Of a DNA stretch of 64,000 nucleotides, positions 1 through 64,000 are shown piece after piece. The DNA lies in contig NZ_JAHVJQ010000003.1 in the NCBI RefSeq assembly GCF_019801145.1, forward strand, positions 1 to 64,000. Direction: 5' to 3'. Both the position numbers and the translations under genes were made by a program. Numbering within the stretch: the first letter of the stretch is position 1; each line of letters begins with the position of its first letter. Source of the stretch: Leisingera aquaemixtae (GTDB taxonomy: Bacteria; Pseudomonadota; Alphaproteobacteria; Rhodobacterales; Rhodobacteraceae). The notes under the pieces are model-generated. The model made no database searches, had not been told where the DNA came from, and saw only the letters and a program-made list of their open reading frames with translations.

Positions 1-828
1 ATGTGAAGAATTTTAGAAAGCTGCCGACTGCAGAGAAGCGCGAAAAACATCAACTTCGATTGACGCGCCCTACCGCAGTACCGCCTTGCAGGCATTATAG
101 CCTTCAGTTTCCAGCCTACGACGCAGACCGAACAGCCTGGCCTGATTTCCTACATGTCAGCTTTGAGTAATGGTTCTCTTCACCTTCCAAGCTTCACTTT
201 TTCAGCCCTCTAATGTAGCGGGCAATGCGAAACACTCACCGTTGTTGCACTGATCAACCTGCCGCTTCCCGCCGAATGCATGGTGTTTCATAAATAGCCA
301 GCTTCGTGCGTACAACCGGGTCGGCACTACTGACAGGATCCTGTTCCACTCAACCTTCACCGCCTCAATCCTGGGCGAAAAAGGGGATCAACAGAATGGC
401 AGACTTTGTCATCTCGACTATTTGTGACCGCTTATCACAGATCGGGAGAGATTATCTCGCAGCTGCTGCGAATTCACACTTTCCGCCCTCGCTGCGGATT
501 GCCGCAGACAAAATGCGCAGATTGTCACCATTAAGGCAGCTTGCAGTGAAAATTCACTTTGCCCCGCTGTGCCGACCTTGCCGCGGACACTATTTTGCAG
601 TTGCAGCGAACTTCTCCTTTGAAGGGCCGCGTCGCAGCATCCGCATCGATGGCAAAGGTCCGGATGGGGCCGGTCATACTGGCTGTGACCTGTCATACCT
701 AATGGTTCACTGCACCGCGGAAATTGGGGCTCTGGACCTTGCTCCTTGAGCACGCTGTCCGGCCAGCTTGTCTTTAAACGGTATATGCTTCACGCTTGCC
801 CTGTAAACTCTAAGGAATATGCGTCTAA
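1..828. other. Intergenic stretch with a structured repeat copy
   Basis: I see no convincing gene in the first 828 bases. Short open frames exist on both strands, but they run across the dispersed repeat at about 480-690 and have no recognisable domain. The first 300 bases are richer in A/T and stop codons than the genes. A minus-strand reading near 85-150 looks like the tail of a protein but could not be assigned. Confidence 0.5.
480..690 (+). repeat. Dispersed intergenic repeat, family A, copy 1
   Basis: This stretch shares two segments with other places in the window. Bases 484-585 match 22684-22785 closely, and bases 605-680 match about 28975-29045 and 38801-38845. It contains perfect short hairpins: CTGCGG/CCGCAG at 492-507 and AGTGAA/TTCACT at 545-558. 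The first stem is kept in copy 2 although its loop differs, which suggests selection on structure rather than coding. Confidence 0.7.
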
Positions 829-1740
829 GTGGACTTCAACCAGATACGATACTTCCTTGCGCTCGCAGACACTCTCAATTTCACGCGGGCGGCGGAGCAG
901 TGTTTTGTCTCCCAGCCCGCGCTGACTCAGGCGATCAAGCGCCTGGAAACTGAGCTTGGCGGCGAGCTGATACGCAGGGACGGGCGGGAAAACGCTCTCA
1001 CCGATTTGGGCAAGTCACTGAGGGCGCATTTCGAGCAAATTGACCGTACGCGGCATTTGGTTCGGGCAACTGCAAAGGCCGTGAACGCAGGCGAAATCGC
1101 TGAACTCAACATCGGGCTGATGTGTACGATCGGGCCTGGTGTCCTGGCGCCGATGCTGAATGCGTTTCATGTCGCGCACCCTCTGGTGTCAATTGTCCTG
1201 CATGATGTCGCACCTGACGCAATTTCCGATCTCTTGCTGACCGGTGTGCTGGACGGCGCCTTTTGCGCGCGTCATGGGCCGCCGCATCCGCAGCTCAGCT
1301 ATGTCGAACTGTTCGAAGAGCCTTTGGTCATTGCCTTTCCGGAAGGCCACGCCTTTTCGCAGATGGATGCGGTTTCCCTGCGCGACATAGCCAAGCAGCA
1401 GTATGTGGAGCGGCTTCACTGCGAGTTCCGGGAAGAGGTCCTTGAGTACTACAAGGACCTTGATCTCGAGCTCGAAGTTGCTTTTCGCAGCCAGCGCGAA
1501 GACTGGATCCAGGGGATGGTCCGCAATGGTGTCGGCGTCTGCTGCATTCCGCGGTATTCGCTGTTGCGGCCCGAGTTGGACCACAGGCCGATTGTGGACC
1601 CGGCCTTGTCGCGAAAGGTTGCCTTTGCCACGGCGCAGCAATCTGAACAGCCGCCTGCACTGAAACTGCTTGCGGAATTGGCACGTGCGCATGACTGGCC
1701 GGTCTACGACTCTGAACAGCAGAAAGGGCCTGCGGCCTAA
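829..1740 (+). CDS. LysR-family transcriptional regulator (OxyR-like N-terminus)
   Basis: This 303-residue DNA-binding regulator has the LysR architecture. The winged helix-turn-helix lies at residues 1-60, with the recognition segment around SQPALTQAIKRLE, and a periplasmic-binding-protein-like effector domain follows from about residue 90. The start is a GTG preceded by AAGGA at 812-816. It lies upstream of, and on the same strand as, an MsrB-like gene, a DUF4331 gene and a P460-type gene, so it may control them in response to oxidants. The effector domain has several cysteines, but none was matched to the OxyR redox pair, so the OxyR label is only a similarity of the N-terminal region. Confidence 0.88.
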   Translation: MDFNQIRYFLALADTLNFTRAAEQCFVSQPALTQAIKRLETELGGELIRRDGRENALTDLGKSLRAHFEQIDRTRHLVRATAKAVNAGEIAELNIGLMCTIGPGVLAPMLNAFHVAHPLVSIVLHDVAPDAISDLLLTGVLDGAFCARHGPPHPQLSYVELFEEPLVIAFPEGHAFSQMDAVSLRDIAKQQYVERLHCEFREEVLEYYKDLDLELEVAFRSQREDWIQGMVRNGVGVCCIPRYSLLRPELDHRPIVDPALSRKVAFATAQQSEQPPALKLLAELARAHDWPVYDSEQQKGPAA

Positions 1741-1935
1741 CAAGGCAAGGCTCAGCGCCGATTGGACTGCTGTGCCCCTTTCGCCGGGCTGCCATAAGCA
1801 GTGCCTATTGAATAAGAACAACTGAATATTTCCGCGCGGCGTTGCCTTTGGCTACGGTTCAGCAGGCGGCAGAAAAGCTCTGCTTCAGCAGTAACCTGAA
1901 CCGAAAAGGATGGATAAGCCGCGGAGGTAGATCAG

Positions 1936-2355
1936 TTGCCCCGGAAATCTGCCAATAGGCCTGGCGCAGCCGGTTCGTGCATCACGCCGGAAGCAGCGTT
2001 TCAAAACGCCTTCTGGGATCACTGGGAAGCCGGTCTCTATGTTGATACGGCCAGCGGCATCCCGTTGTTCGCATCGGTTCACAAGTTCAGGTCCGGCAAC
2101 GGATGGCCTTGTTTCTTTGAGACGATTGCGGGTGAGGAAATCGGGGAAACGACGGAGCGCTCAGGCGGCATGATCCGTATCCAACTGCGGTGCCGGACGT
2201 CCGGCACGCATCTCGGGTATCTGTTTCTGGACGGGCCGGAACCGGCCGGGCTGAGCTACTGCATCAAGTCTTCGGCACTCCGCTTTGTGCCACAGGAAGA
2301 CCTTCAGGCGGAAGGCTGCGGGGAGTTCGCGCGCCTGTTTACGTCAGAGGCTTAG
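1936..2355 (+). CDS. MsrB-like (SelR domain) methionine-R-sulfoxide reductase, variant
   Basis: This 139-residue protein aligns over its length with MsrB, which reduces methionine-R-sulfoxide in oxidised proteins. Landmarks are GLYVDTASGIPLFAS, SGNGWPCF, THLGYLFLDGP and SYCIKSSALRFVP, where Cys109 occupies the catalytic position. The start is TTG with GGAGG eight bases upstream (1923-1927). Two features are unusual. The family motif HLGHVFPDGP reads HLGYLFLDGP, so a conserved histidine is a tyrosine. The CxxC zinc pairs of many MsrBs are not evident. It is followed 41 bases later by the DUF4331 gene, suggesting co-transcription. Activity is plausible but the histidine change makes it uncertain. 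Confidence 0.8.
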   Translation: MPRKSANRPGAAGSCITPEAAFQNAFWDHWEAGLYVDTASGIPLFASVHKFRSGNGWPCFFETIAGEEIGETTERSGGMIRIQLRCRTSGTHLGYLFLDGPEPAGLSYCIKSSALRFVPQEDLQAEGCGEFARLFTSEA

Positions 2356-2396
2356 GCGGAGCCCGGAATGTAAATTACAAATGGGAGAACGAAAGA

Positions 2397-3470
2397 ATGA
2401 AGACCAAATCAGAAAAGGCCGCCTTGAGCTTTGCGGCGGCCGCTGTGGCAGCCGTCAGCCTGTCCAGTGCATTGCAAGCATCAGGGCACTTCATTTCAGG
2501 GCTGCAGGACCAGTATCCGGCCTATGACCTCAATGACACCTATGTGTTTCAGTCCAGCAACGACGGGTTCACATCCTTTATCTCCTCGGCCAATCCCAGC
2601 CTGCCGGGCACGAACACATCGCCAGCAGGCGTCATCTTTGGCAATGAGGGGCTCTATAATCTCCACATTGCCCAGGATGGAGACTTCCAATCCGGTATGA
2701 CTCTGGTGTTTTCCTTTGAAGGAGAGAATGTCGAGGTCAGCAGAGCGGGTGCCCCCAATGCCGCCGTAGGAGAGGCAGGAGAGCCGCTGGGCAGCGGCAA
2801 GGTTGGCGACACCCTGGAGTTGCCGGATGGAATCCGGGTGTGGACCGGGCGCGGAGAGGAGCCGTTCTTTGGCAATGGCGTTGGCCTGGCCAAATTCAAC
2901 GCGGCCAAGCAGGCAGGCAACTTTGCCCCGGAAATCTTCCAGGAAGACGGTGATCTGTTCATCGGAGCAACCGCCAGTTTCATCGTCGTGGACGTCCCCA
3001 ACACTCTGCTAGGCGACGAAGTCAAAGTCTTCACCACCACAGCCGTGCCCTACAAGGACGAATGGAGCCAGGTCGACCGGCACGCCAATGTGCTGTTCCC
3101 CTATGTGTTCCTGGCTGACACTCCCGCCGTTCAGGAGGATCACGGCCAGCACCGCCCGGACCTTGATGTAGAGGAACGCCGCCAGGCCATTGTGAACAAT
3201 GTCTTCTGGGCGGTCTCCGCGTCACAGGCGGTCGAGGGAAATCCGGTGGAGTACGCGGGCAAGGTTGCCGATATGATCATGCCCGACGTGCTGACCTATA
3301 ACCCGGGCACCAAGGCAAGCTATGCGGTGGACGGCCTGAACGGGCGGGCGCTGCAGGATGACGCGATGAACACGGTTCTGCATCTCATGACCGGAGTTGC
3401 AATTGACGATAACGCCGACGATGCCAAGCGCTATACGGATCAGTTTCCGTACATCGTCCCTGTGAACTGA
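2397..3470 (+). CDS. Secreted DUF4331 family protein
   Basis: This 357-residue protein has a cleavable-looking signal peptide (MKTKSEKAALSFAAAAVAAV, ending near residue 30). DUF4331 landmarks follow: DLNDTYVFQSSNDG near the start, RVWTGRGEEPFF in the middle, and NGRALQDDAMNTVLHL with FPYIV at the end. The ATG at 2397 was chosen because the longer open frame from 2190 overlaps the msrB gene and lacks a signal peptide. The family has no firmly assigned biochemical role and is exported. Its place between an MsrB-like and a P460-type gene suggests a periplasmic function in the same process. Confidence 0.85.
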   Translation: MKTKSEKAALSFAAAAVAAVSLSSALQASGHFISGLQDQYPAYDLNDTYVFQSSNDGFTSFISSANPSLPGTNTSPAGVIFGNEGLYNLHIAQDGDFQSGMTLVFSFEGENVEVSRAGAPNAAVGEAGEPLGSGKVGDTLELPDGIRVWTGRGEEPFFGNGVGLAKFNAAKQAGNFAPEIFQEDGDLFIGATASFIVVDVPNTLLGDEVKVFTTTAVPYKDEWSQVDRHANVLFPYVFLADTPAVQEDHGQHRPDLDVEERRQAIVNNVFWAVSASQAVEGNPVEYAGKVADMIMPDVLTYNPGTKASYAVDGLNGRALQDDAMNTVLHLMTGVAIDDNADDAKRYTDQFPYIVPVN

Positions 3471-3552
3471 TTTAACCAAATCCGTGACTGCCTTGCCTCC
3501 AGGCCGCTCTGTTGGTGCTGGCCAGAGGCAGGCGGCACCTGGAGGGAAATCC

Positions 3553-4122
3553 ATGAAGATCCTTGTTTGGTCAGCCATTCTGCTGGCATGCGGCACTGCT
3601 GCGGCCAGTGCCGAAGATCCGGCAAAACTGCCCGTTCCGTTTAACGCTGATGGAACCGTCAACCTGCCGCAAAACTACCGGCAATGGGTCAACGTTGGCA
3701 CCACGCTGCTGCCGAAGGGAGAGGTGAACATAATCGACGGACAGCCCATCGCAGCAAGCGAGTATATCGACACTTATGTCGAGCCTCAGTCGTTTGCCGT
3801 CTACATGGAAACCGGAATCTGGCCGGATGGCACGCAGATCGTCAAGGAATTCACCGCAACACAGGACGCCGCACCGGATGAAGTGCTTGTGGAAAGCCAC
3901 TACACCGGCCTTGCGATGCTGATAAAGGATACCGAACGGTTCCCCGCAGAGACTGGTCACCTCGGCTACTTCAACTTCGGCCATCACAGCGAACCATATG
4001 AGCGGACCGCGTCGCTGCTGCCAAGGGAACAGTGCTCCTCATGCCATGAGGCGCTTGCCGCCGATCAGCAGTTCATTTTCGCGGATCATCACATCGGGCT
4101 TCAGCGCAAGTCGACGGAGTAA
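3553..4122 (+). CDS. Cytochrome P460 family protein, periplasmic
   Basis: This 189-residue protein has a signal peptide ending at about residue 20 (AAASAEDP) and a single c-type haem attachment motif CSSCH at residues 161-165. The body resembles cytochrome P460 proteins, which oxidise hydroxylamine or NO-type nitrogen compounds in nitrifiers and methanotrophs. Many relatives elsewhere have unknown substrates. GGAGGG at 3541-3546 supports the ATG at 3553 over an upstream start at 3484. It is the last gene of the LysR-MsrB-DUF4331 set, 82 bases after the DUF4331 gene. Whether the P460 lysine cross-link forms cannot be seen from sequence. Confidence 0.8.
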   Translation: MKILVWSAILLACGTAAASAEDPAKLPVPFNADGTVNLPQNYRQWVNVGTTLLPKGEVNIIDGQPIAASEYIDTYVEPQSFAVYMETGIWPDGTQIVKEFTATQDAAPDEVLVESHYTGLAMLIKDTERFPAETGHLGYFNFGHHSEPYERTASLLPREQCSSCHEALAADQQFIFADHHIGLQRKSTE

Positions 4123-4154
4123 TCTCCAAAGCCGCCAAATGTTACGATTTCTCC

Positions 4155-4184
4155 GATAGCCCGGATGGCTCCAGTGAGGCTATC
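4155..4184 (+). terminator. Hairpin downstream of the P460-type gene
   Basis: GATAGCC at 4155-4161 pairs with GGCTATC at 4178-4184. It lies 33 bases after the P460 stop codon and has no T-run, so it could equally be a processing or stability hairpin. Confidence 0.4.
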
Positions 4185-4366
4185 TGCCCCGCAAGAAAAC
4201 GCTGCGCTACGCACCAACGTCAGGTTTGGCAGGCCGCGATGCAGCGTATCGCTTGCTGGTCGAGCGGCAGGAAAGGGCCGTCTTTTCGGTGGATTTTGCC
4301 GCCATTGCGCAGATGTTGCGTGGTAACGAGGTTAGCTGTGAGGCCAATTTACCGGAATCGAACCAT

Positions 4367-4800
4367 TCAAAATGGGTTCAGCGCTTCGGGCCAGCGCCTG
4401 GGATGTTCGGTAATCACCAGCAACACATCCGCCCCGATCAGCGCCTTGCGCGCATCCTGGATCATTCGCAAATTCAGACTGTTGATTTCTGCCGCCGAGA
4501 CCGGGCGGCCGGGATTGTAATAGACCGTCACCAAGAAAGTACGCCCAAGTTTGGTGACCGACATGTCCTGCAGCGCGCCGCCATCCTCGGCGATTGCAGA
4601 ACGCAGGCTTCGCCGGGCTGCAGCGACACTCTCAGGGCTAGTGCTGGCACCGGCCGGTCGCCCAGCCCACCGCGAAAATCCCGAACATAGGAACCGATCG
4701 CCAGCAGACAAAGCAGCAGGACAGTCGCTGAATCACCCACCGGTGCGACCGGCGCCAGCGGACCATCCCGGAACAAGTAGATGGCGCCCAGAGCGCGCAA
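4367..4800 (-). pseudogene. Cation diffusion facilitator-like remnant, frameshifted
   Basis: Two overlapping minus-strand frames together resemble the end of a CDF-type cation efflux transporter. The upstream frame carries a membrane segment (DSATVLLLCLLAIGSYVRDF). The downstream frame carries a cytoplasmic ferredoxin-like tail (ESVAAARRSLRSAI through VLLVITEHPRRW) ending in a stop at 4367. The frame changes near 4635, and most of the membrane domain is missing on the upstream side. No intact start is visible, so it is called a decayed fragment. The family assignment rests on the tail and one membrane segment only. Confidence 0.5.
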
Positions 4801-4898
4801 TAAGTCCTTGGCAGATTTCGTACGGGCGCTATCAGAAGAAAACTGGTACGCTGCCGGTGGCGCAAAAGACCTGGTACTGCTCGCAGCAATGTTTTCCT

Positions 4899-5813
4899 TC
4901 ACTCTTTCGGGCCTATGCCAGCGGCCATATATTCAAGCAGCTCGAGGCAGCGTTGAGCGGACGGGTTGCCCCGACCGAACCGGGTAAGCTTTGCATAGAG
5001 TCGGGTGTTTCTTGAGTGCCAATCCACGGGCATTTCAACCAAGGACCCCCTAGCAAGATAGGAATCGGCAAAGCTGCGCCAGCCCAGTCCCAGGCCGGCG
5101 CCGGCCGCAGCGGCCTCCAGCAGATAGACGTAGCTGTCGAACTCCTCTCTGATCTTCCAGCCAGAAAAGTCAGGATGTGCCCGTTGCCAGTCCCGCCAAG
5201 TCATCCAGCCGAAATTGTCCTTGCTCAATTCCAGCAGCGGCGGAGGGGCACTGGAACTTTCGAGCGCTTCTTTCGCCTGCTCGACCAGTTCAAGCGTGCC
5301 GACCGGTTTGACTTCCTCCTCGCAAACCACGACGTGCTCTTCCGCCGGAGGGAGTGATGAGTACTCGAACACGATATCAGCTCCAGTATCTATTGCCGAC
5401 CGGGTGAGGTTGTATTCTGCGGTCAGCAGGCGCAGCTCAACCTCCGGACCCAGAGCTTTTCGCAACTGGCCGTGGCGCGGCATCAGCAAAAGATGTGAAA
5501 CCGAATGCGAACAGACCAGGGTGACCAGTTTCCCGGTCCGCGCTAGGCTGCGGACCGAATCCTGCAGCATGTCGAGGCTCTGTACCATCCCAGCATAGAA
5601 TTGCTGCCCCTTTCTTGTGAGGCGGATGGGTGAGCTTCCGCGGTCAAATAGCAGGGTGCCGAAGCGGATTTCGAGATTGCGGATATGGCGGCTTATGGCG
5701 GGCTGTGACGTGTTGAGCTCCTCCGCCGCGCGGGCAAACCCCTGAAGGCGGGCCGCCGCTTCGAATGCAGCCAGCGCGTTGAAGGAGGGGAGAGAGTATT
5801 TCCGTTCCGGCAT
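4899..5813 (-). CDS. LysR-family regulator (GcvA-like)
   Basis: This 304-residue LysR-type regulator has an N-terminal helix-turn-helix (SLPSFNALAAFEAAARLQGF, then SQPAISRHIRNLE) and a substrate-binding effector domain. The LPSFNALAAFEAAARL opening is typical of the GcvA/AmpR branch. The ATG at 5813 matches the family start, and a 12-residue longer form from 5849 is possible. It is divergent from the gene at 5919 with about 105 bases between starts, the usual arrangement for a LysR protein and its target. The target would then be the racemase-superfamily/sulfotransferase/FrhB operon. Confidence 0.88.
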   Translation of the reverse strand: MPERKYSLPSFNALAAFEAAARLQGFARAAEELNTSQPAISRHIRNLEIRFGTLLFDRGSSPIRLTRKGQQFYAGMVQSLDMLQDSVRSLARTGKLVTLVCSHSVSHLLLMPRHGQLRKALGPEVELRLLTAEYNLTRSAIDTGADIVFEYSSLPPAEEHVVVCEEEVKPVGTLELVEQAKEALESSSAPPPLLELSKDNFGWMTWRDWQRAHPDFSGWKIREEFDSYVYLLEAAAAGAGLGLGWRSFADSYLARGSLVEMPVDWHSRNTRLYAKLTRFGRGNPSAQRCLELLEYMAAGIGPKE

Positions 5814-5918
5814 ATCAGTTTCGATATGTCGCCATGGACGCAAAAGCAATGGAAATCCGCGGGAATCCTAGGGAATCTCCTGTGTGAAAGACACCTTAAC
5901 CGACCGGCAGATTGCAGC

Positions 5919-6755
5919 ATGGACGACTACGAAAAACCACGTAAATGGGCGGACCCCAAGGTAAAGCTCTTCCCGCACCAGGTGGGCTTTACCTGCCCGC
6001 CGCATGACTTCGATGCAGCCCCCTCGGACTTCCTCCGCATGGCGCCGCGCAGTGTCGGCGCCCACGGCTGGATGCTGCATGTGCCAGATTATGCGCACCG
6101 GCTGGACCAGCGGAAACGGAACTTCGGCATGCTTGAGGATTTTCTGGAATGCATGGCGAACAATGGTGCCGATGTTTGCGGCCAGGTGGGGTCGAATTGG
6201 GTGCATGCCTCCGGCCTTGGGGTCGAAGGGATCCGCCAGCACTGCGAAATGTTGAGCGATAAATACGAGACCCCGTTTCACATGGCCGGCTACGCAATTG
6301 TCGAAGCCCTGCGTGCAAGCAATGTCGAGAAGGTGGCGCTGAATGCCTGCTACCATCCTGCCAGCTGGTATCAGGGTACCGTCAGTTTCCTGAAAGAAGC
6401 CGGATTCGACGTGATCTGGGCCGGGAACTTCTACGATCAGGGCTGGTTCGCCTCGCAGCAGGAGGTCGACGACTGCATCTGGTGTTTCGACGAAGAGCTG
6501 ATCTGGAAGTCCTTCGATTATACAGCCGAACAGGCGCCCAGTGCCGACGCCTACCTGATCAACGGGATGAGCAATTACCGCCGCCCCTCGGACGGGATTG
6601 CGCAGCGCCCGGTCCACTATGCCGCTGCGCTGGAAGAGCGCTTGGGGAAACCGGTCATCGGCCATGACATTGCTCTCTACTGGCGGATTTTCAAAACCCT
6701 CGGCATTGCGCCGGAAACCGAACAGGGCAGCTTGCTCTCCTCACTGAAAGACTGA
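5919..6755 (+). CDS. Asp/Glu racemase-superfamily protein (maleate isomerase/arylmalonate decarboxylase-like)
   Basis: This 278-residue protein has the repeated alpha/beta half-domains of the maleate isomerase and arylmalonate decarboxylase group. The first catalytic-type cysteine is Cys87 in ADVCGQVGSNWVHASG. The equivalent second cysteine, expected in a segment like ISCTN, appears to be replaced: here it reads YLINGMSNYRR. That pattern differs from two-cysteine isomerases and racemases, and also from AMDase, which keeps the second cysteine. The substrate is therefore unknown. The start is uncertain, because an in-frame start at 5826 would overlap the divergent LysR gene. It is followed after 2 bases by the sulfotransferase-like gene. 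Confidence 0.7.
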   Translation: MDDYEKPRKWADPKVKLFPHQVGFTCPPHDFDAAPSDFLRMAPRSVGAHGWMLHVPDYAHRLDQRKRNFGMLEDFLECMANNGADVCGQVGSNWVHASGLGVEGIRQHCEMLSDKYETPFHMAGYAIVEALRASNVEKVALNACYHPASWYQGTVSFLKEAGFDVIWAGNFYDQGWFASQQEVDDCIWCFDEELIWKSFDYTAEQAPSADAYLINGMSNYRRPSDGIAQRPVHYAAALEERLGKPVIGHDIALYWRIFKTLGIAPETEQGSLLSSLKD

Positions 6756-6757
6756 CC

Positions 6758-7513
6758 ATGCACAAGATCGTTGCCCTCTGGGCCATTCCCCGCTCCATCT
6801 CCACCGCCTTCGAATGGATGATGCGGCAGCGCGGGGATCTGGACTGCCTGCACGAACCTTTTGGCGAAGCCTGGTATCAGGGCGAGGACCCTCTGTGGCC
6901 GCGGTTCAGGGAAGGCGAAAAGACAACGCCCGGTCTGACACTGGACAGTGTGTGGGATGATATCCGGGAGCGGGCGCGTAAAGGTCCGGTCTTCCTCAAG
7001 GACTTTCCGCATTACATCAATCACATGTGGGACGCGGAGTTCCTGTCGCATTTTACCCATGCTTTTCTGATCCGCGATCCGGCCAAAACCATCACATCGA
7101 TGCACCACAAGTGGCCCGACTTTGATGAGCTGGAAGTGGGATTTCCCGAGCAGCGGGCCCTGTTCGATCTGCTGACGGCGCTGAATGGCACAACCCCGCC
7201 GGTTGTCGACAGTGACGATCTACTGGAATGCCCGGAGGAGATGACACGGGCCTTCTGCGATGCAGTTGGCATCCCCTTCATTCAAGAGGCGCTGAGCTGG
7301 GAAGCGGGGGGCGACCCTTCCGCCCACAGCTGGTGGGACGGCGGGTCCTTTCATGCGAACCTGGCCAAATCAACCGGGCTAACACCTCAGAAACGCAAAT
7401 ACATCGACCTGCAGGACTCGCCGGAACGGGTCCGCCGGGTGCACCGCCGGATGAGGCCGCACTACGAACACCTGTACAAGCACCGCCTGCGTGTGCTGCC
7501 ATCCACAGGTTAA
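6758..7513 (+). CDS. Sulfotransferase family protein
   Basis: This 251-residue protein opens with a phosphosulfate-binding type loop (IVALWAIPRSISTAFEWMM). A second binding region, FLIRDPAKTITSMH, matches the 3'-phosphate motif of PAPS-dependent sulfotransferases. Such enzymes transfer sulfate from PAPS to alcohols or amines, although many bacterial members are uncharacterised. The gene starts 2 bases after the preceding stop and is followed 18 bases later by the FrhB-type gene, so the three are probably one operon. The substrate is not predictable from sequence. Confidence 0.78.
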   Translation: MHKIVALWAIPRSISTAFEWMMRQRGDLDCLHEPFGEAWYQGEDPLWPRFREGEKTTPGLTLDSVWDDIRERARKGPVFLKDFPHYINHMWDAEFLSHFTHAFLIRDPAKTITSMHHKWPDFDELEVGFPEQRALFDLLTALNGTTPPVVDSDDLLECPEEMTRAFCDAVGIPFIQEALSWEAGGDPSAHSWWDGGSFHANLAKSTGLTPQKRKYIDLQDSPERVRRVHRRMRPHYEHLYKHRLRVLPSTG

Positions 7514-7531
7514 AGCAGGAGTATTTGGAGG

Positions 7532-8731
7532 ATGCGGCAGCCCGGTTCAGTGAAAGAAGTCGTCGAAGCCGGCCTATGCATCGGCTGCGGGCTGTGCGAG
7601 GCGCTGGCGCCGGAATGCTGGAAAATGGCCTACACGCCGCAAGGCCGCCTGCGCCCTTCCCGGATCGGCCCGGGGTCCGATGCCGCAATACTAAAGGCCT
7701 GCCCGGGGGCCGTTGCCCGTCCCAACGGCGAAACCGCCCCGCTCGGGGACGCAGTCTGGGGCGGCTACCACCGGATGCAGGAGGCCTGGGCCGGCGATCC
7801 GGACACCCGGTTCCGGGCGGCGACGGGCGGGGTCCTGACCGCGCTTGCCGCGCACCTGCTTCGGTCCGGCGAGGCACGTTTCATCCTGCATTGCGCCGCC
7901 GACCCGCAAGCGCCGATACGATCGGTCTGGTGCCTCAGCGGCACGCCCGGCCAGCTCTTGCAGCGCGCAGGATCGCGCTATGGCCCAAGCGACACGCTGG
8001 CCGGGCTGCAAGCGGCGCTTGACCGCGACGAGCCTTTTGCCGTTATTGCTAAACCCTGCGATGCCGGCGCGCTGCGCGAAGTTGCTAAATCCGATCAGCG
8101 GCTGGCCCGCAACCTCGTGGCCGTTCTCGTCATGGTTTGCGGCGGCGCATCGGATCTGGGCAAGTCGCAAGCCGTGCTCGATGAATATAAGCTGTCCGAA
8201 ACGGACGTCGCACTGTTCCGCTACCGGGGCCACGGCAACCCCGGGCCGACACGGATCGAAACGCACGACGGCCGCGCCTTCCAGAAAACCTATGGCGAGA
8301 TGTGGGCGGATGAAAGCGGCTGGCGCATCCAGACCCGCTGCAAGATCTGTCCCGATGCCTTGGGGGAAGCCGCGGATGTAGCAGCCGCGGATATATGGCC
8401 GGATGCCAGCCCTGATGGCGATGACGACGGCTTCAACGGGGTGATCACACGGACAGCGGCCGGCGAACAGCTCTTCCGTGCCGCGAGCGAAGCAGGGAGC
8501 CTGATCGCCGGCGCAGACATCACCCCCCGCCAGTTCGACGCCTTTCAGCCGCATCAGGTCCGCAAGAAACACGCCTTGGCCGCGCGGCTCAGAGGCATGG
8601 CCGCCGCAGGCTCCCCGGTATATGAGCATGAAGGTCTAAGGCTGGAAACTCTCGACACCCACGATGCCCAGGAGGAGATGGGAACCCTGCAGCGTGTCCG
8701 CGGTGGCAAGTTCCATGAAGAACTTCCGTAG
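7532..8731 (+). CDS. FrhB/FdhB-type coenzyme F420 hydrogenase beta-subunit family iron-sulfur protein
   Basis: This 399-residue protein has an N-terminal 4Fe-4S-type motif CIGCGLC (with a later Cys in PECW). An FrhB_FdhB N-terminal domain follows, and then a C-terminal domain with TRCKICPDALGEAADVAAAD, which matches the family CxxC...AD signature. Family members carry FAD and Fe-S centres and move electrons to or from F420, ferredoxin or organic substrates. Homologues in bacteria without F420 are common and poorly understood. It is the third gene of the operon, so it may supply reducing or oxidising equivalents to the small-molecule chemistry done by its neighbours. Confidence 0.8.
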   Translation: MRQPGSVKEVVEAGLCIGCGLCEALAPECWKMAYTPQGRLRPSRIGPGSDAAILKACPGAVARPNGETAPLGDAVWGGYHRMQEAWAGDPDTRFRAATGGVLTALAAHLLRSGEARFILHCAADPQAPIRSVWCLSGTPGQLLQRAGSRYGPSDTLAGLQAALDRDEPFAVIAKPCDAGALREVAKSDQRLARNLVAVLVMVCGGASDLGKSQAVLDEYKLSETDVALFRYRGHGNPGPTRIETHDGRAFQKTYGEMWADESGWRIQTRCKICPDALGEAADVAAADIWPDASPDGDDDGFNGVITRTAAGEQLFRAASEAGSLIAGADITPRQFDAFQPHQVRKKHALAARLRGMAAAGSPVYEHEGLRLETLDTHDAQEEMGTLQRVRGGKFHEELP

Positions 8732-8898
8732 TATGGCCCAGCCCAAAGGGTTTGACTTGCGATGAAATTGGCGTACGCCGGACAGCAGCATGTGTTAAGG
8801 TCCGCCTTGGTCCGAATAGATCGTTCAGCGGGACTTCCCAGGCAGTGATGCGTACGATCTTCGTCGGTGGCTTCTTCTGGTGCTGTGCGCGGTTCCTA

Positions 8899-10017
8899 TC
8901 AGGCGCGGATTTCATATGTGGCGACGGGCTTGCCGAAGATGCCGGTGTCGGGAGTAACGCCCAGCCCAGGCGTATCGGGTGGCGTGGCTTTGCCCCCGAT
9001 GTTGCGCGCGCCCTGGCCCGGGACCGGATCGACCCCCAGATGATAGTGGCATAGCCAGCTGTCCATGTGATGCTCAGGCGGGGTGCTGCTGGCCAGGTGG
9101 ACCGCCGCGGTGTCAGCCAGGGCGGATCCGCCCAGATCCTCGATATGCATCTTCCAGCCGACGGATACGGCGAAATCGCGCACCTGCAGGGATTTTGTCA
9201 GCCCGCCAAGCCGGTTGGGTTTGACCTTCAGCCCCGCGCAGGCATCTGTTTTCCAGGCGCGCAGATGATCGTCGAATGTGTGCAGACATTCGTCCAGCAG
9301 AACAGGCTGGCGCACATTTTGGGCGACATAGGCGCATTGTTCCAGCGTTTCGCAGGGCTGTTCGATCCAGCTGCGGGCATCCGACACGGTGTTCAGAACC
9401 TGCAATGCCACGCCCGGCAGCCAGGCCCGGTTGATGTCATAAGTCACGAATTCAGAAGGCAGCAGAGCCGAAGTAATCGCCTCGATCCGTTCGATATCGG
9501 TTTGCGGGTCGGACCCGCCTAGCTTTGCTGAATGGGTGCGGTACCCGGCGGCGCGCGCTTCGAGGATAAGAGCGACCATTTCATCGGGTGTGCCGGTGGA
9601 GATAGAGCTATTGACATGAACCGGCGCGGCTTGGGCTCCGCCCATCAGCTGCCACAGCGGCATTCCGCTGGCCTGCCCCAGAATGTCCCAGCAGGCCATG
9701 TCGACCGGGGATTTCACGTAAGGGTGGCCTGGCAGTTGTAAATCCATCAGCCGGTTTATGTGCCCAAGGCTGCGGGGGTCCTCGCCGATCAGAAACGGGG
9801 CCAGCGTTTCCAGACCCGCCCGGATGCCGGGCCCATGCGCCGGCAGATAGGTATGGCCCCACGGGCAGCCTTCGCCCCAGCCGGTAATACCTTCATCGGT
9901 GTCGATGCGCACGAAGGTGGAATCGAGCTTTTCGAATTTCAGCCGCCCGCCGGACAGCCAGTAGGGCTTGGTGAGGGGCAAGTCGAGCTGGTAGACGGTA
10001 ATGCGCGAGATTTTCAT
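8899..10017 (-). CDS. Enolase-superfamily dehydratase, cis-3-hydroxy-L-proline dehydratase-like
   Basis: This 372-residue protein belongs to the mandelate racemase subgroup. The N-terminal capping domain includes TKPYWLSGGRLKFEKLDSTF, a stretch very like characterised cis-3-hydroxy-L-proline dehydratases. The barrel follows, with metal ligands in YDINRAW, IEQPCE and LLDECLH and a C-terminal lysine in GLKVKPNRLGG. The ATG at 10017 has GAGGAG upstream, and a 22-residue longer frame is ignored. It is followed (in the minus-strand sense) by a convergent FrhB-type gene and preceded by a paralogue about 170 bases away. The substrate is inferred from similarity only. Confidence 0.8.
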   Translation of the reverse strand: MKISRITVYQLDLPLTKPYWLSGGRLKFEKLDSTFVRIDTDEGITGWGEGCPWGHTYLPAHGPGIRAGLETLAPFLIGEDPRSLGHINRLMDLQLPGHPYVKSPVDMACWDILGQASGMPLWQLMGGAQAAPVHVNSSISTGTPDEMVALILEARAAGYRTHSAKLGGSDPQTDIERIEAITSALLPSEFVTYDINRAWLPGVALQVLNTVSDARSWIEQPCETLEQCAYVAQNVRQPVLLDECLHTFDDHLRAWKTDACAGLKVKPNRLGGLTKSLQVRDFAVSVGWKMHIEDLGGSALADTAAVHLASSTPPEHHMDSWLCHYHLGVDPVPGQGARNIGGKATPPDTPGLGVTPDTGIFGKPVATYEIRA

Positions 10018-10189
10018 GTTGCTGTCTCCTCTGCCGGCATTTGAGGATTGTCCGCGGCGGCGGTTTCTACCGACCGCCTCCAATGGGGTTGCACCTTGCT
10101 CAGCGTCATTTCAGAGAGGCACGCTACTAACGCTGTTCTGCAGGCCGGAAGCTGCGGTGTGAATCCTGCGGCTTCTGATTTGCTGACAG

Positions 10190-11308
10190 TCATGCCGACT
10201 GCCCCGCAAGCTCGAAAACCGGCGCCCCGAGATTATCAAAGTCCGGCGTCACGCCCAGCCCCGGAGTGTCAGAGGCATAGAGCTTGCCATCACGCACAGC
10301 CGGTCCGCCGATCCCGGTGTTGCGCGTGTTGTAATTCATCAGATCCGTCGAGTTGATCAGCATTTCCTCTGGCGTGGAGGCAGCGAAATGCGCCACCGCC
10401 GAGGTCGTGATCTGACCTCCCCAGGTATCTTCGGAAACCACCGGTATGCCATGGTCGATCAGGAAATCACGCACCCGGCGGGCTTTGGACAGGCCGCCAA
10501 GGTTGGAGATCTTCAGGCAGCAGACCTCAGCCCCGCGGTCATTCACGATGCGGCGGGCCATTTCGATGCCGGTCACGCATTCGTCCAGCTTCATCGGCTG
10601 TTCCGCTACACGGCGCACCTGCTGGCATTCGTCATAGCTGTGACAGGGTTGCTCCAGGATAAAGTCCAGATCGCGGGTCGCGCGTGCCACACGGATGGCA
10701 TTGTCGACACGCCAGCCCTGGTTCGCATCGGCCATTGCCTTCTCACCCGGTTTCAGCAGCGGCACGCCTTCGCGGATGCGGTCGATGTCGGTGACCCAGT
10801 CGCCGCCCACTTTGATCTGAAACTGCCGGTAGCCCGCTGCGCGATGCAGCTCCATCTCGGCAATGGTTTCTTCCAGCACAGGTTTTTGCGGCACAACCCG
10901 GTACATCGGCGCGCCATCGGTGAGCTTGCCCCCCATCAGCATCCACACCGGTTGGTTGGTGGATTGCCCAAGAATGTCCCAGCAAGCCGCATCAAAAGGA
11001 GCCTTGGCATAGCCATGGCCCTGCACGGTTTTATCCATCAGCCGTTCGATCCGGCGCAGCTGGCGCGGGTCTTCCCCGAGCAGGCGCGGCGCGGCTAGGC
11101 GGGAAAACGCCTCCACCCCTTCAGAATGGGCAACCATGTAGTTTTCGCCGCAAGGGGCAAACTCGCCGCAGCCTTGCAGCCCTGCGTCAGTATCAATCAC
11201 AACCACCGACGACATCGAGGTGGTTATGGCGTAGCCCGCCCCCCAGCCATAGGAGCCGCCGACATATGGCAGCGGAGTCTTGAATACTCGAATGCGTGTT
11301 ATTTTCAT
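10190..11308 (-). CDS. Enolase-superfamily protein, mandelate racemase subgroup
   Basis: This 372-residue paralogue of the neighbour has a lysine motif in QFQIKVGGDW, metal ligands in MADANQGW, LEQPCH and KLDECV, and a barrel lysine in CLKISNLGG. It resembles hydroxyproline-betaine epimerases and related proton-abstraction enzymes. The capping domain differs (GSYGWGAGYAITTSMSS), so the substrate should differ from that of the 8899 gene. It overlaps the stop of the upstream MDR oxidoreductase by 4 bases, so the two are co-translated. With the neighbouring dehydratase it suggests catabolism of a hydroxylated imino acid or betaine. Confidence 0.78.
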   Translation of the reverse strand: MKITRIRVFKTPLPYVGGSYGWGAGYAITTSMSSVVVIDTDAGLQGCGEFAPCGENYMVAHSEGVEAFSRLAAPRLLGEDPRQLRRIERLMDKTVQGHGYAKAPFDAACWDILGQSTNQPVWMLMGGKLTDGAPMYRVVPQKPVLEETIAEMELHRAAGYRQFQIKVGGDWVTDIDRIREGVPLLKPGEKAMADANQGWRVDNAIRVARATRDLDFILEQPCHSYDECQQVRRVAEQPMKLDECVTGIEMARRIVNDRGAEVCCLKISNLGGLSKARRVRDFLIDHGIPVVSEDTWGGQITTSAVAHFAASTPEEMLINSTDLMNYNTRNTGIGGPAVRDGKLYASDTPGLGVTPDFDNLGAPVFELAGQSA

Positions 11309-12399
11309 GGTGTCACCACGATGTTTCCGACGTGCGATTTAGTCATGAAGGCCTGTTGCGCAGCAGCCAGATCGCGCAGCGGATATGTTTCCGCCAGAAG
11401 CGGCTTCAGGGCGCCGGTCTCGATCATGCCGACGACGCGCTGCATGGTGCCGGGCGGGCAGATCGTGGCGCCGGTCAGCTGCAGGTCCTTGTAAACCAAC
11501 TGGCGCAGGTCGAATTCCGCCATTTGCCCGGCAATGCAGCCGGAGGTTGAATAGCGGCCGCCCTGGCGCAGTGCGTTGATCAGCGGCATGAACATCGGCG
11601 CACCCACCACATCGAGAGCGATATCCACCGGCCCAGCGGCAGCCTTACGGATTGCAGCTTCCAAATCGGGCGTGTTGCGGTCGATGACGATGGCAGCACC
11701 CAGTTCCAGTAGCAGCGCCGCCTTGGCTGGGCTGGCCACCGCGATCACCTTGCAGCCCCGCAGCCTACACAGCTGAATGGCGGCGGAGCCGACGCCGCCC
11801 GATGCGCCGGTGATCACCACGGTCTCGCCAGGGCGCGGCGCGGTGCGCTGCACAAGGTTCTCGGCGGTGGTGTAGGCGCAGGGGAAGGTGGCCAGTTCCG
11901 CATCGCTGAGTGTGCTGTTGACAGGAACTGCGTTGGCCGCACGCACTATGGTATATTCGGCAAAGCCGCCATCGGCTTCGGATCCGAAGTAGCCGGAGTT
12001 TTCCGTGTTGAGCCAGTCACTATGGCCTAGCAGCCAAGGGTCGATCATGACCCGCTCACCGATCCGCGCGGCTTCTACGCCTTCCCCGACGCCAACGATT
12101 TCACCAGCAACATCCGCGCCCTGAATGACCGGAAAGTTCAGGGATCCGCTGCCCCAGGTGCCGTCACCGGCATCCGCTTCCTCAAAGCCGTCCGTTCTGC
12201 CGTTGCCCAGTTCGGCATCGACAGACTTGGAATACCAGGCGGTACGCGTGTTGATATCTGTGTTGTTCAGCCCGCAGGCGCCGACCTTGATCAGAACTTC
12301 GCCCTTTGCGGGCTGCGGCGTCGGCACTTCTGTGTACACCAGCTTGTCAAGCCCGCCGTGGCCTGTCAACACAACTGCTTTCATCGTTTGCGGGATCAT
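11305..12399 (-). CDS. MDR (zinc-type alcohol dehydrogenase/quinone oxidoreductase) family oxidoreductase
   Basis: This 364-residue protein has an N-terminal GroES-like domain (MKAVVLTGHGGLDKLVYTEV) and a Rossmann domain with VVITGASGGVGSAAIQLC for NAD(P)H. CGLNNTDINTR marks the catalytic-domain start. The usual structural-zinc four-cysteine lobe is absent, as in quinone-oxidoreductase-like members. GGGAGG just upstream supports the start at 12399, although the conserved region begins at the next ATG (12384). It is co-translated with the racemase-subgroup gene, so it probably acts on the same or the next intermediate. Confidence 0.82.
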   Translation of the reverse strand: MIPQTMKAVVLTGHGGLDKLVYTEVPTPQPAKGEVLIKVGACGLNNTDINTRTAWYSKSVDAELGNGRTDGFEEADAGDGTWGSGSLNFPVIQGADVAGEIVGVGEGVEAARIGERVMIDPWLLGHSDWLNTENSGYFGSEADGGFAEYTIVRAANAVPVNSTLSDAELATFPCAYTTAENLVQRTAPRPGETVVITGASGGVGSAAIQLCRLRGCKVIAVASPAKAALLLELGAAIVIDRNTPDLEAAIRKAAAGPVDIALDVVGAPMFMPLINALRQGGRYSTSGCIAGQMAEFDLRQLVYKDLQLTGATICPPGTMQRVVGMIETGALKPLLAETYPLRDLAAAQQAFMTKSHVGNIVVTP

Positions 12400-12443
12400 C
12401 CCGGCCTCCCTGGTTTTCTTTGATATGTCTTTCTATCGGCGTT

Positions 12444-12469
12444 AAGGAGCGGCAGCATCGCCGCTCCTT
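12444..12469 (-). terminator. Hairpin after the dimethylglycine dehydrogenase-type pseudogene
   Basis: AAGGAGCGGC (12444-12453) pairs perfectly with GCCGCTCCTT (12460-12469) around a 6-base loop. It lies directly after the pseudogene stop at 12478 on the minus strand. There is no U-run, so termination strength is uncertain. Confidence 0.5.
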
Positions 12470-12477
12470 CTTGCGGA

Positions 12478-13511
12478 TCAGGCCGACTGGTGAACGGCGT
12501 CGGTGCGCGGGCGCTCCGATTTCGGATCATAGGCCGGCTCACCCAGGATACGGCCCTTGCGCGGCTCACCTGCGGCGATGATCTCAACCTCCTTACCCAG
12601 CACATTCACGTGCAGTTTCACGAAGGCAAATGCGAGGATCTTGCCGACGGAGTGACCGTAGGCGACCGACGCGGTTGCACAGTCGGCAAGATCGGCATGC
12701 GTTCGAAGGAGTTTTCTAGCCAGGGCATGACGCGGTCGTAATCAGCCTCGAACAGCCAGTTTTCATATTCCCAGGGACATTCATTGTGCCAGACGGAGTT
12801 CGAGTTCTCTTTCTCGTAGATCCCGATCCGCCCCTTCTTTTGCACCATGCGGATGTGGCCCGAGGCCAACTTGTCGTCGCGGATCACCGCCAGTTCAGTG
12901 TCTAGATCCTTGAATTCGGGCACGTCCTCGGTGACGAAATAGTGGTGGGTCATCGAGGTCATCTGCAGTTGCAGATCGGTCCATTCGACCATCTGGCGGG
13001 CATAGGTGCCGCCGGCGTAGACGAAGTGCTCGCAGATGACGGTGCCTTGCTCGGTTTCAACAACCCACTCACCGGCGTCGTTCTGGGTGATGTTCGTCGC
13101 GCGGCATTGGCGGAAGAGTTTCACTCCCTTCTGTCGGGCGCCAGTGGCCATCGCCATTGTCACGTTGGAGGAGGCAACGAGGCCGTCGTCTGGAGTGTAC
13201 AGAGCGCCAATGACGCCTTCGAGGTTATAGTAAGGGTGTTTCTCGGCGATGAATTCCAGACCGACTAGTTCGATATTGAAGCCAAGCGCGCGGCCAACAG
13301 ACAAGGTGTGGCGCAGCCAGTCCATTTCGTCTTCTGTATAAGCCAGACGGAAAGAGCCATAACCGTGCGACGCGGAGCCTGAGGTGAGCTCCGCCTTTTC
13401 CGACAGCACCGTTTCTTCGCCCCAGCCTTCGTGACCCAATTGATTGGCCTGGCCGCAGCCCAAAACGTCACCGCCGACAATGATGACCTTGGCAGTTCTT
13501 TTTTTGGACAT
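12478..13511 (-). pseudogene. Dimethylglycine/sarcosine dehydrogenase-type gene with large internal deletion
   Basis: The N-terminal part, from the ATG at 13511, encodes an FAD-dependent oxidoreductase domain of the DMGDH type. It includes VIIVGGDVLGCGQANQLGHE, SGSASHGYGSFRLAYTEDE and WENEC-type regions. It stops making sense near WLENSFER (about 12715). From about 12710 to 12478 a different frame gives YGHSVGKILAFAFVKLH through EPAYDPKSER, which is the extreme C-terminus of the GcvT-type folate domain found at the end of such proteins. Family members are about 800 residues, so roughly 450 residues have been lost and the join is out of frame. The nucleotide loop also reads GGDVLGCG rather than the usual GGGxxGxG. 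This is a dead gene. Confidence 0.8.
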
Positions 13512-13773
13512 CGCAATTTTCCTATTCGAGAGACATGGATTTCGATGGACTTCGCGCTGCCACACATGTACCAAAGTTAGCATCAAATAGCACATATGTA
13601 CATGCTGTGGATGAGCATGAACTACACAAATGCACCAGTCTCTGTTTTGCGGTTGCTTGCGTCAGATTTGGACGAGTTGACCCCTCAGTTGCGGAAGGCC
13701 GCACGTTACGTAGGATGTGTTGATAAAAGGGATTCACACTACCCGCTGAGCGTGATTCAAGCTGGTATCTGCG

Positions 13774-14382
13774 ATGGAGACCAGCTCGGCACGAAATTTG
13801 ATGCCGGACGAGGAGTGGGTGTTCTTTGAACGGTTAATCCTATCTGTCCGAGCCCCGTACGAACGCAAGCCCACCAAACACCGCCTTGTTCTCGATGGAA
13901 TTTTCAGGATCGCCTGCACCGGCGTCTCTTGGCGCGATCTGACTAAGGAGTTCGGCAAGTGGTCAAGTGTCTACCGCCAGTTCCGGCTCTGGGAACAGAT
14001 CAAGGGTGTTTTGAACGAAAGCGGCACCGTTCCGGACCTGCTGCGCTTTGAAAAAAGCGGACCTACGGTCGCGGTTTCTTTCAGCACGGCGTTACGCCAA
14101 GCTAATCTTCAACCGTTTGCTGATCGATTTTGCCGGGAACTCCAGCCGCTTGGAAACAACGCCTACCGTTTCTCAGAAAGCAATATCGAGTTCGGTTCCA
14201 ACAACGATCTGCGCGGGGTGCAGGTGGGGGCAGGCGAGGAGCTGAAGCTGGGGGCTAGCCAAGCAAGTGGCTCGCTGGCTGCTGGAGCGGTCAGGGCGCA
14301 GTATTCCCGGCTACCTCTGACGGGCCCGCGTGCTGACTGGACGGCGTTTTTTTTCGGTCAGTGCAGCTGGAAAATCCGCTAG
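13774..14382 (+). pseudogene. IS5-type transposase N-terminal fragment
   Basis: The first 80 or so residues match the N-terminal DUF4096 segment of IS5-family transposases: DEEWVFFERLIL, KPTKHRLVLDGIFRI, TGVSWRDLTKEFGKWSSVYRQFRLWEQ. After about 14025 the open frame continues but no longer resembles a transposase, and no DDE motif is visible. The upstream 40 bases look like the element leader. This is an inactivated remnant fused to unrelated sequence. Any small protein made from the full open frame would be non-functional as a transposase. Confidence 0.75.
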
Positions 14383-14545
14383 TGGAAAAAATTAAGGAAT
14401 GCTTTGCCTGCGCAGTGTAACCTCTGTGCTTGGGTGTCCCTATGAGACAAATTGAGAATTTTATCTTTTGCCTTCCTGGCTGCGCAGTTTGCGGTATTCA
14501 GTTCCTTGCCCCGCGCTGTCTGCAGAAAATGAGAGGAATAGCCCC

Positions 14546-15442
14546 GTGAACCTCAAGAATGCAGTCCCCTTAGCCTGTCTTTGCCTCAGCCTGCTTTTCG
14601 GTCATACCGCCGGGGCCCGTAGCCTCGTCATCGGCACAATCAGTGACGAGACGGTCAAGGAAACCCGCGTTTTCCTGCCCTTTGCCAAATATTTGGCAAC
14701 GCAGCTTCAGAATGAAGGGGTCACGGCGGGAGAAGTCAGAATTGCCCGGAACATTGCCCATATGGCGGAACTGCTGAGCAATGGTGAGGTCGATATCTTT
14801 GTTGATAGCCCACTTGTCTCGCTCGCGGTCAGGGCAAAATGCGGCAGCCGTTTGGTGGCGCGAAGATGGAAAAAGGGTGTCGCCGAATACCGGTCTGTCG
14901 TCTTTGTCCGCCGGGACAGCGGCATCCAGTCGCTGGAAGATCTAAAGGGCAGGGTCATCGCCTTTGAAGAGGCCTTCTCCTCCAGCGGCTACATCCTGCC
15001 GCGCCACACGATTGCAACGCAAGGTGTTCAGCTCGCCGCGATGAGCGGCCCGCGGGCGGCGCGGCCTGCGGAGGCCACGGGCTATGTGTTTTCCGGGGAT
15101 GACGAAAACACCATCGAATGGGTGCTGCGCGGGCTGGTTGATGCTGGCGCCATGTCGCTGAACGGGCTGAAAAAACGCGCCGGAGATGATATCGGGAGCC
15201 TTGATGTGCTTGTCCAAACGGAAAATATCCCGCGGCATGTGGTCAGTTTGTCTCCTGGGACATCCGATGAGTTCACCGCGGCGGTGCAGGCCGTGCTGAT
15301 CAGCATGGATCAGAACGATGAAGGCCGCTGGATTCTGGAAAATTTTGAAAGAACCACGAAATTCGATGCCATACCGGATCAAACGCTGGACATGCTGGAA
15401 GAATTTGAAAAGCCGGTGACAGCCCTGATTGGCGGCAATTGA
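14546..15442 (+). CDS. PhnD/SsuA/transferrin-like periplasmic substrate-binding protein
   Basis: This 298-residue exported protein has a signal peptide (PLACLCLSLLFGHTAGARS). The phosphate/phosphonate-binding-like fold shows SLVIGTISDETVKE, VDIFVDSPLVSLAVRAK, SLEDLKGRVIAFEEAFSSSG and DAGAMS. The GTG at 14546 has GAGAGGA at 14531-14537. It precedes the histidine kinase by only 7 bases, and no ABC permease or ATPase is nearby. Its likely role is therefore to present a ligand to the kinase periplasmic domain, as seen with other PhnD-like sensor partners. Confidence 0.82.
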   Translation: MNLKNAVPLACLCLSLLFGHTAGARSLVIGTISDETVKETRVFLPFAKYLATQLQNEGVTAGEVRIARNIAHMAELLSNGEVDIFVDSPLVSLAVRAKCGSRLVARRWKKGVAEYRSVVFVRRDSGIQSLEDLKGRVIAFEEAFSSSGYILPRHTIATQGVQLAAMSGPRAARPAEATGYVFSGDDENTIEWVLRGLVDAGAMSLNGLKKRAGDDIGSLDVLVQTENIPRHVVSLSPGTSDEFTAAVQAVLISMDQNDEGRWILENFERTTKFDAIPDQTLDMLEEFEKPVTALIGGN

Positions 15443-15449
15443 GTTGCGT

Positions 15450-16946
15450 ATGCCGGGCCTCAGGACAAAACTGGTGGTCTACACGGTTCTGATCGTCTTT
15501 GCGGTTGCTGGGGCGGTTTCGGCCATTTCGATAACCTTGGCCCACCAGGCTTCTGTTGCTGCGTTCGAACGCCATGCAACGGTGCTGGCAAAGACCCTGG
15601 GCGAAGCGGTTCTGGAACCGCTGTATGAGCTGAATGTCAAACTGATGCGCCAGCAAGTGGGCTCAGTTCTGGCCGGAGAGGGTGCCTTGCGGGTGATGAT
15701 CCTGGATGCGGGCACGCGTGTTCTGACCGATGGAACCGATGAAAACCCGCTGCGGGGCAAGGAGTTCAACGAACCCTATCTGCGGCAGGCCAGGGAACGC
15801 GCTGAATGGGTCACCCGGCTGCAGGACGGCGTGATCCAAGTTGCCGGCCCGGTACAGGCGACGGCAGACCGTCGGTTGGGGTATGTGGTGCTGGAATTTT
15901 CCACCGCGCGTCTTGATGCTGAATGGATGAAGCACATCCGGCTGACCCTGCTATTGGCCGGTGTCTGTGCCGGACTTGCCTCAATAGCAGCTGTTATCAT
16001 GGCGAGCTGGATAACCCGGCCGATCAAGCGGCTGACGGACTTTGCCACCAGTATCCGTCTGGGCAGCGCCATGCGGAAAATCCCTGAGTGCGGCCACGAT
16101 GAAGTCGGCCGCTTGGCAGATGCTTTCACCGACGTTCTGAACCACTTGGATCATAGCAATGCCGAGCTCAAAGAGCTGGCAAACTCGCTGGAGCAAAAGG
16201 TAAAGGAAAGGACACAAGCGGCGGAAGCGGGCAACAAGGCGAAGTCCGAGTTTCTTGCGACAATGAGCCATGAAATCAGGACCCCGATGAACGCGGTGCT
16301 AGGCATGGCCTCGCTGCTGGAGGAAACCAGCCTGGACGAGGAGCAGGCGCTTTATGCCAGGACGATCTCTGAATCCGGCGAAGCCCTGCTGGACATCATC
16401 AACGGGATACTCGATTTCTCCAAGGTAGAGGCCGGGAAGCTGGAGCTGCGGACTGCGCCGCTTGACCTGGAGGAGCTTCTGAGCGGGGTGGTCCGTATGC
16501 TGGCCCCCAATCCGGCGGAAAGCCGGGTTGCGCTGCGGCTGGAATACGATCCCGAGGCGCCGAAGAATATTCAGGGAGATGAAGGGCGGATCCGTCAGAT
16601 CATTGTGAACCTTGTCGGCAATGCACTGAAATTCACTGAGGCGGGATCGGTGACAGTCAAAGTCACCGGCCGGGCTGCTGGCGGCATGGCGAAGCTGCGG
16701 ATCGCCGTGACAGACACCGGGGTGGGCATTCCCGAAGACAGTCTCGAGAAGATCTTCACTGCGTTTTCCCAGGTTAACAGTACCGCCTCCCGGGATTTCG
16801 GCGGTACCGGGCTGGGTCTGGCGATCGCTTCCCGTCTCGCGCATCTGATGGGGGGCGGTATTGAGGTCCAGTCCGTGCTCGGGAAGGGGTCCACGTTCAC
16901 CTTCACATGCGCCCTTGCAACCGCTGAAGATTTGGTGACGGGGTAA
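15450..16946 (+). CDS. Membrane histidine kinase partnered with a PhnD-like protein
   Basis: This 498-residue sensor kinase has a first membrane segment at about residues 5-30, a periplasmic domain of about 120 residues, and a second segment near LLLAGVCAGLASIAAVIMAS. HAMP (WITRPIKRLTDFATSIRLG), a short coiled coil, and HisKA with H-box FLATMSHEIRTPMNAVLG come next. The HATPase domain has N-box NLVGNALKF, G1 DTGVGIP and G2 GGTGLGLAI. It ends without a receiver domain, and no response regulator gene is adjacent, so the partner is elsewhere. It follows the binding protein by 7 bases. An upstream TTG at 15429 would overlap that gene. Confidence 0.88.
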   Translation: MPGLRTKLVVYTVLIVFAVAGAVSAISITLAHQASVAAFERHATVLAKTLGEAVLEPLYELNVKLMRQQVGSVLAGEGALRVMILDAGTRVLTDGTDENPLRGKEFNEPYLRQARERAEWVTRLQDGVIQVAGPVQATADRRLGYVVLEFSTARLDAEWMKHIRLTLLLAGVCAGLASIAAVIMASWITRPIKRLTDFATSIRLGSAMRKIPECGHDEVGRLADAFTDVLNHLDHSNAELKELANSLEQKVKERTQAAEAGNKAKSEFLATMSHEIRTPMNAVLGMASLLEETSLDEEQALYARTISESGEALLDIINGILDFSKVEAGKLELRTAPLDLEELLSGVVRMLAPNPAESRVALRLEYDPEAPKNIQGDEGRIRQIIVNLVGNALKFTEAGSVTVKVTGRAAGGMAKLRIAVTDTGVGIPEDSLEKIFTAFSQVNSTASRDFGGTGLGLAIASRLAHLMGGGIEVQSVLGKGSTFTFTCALATAEDLVTG

Positions 16947-17118
16947 CTGCGGTGTGCAAGGCTGGAGGCCTTGGCCTGGCTGGGCGGCATTGCAGGGGCG
17001 GGGAGAAACCAAAAGCTGAACTGAGCTGACCGGCGAACCCGGTCGCTGCGGGTCATGTGTCACTTGGATTGCGTTTGCCATTGTCCCTAGGAAGGCCATG
17101 CGGCAGGTAGAGGCAGTC

Positions 17119-17241
17119 ATGAAAGTAAAGATCAGCTTCAAGCAGCTGCAGGCCTTGGAGGCAGCGGCCAGGCATGGCAGCTTCACCCTAGCGGCAAGAG
17201 AGCTTGGCGTGTCGCAGCCGACGGTCTCCAACCTCGTCTAT
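17119..17241 (+). pseudogene. LysR helix-turn-helix fragment
   Basis: Forty-one residues match the start of a LysR regulator (ISFKQLQALEAAARHGSFTL, then GVSQPTVSNLVY). Similarity ends abruptly at 17241, and the frame closes at 17349 in unrelated sequence. The effector domain is missing. It is a truncated gene, probably cut by the rearrangement that placed the repeat-bearing sequence at 17402. Confidence 0.7.
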
Positions 17242-17401
17242 AACGGCGGCTATGATGCTGTCCGGCGTTACGCGGCCACGTGTTCCATTTGCTGCCGCCG
17301 GACCTGGGTGGGTCGCCACATACAGCCGCTGTCACGCAATCGGTTTTGAATAGTCTTAGGCCGAACACATAATGATCGGAGTGGCCCACTTGGTCGTCTT
17401 T

Positions 17402-17475
17402 GAGCCCAAATTACCGAATGCTGCGCGAGACATGAATGGGTCGGAACCTTGTAAAGCCGCCATTGGCCGAAGTGG
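17402..17475 (+). repeat. Dispersed repeat family B, copy 1
   Basis: This 74-base stretch aligns with 29797-29872: both begin GAGCCC(A/G)AA, carry (A)ATGCTGC, and end with the shared 19-base string AAAGCCGCCATTGGCCGAA. A partial match is at 27476-27530. It is non-coding. Confidence 0.6.
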
Positions 17476-17586
17476 TGTCGTCTCTTAACCGCCGCTTATG
17501 CTTCTACCCAATGCTACACCGCCGTCCGTCATTTCGGACGTTCTCTGTATTGTGAAACACCTATAGCTGCCTTGAGGACATCAGGA

Positions 17587-17643
17587 GCAGCACTTCAGCC
17601 TGCAAAGCGCCAAGGCAGGGCCCCCCGCAGGCTGAAGTGCTGC
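17587..17643 (-). terminator. 17-bp perfect inverted repeat after the acyl-CoA ligase gene
   Basis: GCAGCACTTCAGCCTGC (17587-17603) is exactly complementary to GCAGGCTGAAGTGCTGC (17627-17643) across a 23-base loop. It starts 9 bases past the end of the ligase gene on the minus strand, where a transcript end is expected. Confidence 0.65.
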
Positions 17644-17651
17644 GCCCCTGG

Positions 17652-19286
17652 TCAGGACGCGATTTCCTGTGCCTGCTCACGCAGGGCAAATTTCTGGATC
17701 TTCCCAGTCGAGGTTCTGGGAACCTCCGTAAAGACGAACCTGCCAGGAACCTTGTAGGGCGCTAGACGGTCGCGGCACCAGCTGCGCAGGGTTTCCGCAT
17801 CGGCTTTCTGCCCCTTGGCCAACTCAACAAAAGCACAGGGGGTTTCGCCCCATTTTTCGTGCGGCATTGCCACCACGGCAGCCACCGCAACAGCCGGGTG
17901 GCAGTACAGTGCTTCCTCGACCTCGATCGAGGAGATGTTCTCGCCGCCCGAGATAATGATGTCTTTCGACCTGTCCTTGAGCTGGATGTAGCCGTCAGGG
18001 TGCATGACACCCAGATCGCCGGAGTGGAACCAGCCGCCGGCAAAGGCTTCCTTGGTGGCCTTGGGATTGCGGAAATAGCCCTTCATCACGACGTTCCCGC
18101 GGAACATTACCTCGCCCATGGTCTGGCCGTCGCGCGGCACCGGCCGCATCGTCTCCGGGTCCAGCACATCCAGCTGTTCCAGCGGCAGGTAGCGCACGCC
18201 CTGGCGCGCCTTCAGTGCGGCCTGTTCGGCAGGCGGCAGATCCGACCAGCTGTGGTGCCAGTCATTGACCACCGCAGGACCGTAGGTTTCCGTCAGCCCA
18301 TAAAGGTGGGTCACCTCAAAGCCTGCGGCCTTCATGTCCGCCAGCAGGCTTTCCGGCGGCGGCGCGGCGGCAGTAAAGAACTGCACCGGCTGGGAAAGTT
18401 TACGCTTGGCTTCTGCGGGTGCCGAGATCAGCAGCGACATCACGATGGGGGCGCCGCACAGGTGGGTCACGCCCTCGTCCGCCAGGGCGTTCCAGATTGG
18501 TTCTGCCCGCACCTGCCGCAAGCACACATGGGTTCCTGCGATGGCGGACAGCGTCCAGGGGAAGCACCAGCCGTTGCAGTGGAACATCGGCAGGGTCCAG
18601 AGATAGACCGCGTGCTTCTGCATCGAGGTGGTCAGCGCATTGCCCTGCGCCAGCAGATAGGCGCCCCGGTGGTGCGAAACCACGCCTTTGGGGTCGCCGG
18701 TGGTGCCGGAGGTGTAGTTGATCGAGATCGCATCCCATTCGTCCTCCGGCATCAGCCAGGCGAAATCCGGGTTGCCGCGGGTCAGAAACACCTCGTAGTC
18801 GGCGGCCTCCGCATCTGTCGGCACACCGTCATACTCTGGGTCATCATACTGGATCAGAACCGGCGACGTCGTGGCAAGCGCCAGCGCCTCCTGCATCAGC
18901 GGCATGAATTCCCGGTCGACGATCACCAGTTTCGACATCGCGTGGTCGAGCTGGAACGCGATCACCGCGGCATCCAGCCTTGTGTTGATCGAATGCAGCA
19001 CCGCGCCGCACATCGGCACACCGTAATGGCATTCCAGCATCGCCGGGGTATTGGGCAGCAGCACCGAAACTGTATCGCCGCGGGTGATGCCGTTCTTGGC
19101 AAGAGCCGACGCAAGCCGCCGCGAGCGCGAATAGAACTCTGCATAGCTGCGCCGCAAGGCACCATGCACGATCGCAGTGCGGTCCGGAAAGACGCTGGCG
19201 GCGCGTTCCAGGAAGGTCAGCGGCGTCAGCGGCTGATAGTTCGCGGGAGTGCGGTCCAGACCGGTGTTGTACGGGTTTTCCGTCAT
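17652..19286 (-). CDS. Acyl-CoA ligase (AMP-forming), short/medium-chain type
   Basis: This 544-residue enzyme of the ANL superfamily activates a carboxylic acid to its CoA thioester through an acyl-AMP. Motifs are YTSGTTGDPKG at residues 191-201, GLTETYGP, WFHSGDLGVMHPDGY, DRSKDIIISGGENIS, and a C-terminal TSTGKIQKFALR with the catalytic lysine. The ATG at 19286 was chosen over a 22-residue longer frame that overlaps the upstream gene. It lies 4 bases after the enoyl-CoA hydratase stop, so they form an operon. In this context it may activate a DMSP-derived or similar short acid, but it is not close to the classical DmdB start sequence. Confidence 0.88.
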   Translation of the reverse strand: MTENPYNTGLDRTPANYQPLTPLTFLERAASVFPDRTAIVHGALRRSYAEFYSRSRRLASALAKNGITRGDTVSVLLPNTPAMLECHYGVPMCGAVLHSINTRLDAAVIAFQLDHAMSKLVIVDREFMPLMQEALALATTSPVLIQYDDPEYDGVPTDAEAADYEVFLTRGNPDFAWLMPEDEWDAISINYTSGTTGDPKGVVSHHRGAYLLAQGNALTTSMQKHAVYLWTLPMFHCNGWCFPWTLSAIAGTHVCLRQVRAEPIWNALADEGVTHLCGAPIVMSLLISAPAEAKRKLSQPVQFFTAAAPPPESLLADMKAAGFEVTHLYGLTETYGPAVVNDWHHSWSDLPPAEQAALKARQGVRYLPLEQLDVLDPETMRPVPRDGQTMGEVMFRGNVVMKGYFRNPKATKEAFAGGWFHSGDLGVMHPDGYIQLKDRSKDIIISGGENISSIEVEEALYCHPAVAVAAVVAMPHEKWGETPCAFVELAKGQKADAETLRSWCRDRLAPYKVPGRFVFTEVPRTSTGKIQKFALREQAQEIAS

Positions 19287-19290
19287 GACC

Positions 19291-20091
19291 TTAGTGATCC
19301 TGCCATTGGGGAGTGCGTTTTTCGAGGAAGGCGCCGATGCCCTCTTCGGCATCGCGGGCGAGCATGTTGTCGACCATCACCCCGGAAGCATAGGTATAGG
19401 CGTCGGCCAGGGGCATTTCCCGCTGGGCGTAAAAGGCGCGCTTGCCGGTGGCCAGGGTCATCACCGACTTGGAGGCGATTTTGCGGGCCATTTCCATCGT
19501 GGCGTTCTGCAGCTCCGCAGGCGGGACGGCCCGGTTGATCAGGCCGATCTCTTCTGCCCGCCGGGCCGGGGTCATGTCGCCGGTTAGCAGCATTTCCATG
19601 GCGTGCTTGCAGGAGACATTGCGTGACAGTGCCACCATCGGCGTCGAACAGAACAGGCCGATATGCACCCCCGGCGTGCTGAACTGCGCGGTGTCCTCGG
19701 CAAGGGCGAGGTCACAGCTGGCCACCAGTTGGCAGCCCGCCGCGGTGGCGATTCCGGTGACCTCGGCAATCACTGGTTTGGGACAGTTCACAATGGCTTG
19801 CATGGTGGCAGAGCACATCGCCATCACCTTAGCAAAATAGACCCGCCCGCCGTCCGTGGCTGCGCGTCCGGCGGTCATTTCCTTCAGATCATGCCCCGCG
19901 CAAAATGCCGGACCGTTTGCGGCCAGGATGATGACACGTACCTGCGGGTCTTCCCCTGCTACAGCAAGGGCGTTGGCCAGGGTTTCCAGCATCGCCTCGG
20001 ACAGCGCATTGCGCCGCCCGGCATCGTTCAGGGTCATGCGCAGGATGCCATCGTCATCCAGGTCACGCAGCAAAATGTCTTGCTGTTGCAC
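19291..20091 (-). CDS. Enoyl-CoA hydratase/isomerase family protein
   Basis: This 266-residue crotonase-fold protein is expected to hydrate an enoyl-CoA. Oxyanion-hole segments are FCAGHDLKEM and the region ATAAGCQLVASCDLALA. The start is a GTG at 20091 with AGGAG upstream, and the longer frame to 20253 runs into the OsmC gene. It resembles the ECHDC3-like branch, with a slightly divergent second oxyanion loop (TAAGC). It sits between OsmC and the acyl-CoA ligase in one minus-strand operon, where it could act after ligation in an acid-degradation route. Confidence 0.86.
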   Translation of the reverse strand: MQQQDILLRDLDDDGILRMTLNDAGRRNALSEAMLETLANALAVAGEDPQVRVIILAANGPAFCAGHDLKEMTAGRAATDGGRVYFAKVMAMCSATMQAIVNCPKPVIAEVTGIATAAGCQLVASCDLALAEDTAQFSTPGVHIGLFCSTPMVALSRNVSCKHAMEMLLTGDMTPARRAEEIGLINRAVPPAELQNATMEMARKIASKSVMTLATGKRAFYAQREMPLADAYTYASGVMVDNMLARDAEEGIGAFLEKRTPQWQDH

Positions 20092-20113
20092 AGGGCATCT
20101 CCTTTTCCGGGGC

Positions 20114-20563
20114 TCATCGGATGTTGATCTCGACGCTGTCGGCAAGCGTATTGGCAATAAAGCAATAGCGGTGTGCGCGGTCCTGCATCTCCTCCAGCTC
20201 CTTGGGACTGACGGAGAAGCCGGTGTCGAAGCGCACCACCGGGTGCAGATCAATGCGCGTCACCGACATCTGGCCCTTGGGGTTCTTGCCGAGATGCGCC
20301 TCCGCATAGTCGTGGTAAGTGGCCACCGGCCAGCCGGCCTTGGCCGCCAGAGCCAGGAAGGTCATCATGTGGCAGCTGGACAGGGCCGAGGCCAGCGCCT
20401 GTTCCGGGTTGGTGTTGCCCGGATCTCCGCCCCAGTCGGGGGCGGAGTCCACTTGGACATCATAGCTGTTGTTGTAGAGCACCGTGTGGGCGTTCGAGTA
20501 ACGGCCGGTTTGCAATACGGGTTCGGCCCGCTGCCAATGCAGCTGGATGGAAAGATCGGACAT
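20114..20563 (-). CDS. OsmC/Ohr family protein
   Basis: This 149-residue protein has the OsmC fold, whose members reduce organic hydroperoxides using two cysteines. The first is in LSSCHMMTFLALAAKAGW and the second in HRYCFIANTLADS, both at the family positions. It lies between the GcvT-like gene (33 bases upstream on the minus strand) and the hydratase gene (22 bases downstream), so it is part of the operon. It might protect the pathway from peroxide or handle a reactive sulfur intermediate. Confidence 0.85.
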   Translation of the reverse strand: MSDLSIQLHWQRAEPVLQTGRYSNAHTVLYNNSYDVQVDSAPDWGGDPGNTNPEQALASALSSCHMMTFLALAAKAGWPVATYHDYAEAHLGKNPKGQMSVTRIDLHPVVRFDTGFSVSPKELEEMQDRAHRYCFIANTLADSVEINIR

Positions 20564-20595
20564 CGCGGAATCCCTGTTCGTGAACTCTGTCTGCG

Positions 20596-21738
20596 TCAGG
20601 CAGCGGCGAGGGTCTTTTTCGGGTCGAAGAATGGCCGCTCCACGACGGTGGCGCGGGCCTGGCCGGAGCCGGTCATGACCTCAACCGCAGATCCGATGAC
20701 GGCGTCCTCTGCAGCAACCATCGCCAGGGCGATGTTCTGTTTCAGGCGCGGCGAATAGACAGCGGAGGTCACCTTGCCGATGGCGGATCCATCCTTGCTG
20801 ACAGGCCAGAAAGTGGTGTTCGGTCCAGTGAGTGGCGCCCCTTCGATGACCAGCCCGACCTGCTTGCGGCTGACACCTTGCTCCTTGATGCGGCGCAGTG
20901 CAGCCTTGCCGATGAAATCAGCTTCCACGTCCAGGTTCACCAGCCGGTCGAACCCCAGCTCAAACGGGTTGGTGCTGATATCGGCGTCGGCGTGATAGGA
21001 CAGCATGCCGCCCTCGATGCGCCGGATCGAGGAGGTATGGCCGGGCTTCAGGCCGAATTTCATGCCTGCAGCCATGATCCGCTCCCACAATGCGTCGCCC
21101 TGGCTGCTGTCACGCAGGTACAGTTCATAACCCAGCTCGCTCGACCAGCCGGTGCGCGACACGATCAGCGGGATGCCGTCAAGATCAACCTCGCGCAGCC
21201 AGTAGTATTTCAGGTCCAGGATGCTGTCGCCGAACAACGCGCGCATAATCTCGCCGGACTTCGGGCCTTGCAGCTGCAGCGGCGACACATCTGGTTCGCA
21301 GATGGAGACATCCAAGCCGGAATGCACCGCTACGCCCTGCGCCCACAGCAGGATATCGCTGTCGGCCAACGAGATCCAAAAGTGGTTTTCCGCCAGACGC
21401 AGCAGGATCGGGTCGTTCAGGATGCCGCCATCGGCATTGGTGATCAGTACGTATTTGCACTGGCCAACGGCCATCTTGGACAGGTCGCGAGGGGTCAGCA
21501 TCTGCACGAATTTCGCGGCGTCAGGACCGGTGATCTCCACTTGGCGTTCCACTGCGACGTCGCACAGGATCGCGTCGTTCACCAGGTTCCAGAAGTTTTG
21601 CTCCGGATTGCCGAAATCGCGCGGGATGTACATGTGGTTGTACACCGAGAACCCCATGGCGCCCCAGCGGACAGTGGCGTCGAAATAGGGGGATTTGCGG
21701 ATCTGTGTGCCGAACCCGAAACCGTTTGATTGCGTCAT
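20596..21738 (-). CDS. DmdA-like GcvT-family tetrahydrofolate-dependent methyltransferase
   Basis: This 380-residue protein has the GcvT aminomethyltransferase fold and shares the DMSP-demethylase-like pattern. It includes YNHMYIPRDFG near residue 35, CDVAVERQVEITGPDAAKF, LTPRDLSKMAVGQCKYVLI, LNDPILLRLAENHFWISLAD and PDVSPLQLQGPKS. Those strings match DmdA-type proteins better than glycine-cleavage GcvT. DmdA moves a methyl group from DMSP to tetrahydrofolate. Many DmdA-like paralogues are not DMSP demethylases, so the substrate is left open. The ATG at 21738 was selected because the conserved region starts there. It heads the operon OsmC-hydratase-ligase. Confidence 0.75.
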   Translation of the reverse strand: MTQSNGFGFGTQIRKSPYFDATVRWGAMGFSVYNHMYIPRDFGNPEQNFWNLVNDAILCDVAVERQVEITGPDAAKFVQMLTPRDLSKMAVGQCKYVLITNADGGILNDPILLRLAENHFWISLADSDILLWAQGVAVHSGLDVSICEPDVSPLQLQGPKSGEIMRALFGDSILDLKYYWLREVDLDGIPLIVSRTGWSSELGYELYLRDSSQGDALWERIMAAGMKFGLKPGHTSSIRRIEGGMLSYHADADISTNPFELGFDRLVNLDVEADFIGKAALRRIKEQGVSRKQVGLVIEGAPLTGPNTTFWPVSKDGSAIGKVTSAVYSPRLKQNIALAMVAAEDAVIGSAVEVMTGSGQARATVVERPFFDPKKTLAAA

Positions 21739-21899
21739 GTCTTTCACCCTTTGCACCGGCGGCCCGGTCAGCCGCGGACTGTTTGAACTGGGTGAAGGAT
21801 TACCCGCACAGGCGGGCCGGGAGCGGACTGAAATCAAGCTGCGGACAGACCGAACGGACTGATGTCAGGCAGGCCGACAGACCGTTCAGGCGGCGTCCG

Positions 21900-22391
21900 T
21901 CATTTGCCCGACCCTGCCGCCAGCCCGGAGAGGTTCGGCTGGGCGGATTTGACGCGGCGCGTCACGATATAGGTCATGTAGCGGTCAATCCCCAGTTCGG
22001 CCGCCAGCAGGGTTTCCATCAATTCCTGAAAGGCGGCTAGGCTTGGAGTGAATATCTTCAGGACGTAATCCATGCCACCGCCTGTGGCGATGCATTCGGT
22101 GACCTCTTCCAGCTTCCGGATATGGCCCTCGAAGCGTTCAAAATCAGACTTGCGGTGGTGTGTGAGCGAGACCGTCACGATGACCTGCGTGAAATCACAG
22201 ACCCGGTCGAGGGCAATGTCGGCGTGGTAGCCGCGTATGAACCCGGCTGCCTTCAATTTCGCAAGCCGGGCCCAGCACGGAGTTGGCGATAAGTTAACGA
22301 TCTCCGCCAGCTTGGTTTTGCTTAGCTGGCCGTGTTTCTGGACTGCACTGAGGATGCGGATATCGGTCGCATCGAGGCTTAACTTGTCCAT
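21900..22391 (-). CDS. Lrp/AsnC family regulator
   Basis: This 163-residue regulator has an N-terminal helix-turn-helix (LDATDIRILSAVQKHGQLSK, then LSPTPCWARLAKLKAAGFI). A RAM/AsnC ligand domain follows (TQVIVTVSL, CIATGGGMDYVLKI). Such proteins form octamers and sense amino acids. It lies about 160 bases upstream of the DmdA-like operon on the same strand, so it is a candidate regulator of that operon. Confidence 0.9.
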   Translation of the reverse strand: MDKLSLDATDIRILSAVQKHGQLSKTKLAEIVNLSPTPCWARLAKLKAAGFIRGYHADIALDRVCDFTQVIVTVSLTHHRKSDFERFEGHIRKLEEVTECIATGGGMDYVLKIFTPSLAAFQELMETLLAAELGIDRYMTYIVTRRVKSAQPNLSGLAAGSGK

Positions 22392-23015
22392 GCATCAGAG
22401 CCTTTCAAAGCAAGGGTTTGGCGGTCCAATACAATCACCAACGCAAACCTGGAAGCAACATCTTGCTCCAGTGAGGCTGGTTTGGCGCGCGGGCGACTGG
22501 CCGACTGTCCTCTGGAGAATTCTACAAAAGAGCGTACTGCGTGAAACCGAAAACAACCAACAGCCGCTGCGTCATGGTCAGATCCCGGCATAAGAATTCC
22601 GGGGGGCTCTGCGGCTAACTATTCAGAATGTCGGCTTAACCGAATTTGGCCTGCCACCAAAAGATGCAATGAAGGCCCGGAAACCGCCCTTGCTGCGGAA
22701 CTCCGCAGACAAATGCGCAATGTGCCGCCATTGAGGCTGCTTGCAGTGAAGTTGCACTTTGTCCGGCTGACCGACCTTTGACGGCCGTGCCGATACCGCA
22801 TAGCGCATGAGGGGCTGCTTCGGTGAAGCCGCACCGCAGCGACCAGCACGGGTGTGAAAGGCAGCATAGGGCCGTCCTTTACGAACCGCTGGCTTGGTTC
22901 AAGGCGGATGCTGCGCCGCATCCGAGGTCGGCTGCGAGCCCATTTTGCAAGATGTCGCGCGCTGCATCAATGGCAGGTTTGCTATCCTTGCTGCAGGAGC
23001 GCCTCCACAATTTTT
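22392..23015. other. Gene-free stretch with repeat copy
   Basis: I see no supported gene in these 624 bases. Short frames on both strands only cross the family A repeat at 22676-22800. The stretch upstream of the Lrp gene (22392-22600) probably holds its promoter, but I could not define boxes. Confidence 0.5.
22676..22800 (+). repeat. Dispersed intergenic repeat, family A, copy 2
   Basis: About 100 bases match copy 1 at 484-585. The hairpin CTGCGGA/TCCGCAG (22693-22708) is a perfect stem, as in copy 1, but with a different loop. It lies in a gene-free gap. Confidence 0.65.
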
Positions 23016-23894
23016 CTAGGTCCATGCAACAATGTGGTCGATCAAGAGGCGCGAAAGAGAACGCCGCCGGCTGGTGCCGGGCCAGACGCCATAGGTGCCT
23101 AGATCCGGAATTGACCAGTCAGGGAGCACTTCAGCAAGGGTTCCGTTTTCCAGCTCTGGATCTGCCACCAAGGCAGGCAGTCTTTGGATCCCCAAACCTG
23201 CGCAAAGCGCAGACCGCAAGGCGGCAAAGCTATCGACAACCACGCGGCCCCGATTGGTGTGCAATGTTCTTTGGTCTTCGCCCTTTGTGAGGACAACCTG
23301 ATCAATCAGACCTTCCATGGCTACAAAATCTGCGGTTTTCAGATCATCCGGCGTTGTCACGCCCGAAAGGGTTGCCAGATAGGACGGTGCGCAAACGAGC
23401 TTTCTGCCTGCGCTGCCTAAACGGCGCGTGCGCAGATTGGAATCGGGCAAGTCCCCCACACGCAAGGCCAGATCAATCCCTTCGGCCACCAGGTCAAAAT
23501 TGCGGTCAAGGTAGCGGACGGTAAGTGCCACCGCCCGGTGCTGAAACGCGAAATCCCAGATGGCCCGTTCGTAACTGCTGCCTGCCATAAAGGCAGGCAG
23601 GGTTATAGTAAGTGCTCCGGCTGGCTCATTGCTGATGTCAACGACGCTGTTCAACCCGTCTTCAGCAGCTGAAACCATGCGCTGCGTGTGCTCAAGAAGC
23701 CTCTTGCCCTCACTGGTCAGCGAAAGCGAGCGGGTAGACCGGTAGAACAGCGTGACACCGAGCCGGTCCTCCAGCTTGGTCACATGCTGGCTGATCCCCG
23801 AAGTGGCCAGCCGCAGCCGTCGGCCCGCAGCCGAGAAACTGCCGGTTTCAGCGACAGTAGCGAAAATGGCCATGGCGCGAAGGTCATTGATCAT
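23016..23894 (-). CDS. LysR-family regulator
   Basis: This 292-residue regulator has a helix-turn-helix (MAIFATVAETGSFSAAGRRL, then TSGISQHVTKLEDRLG) and a CrgA-type effector domain (FDLVAEGIDLALRVGDLPDS, CAPSYL). It is divergent from a DoxX-like gene with 92 bases between starts, and a candidate operator lies in that gap. It therefore probably controls DoxX and the following SnoaL-like gene. Family members of this type often sense aromatic or electrophilic compounds. Confidence 0.9.
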   Translation of the reverse strand: MINDLRAMAIFATVAETGSFSAAGRRLRLATSGISQHVTKLEDRLGVTLFYRSTRSLSLTSEGKRLLEHTQRMVSAAEDGLNSVVDISNEPAGALTITLPAFMAGSSYERAIWDFAFQHRAVALTVRYLDRNFDLVAEGIDLALRVGDLPDSNLRTRRLGSAGRKLVCAPSYLATLSGVTTPDDLKTADFVAMEGLIDQVVLTKGEDQRTLHTNRGRVVVDSFAALRSALCAGLGIQRLPALVADPELENGTLAEVLPDWSIPDLGTYGVWPGTSRRRSLSRLLIDHIVAWT

Positions 23895-23906
23895 ATTTCA
23901 TCCTGA

Positions 23907-23943
23907 CTGAATAATGATTTCAACATGATCCATATTATTGAAA
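23907..23943. promoter_or_regulatory. Candidate LysR operator between the LysR and DoxX genes
   Basis: An AT-rich interrupted dyad sits midway between the divergent starts. TTTCAA (23918-23923) pairs with TTGAAA (23938-23943), and an outer near-dyad TGAATAAT/ATTATTGA overlaps it. The layout suits a LysR dimer, but no family consensus was tested. Confidence 0.35.
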
Positions 23944-23986
23944 AGCGCTGCGACCGCTAGCTTGTTGCCAGAAGAGGACCTTGAAC

Positions 23987-24328
23987 ATGACACTCATCAG
24001 CATCTTTGTTGGGCTTCTCTCGGCCTTTTTTCTGTTTGCCAGTTCGATCAAGATTTTCGGCTGGCAAAAGTTTATCTTCGACACCCAATTAACGATGTTC
24101 ATAAAGTACGGCCTGAACCGGCAGATCATGATGCTTGTCGGTCTTGCCGAGTTGTTCGGGGCAGTTGCAATCTGGTTTCAGGGCTCAGTGTTTGGAACCT
24201 TGGGGGCACTGGCGCTCCTCGGCACCTCAATCGGCGCCGTCGGGTGCCACCTGATCTGGGACACATGGCAAGAAGGCGTTCCTGCGATGATCACAGGCAT
24301 ACTTTCTGCCGTTGTCGTGTGGTCGTGA
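23987..24328 (+). CDS. DoxX family membrane protein
   Basis: This 113-residue protein has about four hydrophobic segments and a DoxX-type pattern (FASSIKIFGWQKFI, GLAELFGAVAIWF, LGTSIGAVGCHLIW). Family members are small quinone-linked or membrane-redox proteins, often induced by thiol or electrophile stress. The ATG at 23987 has AGAGGA upstream, rather than the TTG two codons earlier. It is divergent from the LysR gene and is followed 58 bases later by the SnoaL-like gene. Confidence 0.75.
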   Translation: MTLISIFVGLLSAFFLFASSIKIFGWQKFIFDTQLTMFIKYGLNRQIMMLVGLAELFGAVAIWFQGSVFGTLGALALLGTSIGAVGCHLIWDTWQEGVPAMITGILSAVVVWS

Positions 24329-24386
24329 ATTCCGGCGCTCTTGGGCCTCCTCGGACTTTTCTAGTTCGCGCAGTTGGAGAAAAAAC

Positions 24387-25175
24387 ATGACAGAGAGCAT
24401 CCGCGTTTCAAATGCAAAGGGTCTGTATCTGGAAGGCATTCGCGACGGCAAAATGGCCGAGGCCCTCGAAAAGTATACAGGCGATAGATATACCCAGCGC
24501 TCCACTGGCGTGCGAGACGGCAAGGAGGGGTTCATTGAATTCTTCACACCCTTTCTGGAACGCAATCCTGTCCGTGACATTCAGGTAGTGCGAACCATCG
24601 AGGACGGGCGTTTCGTTTTTTGCCACGTCTACCAAAGCCTCAACAACGGCGAGGCGCAGTGGGTCACCGGCGACATATTCGACACCGATGATGAAGGCCG
24701 TATCGTTGAGCATTGGGACGTCATCGCCGAATACAAATGGCCGACTGTTTCCGGGCGCACCATGGTGGACGGCCCCACCGGGATTGAGGACCTAGACCAG
24801 ACAAAGGCGAACAAGGCCTTAGTGCAGGACTTTGCCGAAAAGGTGCTGATAGACGGGCGCACCGATCTGGCACCCAACTACATCTCCGCCGGCCAATACG
24901 ACCAGCACAACCCCGAAACAGGCGACGGGCTGGAAGGCTTGGCCAAGCACCTGAAAGAGGTGATGAGGAGTGGCCAGGCCGCGCAATATGTGAAAATTCA
25001 CCGTTTGCTGGGCGAGGGCAACTTCGTGGTGATCTACAGCCATGTGAAACAAGGCGGTGATGACTGGGCCTTCTTCGATCTGTTTCGCCTCAAAGGGGGC
25101 AAGATCGTCGAGCACTGGGACATTCAGGAAAAGATCGGTCCAAAGGAGACCTGGAGAAACTCGGGCAAGTTCTAA
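24387..25175 (+). CDS. Tandem SnoaL-like (NTF2 fold) protein
   Basis: This 262-residue protein consists of two NTF2-like halves. Each ends in the pattern (G)(R/K)IVEHWD, in the first half at DDEGRIVEHWDV and in the second at GGKIVEHWD. It belongs to the SnoaL-like polyketide-cyclase/predicted ester cyclase group, whose bacterial members mostly have no known substrate. It is a clear paralogue of the protein at 27564-28328, with shared NKALV, WAFFDL and NSGKF/NNGKF landmarks. It probably shares a transcript with DoxX. Confidence 0.75.
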   Translation: MTESIRVSNAKGLYLEGIRDGKMAEALEKYTGDRYTQRSTGVRDGKEGFIEFFTPFLERNPVRDIQVVRTIEDGRFVFCHVYQSLNNGEAQWVTGDIFDTDDEGRIVEHWDVIAEYKWPTVSGRTMVDGPTGIEDLDQTKANKALVQDFAEKVLIDGRTDLAPNYISAGQYDQHNPETGDGLEGLAKHLKEVMRSGQAAQYVKIHRLLGEGNFVVIYSHVKQGGDDWAFFDLFRLKGGKIVEHWDIQEKIGPKETWRNSGKF

Positions 25176-25345
25176 AGCCGCGTTCCACTCAAGCAGTCAT
25201 TGCAAAATCGGTAACAAATTTTGGCTCCGTCCGGCACTATGTGAGTTCACCGGCGCCAAGTCCTCGCAGTCGCGGCGAACGGCAGAAAAGGCGGGCTGCA
25301 CCACAGAATCAGGATGCTGTTGCCAAGGTCGGGAATGGGCCGTTT

Positions 25346-27076
25346 TCACCTGTTCAAACCCGCTGCGCGCAAACCCTGTTGATAGCGTTTGAGATCTTCC
25401 GGTCGCGCGAATGGATGCGTGCGTTCTGCCACTTGGAGCGAGGCGCCAGGGTCAAGACGTTTTAGGTCGAAAACGGCTTGCCTCGCCTCATCCAACTTGC
25501 CGCAAATGGCATTGTTGACAGCTATATCCAGATAAGAACTGCTACGGTTCGGCTGGATGCGGATTGACGCTTCGGCCCACTCGATGGCTTCTTCGTGCCT
25601 GCCTGCAATGAAATCACACAGTGAGCGAATGGAGTACCATAAAGCTATCAAAGGATCGCGCGGGCTGAGCCGGATCGCGATCTTGATGTTGCTAAGGGCT
25701 TCTTTACTGTCGCCCAAATAAACCTGAGATCTGGCAAGCAAAGCATAGGCATGGGGGTCGTTTGGGTTGAGGGCAATGGCACCCTGCAACATTCGCACAG
25801 CGTCCTGATGACGACCTGAAAACAGATCCGCTGCACCGAGTAGGGCCATCGCGTATGCGTCGCGGCCGTTTATCGAAACCGCCCGTTGCGCCAGATTCGC
25901 CGCCTCAGCCTTCGATGCGGCAGGATCAGCACTCCAGCCGTTCACGCACTGCATCAGATGAGTGAATGACAAGTCCGCCAGCCCGAAAGAGCTTTGCGGA
26001 TCCAATTCGACAGCTTTCAACAACAGATTCTGGGCTTCGACTACGTCGGCTTTTGTGAACTGTGAAATATGCCAATGGGCGCGCGCGGCCAGTTCCCAGG
26101 CATCCATCCGCGGTACCACTTTGCGCCGTGCGCGTTGCATTTCTGCAGACAGGTATTCAGGTGCTACTGCGCCAACAATATTTCGAGTGATTTCGTCCTG
26201 CAGATCGAAGATGTCCTCAATCACGCCGTCAAATCGCTCGGTCCAGACGTAGCGGTTCGCAACGGCGTCGATCAGTTGCGCTGAGACGCGAACCCTGTTG
26301 TCGGCCTTTCGAACGCTGCCCTCCAGAAGGTACTGCACTCCCAATTCCCGGGCGATTTGCTCTGTCCCGACAGCGCGACCTTGGTAGGAGAAGCTTGTAT
26401 TTCGAGAGATCACGAAGAACCAGTGGAACCTGGAGAGCGCAGAAATGACATCTTCGGCCATACCTTCGGCAAAAAAGGTCTGATTTGCATCATTGGACAA
26501 ATTGTCGAAGGCCAATACTGCAATCGAAGGTCGTTCCGGCAACTCAACGAGGTGCCTCTGGATGGCTGAAGCCGACATTCCCCAACCGTAAGCGATCAAA
26601 GGTTCTGCGATGTTTTTGAGTTTCTGAGAACCAAGACAGGTGAATTGATCTGAAAGCTTAGCATCAATGCTGCGCCGTGCAGTTTCGGAAATCACGAGCG
26701 ATCCGGGTTCGGCCAGGTCCTGAAGACGTGCGGCCAAGTTGACCCCGTCGCCATAAACGTCTTCATCGGCAAAACTAACATCGCCGCTATGCAATCCCAT
26801 CCTCAATGTGAACTGAGGATTATTGGTCAGTTTGTTCTGGACAGCCATTGCGCACTTGATGCCGCTAACCACGCTGGGAAATTCAACCAACCAGCCGTCT
26901 CCCATGCTTTTAATAACCCTGCCGTGATGCTCACCAATTGTTGGAGTAAGAACGTCGTTTCGAAAACGGCGCAGCGCGGTCAACGTGGCGACTTCATCCT
27001 CCCCCATGAGTTTGGAATAGTTTGCCACATCCGCAGCCAGAATAGCGGCCAGCCTTCGCTCAGAGACGTTTGACAT
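25346..27076 (-). CDS. Class III adenylate/guanylate cyclase with TolB-like and TPR domains
   Basis: This 576-residue protein begins with a class III nucleotide cyclase domain. ILAADVANYSKLMGEDE carries the first metal aspartate, SMGDGWLVEF the second, and GDGVNLAARLQ the downstream catalytic part. From about residue 185 a TolB/FlgO-like segment starts with RPSIAVLAFDNLSNDANQTF. From about 340 a series of TPR-like repeats follows (AVELDPQSSFGLADLSF, AIALNPNDPHAYALLARSQV, AIRLSPRDPLIALW). This layout is common in alphaproteobacteria, with predicted cAMP output and protein-protein sensing. No membrane segment is evident. It stands alone on the minus strand. Confidence 0.87.
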   Translation of the reverse strand: MSNVSERRLAAILAADVANYSKLMGEDEVATLTALRRFRNDVLTPTIGEHHGRVIKSMGDGWLVEFPSVVSGIKCAMAVQNKLTNNPQFTLRMGLHSGDVSFADEDVYGDGVNLAARLQDLAEPGSLVISETARRSIDAKLSDQFTCLGSQKLKNIAEPLIAYGWGMSASAIQRHLVELPERPSIAVLAFDNLSNDANQTFFAEGMAEDVISALSRFHWFFVISRNTSFSYQGRAVGTEQIARELGVQYLLEGSVRKADNRVRVSAQLIDAVANRYVWTERFDGVIEDIFDLQDEITRNIVGAVAPEYLSAEMQRARRKVVPRMDAWELAARAHWHISQFTKADVVEAQNLLLKAVELDPQSSFGLADLSFTHLMQCVNGWSADPAASKAEAANLAQRAVSINGRDAYAMALLGAADLFSGRHQDAVRMLQGAIALNPNDPHAYALLARSQVYLGDSKEALSNIKIAIRLSPRDPLIALWYSIRSLCDFIAGRHEEAIEWAEASIRIQPNRSSSYLDIAVNNAICGKLDEARQAVFDLKRLDPGASLQVAERTHPFARPEDLKRYQQGLRAAGLNR

Positions 27077-27563
27077 GGATGAAGCATAGCCGACGGCAGG
27101 CGAATAAGAAACTTCCGTGGTGTTGGCAGCTCGGCGCCCAAAAAATATGAACGCTTTGTTGAAAGTAGTCGCGCATCAACATCGGTTAGCAAATTGTTGT
27201 TTTGGAAAGCTCATCAACGTATCTGGAATGCGGGCACACTAAAACTGAAAAAATGCTGAGTGACGCCTGTCTGTGGCTCTGCGGATGCGAGTCGTGCCAG
27301 GCAATATTGAGCCCAGTCATTGGCAGGTCAAAATGCTGCACTGAGCGCAAACGCCCGATCTGGGAACGCTGCGCTGCGGCCTCGAACCTGTCCGCCAAAG
27401 GCCGGTTTGGGCCGGGAGCGATGACACGCATGATCGGCCTTGCGCCCTACTACTGCGTCGCCGCAAGTCAGCTCCGAGCCCAAAGTGCCTATTGCTGCGA
27501 CATTCAGGAACGACCGCTTATTGGCGAGCCAAACGGATCAGGCCCGCCATTTTGTCGTGCAGC
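27077..27563. other. Gene-free stretch with a partial repeat
   Basis: No supported gene was seen in 487 bases. The 5' part should hold the promoter of the cyclase gene. Bases 27476-27530 partly match repeat family B. The open frames here have no domain. Confidence 0.45.
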
Positions 27564-28328
27564 TCAGAATTTTCCGTTGTTATGCGCCATTTCTCTCGGC
27601 GTTGCTGAAACGACATCCCAATGCTCCACGATCTTCCCGTCTTCAACGCGCCAGAGATCGAAGAAGGCCCAGGGTTTGCCGCTCACGGTTGCGTCTGATG
27701 CGACAAAGACGAAATTGCCCTCTGCAACAACGATCTGGGGCTCGAACTTGGTGATAACAAACCCCTGCTCGGCCCAGGCTTTTGTACCTGCCATCAGGCC
27801 ATCAATGCCATCGGCAAGGTGCGGATTGTGCTGCATGTAGACCTCTGAGTACATCGGTGCCTTCTCAGGTGCCGCACCGCCCAGGACGTCGCGCACAAAG
27901 CCAAGGACCAGCGCCTTGTTTTCTTCGGTCTTGTCGAGGTCAGTGATCTCAGTTGGCCCGTCGGTCATACCCCGGCCGGATGCAGTTGTTTCCGGCACGG
28001 GCTGAAGATTGTCCCAATGTTCAGCAACCTTGCCGTCCTCAACCCGGAAGACATCAAACGCTGCCAAGGTCGGGGCTCCAAATGCATCAGCGTTTTCAAA
28101 CGTGCTGTGCAGAACAACGAGGTCGCCTTCGGAGATGACCCTGTGTGTAGTAACTGTCATGCCCGATTGTTCGACCAGTGGGATCAGCCCGACCAAGCCT
28201 TCTGCACCGGTTGGGATTTGCGGGTTGTGCTGAATGTATCCGGGTGTCACGAGCTGGCGGGCGGCTTCGGGGTCATGATCGGCAAAGGCAGCCGTGAAAA
28301 GCGCGATGACAAGTTCTTTGAGAGACAT
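27564..28328 (-). CDS. Tandem SnoaL-like (NTF2 fold) protein, paralogue
   Basis: This 254-residue protein is built of two NTF2-like halves with VEDGKVAEHWDN and VEDGKIVEHWDV as matching ends. The ATG at 28328 has AAAGGA upstream, and the longer frame to 28667 crosses the operator and the HxlR gene. It is divergent from the HxlR regulator at 28507 with a palindromic operator between them, so it is very likely the target of that regulator. Bacterial relatives are often induced by electrophiles or oxidants, but the reaction is not known. Confidence 0.78.
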   Translation of the reverse strand: MSLKELVIALFTAAFADHDPEAARQLVTPGYIQHNPQIPTGAEGLVGLIPLVEQSGMTVTTHRVISEGDLVVLHSTFENADAFGAPTLAAFDVFRVEDGKVAEHWDNLQPVPETTASGRGMTDGPTEITDLDKTEENKALVLGFVRDVLGGAAPEKAPMYSEVYMQHNPHLADGIDGLMAGTKAWAEQGFVITKFEPQIVVAEGNFVFVASDATVSGKPWAFFDLWRVEDGKIVEHWDVVSATPREMAHNNGKF

Positions 28329-28391
28329 GGTTGGATCCTTTGATTCGTATTGCCTGAATACGTAGTAGCAAAAACATACCATATCGCAATT

Positions 28392-28417
28392 ACGTACCTT
28401 GAACTGACCAGGTACGT
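28392..28417. promoter_or_regulatory. Palindromic operator between HxlR and SnoaL-like genes
   Basis: ACGTACCT (28392-28399) and AGGTACGT (28410-28417) form a perfect 8-bp inverted repeat spaced by 10 bases. GTAC-bearing dyads are usual for HxlR-family winged-helix dimers such as YodB. Its position between divergent starts suits repression of both genes. A TATA-poor A/T-rich stretch at 28360-28390 may be the SnoaL-like gene promoter. Confidence 0.6.
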
Positions 28418-28506
28418 TTGACCATACCCGCAGAGGAGAAACATTGAACTGCATCTGCAAGCGGGGTAAGATATTCAGAAGTTTAGTTTTGATACCAGGG
28501 CCAAAA

Positions 28507-28884
28507 ATGCTACCAATAGGCGTTGCCAACAAAGCAGAAGCATCGAACTGTTCCATCCGCTCTGTCCTGTCTAACGTGACGGGCAAATGGCGGATGATTA
28601 TCATTCTGGCTCTTGAGGACGAGCCAAAACGCTTTGGCGATCTCAAACGCTGCATTGGCGACGTCACACAAAGCGTGCTGACTGAGAACCTTCGCGGATT
28701 GCAGCGCGACGGCTATTTGACGCGCACAGTAGACCCCGGTCCTCCGGTTGCTGTCTCCTATAAGTTAACACCACTGGGCCGCAGCTTGCTTGAAATGCTG
28801 AAGCCGCTTGTTTTTTGGTCTCACGAGCAAATGGACGAAGTTAGAAAACTCCGGATGCAATACGACCGGGAGCAAGCCAGCTGA
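28507..28884 (+). CDS. HxlR family winged-helix regulator
   Basis: This 125-residue protein has the HxlR domain: CSIRSVLSNVTGKWRMIIIL, RFGDLKRCIGDVTQSVLTEN and VSYKLTPLGRSLLEMLKPL. A single N-terminal-side cysteine (CSIRSVL) sits where thiol-sensing family members such as YodB and HypR carry their reactive cysteine. A second cysteine is in KRCIGD. Divergence from the SnoaL-like gene and the palindrome in the gap suggest an electrophile- or oxidant-responsive repressor. The start at 28507 is the family-like one, and a 21-residue longer frame begins at 28444. Confidence 0.85.
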   Translation: MLPIGVANKAEASNCSIRSVLSNVTGKWRMIIILALEDEPKRFGDLKRCIGDVTQSVLTENLRGLQRDGYLTRTVDPGPPVAVSYKLTPLGRSLLEMLKPLVFWSHEQMDEVRKLRMQYDREQAS

Positions 28885-28969
28885 CCAAAGAGCAGACGTT
28901 CGGCCAAGGCCTTCGATAGGCAGCTTCGTCTGCGCTATGTCGACCTCGCCGTGACCTCTATTTACACAC

Positions 28970-29050
28970 TTGGAGCGAACGTCTCCTTTGAAGGGCTGCG
29001 TCGCAGCGTCCATTTTGATGGCTATAGTCCGGTTAGGGCCGTCCATGCAG
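28970..29050 (+). repeat. Dispersed intergenic repeat, family A, copy 3 (partial)
   Basis: The sequence GAGCGAACGTCTCCTTTGAA, then GGGCTGCGTCGCAG and a GATGGC...GGTC(C)GG tail, matches copy 1 at 605-680. It ends about 15 bases from the stop of the orphan integrase. Confidence 0.6.
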
Positions 29051-29065
29051 AACGGCCCAATTGGG

Positions 29066-29698
29066 TCAGATCTCGACCGCCTCAGCTATGGCCAACGCGT
29101 CCTCCAGTTCAATGCCGAGATAACGTACGGTGCTATCCATCTTGGTGTGGCCCAGCAGGAGCTGAACCGCTCGCAGGTTGCCCGTCTTGCGATAGATATG
29201 GGCGACTTTGGTCCGGCGCATCGAATGCGTGCCGTACGATGTTGGGTCCAGCCCGATGGATTTCACCCATTCCCGCACGAGGCGAGCGTATTGGCGTGTC
29301 GAGATGTGCAGCCGTTCGTGGAACCTGCCCGGCCAAAGGAATTCGGAACCGGTCATGATCGGCTCCTCCATCCACCGCAAGATCGATTTGCGCGTCCCAT
29401 CGGTGATCTCGAAACGAACTGGCCGCTTGGTCTTGCTCTGAATGATAGACGCCCGTTCCTTGACCTGACCAGAGGAATAGATGTCGGCAACCTTCAGAGT
29501 GACGAGGTCGCAGCCACGCAGCTTGCTGTCGATGGCCAGGTTGAAAAGTGCCAGGTCGCGATGGTTCATTGCGATTTCCAGGCGCACCCGGATGGCCCAG
29601 ACATGTTTGGGCATGAGGGGACGCTTCTGGCCGACGACGCGGCCCTTGTTCCAGGCCGGTCGGCAGGCGCGAATAGCAGGCAAGTTGGCGAAGGTCAT
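29066..29698 (-). CDS. Orphan tyrosine recombinase/integrase
   Basis: This 210-residue, compact phage-type integrase catalyses site-specific recombination. Catalytic residues are visible: Arg in SKLRGCDLVTL, His-x-x-Arg in HSMRRTK, His in LLGHTKM and Tyr in TVRYLGIE. The N-terminal DNA-binding domain is very short. The ATG at 29698 has GGGAGA upstream. No excisionase, phage gene or att-like pair was found, and dispersed repeats A3 and B2 lie directly on either side. It is probably active or recently active, but its target is not visible. Confidence 0.85.
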   Translation of the reverse strand: MTFANLPAIRACRPAWNKGRVVGQKRPLMPKHVWAIRVRLEIAMNHRDLALFNLAIDSKLRGCDLVTLKVADIYSSGQVKERASIIQSKTKRPVRFEITDGTRKSILRWMEEPIMTGSEFLWPGRFHERLHISTRQYARLVREWVKSIGLDPTSYGTHSMRRTKVAHIYRKTGNLRAVQLLLGHTKMDSTVRYLGIELEDALAIAEAVEI

Positions 29699-30104
29699 GA
29701 TGTTTCTCCCATCCGCCTCACTCCGCCTCAGCGCCAACCCGACGTTGGCGGTCCAGTTTATCACACCGCCTTGTGGCTGCAGAGAAGGTCTGGTGTGAGC
29801 CCGAAACTACTAAATGCTGCACTAGACAGCTAACGGTAAGGAATGCCTTCAAAGCCGCCATTGGCCGAAGCATGTTCAGAGCCAAGCTGCCGTTCTCCCC
29901 TATGGCCTCCGCAGTGCAGCTTCGTCAAACCAGCCAGTCAGGCGCAACGCAGCATCCTCAAAGGGCCGGGGCCTGTGCTAAAGGACATAGTGAACACTCG
30001 GCACAATTCTATGAACTGTCTGAAACCAAAGATTTGGACACAGGAGCCGGAACCACCTGAAAAAATCATCTTGGAACATCGTTGGCCCGGACACTCGCCC
30101 CTGC
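29699..30104. other. Gene-free stretch between integrase and XRE regulator
   Basis: No supported gene in 406 bases. It contains repeat B2 (29797-29872) and sequence resembling rearranged fragments. A frame at 29773-30060 has no recognisable domain. Confidence 0.45.
29797..29872 (+). repeat. Dispersed repeat family B, copy 2
   Basis: It matches 17402-17475 over about 75 bases, with the identical string AAAGCCGCCATTGGCCGAA near the end. It lies about 100 bases upstream of the integrase start. Confidence 0.6.
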
Positions 30105-30671
30105 CTAGAACGATGAAGGCGTACACGCGCTGATGACTTTGCACACCTTGTCGCCGGCGTTGCGAAACCGGTGTGGCAGGATGCTGGAAAAGTAATAAGC
30201 GTCTCCTGGGCCTAGAATTCGGGATTGTCCATCTACTGTTACTTCCAGACGACCCTCAATGACGACCGCGCATTCTTCGCCCTCATGCGACAGGGCTCCA
30301 CGGCCCGAGTCTGCACCGACACCGTACTCTTCAATCAGCATCTGCAGCTTTCGATTCCGCCGCTCACCTGCGACCAGCAGGTAGGATACGCCCGGCGACC
30401 CCAGGTCCCGCATGCCGCTGTGAGGAAAGAAAAAGTTGTCCTCGTTCTTCAGTTCGAAGCTGAAGAAAAAACCCAGGTTAACATCAACACCTGCGAGAAT
30501 TTTCTTGAGCAGAGCCACTGAAGGCTGGGTTGATCCGCTCTCGATCTGGGAAATCGTACCGCTTCCCACCCCCGCGCGCTTGGCCATCTCGCGTTGGCTG
30601 AGACCTTTTGAGTTTCGAATCAATCGCAGGCGTCTTGCGGTTTCCAGATCGGGTGCCGAAGAGTCGCCCAT
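30105..30671 (-). CDS. XRE-family regulator with cupin domain
   Basis: This 188-residue protein has an N-terminal Cro/C1 helix-turn-helix (LIRNSKGLSQREMAKRAGVG, SGTISQIESGSTQPS) and a C-terminal cupin (SHEGEECAVVIEGRLEVTVD, GDAYYFSSILPHRF). This architecture is that of PuuR/SutR-type regulators of amine and amino-acid catabolism. It is divergent from the aminotransferase gene with 150 bases between starts, so it probably controls the beta-amino-acid operon to its right. The cupin pocket would bind the inducing amine or a product. Confidence 0.88.
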   Translation of the reverse strand: MGDSSAPDLETARRLRLIRNSKGLSQREMAKRAGVGSGTISQIESGSTQPSVALLKKILAGVDVNLGFFFSFELKNEDNFFFPHSGMRDLGSPGVSYLLVAGERRNRKLQMLIEEYGVGADSGRGALSHEGEECAVVIEGRLEVTVDGQSRILGPGDAYYFSSILPHRFRNAGDKVCKVISACTPSSF

Positions 30672-30773
30672 TGTGATTTCCTGCTTCTGATCGAAAGCAC
30701 CTTAGGCCGGCCCGATCAGTTTTTCAATGACTTACACATTCCTACAAAGCCGGGTGTGCGAAAGGCTGAAACT

Positions 30774-30803
30774 TTGCAAGTATCTCTCATCAAATAATAA
30801 TCT
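30774..30803 (+). promoter_or_regulatory. Candidate sigma-70 promoter for the aminotransferase operon
   Basis: TTGCAA at 30774-30779 and TAATCT at 30798-30803 are spaced by 18 bases and end 18 bases before the likely start at 30822. It was found by eye only, and an alternative -10 (TAATAA at 30795) overlaps. Confidence 0.3.
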
Positions 30804-30821
30804 GCCTTGCGAGGAATGGAC

Positions 30822-32138
30822 ATGCCCGTTCAGTCAAATACCATGTCGTCTTTCTGGATGCCGTTTTCGGCCAATCGTGATTTCCTTCGCGAGCCCCGCA
30901 TGATCCAGTCTGCCGAAGGGATGTATTACACCAGCTCGGACGGCCGCCGGATTATGGACGGCACCGCGGGGTTGTGGTGCGTTAATGCAGGTCATCGTGA
31001 TCCTCTGATTGTAGAGGCAGTGCAAAAGCAGGTTCACGAGCTGGACTATGCTCCGAATTTCCAGTTTGCCCACCCACAGGCCTTCGAGCTGGCGGGTAAG
31101 CTGACGGCGATGATGCCAGAGGGGATGAGCCATGCGTTCTTTACCAACTCGGGGTCTGAGTCGGTCGACACCGCGCTCAAGATTGCGCTGCATTATCACC
31201 GGATGCGCGGCGACAGCGCCCGCACACGTCTGATCGGGCGCGAACGCGGTTATCATGGCACCGGCTTCGGCGGCATCTCGGTCGGGGGCATCGTGAAGAA
31301 CCGCATGCATTTCGGCACTCTCCTGACCGGTACCGATCACCTGCGTCATACTCATGATCTGGAAAAGAACGCATTCACCCGCGGCTGCCCCGCGCATGGC
31401 GTCGAACTGGCCGATGATCTGGAGCGCATCGTTGCACTGCATGATGCCTCGACCATCGCGGCCGTCATCGTCGAGCCGATGGCAGGGTCCACCGGAGTGC
31501 TGCTGCCGCCCAAGGGGTATCTGCAACGGCTGCGCAAGATCTGTGACCGGCATGGCATCCTGCTGATCTTTGACGAGGTCATCACCGCCTTCGGCCGGCT
31601 GGGTGCATCGACCGCGTCGGAATACTTCGGCGTTACTCCTGACATCATCACCACCGCCAAAGGGCTAACAAACGGCGTCATCCCGATGGGCGCGGTCATC
31701 GTGTCCGACGCGATCTACAATTCCGCCATGGAAAATGCCGACGCGCCGATCGAATTGTTCCACGGCTACACCTACTCGGCCAACCCAGTGTCCTGCGCAG
31801 CCGCACTGGCGGCGCTGGAAAGCTATGAACAGAACGACCTGTTCCGCCGCGCCGCTCTGCTGTCGCAACCGTGGGAGGATCAGCTCCATAGCCTCAAAGA
31901 CCTGCCCAATGTCATCGACATCCGGAACCTGGGGCTGGTCGGCGCCATCGAACTGGCCCCGCGCGAAGGCGCGCCGGGCGCGCGGGCCTATGAGGCGATG
32001 AAACGCGCCTGGGACGCTGGGATCATGATCCGGGTAACCGGCGACATCATCGCACTTTCTCCGCCGCTGATCATCTCGGAACCTGAAATCAACACGCTTG
32101 TTCAGACGCTTGGCGAAGTTCTGGCCGAGCTTCCGTGA
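30822..32138 (+). CDS. Class III omega-aminotransferase, beta-alanine:pyruvate type
   Basis: This 438-residue PLP enzyme of fold type I has FTNSGSESVDTALKIALHYH near the cofactor phosphate site, RERGYHGTGFGG, IFDEVITAFGRLG and TTAKGLTNGVIPMG with the Schiff-base lysine. The pattern FWMPFSANRDF near the N-terminus and FGRLG fit omega-amino acid:pyruvate transaminases (beta-alanine, taurine). Pyruvate is made into alanine, and the alanine dehydrogenase two genes on can regenerate it. MmsA follows at 33 bases, giving a path from malonate semialdehyde to acetyl-CoA. The start at 30822 has GAGGA upstream, and 30816 is also possible. Confidence 0.86.
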   Translation: MPVQSNTMSSFWMPFSANRDFLREPRMIQSAEGMYYTSSDGRRIMDGTAGLWCVNAGHRDPLIVEAVQKQVHELDYAPNFQFAHPQAFELAGKLTAMMPEGMSHAFFTNSGSESVDTALKIALHYHRMRGDSARTRLIGRERGYHGTGFGGISVGGIVKNRMHFGTLLTGTDHLRHTHDLEKNAFTRGCPAHGVELADDLERIVALHDASTIAAVIVEPMAGSTGVLLPPKGYLQRLRKICDRHGILLIFDEVITAFGRLGASTASEYFGVTPDIITTAKGLTNGVIPMGAVIVSDAIYNSAMENADAPIELFHGYTYSANPVSCAAALAALESYEQNDLFRRAALLSQPWEDQLHSLKDLPNVIDIRNLGLVGAIELAPREGAPGARAYEAMKRAWDAGIMIRVTGDIIALSPPLIISEPEINTLVQTLGEVLAELP

Positions 32139-32170
32139 CCTTTCCCCTCTAAATCCAAAGGACTGCAATC

Positions 32171-33682
32171 ATGAAAGATGCTGCCCCGATCGCTTCGATC
32201 GGCCACTATATCTGTGGCCAAAACACAGCTCCCGACGGCGAAGCCACCCAGGCCGTCTACAACCCCGCAACCGGTGAACATACCGGCGATGTGTCCCTGG
32301 CAACCGTCGAAACCGTGAACGCTGCGGTTGCCGCGGCCAAGGCGGCCTTTCCCGCGTGGTCGAATACGCCGCCGATCCGCCGGGCCCGGCTGATGAACAA
32401 TTTCCTGGCGCTGGTGCGTCAGCACAAGGACGACTTGGCCCGCGCCATCACCGTCGAACACGGCAAGGTCTTCACCGACGCCCAGGGCGAAGTCGAGCGC
32501 GGCATTGATATCATCGAGTTTGCTTGCGGCATCCCGCAGCTCCTTAAGGGTGATTACACGGAACAGGTGTCCACCGGCATGGACAACTGGACGACACGCC
32601 AGGCGCTGGGTGTTGTGGCCGGCATCACGCCCTTCAACTTCCCGGTCATGGTGCCGATGTGGATGTTCCCGATCGCCATCGCCGCCGGCAATACCTTCAT
32701 TCTGAAACCTTCGCCGACCGATCCTTCGGCTTCGCTGCTCTATGCTGACCTGATGAAACAGGCAGGCTTCCCCGATGGCGTGTTCAACGTCGTTCAGGGC
32801 GACAAGGTGGCCGTGGATGCACTTTTGGAAAACGAAGACGTCAAGGCTGTGTCCTTTGTCGGCTCGACCCCGATTGCCAACTACATCTACGAAGTCGGCG
32901 CCCGCCACGGCAAGCGCGTCCAGGCCTTGGGCGGCGCAAAGAACCATATGCTGGTGATGCCTGATGCCGACATGAACAAGGCTGCTGACGCACTGATCGG
33001 TGCAGCCTACGGTTCAGCCGGAGAGCGCTGCATGGCCATCTCGGTTGCGCTGCTAGTTGGCGATGCTGCGGATAAGCTGATGCCGGTTCTGAAAGAACGC
33101 GCCGAGACCCTGAAAATCAAAAACGGTCTCGAATTGGACGCGGAAATGGGCCCGATCGTCACCGCCGCCGCGCGCGACCGGATCAAGGGCTATATCGATA
33201 GCGGCGTCGAAGAAGGTGCTGACCTGCTGGTCGATGGCCGCAACTACACCGTCGAAGGGCACGAAGGCGGCTACTTCCTGGGCGGTACCCTGTTCGACAA
33301 CGTTACCCCGGAAATGAAGATCTACCGCGAAGAGATCTTTGGCCCGGTTCTGGCCTGTGTCCGCGTGCAGAACTTTGCCGAAGGTTTGCAGCTGATCAAC
33401 GACCACGAGTTCGGCAACGGCGTGTCGCTGTTCACCCGGGACGGAAATGTCGCGCGTGAGTTTGGCAAACAAGTTCAGGTCGGCATGGTCGGAGTCAACG
33501 TTCCGATCCCGGTGCCGATGGCGTGGCATGGCTTCGGCGGCTGGAAGAAGAGCCTGTTTGGCGACATGCACGCCTATGGTGAAGAGGGTGTTCGTTTCTA
33601 CACCAAGCAGAAATCCATCATGCAGCGCTGGCCTGAAAGCATCTCGGAAGGTGCTGAATTCGTCATGCCGACTGCCAAGTGA
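32171..33682 (+). CDS. mmsA: CoA-acylating (methyl)malonate-semialdehyde dehydrogenase
   Basis: This 503-residue protein of the aldehyde dehydrogenase superfamily has the MmsA signature [14 protein letters not shown]. The catalytic cysteine lies in [11 protein letters not shown], and NAD-binding [12 protein letters not shown] and the C-terminal [17 protein letters not shown] are also present. It converts methylmalonate or malonate semialdehyde to propionyl- or acetyl-CoA with NAD and CoA. Following directly after the omega-aminotransferase, it should consume that enzyme's product. A taurine product would need Xsc, which is absent here, and this argues for beta-alanine or 3-aminoisobutyrate as substrate. 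Confidence 0.92.
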
Positions 33683-33707
33683 GCCTCTCTTTCCAGGAGT
33701 GATAACG

Positions 33708-34823
33708 ATGTACATTGGTGTACCCAAGGAAATCAAAAACCACGAATACCGCGTCGGACTTACACCCGAGAGCGTGGCTGAACTGATTACCAACGGCCAT
33801 GCAGTGCTGGTCGAAACCGGAGCGGGTCTGGGCATCGGAGCAGATGACGATGCTTATCGTGCTTCTGGTGCGGAGATCGCAACAAACGCAGCCGAGCTGT
33901 TTGCCCACGCCGAAATGATCGTAAAGGTGAAGGAGCCGCAAGCAGCGGAGCGTGCGATGCTGCGCGAGGGGCAGATCCTCTATACCTATCTGCACCTGGC
34001 GCCAGATCCGGACCAGACCAGGGATTTGGTGAACTCTGGCGCGGTCTGCATCGCCTATGAAACGGTAACGGACGATAGCGGCGGTCTGCCGCTCCTCAAG
34101 CCGATGAGCCAGGTTGCAGGCCGGATGTCGATTCAGGCCGGGGCCGGTGCTCTGGAAAAGGCCCAGGGCGGTCGCGGGGTTCTCCTGGGCGGTGTGCCTG
34201 GGGTGAAGCCTGGCAAGGTTGTTGTCATCGGCGGCGGTGTTGTCGGTTTCAATGCCGCGCAGATGGCAGTTGGCCTGCATGCTGACGTCACCATTCTTGA
34301 CCGAAACCCGGCCGTTCTGGAGAAACTCGAAAACCACTTTGAGGCATCTGCCAAGGTGGTTTACTCAACCCAGGCCGCGCTGGAGGAAGAGGTTGCCAAT
34401 GCTGACCTCCTGGTCGGGGCAGTTCTGATCCCTGGCGCCGCCGCGCCCAAGCTTGTTTCGCGTGATCTGATTGCGAAAATGAAACCCGGTGCAGTGGTCG
34501 TGGATGTTGCCATTGACCAGGGCGGCTGCTTTGCGACCTCCAAGGCAACGACACACGCAGACCCGACCTATGTCGTTGATGATGTTGTGCATTACTGCGT
34601 CGCCAATATGCCCGGCGCGGTGGCCCGGACTTCGACCTATGCGCTGAACAACGTGACCCTGCCGCATGTCATCGCCATTGCGAACAAGGGCTGGCAGCAA
34701 GCGCTGGCCGACAACCATCACCTGCTGAATGGCCTGAACGTGGCCTACGGCGAGGTGACCTGCAAGGCTGTGGCCGATGACCTCGGATACGGCTTCGAGG
34801 ATCCCAGAAATTTGCTGACTTAA
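33708..34823 (+). CDS. ald: Alanine dehydrogenase
   Basis: This 371-residue NAD-dependent enzyme makes pyruvate and ammonia from L-alanine. It opens with [20 protein letters not shown] and contains [33 protein letters not shown], the dinucleotide loop [16 protein letters not shown], and [17 protein letters not shown] 33708 was chosen, because the long frame from 33447 runs through mmsA. It sits 25 bases after mmsA, where it would recycle the alanine formed by the aminotransferase. A hairpin follows its stop codon. Confidence 0.93.
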
Positions 34824-34832
34824 GCAAATCCG

Positions 34833-34862
34833 CGCCCGCAACAGCATACCGCTGTGCGGGCG
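34833..34862 (+). terminator. Hairpin between ald and the TRAP genes
   Basis: CGCCCGC (34833-34839) pairs with GCGGGCG (34856-34862), and the inner ACAGC pairs with GCTGT (34841-34855), giving 12 base pairs with one bulged A. TTATT follows. It may partly separate the enzyme and transporter messages. Confidence 0.5.
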
Positions 34863-34892
34863 TTATTCGTCAAACAGGAGGAGAACTACCCG

Positions 34893-35900
34893 ATGAGTTT
34901 CAACAAGATTACCAAAGGTCTGGCCGCTGGCGCGCTGAGCACTCTGATGTCGACCGCGGCTTTCGCCGAAGACATGACCCTGCGTTTTGCAGGCGTGTTC
35001 CCGATCGACCACCAGGGCACAAAAATGATGGAACAGGTTGCCGCAGATGTTGCAGCAGCCAATGTTGGCCTGAAGATCGACGTGTTCCCTGCAAACCAGC
35101 TCGGTTCCGGCGAAGCGCTGTTCGAAGATGTCGCCCGCGGCAACATCGATCTGGCTTCCGCTTTTATCTACGCCGACACCGATCCGCGCCTTGAGTTCCT
35201 GTCCATGCCGTTCCTGCTTGGAGGATGGGATGACATGGAAAATACGCTGCTCAACATGGATTCCGAATTCAACACCATCCTGCAGGAGATCACCGACGAA
35301 TACGGCGTCCGGGTGATGGCTCAGAACCCTGAAGGGTTCATCGGCATCGTTGCTTCGCAAGAGCCCCAGAACTGGAGCAGCTTTGAAGACAAAGGCATGA
35401 ACATTCGTGTCTGGTCGTCCAGCGTTGTGAAGTCGATGGTTGAAGAACTGGGCTACCAGGCAACAACCATGGCATGGGGGGACATCTTTCCCGCGCTTCA
35501 AGCCGGTATCGTCGATGGTGCGATCTGCTGCACCAAAACCGCGACCTACTCCATCTTCGCCAAGTCGGATGTCGGCACCCACTTCGTCGAGTACAACTCG
35601 ATCTCCGAACTGACAACGTTCTATGCATCGCAGCGGACGCTGGACAAGCTGAACGACGCACAGCGTGAAGCGCTGCAGGCGGCCCTGACCAAAGCGTCGA
35701 ATGATTTCTTCAGCTACAACCGCGAGAATGACGAGGTTTTCGGTCAGAAGCTGCTTGATAAGGGCTACACCATCCTTCGCCTGAGCGATGAAGAACAGGC
35801 TGCGATGGCCGCGCATGTTCAGGAAACGGTCTGGCCGCAGATGGCAAAAAGCGTCGGTCAGGACATCATCGACCGCCTGCTGGCAGCCAAGAACAACTGA
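34893..35900 (+). CDS. TRAP transporter substrate-binding protein DctP family
   Basis: This 335-residue exported solute receptor has a signal peptide (GLAAGALSTLMSTAAFAED). TRAP-type landmarks follow: LRFAGVFPIDHQGTKMMEQV, RGNIDLASAFIYADTDPRLE, NIRVWSSSVVKSMVEELGY and WGDIFPALQAGIVDGA. CAGGAGG supports ATG 34893. It delivers substrate to the membrane DctQM subunits encoded next. Operon context suggests a beta-amino acid or related zwitterion, but this was not tested against binding-site residues. Confidence 0.88.
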   Translation: MSFNKITKGLAAGALSTLMSTAAFAEDMTLRFAGVFPIDHQGTKMMEQVAADVAAANVGLKIDVFPANQLGSGEALFEDVARGNIDLASAFIYADTDPRLEFLSMPFLLGGWDDMENTLLNMDSEFNTILQEITDEYGVRVMAQNPEGFIGIVASQEPQNWSSFEDKGMNIRVWSSSVVKSMVEELGYQATTMAWGDIFPALQAGIVDGAICCTKTATYSIFAKSDVGTHFVEYNSISELTTFYASQRTLDKLNDAQREALQAALTKASNDFFSYNRENDEVFGQKLLDKGYTILRLSDEEQAAMAAHVQETVWPQMAKSVGQDIIDRLLAAKNN

Positions 35901-35905
35901 TCAGG

Positions 35906-35937
35906 AAAAGGGCCGGCAGACCAGCTGGCCCTTTTTT
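35906..35937 (+). terminator. Intrinsic terminator/attenuator between DctP and DctQ
   Basis: AAAAGGGCC (35906-35914) pairs with GGCCCTTTT (35927-35935) across a 12-base loop, and the T-run continues to 35937. It lies 6 bases after dctP, as expected for partial termination that makes more binding protein than membrane subunits. Confidence 0.75.
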
Positions 35938-35968
35938 GTTCTTGAGCGAAACAATGGGAGGGAGAGAG

Positions 35969-36583
35969 ATGTCGGTTTCGGTAAGCGAACAACCATCAGC
36001 CGCTGGGAACGAAGTTCACGGCATTCGGAACAAAATAACCGACGAATTGCCGGTCATCATTGGCTACCCGATGAAGGCGGTCGCATTTATCATGAGACAG
36101 ATTGTAATGGTGTCAGGGTTCCTGATGGCATTCACCTTCGGCGCGGTTGTTGTCATCAGATACGGCTTTGGCGGCGATCTTTTCGCCTACGAAGAATGGC
36201 TTCTGGGCATTAGTATCGTGGGCTTCTTTGCAGGCGCTGTTCTGGCATCTGCGCGCAATCTGCATATCAACGCGGATATTCTGGGCATTGTCATCCAAAA
36301 CCCGCGGATGATCTGGTGGCGCGGGTTCATCGTGCTGACGGTCGAGCTGCTGGTGATCCTGTTTCTAATGTACGCGTGCTATGTCTCGCTGCTTGACGAC
36401 TTCTCGTTCCCGCGGCTGCGCGCAACACCTGTGCTGCGCATCCCGTTTGTCACTTGGCGGATCGGGATCATGGTCGCCTTTGGCTTCATGGCGATGTTCA
36501 CCACTGCCTATCTCTACGTGCATATCCGTCAGGGTCTCGGTCTCCCTCTCAAATCAGCTGCTGCCAAGGAGGCCGCAAAATGA
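35969..36583 (+). CDS. TRAP transporter small permease DctQ family
   Basis: This 204-residue integral membrane protein has four predicted membrane segments (for example VMVSGFLMAFTFGAVVVIRY and LTVELLVILFLMYACYVSLL). NADILGIVI is the family-type loop. The N-terminal 45 residues are a longer cytoplasmic lead than usual. GGGAGGG upstream supports ATG 35969. Its stop overlaps the DctM start (ATGA), so the two membrane subunits are co-translated and form the QM complex. Confidence 0.85.
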   Translation: MSVSVSEQPSAAGNEVHGIRNKITDELPVIIGYPMKAVAFIMRQIVMVSGFLMAFTFGAVVVIRYGFGGDLFAYEEWLLGISIVGFFAGAVLASARNLHINADILGIVIQNPRMIWWRGFIVLTVELLVILFLMYACYVSLLDDFSFPRLRATPVLRIPFVTWRIGIMVAFGFMAMFTTAYLYVHIRQGLGLPLKSAAAKEAAK

Positions 36584-37872
36584 TCATCACCGGTAGTCTT
36601 CTTATCGTCTGCGCCATGCTGCTTCTTGGGGTGAGCGTTTTTGTGGCCTTCGGGGCGGTCCTGATTTTCATCGCCATGGTCGGTGATCAGTCGATCACGG
36701 GGTATCTGCCGACGGGGTCCACGGGAATCCGGTCACTGGTTCTGCTGGCCATCCCGCTCTTCATGATTGCGGGCGGCATCATGGAAAAAGGGCGGATCGC
36801 GGCGCCCCTGGTTTCACTCGCCGAAATGTTCATCGGCCATATCAAGGGCGGGCTGAGCGCTGCGGGCGTCCTGGCCTGCGGGGTCTTTGGTTCGATTTCC
36901 GGCAGCGCCAACGCTACCCTGACCTGCATCGGCGGCATCATGATGCCGCACCTGAAAAAGGCCAACTATCCCGGCGGGCAGTCGGCCGCTCTCATCGTGG
37001 CGGCAAGCCCTCTGGGCCTCCTGATCCCGCCGAGCTCGTCGCACATCCTGTATGGCTGGGTTGCACAGCAGCACGTGCTGAAATGCTTCCTGTCCACCGT
37101 TATCCCCGCGTTCATCCTGATCACGCTTCTGATCGTCGTGAACCAGTTCATGCTGCGGAAATACGATGGCATTAACCTGACAGAACGCCCCAGGCCTTTT
37201 CTGCCTACTTTTGGCCGCCAGGCGCGCCTGGCCGGCCCTGCGCTTATGATGCCGCTCATCATTCTGGGAGGGATCTACGGTGGCATCATGACCCCGACCG
37301 AAGCCGCCGGTATCGCCGTGGTCTATTCGATCCCGATTGCGATCTACTTCTACCGCGGCCTGACCTGGAAAACGCTGGCCCAGACCATCCAGAATTCCGG
37401 CGTCACAATCGGCGTCGTGATGGTCATGATCTTCATGGTTCTGATCGTGTCGGACAACCTGATCTCTCAAGGCGCACCGCAATTGGCCAAAGATCTGGTT
37501 TACTCGGTGTCAGACAACCCGATTGTGATCTTGCTTATGATCAACATCGTGATGATCCTGATCGGGATGCTGATGGATGATATCTCGGGCTTGCTTCTGG
37601 CGACCCCGATCCTTTTGCCCATCGCGCAGAGCACCGGAATGGACCCGATCCATTTTGCTGCTGTGATCGGCGTTAACCTGGGCATGGCAAACATCACTCC
37701 GCCCACGGCGCCGCTTCTCTATCTTGGCGCTCAGGTCTGTGACGAACCGGTATCGCGTATGCTGTGGCCTACGCTGATCTTTATCATCTTCGCCTGGCTG
37801 CCGACGCTGATGCTGACGACCTTTGTCCCCGAGCTGGCGCTCTTCCTGCCTGACCTCCTGCTCAGCAAGTAA
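36580..37872 (+). CDS. TRAP transporter large permease DctM family
   Basis: This 430-residue, roughly 12-segment membrane protein couples Na+ movement to solute import. Family patterns are AIPLFMIAGGIMEKG, GGLSAAGVLACGVFGSISGSA, AASPLGLLIPPSSSHILYGW, GGIMTPTEAAGIAVVYSIPI and NLGMANITPPTAPLLYLG. Its ATG overlaps the DctQ stop by 4 bases. A GC hairpin follows, and then the universal stress protein gene. Confidence 0.92.
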   Translation: MIITGSLLIVCAMLLLGVSVFVAFGAVLIFIAMVGDQSITGYLPTGSTGIRSLVLLAIPLFMIAGGIMEKGRIAAPLVSLAEMFIGHIKGGLSAAGVLACGVFGSISGSANATLTCIGGIMMPHLKKANYPGGQSAALIVAASPLGLLIPPSSSHILYGWVAQQHVLKCFLSTVIPAFILITLLIVVNQFMLRKYDGINLTERPRPFLPTFGRQARLAGPALMMPLIILGGIYGGIMTPTEAAGIAVVYSIPIAIYFYRGLTWKTLAQTIQNSGVTIGVVMVMIFMVLIVSDNLISQGAPQLAKDLVYSVSDNPIVILLMINIVMILIGMLMDDISGLLLATPILLPIAQSTGMDPIHFAAVIGVNLGMANITPPTAPLLYLGAQVCDEPVSRMLWPTLIFIIFAWLPTLMLTTFVPELALFLPDLLLSK

Positions 37873-37902
37873 GAAACCAGCCCATTTCCGGCTTCAGTAA
37901 AT

Positions 37903-37924
37903 GCGCCCCCGGACCGGGGGGCGC
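37903..37924 (+). terminator. GC-rich hairpin between DctM and the universal stress protein gene
   Basis: GCGCCCCC (37903-37910) pairs with GGGGGCGC (37917-37924) over a 6-base loop. There is no T-run, so it may be an attenuator or mRNA stabiliser. Confidence 0.5.
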
Positions 37925-37998
37925 CCCTGCCAGCGGCGGATGCCGGACAGGCAGCCGCACACTTGCAGCCCCCCGAAACCGAACACGAGAGGAACAAT

Positions 37999-38409
37999 AT
38001 GTATAGCAACGTACTCGTAGCGCTGTCCCTGGAACATGGCATCAGCGAACAGGCACTGTCCGCGGCACGGGCCCTCCTGTCCGAGGGTGGTCAAATCACC
38101 GCAGCCCATATTCACGAGCCGCCGAACAAGCAGATCATGTACTACATGGAGCAAAACGTTGCCGAAAAATCCTACCAGAAAGCCCAGGCGAGCCTTGCCG
38201 ACCGGTTGCAGGGTGAAGCGGATGTGAACTCCGTCATTCTGGAAAGCCAGTCAGCGGGCCGCGCGATAACGGAATATGCCAACAAACACAAAATCGACTG
38301 TATTGTGCTTGCTTCCCACAAACCCGGGATGAAGGAGTTTTTCCTGGGTTCGACCGCCGCGCTGGTAGTTCGCCACGCACATTGTTCGGTTCATGTCCTC
38401 CGTTTGTAA
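37999..38409 (+). CDS. Universal stress protein (UspA family)
   Basis: This 136-residue protein has the Usp fold. It has a strand start YSNVLVALSLEHG, VNSVILES, IDCIVLASHKPG (variant of the ATP-binding GxxG region), and a C-terminal GSTAALVVRHAHCSVHVLRL that retains the G-(2)-G-(9)-type nucleotide pattern in altered form. It is the last gene after the TRAP genes, as teaD is in the Halomonas ectoine TRAP operon, where the Usp tunes transport. A similar regulatory role for this transporter is a reasonable inference. Confidence 0.82.
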   Translation: MYSNVLVALSLEHGISEQALSAARALLSEGGQITAAHIHEPPNKQIMYYMEQNVAEKSYQKAQASLADRLQGEADVNSVILESQSAGRAITEYANKHKIDCIVLASHKPGMKEFFLGSTAALVVRHAHCSVHVLRL

Positions 38410-38965
38410 CGGCTGAAAAGAGCCACAGAATGATCAACCAACCCTGCGGAATTGGTTTGCAGTCAAGGCAGGGTTGGAGCTTTCCAAGAAATGTCGATTG
38501 GACCATTTGGCTGCCACCTGAAGGTGGACACCTAGAAGAGAGTTTGCCTGCGATGCTCACCGGCGCGCAGTCTGGAACCGTTGCATTGCCGATACGCAAT
38601 GTTCTGCCCGGTCATTAGGGATTGGCCTAAATGAGGGCGCCTATGGAGGCAGTGGTTGGAAAAGATTGCAGCGAACAGCTGCTTTGCCGCCAGAGGTACT
38701 TTTCGCGGCAAGCACGAAGCACCTAAACCGGCCACAGGCGCATGAGCGACGAACTCAAATTTCGTCCGGCAGGCTGTGAGTTCACATGTCACACGATATC
38801 GCAGGCGCAGCGAATGTCTCCTCTGACGGGTCGCGCCGCAGCACCCGGTTACTGTGGCGAGTGACCGCAATGGGCCGGTCAGGTTCCGAAGCGCGAATAT
38901 GGTTCGCAACTTTGCAGCTGCAGCTTTCTGCGCAACGGTGCCGTTGGCAGTGCGCTATCATGGGT
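38410..38965. other. Gene-free stretch with a repeat copy
   Basis: No supported gene in 556 bases. A family A repeat copy covers about 38660-38900. The rest shows no domain-bearing frame. Confidence 0.45.
38660..38900 (+). repeat. Dispersed intergenic repeat, family A, copy 4
   Basis: The string GCAGCGAATGTCTCCTCTGA followed by GGGTCGCGCCGCAGCA (near 38810) parallels copies 1 and 3. Weaker similarity extends upstream to about 38660. It lies next to the recombinase pseudogene stop. Confidence 0.55.
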
Positions 38966-39053
38966 TTATATGATTGCGGAGAGGGCAGGTAGGATACGGC
39001 GGTTGCCTGCTCCCGCAACCAGCTTGACGTGCTCCCCTTAGAGTCCGCGTTTT

Positions 39054-39872
39054 TCAGTTAGCTCTGTTCAGGGTTTGGTCCTCTCTTGACCGTTGGTGAT
39101 ACTCCCGCGGGGTGAGCCCGTCGAGGCTCGAATGCGGGCGGTGGTGATTGTAGTCGTTGCGCCAGGCGTGGATCAGGTGACGGGCATGGCGCAGGCTCGC
39201 AAACAAATGCTCGTTCAGGCACTCATCCCGAAGGCGGCCATTGAAGCTCTCCACGAAGCCGTTCTGCATCGGTTTGCCGGGCGCGATGTAGTGCCATTCG
39301 ACCTGCCGGTCCTGCTGCCATTTCAGGATCGCGTTGCTGGTCAGTTCGGTGCCGTTGTCGGACACCACCAAGCAGGGATAGCCACGCAGATCGGCGATCC
39401 TGTCCAGTTCCCTGGCGACCCGCAGGCCCGACAGCGATGAATCCACGACAGTGGCCAGGCATTCCCGGCTGAAGTCGTCGATCACGCACAAAATACGGAA
39501 CCGGCGCCCGTCTGACAGCGTGTCAGACACGAAGTCCAGCGACCACCGCTGGTTCGGCCCCTGCGGGACCGCCATGGGCGCCCTGGTTCCGATTGCCCGC
39601 TTCCGGCCGCCCCGTTTGCGCACCGTCAGCCCCTCTTCGCGGTAGATCCGGTAAAGCTTCTTCCAGTTCAGCTCCCAGCCTTCCCGCTTCAGCAGAATGT
39701 GCAAGCGCCGGTAGCCAAACCGTCTGCGCTCACCGGACAACTCCTTCAATCGCTGACGCAGTCCGCTATCCTCCGGGCTGGCCGGCCGCCGCCGGTACAC
39801 ACGCGGATCGATCCCGGCCAGCGCACAAGCCCGCCGCTGCGAGTAGCTTTTCTCTTTCATAGCCCAGTCCAC
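39054..39872 (-). CDS. IS3-family transposase OrfB (DDE integrase domain)
   Basis: These 272 residues form the catalytic part of an IS3 transposase. HTH_21 is near the start ([20 protein letters not shown]), followed by the rve integrase core with DDE residues in [23 protein letters not shown] and [14 protein letters not shown]. The formal GTG start at 39872 is probably not used. The product is expected to be made as an OrfAB fusion by -1 frameshifting from the upstream frame. Confidence 0.9.
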
Positions 39873-39895
39873 GGCGCGTCTCCTTGAACCGGGCT

Positions 39896-40162
39896 TCAGA
39901 AGTTTTTTCCAAGCATCTCTTTCAGCGTGGCGACATCAAGCATTTGCTCCGCCAGCATCTTTTTCAGCTTGGCGTTCTCTGCCTCCAGTGCCTTCAACCG
40001 CCGGGCGTCTGAAACTTCCATGCCGCCATACTTCGACCGCCACTTGTAGAAGGTCCCATCGCTGATGCCGTGCTTGCGGCACAACTCTTTCGCGCCCAGC
40101 CCGGCCTGATGCTCCTTCAGAATGCCTATGATCTGCTCTTCGCTGAACCGGCTTCTCTTCAT
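39896..40162 (-). CDS. IS3-family transposase OrfA (HTH)
   Basis: This 88-residue N-terminal transposase protein has an HTH_Tnp_1 domain ([41 protein letters not shown]) and a leucine-zipper-like end ([19 protein letters not shown]). Just before its stop the message carries the slippery heptamer A-AAA-AAC (complement of 39902-39908). A -1 slip there enters the OrfB frame without meeting a stop, giving the full OrfAB transposase. Confidence 0.9.
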
Positions 40163-41158
40163 CGTCTGTCTCCTCAGTTGGAGAACAGGCTAACCTCAAA
40201 GAGAGGACATTTCAGGGGAGCACTTTAAGCTCTACTTGTGAAGTAGACGCAGACACACAGCCCCCTCGCGGGGCTGTTTGCGTTTTAGCACTAAGTTCCT
40301 GATGCACTTGTTGAAGTTTAGAAAGCTCCGCTGCAACGCGGGCACTTTCCGACGAGGTTGCGACCGACAGGATACCTGCCAGATCGCAGATGAGATCGAT
40401 GGTCAGCTCTTCGCCCGCAATTTTGGGGGTGAGAACCACCTTATCGATCATGGCCCGGAGGTGCTGGGAGGCTTTGGGATTGAGGTGGGAGACGCGCTTT
40501 CCGGTCTCCGGGTTCTTGATGTAGCGCAGACGGTTCCAGATCTGCCGCCCGATGTAGAGCTCATTGTTCAGGATGCCGGTGCCGCGTTCCCGGTTGCCGT
40601 AGATGGTGCTGGGTTCCCAGGTGCCGCCATTGTGGGCAGGGACCTTCTTCGCGTTGAGGGTCTTTGCCAGCGCTGCCGGAGACTCTCCGTTGGCATAGGC
40701 TTTGAAGATGCGCTGAACGACCTTGGCCTGGACTTCATTGATCTTGCGCCCGCCGCGTTCGGTCAGTCCGTTGGGGCCGGCTTCATGGGCGACGTCATAG
40801 CCATAGACGATGCCGCCTGCGCTTTTGCCTTTGAGCGCATGGCCATCGGCTTCTTGTCCAGAAAATACGCCCGCCGAAATTTTGATATCGTCTCTACTAC
40901 CAACATCCTACTCTGTGCTCACTCATTCCCTCGGATTTATCATTCACATCAGTGAATAGGGGGCCATTATTGTACACCGATACCCCCGTTTCAGAGTCAA
41001 AATTGCATGCCATCTTCACAGATGGCCGCCCTTGGGGCGGATATTTTGTTTGTGACTGCGACGCTGGAAGCACTGTGGAAGCAACAGAAGGCAACTCACG
41101 ATATTGCGGATGGGTAACGTGCTTTTAGGCCGAAGCCGTTGTTGCCGACGATCGAGAT

Positions 41159-41183
41159 GTTAGCGCTTGCCGCGCTAACTTTT
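41159..41183. terminator. Strong hairpin with T-run
   Basis: GTTAGCGC (41159-41166) and GCGCTAAC (41172-41179) form a perfect 8-bp stem with a 5-base loop. TTTT follows on the plus strand. It overlaps the stop of a minus-strand gene fragment, so it may have served as that gene's terminator or act in the plus direction. Confidence 0.5.
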
Positions 41184-41310
41184 CAGCCCCGCCGCTCGTT
41201 GAAGAAGTAGTTCGGCCATCCGCATGTGTTCTGCGCGGTTGGTGTCGACTACATCGCCGGGCAGCAAGACGGAGAAGTTCTCGTGCAGGTTCAAGGCAAT
41301 GACGTTGCTG
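41175..41310 (-). pseudogene. Unassigned 3' gene fragment
   Basis: Minus-strand codons give SNVIALNLHENFSVLLPGDV, then VDTNRAEHMRMAELLLQRAA and a stop at 41175-41177. The hydrophobic/charged pattern looks like the C-terminus of a real protein. No start exists nearby and I do not recognise the family. It could be a leftover of a gene lost in the recombinase-region rearrangements. Confidence 0.3.
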
Positions 41311-41631
41311 ACCTGATGTCAGAACCCATGTGTGAACCTCTCATTTAGGGCCGATCAGCGCGCGGGTTGCAGCAAATCAATTCCAAGCCGGAACTAAACC
41401 GAACGTTATTGATCCGCAGTTCCGGCGTGCTCCGGCAAGAAGAGCGGCCCAATTGCGCATTTTGCAAAATTTGACCGGAGCTGTTAATCTATGCCAGAAG
41501 AATTAGGTTTGTTCGCAATGCTTTGCGGCAAGATCACCGGTGGGTGGCCCCTGTAAGCAAGGGCTGGCGCAACTCTCTGACAGCGAACACTCTTTCGAAA
41601 ATGACGCGGCCGGGATCGGAGGTTCGGCAGC

Positions 41632-42618
41632 ATGGAGTATGTTCTGACGCTATTGCCGATGCTTGTCAAAATGGCCATCGTTGTGGGCGTTTTGCTGCTG
41701 CTTCCGCTGCCGCTGACCTGGATGGAACGGAAAATTGCCGCCCATATCCAGCAGCGCCCTGGGCCGATGCGGGTGGGCTGGCATGGCCTTCTGCAACCGC
41801 TGGCTGATGCGGTCAAGCTGCTGACCAAGGAAGACCACATCCCGGCGGAGGCCGACCGGCGGCTGTTTGCGATGGCGCCAGTGGTGGCGCTTGTGCCGCC
41901 GTTCCTGGTGTTTACCGCCATCCCGTTTGGTGACCCGGTTCAGGTCTTCGGGACCGAGGTCTCGCTGATGCTGTCAGACATGAACGTGGGGCTTCTATTC
42001 ATCCTTGCGGTCTCCGGGATCGGTGTGTTCGGCACCATCCTCGCGGGCTGGGCATCAAACAGCAAATACGCAGTGCTGGGCAGTTTGCGGTCGATCGCGC
42101 AGATGATCTCTTACGAAATCCCGATGGGCTTCTCGGTGATCGGGGTGGTGATGCTGGCCAGTTCGATGAACTTGAGCCAGATCGTTGCGGCGCAGGAGGG
42201 CCTATGGAACGTGGTTGTGCAGCCGGTCGGCTTTTTCGTGTTCTTCGTCGCCGGGCTGGCCGAGGCGCAGCGCATCCCGTTTGATCTGCCCGAGGCAGAG
42301 GGCGATCTGGGTGCGGGGTATCACACCGAATACAGCGGCATCCGGTTCTCACTGTTCATGCTTGCGGAATACCTCGTGGTGGTGATGCTGGCGGCGCTTA
42401 ACGTGCTCCTGTTCTTCGGCGGCTGGAAAGGCAGCCCGTTCTTCCTGCCGGACACCGTCTGGTTTCTGCTGAAGATCGGTTTCTTCGTCTGGGTGTTCAT
42501 GTGGTTCCGCTTCACCTTTCCGCGCTACCGCTATGACCAGCTGATGGCGATCGGCTGGAAGGTGCTGCTGCCGCTGTCCCTGCTCAATATCCTGGTCAGC
42601 GGGATACTGATGCTATGA
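41632..42618 (+). CDS. nuoH: NADH-quinone oxidoreductase subunit H
   Basis: This 328-residue membrane subunit forms much of the quinone chamber. Family patterns are MERKIAAHIQQRPGPMRVGW, LLQPLADAVKLLTKED, AQMISYEIPMGFSVIGVVML, AEAQRIPFDLPEAEGDLGAG and YHTEYSGIRFSLFMLAEYLV. It is the first gene of the complex I operon, with GGAGG upstream. Starting the operon with nuoH-nuoI rather than nuoA is unlike the usual alphaproteobacterial order and supports a separate origin of this locus. Confidence 0.95.
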   Translation: MEYVLTLLPMLVKMAIVVGVLLLLPLPLTWMERKIAAHIQQRPGPMRVGWHGLLQPLADAVKLLTKEDHIPAEADRRLFAMAPVVALVPPFLVFTAIPFGDPVQVFGTEVSLMLSDMNVGLLFILAVSGIGVFGTILAGWASNSKYAVLGSLRSIAQMISYEIPMGFSVIGVVMLASSMNLSQIVAAQEGLWNVVVQPVGFFVFFVAGLAEAQRIPFDLPEAEGDLGAGYHTEYSGIRFSLFMLAEYLVVVMLAALNVLLFFGGWKGSPFFLPDTVWFLLKIGFFVWVFMWFRFTFPRYRYDQLMAIGWKVLLPLSLLNILVSGILML

Positions 42619-42635
42619 TACGGGAGTGAGATAAT

Positions 42636-43214
42636 ATGGCCAGAACAACAGTAAAGGGAACGGGCTGGATCGGCAGGCTCTTCTTCTTCGATCTTCTGGC
42701 AGGGTTGCGTCTGACGCTGCGCTACATGTTTTCCAAGACGGTGACGCACCGCTATCCCGACCATGAGAAATGGGTGCCCTACGAGCGTCACCGCGGCCAT
42801 CATTTCATCAAGACTAATGACGAAGGCGATGTGAACTGCGTGGCCTGCGAGCTGTGCTCGCAGATCTGCCCCTGCGACTGCATCACCGTCATTCCCTATG
42901 AAAACGAGAAAGGTGACCGGCGCCCGAAAGTGTTTGATATCAATCTGGCGCGCTGCCTCTATTGCGGGCTGTGCGAAGATGCCTGTCCGGCGGACGCAAT
43001 CAAACTAGGTCAAGAATATGAGGTCGCCTGCGATGACCGGCCCAAGCTGGTGGTGCATTTGGAGGATCTGGTGGCCGCGCCGCGCAAGGCCGCGGACGGC
43101 GGCCAGGTGCGGCCAGCAAAGCTGGAGCCTGGCAGTGGGCGGCGGTCGGTGGCCACTGCGGCGGCCGGCGCTGAAGGCTACGACTGGTGGCGGCACATAC
43201 GGAAGGGAAAGTGA
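42636..43214 (+). CDS. nuoI: NADH-quinone oxidoreductase subunit I
   Basis: This 192-residue protein carries two 4Fe-4S clusters of the N6a/N6b type. The first ligand set is CVACELCSQIC with a following CP, and the second is CLYCGLCEDAC. It bridges the peripheral arm to the quinone site. The first motif has two extra cysteines (QICPCDC) compared with common NuoI. The C-terminal 45 residues are a longer, alanine/glycine-rich tail. It is 17 bases after nuoH, and a CBS-domain gene follows. Confidence 0.94.
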   Translation: MARTTVKGTGWIGRLFFFDLLAGLRLTLRYMFSKTVTHRYPDHEKWVPYERHRGHHFIKTNDEGDVNCVACELCSQICPCDCITVIPYENEKGDRRPKVFDINLARCLYCGLCEDACPADAIKLGQEYEVACDDRPKLVVHLEDLVAAPRKAADGGQVRPAKLEPGSGRRSVATAAAGAEGYDWWRHIRKGK

Positions 43215-43281
43215 AGCGTATTTGGAACCGGCCCGGCCTAGGAGAGCGGCATGGGCCTAATCAGATAGGGGGAGCAAGAAA

Positions 43282-43725
43282 ATGTATGTCAAAGCAGTGT
43301 TGGGGCTGAAGGGATATGAAACCTATTCGGTTGCGCCGGACGACAGTGTTTTGACGGCTTTGCAATTGTTCAATTCCAACAAGGTCGGATTTGCAGTTGT
43401 CCGGGACACAGCCGGCAAGGTGGTTGGCGGAATTTCGGAACGCGATATCTGTATTGCGCTGTCGGATCCGGACGGGGCCGGACGGAAATCCGCTGTGCGC
43501 GAGGTTATGACTACAGATATTCTCACCTGTTCGCCGGACGACAACCTTATCAGGCTCATGGCGGTCATGACGGAAAAGAGAAACCGGCACATGCTGGTCT
43601 ATGACGATGAGGGCCTGCAAGGCGTCATCAGCATCGGCGATGTGGTAAAGCACCGCCTGGATGAGATCATGCGCGAGGAAGAAGAGCTTCTGAAGTACAT
43701 CGAAGGCACCGGCTACAGCGCATGA
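43282..43725 (+). CDS. CBS-domain protein embedded in the complex I operon
   Basis: This 147-residue protein has two CBS motifs. The first runs from TYSVAPDDSVLTALQLFNSN to GISERDICIALSD, and the second from DILTCSPDDNLIRLMAVMTE to GVISIGDVVKHRLDEIMREE. Paired CBS motifs bind adenine nucleotides or NAD(H)-like ligands and regulate attached or partner proteins. It has no catalytic domain, so it is a likely stand-alone sensor. Its location between nuoI and nuoJ, with its own ribosome site (GGGGGAG), suggests stoichiometric expression with the complex. Confidence 0.88.
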   Translation: MYVKAVLGLKGYETYSVAPDDSVLTALQLFNSNKVGFAVVRDTAGKVVGGISERDICIALSDPDGAGRKSAVREVMTTDILTCSPDDNLIRLMAVMTEKRNRHMLVYDDEGLQGVISIGDVVKHRLDEIMREEEELLKYIEGTGYSA

Positions 43726-43787
43726 CAGCAGCGGCAGCGGGCCATCAGGAAGATAAGAGCGGGAGAAAATATTCAGGGAGGGCATAG

Positions 43788-44339
43788 ATGGAACAGGCAT
43801 TTTTTATTCTGCTCTCAGCGGTTGCGGTGGGGGCGGGGCTGCTTGTGGTAATTGCCCGGAACCCTATCCACAGCGCGCTGGCGCTGGTGGCTTGCCTGGT
43901 TCAGATCGCCGCGCTGTACGTGCTGCTTGGCGCGCCCTTCCTCGCAGTGATCCAGATATTTGTCTACGTCGGTGCCGTGATGGTGCTGTTCCTGTTCGTC
44001 ATCATGATGCTGGACGTGCGCAAGGAGGCACAGGCCCGTTTTCTGCCCAGGGCGCCGCTGCCGGGTGTAATCGTGCTGCTGATCCTGGCAGGTGAGCTGA
44101 TTTTCCTGTTGCTGCAGAGCGCCCGCCTGCACGCGGTCATGGGGCCGGGGCCGCGGGTCGCCGAACAGCCGTCTGTGGCGGATCTTAGCCTGTTGCTGTT
44201 CCAAGAGTATCTGCTGCCGTTTGAGGTGGCTTCAGTGATCCTGCTGGTTGCCCTGATCGGGGCAGTGGTTCTGGCCCGCAGCGATGAGGCCGATGAAAAA
44301 GCGGCACAGGGCAAGGCCACGCGCGGGGCAGCCCGATGA
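43788..44339 (+). CDS. nuoJ: NADH-quinone oxidoreductase subunit J
   Basis: This 183-residue protein has five predicted membrane segments. Family pattern [20 protein letters not shown] near residue 25 and [20 protein letters not shown] match the TM3 region involved in coupling. AGGGAGGG is just upstream. The stop overlaps the start of nuoK by 4 bases. Confidence 0.93.
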
Positions 44340-44638
44340 TCCCCACATCTTGGTACCTGATCCTGGCGGCGGTGTTGTTTGTAATCGGCGGCGCCGGGGT
44401 TCTGCTGCGCCGCAATGTGCTGATCGTGCTGATGTCGCTGGAGCTGATGCTGAACAGCGTGACTATCAACCTGGTCGCCTTCGGCCATGCGCTGCAGGAC
44501 CTGCGCGGCGAAATCATCGCCATTTTTGTTATTGCCATCACCGCGGCGGAAGTTGCGGTCGCGCTTGGCATTCTGGTCGCCTTGCTGCGCAACAACCACA
44601 CGCTGGAAGTGGATGAACTGACTGTTTTGAAGGGGTGA
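44336..44638 (+). CDS. nuoK: NADH-quinone oxidoreductase subunit K
   Basis: This 100-residue, three-segment subunit has the two conserved membrane glutamates in [18 protein letters not shown] and [19 protein letters not shown]. It sits between nuoJ and the antiporter-type modules and passes charge along the membrane arm. Overlap with nuoJ indicates translational coupling. Confidence 0.94.
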
Positions 44639-44642
44639 ACTG

Positions 44643-46133
44643 GTGGAGTTCCTGCTGTCGATCCGGCCGCTTCTGGCCATTGCCGTAAGCCTGGCGGCAG
44701 CGGGGCTGATCCTGTGCCTGCACCAGCGCCCCAACCTGCGGGATGCGGTATCCGTGGCCGCGGCGGTGCTGAAGTTCCTGATAGTGATTTCGATGGCTCC
44801 GCTGGTGCTGGCCGGCGGCACGCTGGAGCTTAGTTTGTTTGAAATCCTGCCGGGGGTGGATTTTGCCTTCAGAGCGGACGCGCTTGGGATGGTGTTCGCC
44901 ACTGTGTCCAGCCTGCTGTGGATTTTTGCCGCCCTCTATTCCATCGGCTACATGCGCAGCCTGAACGAACATGCGCAGACCCGGTTCTTTGCCGCCTTCG
45001 CAGTGTCTTTGTCGGCGGCGGTGGGCGGGGCCTTTGCGGCCAATCTGTTCACTCTGGTAATCTTTTACGAAGTGCTGAGCCTTGTGACTTATCCGCTGGT
45101 CTACCACAAGGAGGACAGCGAAAGCTGGGCCGGCAGCCGCCGCTATGCGGTCTATCTGATCGGCGCCTCGAAATCCTTTCTGCTGGCAGCGCTGGCGCTT
45201 ACTTATCAGTTGGCCGGTTCGCTGGATTTTCTGCCGCAGGGGCTGCTGGCGGGTTCTGGTGCCGAGGGCTGGCTGCTGAGTGCGGTCTATCTCTGCTACC
45301 TCGCAGGTTTTGCCAAGGCGGCAGTGATGCCGTTCCACGCCTGGCTGCCCGCTGCGATGGTGGCGCCGACCCCGGTGAGCGCCTTGCTGCACGCAGTTGC
45401 CGTGGTGAAGATGGGCGTGTTCTGCATGCTGAGGGTGATTTTTCATGTGATCGGCGTCGATTTGATGGGCAGCCTGGGGCTCGGCATTGCCACTGCCTAC
45501 CTGGTGTCCTTTACTATCGTGATGGCCTCGGTCTATGCTCTGACCCGCGACGACCTGAAGGCGCGGCTGGCCTATTCGACTGTCAGCCAGCTCTCCTACA
45601 TCATCCTGGGAGCGGTGCTGCTGACGCCGATGGCGGCGATTGGCGGCATCACCCATATTGCGGCGCATGCGTTTTCCAAGATCACGCTGTTCTTCTGCGC
45701 CGGTTCGATCTACTGCGCCTCGCACCGCCGCAACATCAGTGATTTGTCAGGCATCGGGCGGCGGCTGCCCTGGACCATGGCAGCGTTTTTCATTGGCTCG
45801 CTGGGCATGATCGGCATTCCGCCCTCCGGCGGGTTTGTCAGTAAATGGTATCTGGTGCTGGGATCGGCCGGGGGCCAGGAGATGGTGTTCCTGACCGTGC
45901 TTCTGGCCAGCGCGCTGCTCAATGCGGCCTATTTCCTGCCAGTGACTTACACCGCGTTCTTTGAGGCTGAGAAACCCGGCACCCCTGGTCTGGTGGCGAT
46001 GCAGGACGTGCGCGAGATCCCGATGGTGGCGGTGCCATTGCTGATCACAGCACTGTTGTCCTTGGCGCTGGGGCTGAATCCGGGCTTCTTCGTTGAATTG
46101 GCGCAGCTTGTGATGCGCGGAGCGGGGCTGTGA
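44643..46133 (+). CDS. MrpD-like antiporter-type subunit in the complex I operon
   Basis: This 496-residue, roughly 14-segment protein of the NuoL/M/N-MrpD family most resembles monovalent cation/H+ antiporter subunit D. Channel residues are present: Glu143 in FYEVLSLVTY, Lys224 in GFAKAAVMPFHAWLP, and a TM8 lysine in HAVAVVKMGVF. The start is GTG, 4 bases after nuoK. It lacks a NuoL-type C-terminal lateral helix. In a usual operon NuoL would be here. The operon also has an L-like gene, NuoM and NuoN, so this is an additional, fourth pump-like module. Confidence 0.85.
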   Translation: MEFLLSIRPLLAIAVSLAAAGLILCLHQRPNLRDAVSVAAAVLKFLIVISMAPLVLAGGTLELSLFEILPGVDFAFRADALGMVFATVSSLLWIFAALYSIGYMRSLNEHAQTRFFAAFAVSLSAAVGGAFAANLFTLVIFYEVLSLVTYPLVYHKEDSESWAGSRRYAVYLIGASKSFLLAALALTYQLAGSLDFLPQGLLAGSGAEGWLLSAVYLCYLAGFAKAAVMPFHAWLPAAMVAPTPVSALLHAVAVVKMGVFCMLRVIFHVIGVDLMGSLGLGIATAYLVSFTIVMASVYALTRDDLKARLAYSTVSQLSYIILGAVLLTPMAAIGGITHIAAHAFSKITLFFCAGSIYCASHRRNISDLSGIGRRLPWTMAAFFIGSLGMIGIPPSGGFVSKWYLVLGSAGGQEMVFLTVLLASALLNAAYFLPVTYTAFFEAEKPGTPGLVAMQDVREIPMVAVPLLITALLSLALGLNPGFFVELAQLVMRGAGL

Positions 46134-46387
46134 TGATCGGCCGGCTGGTGAATTTCTTCGGCGACACGCGGTACAAGAGGCTGCGCTGGCGGCTGCTGGT
46201 GGTGGTGCTGGGGCTGATCCTGATCGCCGATCTGCTGGTGCCGCGCCACCACAGCGAACACTTCTGGGACGCCATCCCCGGCTGGGGGGCGGTGTTCGGC
46301 TTCGCCAGCTGCGTGGCTATCATCTTCGTTAGCAAGTTCATCGGCCACAAGGGCGGTATCATGCGGGACGAGGGCTATTATGACTGA
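46130..46387 (+). CDS. Small two-TM protein of the complex I operon
   Basis: This 85-residue protein has two hydrophobic segments (LRWRLLVVVLGLILIADLLV and WGAVFGFASCVAIIFVSKFI) and charged ends. Its start overlaps the preceding stop, and its end overlaps the next start (46380). I do not recognise it as a standard Nuo or Mrp subunit. The tight overlaps on both sides imply a structural or assembly role in the membrane arm, perhaps between the two antiporter-type subunits encoded on either side. Confidence 0.7.
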   Translation: MMIGRLVNFFGDTRYKRLRWRLLVVVLGLILIADLLVPRHHSEHFWDAIPGWGAVFGFASCVAIIFVSKFIGHKGGIMRDEGYYD

Positions 46388-48152
46388 GTGGCTGCACCCT
46401 GCAATGCTGATGCTTCTGGGCGCGCTGCTGCTGCCGCTCATCCGCGGCACCGTACAAAAGCTGCTGTCGCTGATCGTGCCGCTGCTGGTGCTGTACAGCG
46501 TGTCGCAGATGGAACCGGGCAGGTCCGGCGCAGTCGCTTTTGCCGGCATTGAGCTGGTGCTGTTCCAAGCTGACAAGCTGTCGCTGGTCTTTGCTTGGGT
46601 CTTTGCCATCATGTCGGTGATCGGCAACCTCTATGCTTGGCATATAGAGGGCACCGGCCAGCGGGTTGCCGCATTTCTGTATGCGGGCAGCGCCTTTGGG
46701 GTGGTCTTTGCCGGCGACTGGCTGACGCTGCTGATAGGTTGGGAGGTGATGGCCTTTGCCTCCGCCTATCTGATTTTTGCCTCGTGCAATGCCAAGGCAG
46801 TGGCGGCGGGGTTTCGCTATCTGCTGGTTCATGTGGCGGGCGGGGTGCTGCTGTTTGGCGGCATTGTGCTGCACGGGTTGCAGACCGGTTCCTGGCTGGT
46901 GGGGCCGCTGGATGCGGGGCAGGGGGGCTTGGCCTACTGGCTGATCCTGGTCTCTTTCCTGATCAATGCGGCGGTGCCGCCTCTCAATGCCTGGCTGACT
47001 GATGCCTACCCCGAAGCCACTGTGACCGGCGCCGTGTTCCTCAGCGCCTTCACCACTAAAACCGCCGTTTACGTGCTGATCCGCAACTACCCGGGGACGG
47101 AGATCCTTGTGGGGCTCGGCGTCGCCATGGCGCTTTACGGGGTGGTGTTCGCGGTGCTGGAAAACGACTGCCGCAGGCTGCTGGCCTATCACATCGTCAG
47201 CCAGGTGGGTTACATGGTGGCAGGCGTCGGGATCGGCACCGAGATGGCGCTGAACGGGGCCGCCAGCCATGCCTTTGCCCATATCCTCTACAAGGGGCTC
47301 TTGTTCATGGGGGCTGGCGCCGTGATCATGATGGCCGGGCGGCGCAAACTGACCGAACTGGGCGGGCTGTACCGGACGATGCCGCTGACCGTTGTGCTGT
47401 ACATGATCGGCGCTTTTGCCATTTCGGCCTTTCCCCTGTTCAGCGGGTTTGTCAGCAAATCTATGGTGGTCTCCGCTGCCGCCGGGGACCACCGGGCGGC
47501 GGCGGCGCTGCTGCTGACCGTGGCCTCCTCCGGCACTTTCCTGCACACCGGGTTGAAGCTGCCCTATTACATGTTCTTCGGCAAAGACAGCGGGCTGCGG
47601 CCGCCGGAGCCGCCGCTGAACATGCTGCTGGCGATGGGTATCGCCGCAGCCTTCTGCATCGGCATCGGGGTCTATCCGCAGATACTTTATGCGCTGCTGC
47701 CCTATCCGGTGGACTACCAGCCCTATACCGGCGTGCATGTTACCGAGAGCCTCGGCATCCTGATGTTCACCCTTCTGGCCTTTGTGCTGCTGCTGAAACG
47801 CCTGGATCCGGAAGACACCATCAGCCTGGACACCGATTGGGCCTACCGGCGCGGCGCGGCGCTGTTCATGCGATTGGCCAAAGGGCCGGTTCTGGTTTGG
47901 GAACAAATGCTGATCACCTTGGCCGACGGTGCCGGGCTGCGGCTGATGCACCGCCTGTCGCGGCTGAGCCTGCAAGTGGACCTCGGGGTGGTGGATGCGC
48001 TGGTCAATGGCGTGGCTGAGACCGCCCGCCAAGGCGGGCTGGTGCTGCGCAGGCTGCAGACCGGTGTGGTGTCGCACTATGCTTTCTGGATCATTGCCGG
48101 GCTGATTGCAGTGCTCGGGCTGCCGCTGGTCACCGGGATAGGTGCGCGATGA
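46380..48152 (+). CDS. NuoL/MrpD-like subunit with a lateral-helix-type C-terminus
   Basis: This 590-residue protein of the antiporter family keeps the TM5 glutamate (Glu122 in GWEVMAFASAYLIF) and a TM8 lysine (Lys227 in SAFTTKTAVYVL). The TM7 lysine position is Asn196 (FLINAAVPPLNAWLTDAY). After the last regular segment, about 85 mostly non-membrane residues include VDALVNGVAETARQGGLVLR, followed by a TM with LQTGVVSHYAFWI. That resembles the NuoL lateral helix and its anchor. It probably takes the distal NuoL place. Overlaps on both sides show one operon. Confidence 0.8.
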   Translation: MTEWLHPAMLMLLGALLLPLIRGTVQKLLSLIVPLLVLYSVSQMEPGRSGAVAFAGIELVLFQADKLSLVFAWVFAIMSVIGNLYAWHIEGTGQRVAAFLYAGSAFGVVFAGDWLTLLIGWEVMAFASAYLIFASCNAKAVAAGFRYLLVHVAGGVLLFGGIVLHGLQTGSWLVGPLDAGQGGLAYWLILVSFLINAAVPPLNAWLTDAYPEATVTGAVFLSAFTTKTAVYVLIRNYPGTEILVGLGVAMALYGVVFAVLENDCRRLLAYHIVSQVGYMVAGVGIGTEMALNGAASHAFAHILYKGLLFMGAGAVIMMAGRRKLTELGGLYRTMPLTVVLYMIGAFAISAFPLFSGFVSKSMVVSAAAGDHRAAAALLLTVASSGTFLHTGLKLPYYMFFGKDSGLRPPEPPLNMLLAMGIAAAFCIGIGVYPQILYALLPYPVDYQPYTGVHVTESLGILMFTLLAFVLLLKRLDPEDTISLDTDWAYRRGAALFMRLAKGPVLVWEQMLITLADGAGLRLMHRLSRLSLQVDLGVVDALVNGVAETARQGGLVLRRLQTGVVSHYAFWIIAGLIAVLGLPLVTGIGAR

Positions 48153-49627
48153 ACGGCCTGCCCGTCCTCAGTATCCTGATCCTGCTGCCTGTGGCGGGGG
48201 CAGCCGTGGTGCCATTCCTGCGCGGCAGGGATGCGGTGCGCTGGTTCACCCTTCTGGTGCTGTTGGCGGATTTCCTTCTGGCGGTCTGGATCCTGGCCGC
48301 CTTTGATCCGGCTTCCGCCGCGATGCAGTTCCGCGAGGCCCGCATCTGGGTGCCCGCGCTGAATATGGGCTACCGGCTGGGCATCGACGGCATCAGCGTC
48401 TGGTTTGTGCTGCTGACCACGCTGCTGGGCTGGATTTGCGTGCTAGCCTCCTGGCGCGCGATTGCCGAGCGGGTCAAGGAGTTCATGACCTGCCTGCTTG
48501 CCATCCAGGCCATGATGGTGGGCGTGTTCTGCGCCCTCGATCTGGTGCTGTTCTACGTGCTGTGGGAAGTGATGCTGGTACCGATGTATCTGATCATCGG
48601 CATCTGGGGCGGCGGGAACCGGATCTATGCCGCGTTCAAGTTCTTCCTTTACACTCTGGCGGGCAGCTTGCTGTTCCTGGTCGGTTTGCTGGCGCTGTAT
48701 TTCGCGGGCGGGCGCACCTTTGACATGCTGGCGCTGATGGCGGCGGAATATCCGTTCCGGCTGCAAGTCTGGGTGTTCCTGGCCTTTCTGGTGGCCTTTG
48801 CGGTCAAGGTGCCGATGGTGCCTGTGCACACCTGGTTGCCGGATGCCCATGTGCAGGCGCCGACGGCGGGCAGCATCATCCTGGCCGGTGTCTTGCTGAA
48901 GATGGGTGCCTATGGTTTTCTGCGCTTCTCGCTGCCAATGCTGCCGGATGCCTCGCAATACCTGGCGCCGTTGATGATCACCCTCTCGGCTGCCGCTATT
49001 GTCTATGGCGGGCTCTTGGCGCTGGCGCAGAACGACATCAAGAAACTGATCGCCTATTCCAGCGTCAGCCATATGGGATTTGTCACCCTCGGGCTGTTTA
49101 CCTTTGAGGTAAACGGCATGTCCGGCGCGGTGATCCAGATGTTCAATCACGGCATATCAACCGGCGCGCTGTTCCTGTTTGTCGGGCTGATTTACGAACG
49201 CACCCACAGCCGCGAAATTGCCGCCTACGGCGGCATGATCAAGGCTGTACCGGTTTTTGGCATCCTGTTTGCGGCTTTTCTGCTAGCGTCCATGGCCGTG
49301 CCTGGCACCAATGGCTTCATCGGCGAAATCCTGGTGCTGGCGGGCACTTTCGGGGTCAGCGGCTGGGCCGGGACCGCCGGGGTGCTGGGGGCGCTAATCG
49401 GGGCGGCTTATCTGCTGGGGCTGTACCGGCAGATGCTACTGGGGCCGGTCAAAGTGCCGGAGGGATCCGTGATGCAGGACCTTCGCCACCGTGAATTGGC
49501 CTGCGCGGCGCCGCTGCTGCTGTTCGTGTTCTGGTTCGGCCTGTATCCAAAGCCCTTCCTTTCCATCCTGCAGCCATCACTGGATCACTTGATGACCCAG
49601 ATTGTGCCAACGGGGACGGCGCAATGA
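48149..49627 (+). CDS. nuoM: NADH-quinone oxidoreductase subunit M
   Basis: This 492-residue antiporter-type subunit has the family segments YVLWEVMLVPMYLIIGIWGG (TM5 Glu), FAVKVPMVPVHTWLPDAHVQ (TM7 Lys) and LLKMGAYGFLRFS (TM8 Lys). NDIKKLIAYSSVSHMGFVTL follows. Length and motifs are standard for NuoM. The ATG overlaps the L-like stop. It is followed 10 bases on by nuoN. Confidence 0.94.
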   Translation: MNGLPVLSILILLPVAGAAVVPFLRGRDAVRWFTLLVLLADFLLAVWILAAFDPASAAMQFREARIWVPALNMGYRLGIDGISVWFVLLTTLLGWICVLASWRAIAERVKEFMTCLLAIQAMMVGVFCALDLVLFYVLWEVMLVPMYLIIGIWGGGNRIYAAFKFFLYTLAGSLLFLVGLLALYFAGGRTFDMLALMAAEYPFRLQVWVFLAFLVAFAVKVPMVPVHTWLPDAHVQAPTAGSIILAGVLLKMGAYGFLRFSLPMLPDASQYLAPLMITLSAAAIVYGGLLALAQNDIKKLIAYSSVSHMGFVTLGLFTFEVNGMSGAVIQMFNHGISTGALFLFVGLIYERTHSREIAAYGGMIKAVPVFGILFAAFLLASMAVPGTNGFIGEILVLAGTFGVSGWAGTAGVLGALIGAAYLLGLYRQMLLGPVKVPEGSVMQDLRHRELACAAPLLLFVFWFGLYPKPFLSILQPSLDHLMTQIVPTGTAQ

Positions 49628-49637
49628 GGAGGGCGGC

Positions 49638-51092
49638 ATGGAGATGACATCGGTCACCGCCTCGATACTGGCTTCCGGCCCCGAGATCATCATCATTCTT
49701 GCGGCCTGTACCGTGCTGATGCTGTCGCTGCTGCCCGGCCCGGGCCATGTCAGATGGCTGGCGGGAATAAGCGTTTTGATGATTGCCCTAGCTGCGGGCA
49801 TGAGCTGGGGTCTTGCAAGCGGCAGCCCGCAGACAGTCTACTCTGGCATGTTTGCGGTTGATCCGTTTTCTTCGTTTCTCAAGATGGTTCTCTATCTGGG
49901 AACCGCGCTGACGATCCTGATGTCCGGGGGGTATCTGGCCACGGAAAGGGCGGTGAAGGGCGAGTATTACGCCCTGTTGCTGTGCGCCCTGGCGGGCGCG
50001 ATGATTATGGTGTCGGGCAACGATCTGGTGATCATCTATGTCGGGCTGGAGCTGCAGGCGCTGTCGGTTTACGTGCTGGTAGGCTTCCTCAAGACACATG
50101 GCAGGTCCAACGAGTCGGCGCTGAAATATGTGATTCTGGGTGCGTTTTCCTCTGGTCTGCTGCTGTTTGGCCTGTCGCTATTCTATGGCCTGGCGGGCAC
50201 GACCCAGCTGCAGGGTCTGCAGGCGGCGCTGGCGGCACAGGATATCTCCAGCCCGCTCCTGACACTCGCAGCGTTGTTTCTTCTGTCGGGCCTTTTATTC
50301 AAGGTCGGCGCGGTGCCGTTCCATATGTGGGTGCCCGATATATACGAAGGTGCGCCTTCGCCCATCACCGCTTTCATGGCGGCGGTGGGCAAGACGGCGG
50401 CGTTTGCAGTGTTGCTGCGTATTCTGATGCTGGACTTGGTAGCGCTGGAAGCGGTCTGGCGCGCCAGCGTCGTGGCAATGGCGGTGCTGACCCTGGGGCT
50501 GGGCAGCCTGGCGGCGCTGGTGCAGCAGAATATCAAGCGGATGCTGGCCTATTCGTCGATTGCGCATGCCGGTTTCCTGATGCTGGGGCTGATTGCCGGC
50601 GGCACCGGCGGCCTGGCCAGCGTGATGCTGTATCTGCTGATCTATACTTTCATGACGCTGGGGCTGTTCGCCGTCATCATCCTGCTGAACAAGGGCGCCG
50701 ATCTGGGAGAGCCAATCTCTGCCTTTGCCGGGCTGGCGCGCAGCCATGCCGGACTTGCGGCGATGGCGCTGGTGTTTCTGTTTTCGCTGGCGGGCATTCC
50801 GCCCACCGGCGGCTTTTTCGCCAAGTTCTATGTGCTTATGGCGCTGATCGAAGCAGGCCATGCGGCGCTGGCGGTGATTGCGGTGCTGTTCAGCGCGACA
50901 GCCGCCTGGTTCTACCTGCGTATCATCATGCTCATGTACATGCAGGAGCCTGCGGAACCGGCAAAGATCCGGATCTCCCCGGCAGTGCGGCTGGTGCTTC
51001 TGACAGCCCTTGCCGGCACCCTGCTGACCGGTGTTCTGCCGACCTGGTTTCTGGGCGTGGCGCAGGCGGCGGCAGCGGCTGGCCTTGGTTGA
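49638..51092 (+). CDS. nuoN: NADH-quinone oxidoreductase subunit N
   Basis: This 484-residue antiporter-type subunit adjoins NuoK in the membrane arm. Motifs are IYVGLELQALSVYVLVGFLK (TM5 Glu), LLFKVGAVPFHMWVPDIYEG (TM7 Lys) and QQNIKRMLAYSSIAHAGFLM. GAGGAGGG supports ATG 49638. A 112-base gap to nuoA is the longest in the operon and might hold a secondary promoter or processing site. Confidence 0.94.
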   Translation: MEMTSVTASILASGPEIIIILAACTVLMLSLLPGPGHVRWLAGISVLMIALAAGMSWGLASGSPQTVYSGMFAVDPFSSFLKMVLYLGTALTILMSGGYLATERAVKGEYYALLLCALAGAMIMVSGNDLVIIYVGLELQALSVYVLVGFLKTHGRSNESALKYVILGAFSSGLLLFGLSLFYGLAGTTQLQGLQAALAAQDISSPLLTLAALFLLSGLLFKVGAVPFHMWVPDIYEGAPSPITAFMAAVGKTAAFAVLLRILMLDLVALEAVWRASVVAMAVLTLGLGSLAALVQQNIKRMLAYSSIAHAGFLMLGLIAGGTGGLASVMLYLLIYTFMTLGLFAVIILLNKGADLGEPISAFAGLARSHAGLAAMALVFLFSLAGIPPTGGFFAKFYVLMALIEAGHAALAVIAVLFSATAAWFYLRIIMLMYMQEPAEPAKIRISPAVRLVLLTALAGTLLTGVLPTWFLGVAQAAAAAGLG

Positions 51093-51204
51093 GGAGGCCC
51101 ATTGGTGTATGCTTGCGGCAAGAAGAGAACACCGCGGCAGGTGCTGCCGGAACACTAAGCCTGAGGAGGGTCGGACAGGGTCGAACACATAAGGAAAGAC
51201 AGCA

Positions 51205-51567
51205 ATGCCTATCGATTTTCTTCCTGTGTTTCTGATGGTTGCCGTAGTCGTCGCGCTTTCGGTGTTCATCCTGACTCTGTCGCGGCTGATCAGGCCGGCC
51301 AATCCTTACCCGGAAAAGAACCGGCCCTATGAATGCGGCGTCGATCATGTCGGCGAGGCGTCGGGGGGGCTGTTCAAGGTTCAGTATTTCGTGATTGCCA
51401 TTCTCTTTGTCGTGTTCGACGTCGAGACCATGTTCCTGTTCCCGTGGGCGGTGGTGCTCACTGACCTCGGGCTCTTCGGCTATATCGAGATGTTTGTGTT
51501 CATCGCGCTGCTGCTGGTCGGTTTTGCCTACGCCTGGATAAAGGGAGCTCTGGAATGGGTGTCCTGA
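51205..51567 (+). CDS. nuoA: NADH-quinone oxidoreductase subunit A
   Basis: This 120-residue, three-segment subunit has [20 protein letters not shown] and the highly conserved [20 protein letters not shown] loop-helix. The cysteine in YECG is the redox-state-sensitive loop residue of the family. It overlaps nuoB by 13 bases. Confidence 0.94.
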
Positions 51568-52064
51568 CCAACCGCTTCCAAGACAGCGTGTTTTTCACCA
51601 CTTCGGACAACATCATCAACTGGAGCCGCAAATCATCGCTGTGGCCGCAGACCTTCGGCATTGCCTGCTGCGCAATCGAGATGATTTCCGCGGGCTGCTC
51701 GCGCTATGACCTGGACCGGTTCGGGGTGGTGTTCCGGCCCTCGCCGCGGCAGTCGGACGTGATGATCGTGGCCGGCACGGTGACCCGGAAAATGGCGCCG
51801 ATTGTTCGCCGCCTTTATGACCAGATGGCCGAGCCTCGCTATGTCATCGCGATGGGAACCTGCGCTATTTCCGGTGGCGTCTACAACACTTATGCGGTGG
51901 TGCAGGGCGTTGATTGCATCATCCCGGTGGACATTCACGTGGCCGGCTGCCCGCCGCGACCCGAGGCGCTACTGCATGGTTTCCTGCAGTTGCAGGAGAA
52001 GATCACTGGCACACGGGTGCTGCGGGCCGAACCGGATACGCTGCCGGCTCCTGAGGGTGCGTAA
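51555..52064 (+). CDS. nuoB: NADH-quinone oxidoreductase subunit B
   Basis: This 169-residue subunit holds the terminal N2 cluster at the quinone site. The ligands are the tandem cysteines in GIACCAIEM, one in MGTCAISGG and one in [14 protein letters not shown]. Start overlaps nuoA. The gap to nuoC is 2 bases. Confidence 0.95.
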
Positions 52065-52066
52065 CC

Positions 52067-52576
52067 ATGGGTGAGGCAATTCCCCTTGCAGGCGTCCTGG
52101 AGCGGTTCTGCAGCAGGGTTGCGCTGGATGAAACGGCGGCCGACATGCCCTGCCTTTGGGTGCCGCCCGAAGACCTGGTGGAGCTGTGCCTGTGCCTGCG
52201 GGACAATTCAGAGCTGCAGTTCAATTTTCTTTCCGATATCTGCGGTGTGGATTTCCACCCGGAGACCCCGCGCTTCCAACTGGTCTATCACCTGGTGTCG
52301 ATCCCCAACCATTGGCGGTTGCGGCTGAAGTGCCAGCTTGGCGACCCGCCGGTCGCGCCCACCATCACCCAGGTCTGGACCACCGCAAACTGGCACGAGC
52401 GGGAGGCCTATGACATGTACGGCATCCTTTTTGACAACCACCCGGATCTGCGGCGGCTCTATATGTGGGATGAATTCGACGGCTTCCCGATGCGCCGCGA
52501 CTTTCCCCTGCGCGGCTACAAGGACGGCATGAACCCGCTGGGCGTTGAACGGACGGAAAACGGGGGCGGGGCATGA
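52067..52576 (+). CDS. nuoC: NADH-quinone oxidoreductase subunit C
   Basis: This 169-residue 30-kDa-type subunit is not fused to NuoD. The family signature is NWHEREAYDMYGILFDNHPD followed by RLYMWDEFDGFPMRRDFPLR. It is somewhat short at the N-terminus relative to mitochondrial-type NuoC. It overlaps nuoD by 4 bases. Confidence 0.94.
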   Translation: MGEAIPLAGVLERFCSRVALDETAADMPCLWVPPEDLVELCLCLRDNSELQFNFLSDICGVDFHPETPRFQLVYHLVSIPNHWRLRLKCQLGDPPVAPTITQVWTTANWHEREAYDMYGILFDNHPDLRRLYMWDEFDGFPMRRDFPLRGYKDGMNPLGVERTENGGGA

Positions 52577-53790
52577 CCGAAGTCACAACCCTGCAGGAAA
52601 CTCCGGCTGGCAGCGGCTATGCGCGCGAAGTGCTGATGAACCTCGGCCCGCAGCACCCTAGCACCCACGGCGTTCTGCGCCTGCTGCTGCAGATGGACGG
52701 GGAGATTGTTGAGCGGATCGAGCCCCATATCGGCTTGCTGCACCGGGGCACTGAAAAGCTGTTCGAAAGCTTCACATACACGCAGATTTTCCCGCTGACC
52801 GACCGCTTGGACTATCTCTGCCCGCCGTCCAACAACCTGGGCTATGCGCTGGCAGTCGAGGCGCTGCTAGGGATCGAAGCGCCAGTGAGAGCGCAGTACA
52901 TCCGAGTTATCATGGCGGAACTCGCGCGCATTTCCGGCCATCTGCTGATCACCGGCGCGCTGCCGATGGACGTCGGCGCGATGACTTCGCTGCTTTACAC
53001 TATGCGTGACCGCGAGATGGTCTTGGACCTGATGGAGATGATCAGCGGGGTGCGGATGCACACCTCCTTTGTCCGGGTCGGCGGCGTACGCGAGGACCTG
53101 CCGGATGGCTGCGAAGAACGAATTCTGGAGTTCTGCAACATCTTCGCGGACCGGATTTCGGATTATGAAACCTTGCTGAAAAACAACCGCATCTTCCTCG
53201 CCCGGGTAGAGAACATTGGCAACATTGCCGCCGAGGATGCCATCGCCCTTGGCCTTACCGGACCCAACTTGCGGGCCTCCGGCGTGGACTGGGATCTGCG
53301 CCGGGATGCGCCCTATGAAATCTATGACCGGCTGGAGTTCAACGTGATCACCCGCAAGGACGGCGATTGCTATGACCGCTGGAAATGCCGCTTGGACGAG
53401 ATGCGCGAAAGCCTGCGGATGATCCGGCAATGCGTGGAGCAGATGCCCAAGGGCGATTTCCTGGTCGATGATCCGAAGATCGCCTTCCCGGTCGACAAGG
53501 ACCTGCTGGCCCATTCGATGGAAACCCATATCCACCACTTCGAACTGGCAGCCTATGGGTTCAAGGTCCCGAAGGGCGAGGTCTATTCCGCCATCGAGGC
53601 GCCCAAGGGCGAGCTGGGATATTACCTGATTTCCGACGGCAGCGAGAAGCCGTTCCGGCTCAAGGTGCGCTCGCCTTCCTTCGTCAACCTGCAGGCACTG
53701 ACCGAACGCACCACCAACATGAAGTACCTGGCGGATGTGATCGCCATGCTCGGCAGCCTGGATCCGGTGATGGGGGAGGTTGATAAATGA
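52573..53790 (+). CDS. nuoD: NADH-quinone oxidoreductase subunit D
   Basis: This 405-residue 49-kDa-type subunit forms the quinone pocket with NuoB. Markers are NLGPQHPSTHGVLRL, HIGLLHRGTEKLFE, DRLDYLCPPSNNLGYALAVE and the C-terminal LMGEVDK-type end (DPVMGEVDK). The quinone-site HGVLR histidine is present. Stop overlaps nuoE by 4 bases. Confidence 0.95.
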   Translation: MTEVTTLQETPAGSGYAREVLMNLGPQHPSTHGVLRLLLQMDGEIVERIEPHIGLLHRGTEKLFESFTYTQIFPLTDRLDYLCPPSNNLGYALAVEALLGIEAPVRAQYIRVIMAELARISGHLLITGALPMDVGAMTSLLYTMRDREMVLDLMEMISGVRMHTSFVRVGGVREDLPDGCEERILEFCNIFADRISDYETLLKNNRIFLARVENIGNIAAEDAIALGLTGPNLRASGVDWDLRRDAPYEIYDRLEFNVITRKDGDCYDRWKCRLDEMRESLRMIRQCVEQMPKGDFLVDDPKIAFPVDKDLLAHSMETHIHHFELAAYGFKVPKGEVYSAIEAPKGELGYYLISDGSEKPFRLKVRSPSFVNLQALTERTTNMKYLADVIAMLGSLDPVMGEVDK

Positions 53791-54299
53791 CCGACGACCG
53801 CACCGTTGCCGGGATCAAAGCCGCGCTGGCTGCCCAGGTGCAGGAAGCCGCGGCGCGCTACCCCACCAGCCGCAGCGCAATCATGCCCGCGCTTGAGCTG
53901 GCCCAGCAGAAATACGGCAGCGTCGATGGCACCACCTATCAGGCCGTTGCTGAGTTGCTGGACGTCCCGGAAATCTGGGTGTTTGAGGTGGCGAGCTTCT
54001 ACACCTTGTTCGACCGGGCGGAGCCAGGGCGCCATCACCTGCGCCTTTGCACAAACGTGTCCTGCATGTTGCGCGGGGCGGAGGAGATACTGGACTGCCT
54101 GCAAGAGCAACTGTCGGTGAAAGACGGGGAAACAACGGCAGACGGGCTGATCACGCTCAGCGGTGTGGAATGCCTGGGCGCTTGCGACAAGGCGCCGGTT
54201 CTGATGGTTGATGATGAGTATCATGAAGACGTCACTGCAGAGACGCTCGACGCGCTCCTGAAGGTCCTTACGCGTGAGGCAAAGGAGGGCGCGGCATGA
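53787..54299 (+). CDS. nuoE: NADH-quinone oxidoreductase subunit E
   Basis: This 170-residue thioredoxin-like 24-kDa-type subunit carries a 2Fe-2S cluster (N1a). Ligands are in LCTNVSCMLRG (two Cys) and VECLGACDKAP (two Cys). It pairs with NuoF in the NADH module, whose start overlaps its stop. Confidence 0.94.
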   Translation: MTDDRTVAGIKAALAAQVQEAAARYPTSRSAIMPALELAQQKYGSVDGTTYQAVAELLDVPEIWVFEVASFYTLFDRAEPGRHHLRLCTNVSCMLRGAEEILDCLQEQLSVKDGETTADGLITLSGVECLGACDKAPVLMVDDEYHEDVTAETLDALLKVLTREAKEGAA

Positions 54300-55573
54300 G
54301 CGAACTGGTGCTTCTCAAGAACATTGAGAACCCCGATGCGCCTGACATCTCTGTCTATGAACGCTCCGGCGGTTATGAAGGCATGAGGATCGTGCTGGCC
54401 GGCTACGCGCCGGATCAGGTGATTGAAGCCGTAAAGACGTCAACCCTGCGCGGGCGGGGCGGGGCCGGTTTCCCCACCGGTCTGAAGTGGAGCTTTGTTC
54501 CAAAAGACAGCGGCAAGCCGCATTATCTGTGCTGCAACGCCGATGAGGGCGAGCCGGGCACCTTCAAGGACCGCATCCTGATGGAGCGCGATCCGCACCA
54601 GCTTATCGAAGGCATGATCATCGCCGCTTATGCGATCGGCAGCAACACAGCATATTTGTACATCCGCGGAGAATACGGGCTGTCGGTGCGGCGCTGCGAA
54701 CAGGCCATCGTGGCGGCCCGCGCGAAGGGTTATCTTGGCAAGGACATTTTGGGCAGCGGCTTTGATCTGGATATTCACATCCACAAGGGGGCCGGCGCCT
54801 ATATCTGCGGCGAGGAAACTGCGCTCCTGGAATCAATCGAAGGCAAGCGCGGCCAGCCGAAGTTGAAACCACCGTTCCCGGCGGTAGCGGGCCTTTACGA
54901 ATGCCCCACCGTGGTCAACAACGTGGAAACGCTTGCTTGCCTGCCGCATCTGTTCCGCCGCGGGGTGGAGTGGTTCACCTCGATGGGGCCCAAGGACGGG
55001 CCGGGGCCCAAGCTGTTCTGTTTCAGCGGCCATGTGAAAGCACCCGGCGTTTATGAAGCGCCGATGGGGTTGCCTCTGGGCGAGATGCTGGAGGTTTATG
55101 GCGGCGGCGCAATCAACGGCCGCTTCAAGGCAGCAATCCCGGGCGGCGTGTCGGCGCCGATGTTCCCAGAGAGCGGTTTCGATGTGAAGATGGACTTCAG
55201 CTCCTTGGCGGAGGCAGGCAGCATGCTGGGGTCTGCCGGGGTGATCGGCCTGGATGAGAGTGCGTCAATCCCGCGCGTGGCGCGGCGCATTACAGAGTTT
55301 TTCAGCCATGAAAGCTGCGGCAAATGCACTCCCTGCCGTGAAGGGTTGACTTGGGCCGCCAAGATACTGCGCCGGATAGAGGCCGGCGAGGGCTCGCCCG
55401 GCGATGTGGAGCAGCTTGAAATGCTTTGCGGCAGCATCTTTGGTAAATCCTTTTGCGCGCTCGGCGATGGAGCTGCTTGGTCCTTGGGAGCGGCGCTCAA
55501 GCACTTCCGGCATGAGTTCGAGGCGCTGATTCCAGTCCAGGCACAGCCAGTGCAGGAGATGCGGCTATGGTGA
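54296..55573 (+). CDS. nuoF: NADH-quinone oxidoreductase subunit F
   Basis: This 425-residue 51-kDa-type subunit binds NADH, FMN and the N3 cluster. NADH and FMN loops are GRGGAGFPTGLKWSFVP and CNADEGEPGTFKDRILMERD. GAYICGEETALLESIEG follows, and the N3 ligands are ESCGKCTPCREG plus a later Cys in GKSFCALGDGAAW. It overlaps nuoG by 7 bases. Confidence 0.95.
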   Translation: MSELVLLKNIENPDAPDISVYERSGGYEGMRIVLAGYAPDQVIEAVKTSTLRGRGGAGFPTGLKWSFVPKDSGKPHYLCCNADEGEPGTFKDRILMERDPHQLIEGMIIAAYAIGSNTAYLYIRGEYGLSVRRCEQAIVAARAKGYLGKDILGSGFDLDIHIHKGAGAYICGEETALLESIEGKRGQPKLKPPFPAVAGLYECPTVVNNVETLACLPHLFRRGVEWFTSMGPKDGPGPKLFCFSGHVKAPGVYEAPMGLPLGEMLEVYGGGAINGRFKAAIPGGVSAPMFPESGFDVKMDFSSLAEAGSMLGSAGVIGLDESASIPRVARRITEFFSHESCGKCTPCREGLTWAAKILRRIEAGEGSPGDVEQLEMLCGSIFGKSFCALGDGAAWSLGAALKHFRHEFEALIPVQAQPVQEMRLW

Positions 55574-57978
55574 CGTTCACCCTGGATGGCCGCGAACTGC
55601 AGGTTGAACCGGGCACCACCATCCTGCAGGCCGCGCGATCTGCTTCAGTCGAAATCCCCACCTTTTGCTATCAGGAACGCCTGTCAATCTCTGCCTCCTG
55701 CCGGATGTGCCTGGTCGAGATCGAGGGCCGCGGAAAGCTGGAGCCCTCCTGCGCCACCGCGGTGGCCGAAGGCATGGTGGTGCACAGCCGCTCTGACCGG
55801 GTTGTGGAGACACGAGAGGACATGCTGGAGATCCTGCTCGCCAATCATCCGCTGGACTGCCCGGTCTGCGACAAGGGCGGCGAATGCGAATTGCAGGACA
55901 CGGTATTCGAATACGGCCGCGGCAGCTCACGCCTGCGCGACCCGAAACGGGTGTTCCGCGAGCGGGATATCGAGCTCAACCAGGTGATCGTCTTCAACGC
56001 CAACCGCTGCATCCAGTGCCAGCGCTGCGTGCGTATGTGCGAGGAAATCGTCGGCGACGTCGCGTTAGGCACCTCTGAGCGCGGGTTGGACTCTGAAATC
56101 ACCGGCACCGGCAACAGCCTGAAGGACTGCAGCCATTGCGGCAATTGCATCGAGGTCTGCCCGGTGGGCGCGCTGATGAGCATCCCCTACCGGTACAAGG
56201 CGCGCCCCTGGGACATGCAGCGGACCGAAACAATCTGCGGCATGTGCGGCACTGGCTGCAGCATGACGGTGGAGACACGCGACGGAGAATTCAAGCGGGT
56301 GAAAAGCCGCTTTGATACCGGAATCAACGGCGAACTGCTGTGCGCCAAGGGCCGGTTTGGGTTTGATGCCATTGGCGTCGGCGATCGCATCCGCGAGCCG
56401 ATGATCAGGAAGAATGGCGGCCTGGCGTCGGTCAGTTGGGCGGAGGCAATCGGTTTCGTGGCCGCAAAGGCCCGCGAAGTCCAAGAGCAGGGCGGCAGCA
56501 TCCAAGGGCAGATTTCGCCGCGGCAGACCAATGAAACCGCGTTCATGTTTCAGCGGCTGATGCGGCAGGCCTTCAGCACCCAGGACATCCGCTCCAGCAC
56601 GCGCTTCAGCGGTCTGCAGGCTGACGGGGCAATTGCAGCTCTGGCGCAGACCGTTGGAGAGCTTGCGGCCCGCAGGCCGTTGGACAGCCTTCTGAAGGCA
56701 GATTGCATTTTCGTGCTGGGGTCGAATGTGACCGATGAGAACCCGGTCAGCGGCTATTTGATCCGCGCGGCGATGGCAGATCCCGGCAAACGGCTTCTGG
56801 TGGCAAGCTCCCGGCCCTGCGGCCTGGACGGGATAGCGGCTGCAAAGCTGCGCCTGCTGCCGGGCCGGGAGGTGCATCTACTGGCGCAGCTCACTGCAGG
56901 CGGGCAGGAGGTGGAGAGCCGCGCCATGGCCGGGTTTACAGGTGCTGCCGAACCGGTCTTGGCTGGTGCAGAGAGTATTGCCCTGCTGGCTGGGACTGAA
57001 TTCCTGCGCACCGGCGCGGCCGCCGAAACGTTGCAGTGGATTGCACATGCGGTTGCTCATTACTCGGCTCAAGGCAAGGCAGTCCAACTGCAGTTCCTTT
57101 TTGACCGGCCGAACCAACTGGGCTTGTGGGATATGGGCTGCCTGCCGGGTGTTTTGCCGGGCTGGCGGCCTAGCAAGGGTTCCGAAGCGCCAGCGGACGA
57201 GGCGCCGGGGCTGCTGTATGTCCTGAGCGCCGACCCGGCCCGCACCTGGCCGGACACAGGACCAGGCGACAGGGGCGGGCGGCGTGCGGGTTGCTTGGTT
57301 GTGCACGGACCCCATATGAACGCTACGGCAGAACTGGCGGATGTGCTGTTGCCAGCCCCGTCATATGGCGAGGAAGACGGGACCTTCACAAACAACGAAG
57401 GACGGGTGCAGCAGGTACAAGCGGTCAAGGCCGCCGGCTATGACGGGCCAACGCCGCGGCAGGTATTCAAGCAAATTGCGCAAGCCATGGGTGAGGAACT
57501 GCAACCGGTTTCTGCGGAACAGGTGCAGGCTGCGATTGCAGAGGAGGTGCCGGGATTTGGAGCATTCGGGGTGGAAGGGACATCTGAAGTTCCTGCTGGG
57601 GAAGTGCCGGCTTCTGCATTGCCGTTGTTGCCCGATGATGGCGACAGTCAGAGTCAGGAGCGCTATCTTGTCACGGGCGACGGCCTGTTCCAGTCCGGTC
57701 AGCTGTCAACCCGTTCGGAATGCCTGTCTATGCTTGGCGGTGGACCCTATGTGGAGTCGAACCCAGGAGAAGGTTATGCCCAAGCTGCCGGTGCGCTGTC
57801 AGTTCGGATCTCGTGCCAAGGGGCAAGCTTTACCGCGCCCCTGAAGATCAACACCGCATTTGACGAAAAGACGGTCTTTATTCCAGAATGTTATCTGGTG
57901 AATGGCGAAAATAGCCTGCTTGCGGATGCCGGCTACCCGCCAAGAGTAACGGTGGAGTTGCTGCCTCTGGAAGATTGA
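55567..57978 (+). CDS. nuoG: NADH-quinone oxidoreductase subunit G, N7-containing type
   Basis: This 803-residue 75-kDa-type subunit has the N-terminal 2Fe-2S ligands (PTFCYQERL, ASCRMCLVE, PSCATAV), the HxxxCxxCxxxxxC-type segment (HPLDCPVCDKGGECELQD), and the N5/N4-type 4Fe-4S set (CIQCQRCVRMCEE, CSHCGNCIEVCPVGAL). A further four-cysteine set CGMCGTGCSMTV plus LLCAKGRFG matches the N7 cluster of E. coli and Thermus NuoG. The mitochondrial and classical alphaproteobacterial form usually lacks N7. The C-terminal molybdopterin-like domain is degenerate. It closes the operon. Confidence 0.94.
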   Translation: MVTFTLDGRELQVEPGTTILQAARSASVEIPTFCYQERLSISASCRMCLVEIEGRGKLEPSCATAVAEGMVVHSRSDRVVETREDMLEILLANHPLDCPVCDKGGECELQDTVFEYGRGSSRLRDPKRVFRERDIELNQVIVFNANRCIQCQRCVRMCEEIVGDVALGTSERGLDSEITGTGNSLKDCSHCGNCIEVCPVGALMSIPYRYKARPWDMQRTETICGMCGTGCSMTVETRDGEFKRVKSRFDTGINGELLCAKGRFGFDAIGVGDRIREPMIRKNGGLASVSWAEAIGFVAAKAREVQEQGGSIQGQISPRQTNETAFMFQRLMRQAFSTQDIRSSTRFSGLQADGAIAALAQTVGELAARRPLDSLLKADCIFVLGSNVTDENPVSGYLIRAAMADPGKRLLVASSRPCGLDGIAAAKLRLLPGREVHLLAQLTAGGQEVESRAMAGFTGAAEPVLAGAESIALLAGTEFLRTGAAAETLQWIAHAVAHYSAQGKAVQLQFLFDRPNQLGLWDMGCLPGVLPGWRPSKGSEAPADEAPGLLYVLSADPARTWPDTGPGDRGGRRAGCLVVHGPHMNATAELADVLLPAPSYGEEDGTFTNNEGRVQQVQAVKAAGYDGPTPRQVFKQIAQAMGEELQPVSAEQVQAAIAEEVPGFGAFGVEGTSEVPAGEVPASALPLLPDDGDSQSQERYLVTGDGLFQSGQLSTRSECLSMLGGGPYVESNPGEGYAQAAGALSVRISCQGASFTAPLKINTAFDEKTVFIPECYLVNGENSLLADAGYPPRVTVELLPLED

Positions 57979-58440
57979 GTGCGAGGGCACCCTAGAGTTA
58001 CGGCAGTTGACCACAAAAAAGCGAAATGGCGGCACGCCCGAGACACCGCTGCTAATAGCTGTGGAAGAGTATGGGGCCGGTAAGGACGTTCTGAACTAAA
58101 TCCTTGGGACGGACCTTGGAGTAACCCAGGTTTTGCGGAGAGCGTTCAGCACACTTCTTGGGCGTGTCGTTTGAAAGCGTTGTGAACCGCGCTGGGCTAA
58201 TTCAGCTAGTTATCCGGCCACCCCAAGGTTCCATTGCCGGACTGATGACGGCAATACGCCTGATATAGAAACTCGCATCGGCCTGCCGCCATTTTCGAAG
58301 CTTTGATGTCTCCAACCTTCAGTGCCGAAGTGGACCGGCGGAGGCCGAGTGCTCTTGCAGAGACCGCGCTAAGCGGCATTGGAATCGTCGGCCTTATCAC
58401 AGCCATTCCGGAACAAAGCCCGGAACGGCTGCTTACAGGA
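57979..58440. other. Gene-free gap after the complex I operon
   Basis: These 462 bases have no supported gene. A reading at 58303-58440 (LAETALSGIGIVGLITAI) has the hydrophobic feel of a transporter end, but no start, stop or family could be assigned. It may be a gene remnant. Confidence 0.45.
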
Positions 58441-59979
58441 TCAATCGCTGATTGCACCCTCCTCGTCGCGGCGCTGATGCATCTTAGCTTTCACTCGCGC
58501 ACCGACAATCAGCGGCAGGACAAAGCCGATGATCGCAATTGCCCAAAGCGCAATTGACAGCGGGCTGTCCGCGAGCGTCCACCAGTTGCCGTTATCTATT
58601 GTGACCGCGCGGCGGAGGTTGTTTTCCATCGCGTTGCCCAGAAGCGTGCCCAGGATGATCGGTACCAGCGGCACGTCCAGCTTGCGCAGGACCCAGCCCA
58701 TCACGCCAAAACCGATCATGACAAGCAGGTCGAAGGTGCTGCCGGAGATGCCGTAGATGCCGACAAAGCTTACCATTGCCACAATCGGCATCAGGATCCG
58801 CGACGGGATCATCAGCACGCGGGTAAACAGCCCGACCATCGGAATGTTCATGGCCAGCAGCATGAAGTTGGCAATGAACAGGGCCGCGATCAAGCCCCAG
58901 ACCACGTCCGGGTTCTGGCTGAACAGCAGCGGGCCAGGGGTGATATTGAGCGCTAACAGCACCGCCAGCAGAACAGCAGTAGTACCTGATCCCGGCACCC
59001 CCAGCGCCAGCATTGGCACCAAGGCACCGCCGGCCGCGGCGTTGTTGCCTGCCTCGGGAGCCGCCACCCCGCGCGGATCGCCGGTGCCGAAGGTGCCTTT
59101 TTTGTCGACCAGTTTCTTTTCCATCGAATAGGAGATGAACGAGCCCAGCGAGGCCCCGGCTCCTGGCAGCACGCCTGCAATAAAGCCCAAAAAGGAGGTC
59201 CGCAGCATGGTCGGTGTGGTCTGGCGGATCATTGCCATTGGTGGGTAGAGCTTTCCGATGGTCAGTTTGCGACCTGCAGCGTCCGAGCCGCCATGCCGGG
59301 TTTCGAGAAAGATGAAGACCTCGGACAGGGCAAACAGGCCGACGATGGCCACCAGGAAGTCCAGCCCGTCATAAAGATGCACTTCTCCGAAGGTGAAGCG
59401 CGGCACCCCGGTCTGGGTATCGACGCCGATGGTCGCCAGACCAAGCCCCAGCGCCGCGGCAAAGGCCGATTTTGCCTGGTTGGTCGACGAAACGCCGCCC
59501 AGTGTCATGAAGGCGAGCGCGAAGAGGGCGAAATACTCTGCCGGGCCGAACAGCAGGGCGATCTTCACCAGCTGCGGCGCCAGCAGGATCAGCCCCCAGG
59601 TGGCCAGGAAGGCGCCAACAAAGGACGCTATGCCCGACAGCGACAGCGCTTCGCCCGCCAGCCCTTTCTTGGCCATCGGGTGGCCGTCCAGGCAGGTCAT
59701 CATGGCTGGCTCGTCGCCGGGTATGTTCAGCAGGATCGAACTGATACGCCCGCCGTACATCGCACCGTAGTAGACGCTCGTCAGCAGTATCAGCGAGGGC
59801 GTCGCCCCCAAGCCGAGAGTAAAGGCCAGGGGGATCAGGATGGCGACCCCATTCGACGGCCCGAGCCCCGGCAAGGCGCCCATGATTGTGCCCAGGAAGC
59901 AGCCCAGCAGTGCCAGGCCGATGTTCTGCCAACTGAGCGCGATGGCAAAGCCGTCGCCAAGATTTGCGAGAAGCTCCAT
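58441..59979 (-). CDS. Tripartite tricarboxylate transporter permease TctA family
   Basis: This 512-residue, 10-12-segment membrane protein has the TctA signature GTIMGALPGLGPSNGVAILI near residue 33. It also has YGGRISSILLNIPGDEPAMM, TCLDGHPMAKKGLAGEALSL and a second half with GVLPGAGASLGSFISYSMEK. It imports carboxylates using an ion gradient with the TctB and TctC partners encoded upstream on the same strand. It ends with a short charged tail. It lies 12 bases after tctB. Confidence 0.93.
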   Translation of the reverse strand: MELLANLGDGFAIALSWQNIGLALLGCFLGTIMGALPGLGPSNGVAILIPLAFTLGLGATPSLILLTSVYYGAMYGGRISSILLNIPGDEPAMMTCLDGHPMAKKGLAGEALSLSGIASFVGAFLATWGLILLAPQLVKIALLFGPAEYFALFALAFMTLGGVSSTNQAKSAFAAALGLGLATIGVDTQTGVPRFTFGEVHLYDGLDFLVAIVGLFALSEVFIFLETRHGGSDAAGRKLTIGKLYPPMAMIRQTTPTMLRTSFLGFIAGVLPGAGASLGSFISYSMEKKLVDKKGTFGTGDPRGVAAPEAGNNAAAGGALVPMLALGVPGSGTTAVLLAVLLALNITPGPLLFSQNPDVVWGLIAALFIANFMLLAMNIPMVGLFTRVLMIPSRILMPIVAMVSFVGIYGISGSTFDLLVMIGFGVMGWVLRKLDVPLVPIILGTLLGNAMENNLRRAVTIDNGNWWTLADSPLSIALWAIAIIGFVLPLIVGARVKAKMHQRRDEEGAISD

Positions 59980-59991
59980 GCGGCGCCCTCC

Positions 59992-60423
59992 TCAGAAGCC
60001 AAGCGGACCCTTGGCCAGCGACAGGCCGAGGATCAGGTGAAAGGTGACATAAATGCCGATTGAGGTGCCTGCACCCACGGCAGCGGCCTCCACCGGTCCT
60101 GAGCCCAAGCGCCAGGCCAGATAGGCCGCGGCAAAGGCGGTGGCGATGACAAAACCCGCGACGGGCAGCATTTCGGCGTAAAGGATCAGCACCACCACAG
60201 CGGCAGCTACTTCGGCCAGCCGGGCCAAGGCAGGCCAGTGCGGTTCGGGATCCGGGCGCAGGGCGATCACGGCGCCCGACAGGGCGAGGATTGCGGCAAT
60301 GATCAGGGGAAAGGCCTTGGGGCCGACGGCATCGGAGAGAAAACTTTCCTCGATCGCAAGCGCGGCAAAGACATAGCCGGCGGCAAGGATCATGCCGAAG
60401 ACCCCGAAGATACGATCGCTCAT
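59992..60423 (-). CDS. Tripartite tricarboxylate transporter small subunit TctB family
   Basis: This 143-residue protein has four membrane segments (IFGVFGMILAAGYVFAALAI, VVVLILYAEMLPVAGFVIAT). It belongs to the DUF1468/TctB family and forms the small membrane part. ATG 60423 was chosen over a 17-residue upstream extension that runs into the hairpin. It lies between tctC and tctA. Confidence 0.85.
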   Translation of the reverse strand: MSDRIFGVFGMILAAGYVFAALAIEESFLSDAVGPKAFPLIIAAILALSGAVIALRPDPEPHWPALARLAEVAAAVVVLILYAEMLPVAGFVIATAFAAAYLAWRLGSGPVEAAAVGAGTSIGIYVTFHLILGLSLAKGPLGF

Positions 60424-60450
60424 GGCGGTCTCCAGTTCAGGTGTCGTGCA

Positions 60451-60502
60451 GGGCCGGCTGGCGGGATGCCGCAAAGCTGTGCTGCGATCCGCCAGCCGGC
60501 CC
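60451..60502 (-). terminator. 14-bp inverted repeat between tctC and tctB
   Basis: GGGCCGGCTGGCGG (60451-60464) is the exact complement of CCGCCAGCCGGCCC (60489-60502), with a 24-base loop. It lies just past the tctC stop on the minus strand and can lower expression of the two membrane subunits compared with the binding protein. Confidence 0.6.
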
Positions 60503-60510
60503 AGAGCAGG

Positions 60511-61488
60511 TTATTTAATGATGCCGATCTCTTTGGAAATCGCCTGGATCTGGGCGACTGAACCGGCCACAAACTCCTGGAAGGCTGCGCCCTGCAGGTC
60601 CAGAGGCGCCAGACCGTTGGCGGCCATCACCTCTTTCCATTCGTCGGAGGCGTAGAGATCGCCGATCTTCGACACCCACGCATCGTAGGCTTCATCCGAC
60701 ATGCCGCCAGGCGCGTAGAAACCGCGCCAGTTGGCGCCGATGGCATCGACGCCCTGTTCCTTGGCGGTTGCAAATTCGGCGAATTCGCCCGGCAGCCGCT
60801 CCGGCGACAGCACCGCGATCACCTTGATATCGCCAGAGTCGACAAATCCCTTGGCCTCGGAGATGTCACCGGTGAAGGCCTGCACCGATCCGGCCAGCAG
60901 CTGGGTGACCGCCTCGCCGCCGCCGTCAAAGGCGATGTATTTCACGCTGCGCACATCTTCGATGCCATAGGCGCTGGCGGCAATCAGAACCTTCAAGTGG
61001 TCCCAGCCGCCAACCGCTGAGCCGCCTGCAACGGAAACCGATGACGGATCATTCTTGATGACATCAAGCAGCTGCGGCAGCGTTTCAACTTCGCTGTCGG
61101 CAGCAACGGCAATCACACCATAGTCGGCGCCGATGGCCGCGAGCCAGCGCACCTGGTCCATGCTGTTGCCTGGATAGGCACCCTGAGCCAGCCGGGTGGC
61201 GGTGGCGCTGGAGGCGGCAACGATCAGGCTGTTGTTGTCCGCGCGCTTGTTGACCACTTCGGCAAAGGCCACGCCGCCGCCGCCGCCAGCTAGGTTCACC
61301 ACTTGCATGGTCTTTTCGATCAGTCCCAGGTCCTGCAGCGACTTGCCAACCTGGCGGCAGGTGAAGTCCCAGCCGCCGCCCGGGTTGGCCGGGGCGATGC
61401 ACTCGGGATTTTCCTGTGCGCCCGCGGCAAAGGCGGACAGCGACAGGGCGACAGCGGCAAACAGGCCGCGGGTGACGGTGAATTTCAT
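60511..61488 (-). CDS. TctC family solute-binding protein
   Basis: This 325-residue exported receptor of the tripartite tricarboxylate transporter has a signal peptide (GLFAAVALSLSAFAAGAQEN). The family fold shows ECIAPANPGGGWDFTCRQVG, VVNLAGGGGGVAFAEVVNKR, FDGGGEAVTQLLAGSVQAFT and WRGFYAPGGMSDEAYDAW. The PGGGWD loop is the carboxylate-binding beta-hairpin of TctC proteins. It starts 155 bases from the divergent response regulator gene, which probably controls it. Confidence 0.9.
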   Translation of the reverse strand: MKFTVTRGLFAAVALSLSAFAAGAQENPECIAPANPGGGWDFTCRQVGKSLQDLGLIEKTMQVVNLAGGGGGVAFAEVVNKRADNNSLIVAASSATATRLAQGAYPGNSMDQVRWLAAIGADYGVIAVAADSEVETLPQLLDVIKNDPSSVSVAGGSAVGGWDHLKVLIAASAYGIEDVRSVKYIAFDGGGEAVTQLLAGSVQAFTGDISEAKGFVDSGDIKVIAVLSPERLPGEFAEFATAKEQGVDAIGANWRGFYAPGGMSDEAYDAWVSKIGDLYASDEWKEVMAANGLAPLDLQGAAFQEFVAGSVAQIQAISKEIGIIK

Positions 61489-61643
61489 GCGTTCCTCCTC
61501 AGGTCATGGCCGGCACACTCCCAAGCGCCGGATTTCCCCCGTAAGAAATTGCTTTGGCAGCCTGTTCTCTGCGGGTTAGACATGTTTACCCACGGAAGCT
61601 GTCATCAACCTGTCGCGGTTTCAGCAAAGCGGAGTGCAGTAAG

Positions 61644-62315
61644 ATGCGGGTCTTGATGGTGGAAGATGCAGAAGATTTGGCCGAGGGCGTGATTGCCCAT
61701 CTGGCCCGCTGCGGTATTGTCTGCGACTTGGCTCCGGACATCGAAAGCGCCCGCGATTGCCGCGCCGTACAGAATTACGATGCCGTTATCCTCGACATCA
61801 ACCTGCCGGACGGTTCCGGCCTGTCTCTGCTGCGCGAGATGCGCCGGGCGGGCGATCCGGCGCCGGTGCTGATGCTGACTGCTCTGACCTCGGTGGATGA
61901 CCGGGTGGCGGCGCTGGATCAGGGTGCGGATGACTACCTTGGCAAGCCCTTCGATCAGCGCGAGCTGGAGGCGCGGTTGCGGGCACTTGTCCGGCGTCAG
62001 GCGGACCGCAAGGAAGAGCAGATTATTCTTGGCTCACTGGCCTTTGTGCCGAGTGACCGCAGCGCCCGGCTGAACGGCCGCCTGCTGGAACTGACCCGGC
62101 GCGAGGCGGCGCTTCTGGATATGCTGATCCGCCATCAGGACCGCTACCTGTCAAAATCCCGGCTCTATGACTCGCTATATGGCTTTGACGATGCCGACGT
62201 GGGCGAAAACGCGATCGAGCTGTATATCGCCCGCCTGCGAAAGAAAATCGCAGGCAGCGATGTGAGCATCGCAACCCAGCGGGGGGTCGGCTACCGGCTG
62301 CACCTGAATGGCTGA
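61644..62315 (+). CDS. OmpR-type response regulator, TctD-like
   Basis: This 223-residue protein has a receiver domain (MRVLMVEDAEDLAEGVIAHL, phosphoryl Asp in YDAVILDINLPDGSG, Lys in DYLGKPFDQRELEAR) and a C-terminal winged helix (ELTRREAALLDMLIRHQDRY, VGENAIELYIARLRKKI, TQRGVGYRL). It is divergent from tctC and its end overlaps the kinase start by 8 bases. This is the TctDE arrangement that turns on the carboxylate transporter. ATG 61644 opens the receiver domain, and the longer frame from 61554 is not needed. Confidence 0.92.
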   Translation: MRVLMVEDAEDLAEGVIAHLARCGIVCDLAPDIESARDCRAVQNYDAVILDINLPDGSGLSLLREMRRAGDPAPVLMLTALTSVDDRVAALDQGADDYLGKPFDQRELEARLRALVRRQADRKEEQIILGSLAFVPSDRSARLNGRLLELTRREAALLDMLIRHQDRYLSKSRLYDSLYGFDDADVGENAIELYIARLRKKIAGSDVSIATQRGVGYRLHLNG

Positions 62316-63699
62316 GCCGCGCCCGCCGCTCACCCTGGCAACCCGGGTGCTGGGTGCGGTGCTGATGATCCTGCTTTTGGGCGGGCTGCTGGTTTCCGGA
62401 TCGGCCTGGCGCAATGGCCAGCAGGCAGCCCGGCAAGCCTATGACCGGATCCTTCTGGGTGCGGCAAACGACATTGCGGAGTCGGTCCGCATTCAGGCCG
62501 GCGTCCCCATCGCCGATCTGCCGGTCTCGGCCTTCCAGCTTCTGGCCCAGGCGCCTGAGGACCGCATCTATTATGCCGTTCATGGACCCGGGCAGATGTT
62601 CATCACTGGCGTCGATCCTGGCACCGAAATCCACGCGCCTGAGCCTGGAACTGACGGGCCGGGGTATTTCGACGCGGCACTCAACGGTGAGCCTGCGCGG
62701 TTTGTCCGGGTCACACGCCGCTTTGCGGAACGCGATTTCTCCGGCCCGGTTGAAGTTGTGGTCGGCCAGACCCTGCGGGCGCGCAAAGCGATGACGGCGG
62801 ATCTGATGCTCGATGCGCTGTGGCCGATGGCGGCGGCGGGGCTGGCGCTGATGGTCATAGCCTGGGCGGTCATCCGCACCGCCCTGCGGCCGCTGGGTGC
62901 AATCACCGAGGACCTGGCCCGCCGCGACCCTTATGATCTGACGCCGATTGCTACCGGCCGCCTTCCGCGGGAACTACAGGTGGTGCTTGGCGCCATGAAC
63001 CGTTTCATGGGGCGTCTGGACGGGCAGGTTGAGGTTATGCGCAACCTCATTTCCGACACCGCGCACCAGTTGCGCACCCCGGTGGCCGCAATCCGGGTGC
63101 AGGCGGAGACAGCCGTTGCCGAACCCGATGCTGCCGCCCGCCACCGTGCCTTGGACCGGCTGCTGGCGCGCACCCGCTCGCTGGGTAGCCTGCTGGATCA
63201 GCTTCTCAGCCGCGCGCTGGTGGTGCACCGCACCGACAGCGCACCGCGCCTTCCTGTCGACCTGCGCGAGGTGGCACTGGAAATCATGGAGCGCAACGAC
63301 CACGCGCTGCTGGCACCCGGCAGCGACCTGCGGCTGGAAATCGGCGAGGAGCCCGTGATGGTGCGCGCCGATGCCTTTTCCCTTGGCGAGGCGGCTGGCA
63401 ACCTTCTGGGCAACGCGCTGCGGCACGGCACCCCGCCGGTGGCCATCGGCGCAAAACGGCGCGGCGGCGATGCGATCCTTTGGGTGCGCGATGCCGGCCC
63501 CGGCCCGGCCCCTGCGGTTCTGGCACAGCTGGGCAGCCGGTTTAACCGCGACGCAGCTACCCAGGAAAGCAGCAGCGGCATCGGCTTGTCGATCGTCAAC
63601 TCGGTGGCCGCCGCCTTTGGCGGCAGGGTGGAAATGGCGCGCAAAGAGGGCGGCTTTTGCGCAGCGCTGGTCCTCCCGGCAGAAGGGGGCGCGCCATGA
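62308..63699 (+). CDS. Sensor histidine kinase, TctE-like
   Basis: This 463-residue kinase has a first membrane segment at about residues 10-30 (RVLGAVLMILLLGGLLVSG), a periplasmic domain of about 140 residues, and a second segment near residue 178. A HAMP-like region and H-box SDTAHQLRTPVAAIRVQAE follow near residue 253, then HATPase boxes (GEAAGNLLGNALRHG, VRDAGPGP, SSGIGLSIVNSVAAAFGG). Its start overlaps the response regulator gene, and its stop overlaps the next gene by 4 bases. It should sense the carboxylate taken up by TctABC. Confidence 0.92.
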   Translation: MAEPRPPLTLATRVLGAVLMILLLGGLLVSGSAWRNGQQAARQAYDRILLGAANDIAESVRIQAGVPIADLPVSAFQLLAQAPEDRIYYAVHGPGQMFITGVDPGTEIHAPEPGTDGPGYFDAALNGEPARFVRVTRRFAERDFSGPVEVVVGQTLRARKAMTADLMLDALWPMAAAGLALMVIAWAVIRTALRPLGAITEDLARRDPYDLTPIATGRLPRELQVVLGAMNRFMGRLDGQVEVMRNLISDTAHQLRTPVAAIRVQAETAVAEPDAAARHRALDRLLARTRSLGSLLDQLLSRALVVHRTDSAPRLPVDLREVALEIMERNDHALLAPGSDLRLEIGEEPVMVRADAFSLGEAAGNLLGNALRHGTPPVAIGAKRRGGDAILWVRDAGPGPAPAVLAQLGSRFNRDAATQESSSGIGLSIVNSVAAAFGGRVEMARKEGGFCAALVLPAEGGAP

Positions 63700-64000
63700 T
63701 GCTGGTGTGGCGGATGCTGATGTTCCTTGCGGCGCTTTTCCCAGCGGCGGCTGTCTCGCAGGAAGCGACCGTGCACTACGGAAACGGCCCGGTGCAATTC
63801 TTGCTGCGCTCCACCACCGACAACACCATCATCCGCCCGGTTATCGAACGTTTCGCAGAACTGAACCCTCAGCTGGCAATCACTTTCGAGCAATGGGGCT
63901 CCAACGCGCTCTTTGCCCAAAGCCGCGCCGATTGCCAGGAGGGCAGCGTGCCAGCCGACGCGATCCTGTCTTCGGCGGTGCAGCAGATGGTCTGGCTGGT
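63696..64000 (+). CDS. Extracellular solute-binding protein, partial (cut by window end)
   Basis: Only the first 101 residues are inside the window. They contain a signal peptide (MLMFLAALFPAAAVSQEA) and the beginning of a periplasmic binding protein (TTDNTIIRPVIERFAELNPQ, then LAITFEQWGSNALF). That pattern resembles iron- or thiamine-type ABC receptors. It is translationally coupled to the TctE-like kinase (overlap ATGA), so it may help that kinase sense its ligand. The rest is not visible. Confidence 0.7.
   Translation, partial: MMLVWRMLMFLAALFPAAAVSQEATVHYGNGPVQFLLRSTTDNTIIRPVIERFAELNPQLAITFEQWGSNALFAQSRADCQEGSVPADAILSSAVQQMVWL

What the first reader, a model, noticed from the sequence alone, without database searches (positions are those of the whole stretch)
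41632..57978. Complex I operon with four antiporter-type subunits
Standard complex I has three antiporter-type subunits (L, M, N). This operon encodes four: 44643-46133 (MrpD-like), 46380-48152 (L-like), NuoM and NuoN, plus an unassigned two-TM protein between the first two. All core subunits are present, so it can be a working enzyme. If all four modules assemble, the ratio of ions moved per NADH could be higher or the ion could be Na+. Enlarged complex I variants with an extra M-type subunit have been described in other bacteria. The gene order here, starting with H-I, makes this one distinctive.
Basis: partly seen in the sequence, partly recalled or inferred. Interest (0 to 1): 0.8.

Follow-up and report, generated by a model that had tools for sequence, protein, structure and literature searches.

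The report
Second complex I with extra pump
This bacterium carries a second, apparently laterally acquired copy of the respiratory enzyme complex I in which the usual end subunit is replaced by two related ones plus a small helper; the type is already published, but one of the two replacements lacks a lysine that normally drives pumping, so the extra subunit may not mean extra pumping.

Summary
41632-57978 is one collinear 17-gene operon: nuoH-I-(CBS)-J-K-D'-X-L'-M-N-A-B-C-D-E-F-G, with four antiporter-type genes (D', L', M, N) and an unnamed 85-aa two-helix protein X.

It is not new in kind. It is 'green complex I', published for rhizobia in 2016 as two MrpD-like subunits replacing NuoL. My named scan finds the same J-K-D'-X-L'-M-N block in Rhizobium freirei, Sinorhizobium and several other phyla. 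The host genus is Leisingera by inference. There the operon is patchy (3 of 21 genomes) and lies beside a canonical complex I.

What I add:
- D'-X-L' also ends Mrp antiporter operons, so it looks like a ready-made Mrp-type module.
- L' has Asn at the TM7 pumping-lysine site in 70 of 70 complex-I-context loci (69 distinct). D', M and N keep full residue sets.
- The lateral helix of L' is about 7 residues longer than in the host's own NuoL, not the ~26 reported for other enlarged arms.

So four modules probably assemble, but three intact pumps seem likelier than four. A higher ion/NADH ratio is unproven and Na+ is untested.

The parts
41632..42618 (+). nuoH
   Evidence: Pfam NADHdh 406 bits
42636..43214 (+). 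nuoI
   Evidence: TIGR01971 144.8 bits, cut-off 113.05; no Pfam family at E 1e-10
43282..43725 (+). two-CBS-domain protein, possible nucleotide-sensing regulator (inferred)
   Evidence: Pfam CBS 78 bits; follows H-I in L016, L017/L025, L024, L027 and in R. freirei L102 and S. meliloti L109
43788..44339 (+). nuoJ
   Evidence: Pfam Oxidored_q3 141.7 bits
44336..44638 (+). nuoK
   Evidence: Pfam Oxidored_q2 95.2 bits; NF004320 105.8, cut-off 57
44643..46133 (+). D': extra antiporter-type subunit with full pump residues E143, K225, H250, K256, K401
   Evidence: NF006236 763 bits, cut-off 663; own clade; residues
46130..46387 (+). X: 85-aa two-TM accessory protein, conserved C-terminal E-x-Y-Y
   Evidence: 84 of 84 related loci, 83 by BLAST and one by eye; alignment A3; AF2 helices 13-36 and 52-74, mean pLDDT 82.4, pTM 0.50
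46380..48152 (+). L': diverged L-type subunit with lateral helix 487-559; Asn196 at the TM7 lysine site
   Evidence: NF009310 750 bits, cut-off 564; AF2 mean pLDDT 85.9; residues; tree
48149..49627 (+). nuoM
   Evidence: TIGR01972 615.8 bits
49638..51092 (+). nuoN (start at ATG preferred)
   Evidence: TIGR01770 452 bits
51205..51567 (+). nuoA
   Evidence: Pfam Oxidored_q4 127.6 bits
51555..52064 (+). nuoB
   Evidence: Pfam Oxidored_q6 102.9 bits
52067..52576 (+). nuoC
   Evidence: Pfam Complex1_30kDa 157.5 bits
52573..53790 (+). nuoD
   Evidence: Pfam Complex1_49kDa 379.5 bits
53787..54299 (+). nuoE
   Evidence: Pfam 2Fe-2S_thioredx 168.5 bits
54296..55573 (+). nuoF
   Evidence: Pfam Complex1_51K 166.9 and NADH_4Fe-4S 109.8 bits
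55567..57978 (+). nuoG with extra 4Fe-4S cysteine motifs
   Evidence: Pfam set incl. Fer4_Nqo3 and Molybdop_Fe4S4; comparison with own canonical and R. freirei NuoG

Best explanation
This is a green-type complex I, very probably gained by lateral transfer, the second NADH:quinone oxidoreductase of a Leisingera-type roseobacter (type shown by homology; genus inferred from a contig match). The peripheral arm and H-A-J-K-N-M are of ordinary families. In place of NuoL it carries a module D'-X-L' that also exists in Mrp antiporter operons (shown). D' probably sits in the arm as the third full proton channel. L' probably caps the arm and ties it together with its lateral helix. X probably glues D' to L' (all inferred). 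Because L' has Asn at the TM7 lysine site, I expect three intact antiporter-type channels, so about the usual ~4 H+ per NADH (recalled figure) rather than more, with H+ the likely ion (inferred). The enzyme most likely serves low-oxygen or anaerobic respiration beside the housekeeping complex I (inferred from the reported up-regulation of its rhizobial relatives in symbiosis).
For: Operon and annotation. Canonical nuoA-N elsewhere in the genome. Same block in R. freirei PRF 81 (D' 75%, L' 66% identity) and the whole set incl. H-I-CBS on pSymA of S. meliloti 1021. Published description of green complex I: PMC9040806 passages; PMC7415380 passages. Trio at the end of Mrp operons E-F-G-B-B-C-D-D'-X-L'. 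L' one clade (100) beside NuoL and MrpA, D' one clade (100). TM7 Asn in 70 of 70 complex-I-context L' while D' 67/67, M 67/67 and N 62/62 keep Lys; L109, L111, L112, all with NuoM next to L', also Asn. TM7 Lys matters: K229A in NuoL severely reduces complex I activity (PMC4938563 passages, citing other work); MrpA-K223 and MrpD-K219, which I take to be the same site, extremely important for antiport (PMC5703873 passages). Extra NuoG cysteines. Lateral transfer: 3 of 21 genus genomes, DNA similarity ends at the operon edges, Leisingera operons group with Moritella and an uncultured gammaproteobacterium apart from Ruegeria/Rhizobium.
Against: No biochemistry exists here for assembly, ion or stoichiometry. 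L' keeps TM5 Glu, TM8 Lys and TM12 Lys in 82 of 82 context-assigned loci, so strong selection acts on it and TM8 Lys might stand in for the missing one. In one published test K229A in NuoL made no difference when NuoL complemented a B. subtilis mrpA mutant. 11 of 12 Mrp-context L' in the first set also have Asn, so the loss is not a response to complex I. The L' placement beside NuoL/MrpA has support 91 and a long-branch warning on the NuoL-MrpA join. The lateral helix is hard to square with D' lying between L' and M.
Confidence: 0.6

Rival explanations
1. All four antiporter-type subunits pump, so the enzyme moves more ions per NADH.
For: Four Proton_antipo_M proteins; TM5 Glu, TM8 Lys and TM12 Lys kept in L'; passages count a fourth ion-pumping subunit.
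Against: TM7 Lys replaced by Asn in 70 of 70 complex-I-context L' plus L109, L111, L112; lateral helix about 7 residues longer than own NuoL, not ~26.
Confidence: 0.25
2. D'-X-L' forms a separate Mrp-type Na+/H+ antiporter that merely shares the operon.
For: The same trio occurs in Mrp operons; NCBIfam names both large proteins antiporter subunit D.
Against: None of the operon's proteins matches an Mrp B, C, E, F or G of L018/L019 at E 1e-3; the trio lies between K and M in 62 of 70 complex-I-context loci; of the other 8, L033, L056, L093 and L096 are cut by contig ends, L037 and L086 have overlapping open frames sorted differently, L071 has an X that BLAST missed, and only L092 has a truly different order; no NuoL in the operon.
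Confidence: 0.05
3. D' is bolted on beyond L' at the far tip of the arm (order N-M-L'-D'), with X as adaptor, instead of lying between L' and M.
For: Lateral helix length close to canonical NuoL, which would suit L' lying directly next to M; gene order D'-X-L'-M-N parallels K-L-M-N.
Against: An L' lacking TM7 Lys in the middle would interrupt the charged axis (inference); gene order is not a reliable guide to position (L092 has K-M-D'-X-L'-N).
Confidence: 0.25

Closest known systems
[quoted passage not shown] original paper not held, known here through passages of PMC9040806, PMC7415380 and PMC4967309)
   Same: Two MrpD-like subunits in place of NuoL, second operon beside a standard one, extra NuoG clusters, homologous genes in Rhizobium freirei PRF 81 and on S. 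meliloti pSymA
   Different: Here H-I-CBS precedes J in one collinear operon; in R. freirei and S. meliloti H-I-CBS is a separate block convergent with J-to-G. The Leisingera enzyme falls in a different sub-clade
Nitrospira 2M complex I (Chadwick et al. 2018; paper not held, known through passages of PMC9040806)
   Same: Four antiporter-type subunits
   Different: There the extra is a second NuoM and NuoL has an insert of about 26 residues in the lateral helix; here one NuoM, no such insert
Complex_I_3 of Candidatus Manganitrophaceae (PMC9040806 passages)
   Same: D' and L' type subunits (called MrpD there)
   Different: That one has two NuoM as well, five in all, and a 26-residue helix insert
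Mrp antiporter operons ending D-D'-X-L'
   Same: Same D'-X-L' module (L' 48-64%, D' 50-52% identity to the window in 12 loci)
   Different: No redox subunits; shorter lateral helix in 9 of 12, longer in 3 of 12; TM7 site Asn or Lys

Membership tests
Green complex I | Two MrpD-like subunits replace NuoL | tested here: met
   D' and L' hit antiporter-subunit-D equivalogs above cut-off; TIGR01974 NuoL only 173.5 and 127.1 bits, cut-off 407.5
Green complex I | Homologous to the operon of Rhizobium freirei, the organism of the 2016 figure reprinted in PMC7415380 | tested here: met
   PRF 81, the one R. freirei locus the scan returned: D' 75%, X 57%, L' 66%, H 71%, A-G present (L031, L102). That this is the operon of the paper is inferred, the paper was not held
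Green complex I | Second operon beside a standard 14-gene one | tested here: met
   canonical A-N at G000:C1
Green complex I | NuoG with additional 4Fe-4S clusters | tested here: met
   Cys motifs in window and R. freirei NuoG absent from own canonical NuoG (by reading); cluster content itself not measured
Green complex I | Rearranged gene order | tested here: met
   Not A-to-N; J-K-D'-X-L'-M-N-A-to-G as in rhizobia, H-I position differs
Green complex I | Up-regulated in symbiosis | not testable with these tools
   No expression data; nearest FNR-like box at up to 1 mismatch is at 37531, 4 kb upstream, and such a match is expected by chance
2M complex I | Extra subunit is a NuoM | tested here: not met
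   One NuoM; D' outside the NuoM clade
2M complex I | Insert of about 26 residues in the lateral helix of NuoL | tested here: not met
   Interval 88 against 81 in own NuoL
Mrp antiporter | Small subunits B, C, E, F, G | tested here: not met
   None among the operon's 17 genes; NuoK matches an MrpC model only at 20.6 bits, cut-off 107
Na+-pumping enzyme | Na+ transport | not testable with these tools
   Needs transport assays

The most novel reading that the evidence does not exclude
Green complex I is not a four-pump enzyme. The module that replaced NuoL splits the job of NuoL in two: D' supplies the pump, and L' has lost the TM7 lysine and survives as a structural or gating cap. Published counts of its ion-pumping subunits, and the energy budgets built on them, would then be one too high, perhaps also for the five-subunit type of manganese oxidisers: a Nitrospirota cluster of the same make-up (L101) shows the same Asn.
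Probability: 0.45. Interest if true: 0.65.

Novelty: new member of a known kind. Interest (0 to 1): 0.45.

Why it matters
Enlarged complex I variants are used to argue that bacteria can change how many ions are moved per NADH. If one of the added subunits is a lysine-less cap, this natural system separates 'number of modules' from 'number of pumps', which bears directly on the open question of how each antiporter-like subunit of complex I contributes to pumping. It also suggests that a complete respiratory complex moves between alpha- and gammaproteobacteria as one operon, and gives the unnamed protein X a testable role.

Tried and rejected
Rejected: extra-NuoM (2M) type; separate Mrp antiporter; chance ORFs; D' as a plain MrpD duplicate (own clade). 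An early idea that lateral-helix length simply counts modules was dropped: L098 has the long interval (114) with only four antiporter genes in its cluster, and three Mrp-context copies have 102-104. TM7 Asn is not a mark of complex-I context alone: 11 of 12 Mrp-context L' in the first set also have it, while L019 and all 9 Rhodobacterales copies of lower score fetched later (L113-L121) have Lys. No empty insertion site could be shown: in G012, the one of the 20 relatives searched where both flanking stretches matched well (88% and 95%), they lie on different contigs. No plasmid RepA match on the window's contig, so the replicon type is open. FNR-box search: nothing near the operon. A structural search of the L' model could not be run in library pdb_via and I did not run the other fold libraries. 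Searches of the held paper library for the TM7 change (0 papers; related searches) showed no mention in what I saw of them (listings, and passages of some papers); the two founding papers were not held, so it may be in print there.
Full report
The operon. Seventeen genes run 5'-3' on the + strand from 41632 to 57978: nuoH, I, a CBS-domain gene, J, K, D', X, L', M, N, A, B, C, D, E, F, G. All 17 were scanned against Pfam or NCBIfam or both and all but X match the expected family. D' matches NF006236 (763 bits, cut-off 663) and L' NF009310 (750, cut-off 564), both named (putative) monovalent cation or Na+/H+ antiporter subunit D; neither reaches the NuoL model TIGR01974 (173.5 and 127.1 bits, cut-off 407.5). 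M and N score as ordinary NuoM and NuoN. The same genome has a canonical nuoA-N operon on contig C1 (L100; its NuoL scores 1058 bits against a solved NuoL, 8qby), an MrpA/MrpD-like pair (by reading) and a lone antiporter-family gene on C3.

What it is. [quoted passage not shown] PMC7415380 (passages) says about 70 Alphaproteobacteria, mainly Rhizobiaceae, have it as a second operon, that it is rearranged in gene order and up-regulated in symbiosis, and reprints a figure on Rhizobium freirei. In R. freirei and on S. meliloti pSymA H-I-CBS lies next to it, convergent (L102; L109). The window NuoG has cysteine motifs for extra 4Fe-4S clusters that R. freirei NuoG shares and the host's canonical NuoG lacks (by reading); a legend in PMC4967309 (passages) gives additional 4Fe4S clusters in the NuoG of green complex I. 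So the filing as green complex I is tested, not only recalled.

Host and transfer. L025 is Leisingera sp. ANG-M1 contig_19, 170429 bp; L017, from G020:C11 of the window's own genus, is the same contig (same length; 16.5 kb of L017 found letter for letter in L025). The genus name is therefore inferred. Only 3 of 21 genus genomes (window included) match X. In L016 DNA similarity to the window spans 41429-58000 and stops; in L017/L025 it spans 41644-57479 in three blocks. The copies thus sit in different surroundings. In 196 genomes drawn from the order, 3 have an L' over 940 bits (window included) and 9 have one of 602-649 bits. The two other high scorers (L111, L112) have NuoM next to L'; the nine low scorers (L113-L121) have D'-X-L' and no NuoM match within the ~1.5 kb held, so they are taken as Mrp-type without their Mrp genes having been seen. 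A concatenated D'+L'+M+N tree of 19 operons groups the Leisingera copies with Moritella, an uncultured gammaproteobacterium and a Rhodobacterales bacterium (100), apart from Ruegeria, Defluviimonas and rhizobia (100) (quick search, SH-aLRT only; six rows flagged for odd composition, among them L017 but not the window).

The module. Of 84 loci (L016-L099; 83 distinct), 70 are complex-I context, 12 Mrp context and 2 unassigned. D'-X-L' is contiguous in 65 of 70, 12 of 12 and 1 of 2. The exceptions are three contig ends (L033, L056, L093), one ORF-order artefact (L037), one where X was missed by BLAST but is readable (L071), and L076 with no D' found. Mrp-context operons read E-F-G-B-B-C-D-D'-X-L' in the fuller cases (e.g. 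L018, L019, L080, L097). In a FastTree of 98 rows (a chosen subset) all 25 L' form one clade (100) and all 25 D' another (100); L' joins NuoL+MrpA at 91, with a long-branch warning; M and N join their canonical counterparts. Canonical L, MrpA and MrpD are represented by one row each, apart from eight MrpD of trio operons. So 'MrpD-like' fits D' loosely and L' poorly: L' looks like a diverged L/A-type subunit.

Pump residues. At the TM7 lysine site L' has Asn196: N in 70 of 70 complex-I-context loci (69 distinct) and 11 of 12 Mrp-context loci. The two unassigned loci, S. meliloti (L109) and L111-L112 are also N; L110 is the window again. L101, a five-antiporter cluster, reads LVNAGGPPLHAW in its translation, although the pattern scan missed it. 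L019 and all 9 of L113-L121 have K. TM5 Glu122, TM8 Lys227, TM11 His301/Lys305 and TM12 Lys360 are invariant over the 82 assigned loci. D' keeps Lys225 in 67 of 67 and 12 of 12 (three complex-I loci and one unassigned locus gave no D' row); its TM8 Lys256 is N in one of 67 and one of 12. M keeps Lys220 in 67 of 67 and N Lys226 in 62 of 62 complex-I loci that gave a row. PMC4938563 (passages) calls the equivalent NuoL K229 universally conserved, with K229A known to reduce complex I activity severely, though without effect in its own B. subtilis system. PMC5703873 (passages) says lysines K223 of MrpA and K219 of MrpD, which I take to be this site, are extremely important. Helix numbering as TM5/7/8/11/12 is recalled.

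Lateral helix. From the end of TM15 to the T/SG before TM16 the interval is 87-89 in 69 of 70 complex-I-context L' and 114 in L098; 69 in 7, 71-72 in 2 and 102-104 in 3 of 12 Mrp-context copies; 81 in the host's NuoL (the last figure depends on one distant alignment). AlphaFold2 gives one helix, 487-559, and TM16 564-586; mean pLDDT 85.9, but only about 55-76 in that region. The reported ~26-residue lengthening of other enlarged arms is absent here, in line. So either the helix reaches only M, or D' lies beyond L'. The TM7 Asn argues for L' at the end, the helix length for D' at the end; I cannot settle this.

X. 85 aa, two predicted TM helices (13-36, 52-74), no Pfam family at a convincing level in 40 members (best E 0.0024, one member), none in NCBIfam or the PDB. 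G57, C61, I65, S68, K69, G72, E81, Y83 and Y84 are kept in at least 90% of 40 sequences. Adaptor between D' and L' is inference from constant position.

Verdict. Real, complete, already a published kind; a new, apparently laterally spread member. The fresh points are the Mrp-module link seen across phyla, the constant X, and above all the lysine-less L', which makes 'more ions per NADH' doubtful and testable.

Noticed in passing
window 39054-39872 (-): IS3-family transposase about 1.8 kb upstream of the operon, in line with a mobile history.
   Followed up: partly
window 43282-43725: CBS-domain gene kept next to H-I in several alphaproteobacterial green operons, including R. freirei and S. meliloti; possible regulator by nucleotide sensing.
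   Followed up: partly
window genome C3:108292-108936 (L010, L104): Lone antiporter-family protein that looks DabB-like (recalled, not tested) and by reading has Ala at the TM7 lysine site.
   Followed up: no
L101 and L098 (genome G041, Nitrospirota): One genome with a five-antiporter complex I cluster (L101) and a four-antiporter one (L098); both L' have the long lateral helix (L101 by reading), so helix length does not simply count modules.
   Followed up: partly
L092 (Desulfocapsa): Different order K-M-D'-X-L'-N: the trio stays together while M moves.
   Followed up: no
L052, L053, L055, L058, L059, L061 (Desulfobacterota MAGs): H-I-J-K-D'-X-L'-M-N clusters, A-B-C-D in front in five of the six, with no nuoE or nuoF hit in the fetched stretch (some cut by contig ends), only NuoG-like pieces in some; another electron donor is possible.
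   Followed up: no
L113-L121, L019: Low-scoring, probably Mrp-type L' of Rhodobacterales and the Mrp-context L019 keep Lys at TM7, unlike 11 of 12 Mrp-context copies of the first set.
   Followed up: partly
window 58441-63699: Tripartite tricarboxylate transporter genes tctA and tctC on - strand, and a TctD-like response regulator and sensor kinase on + strand.
   Followed up: no
window 7532-8731: Protein with FrhB/FdhB domains; not examined.
   Followed up: no
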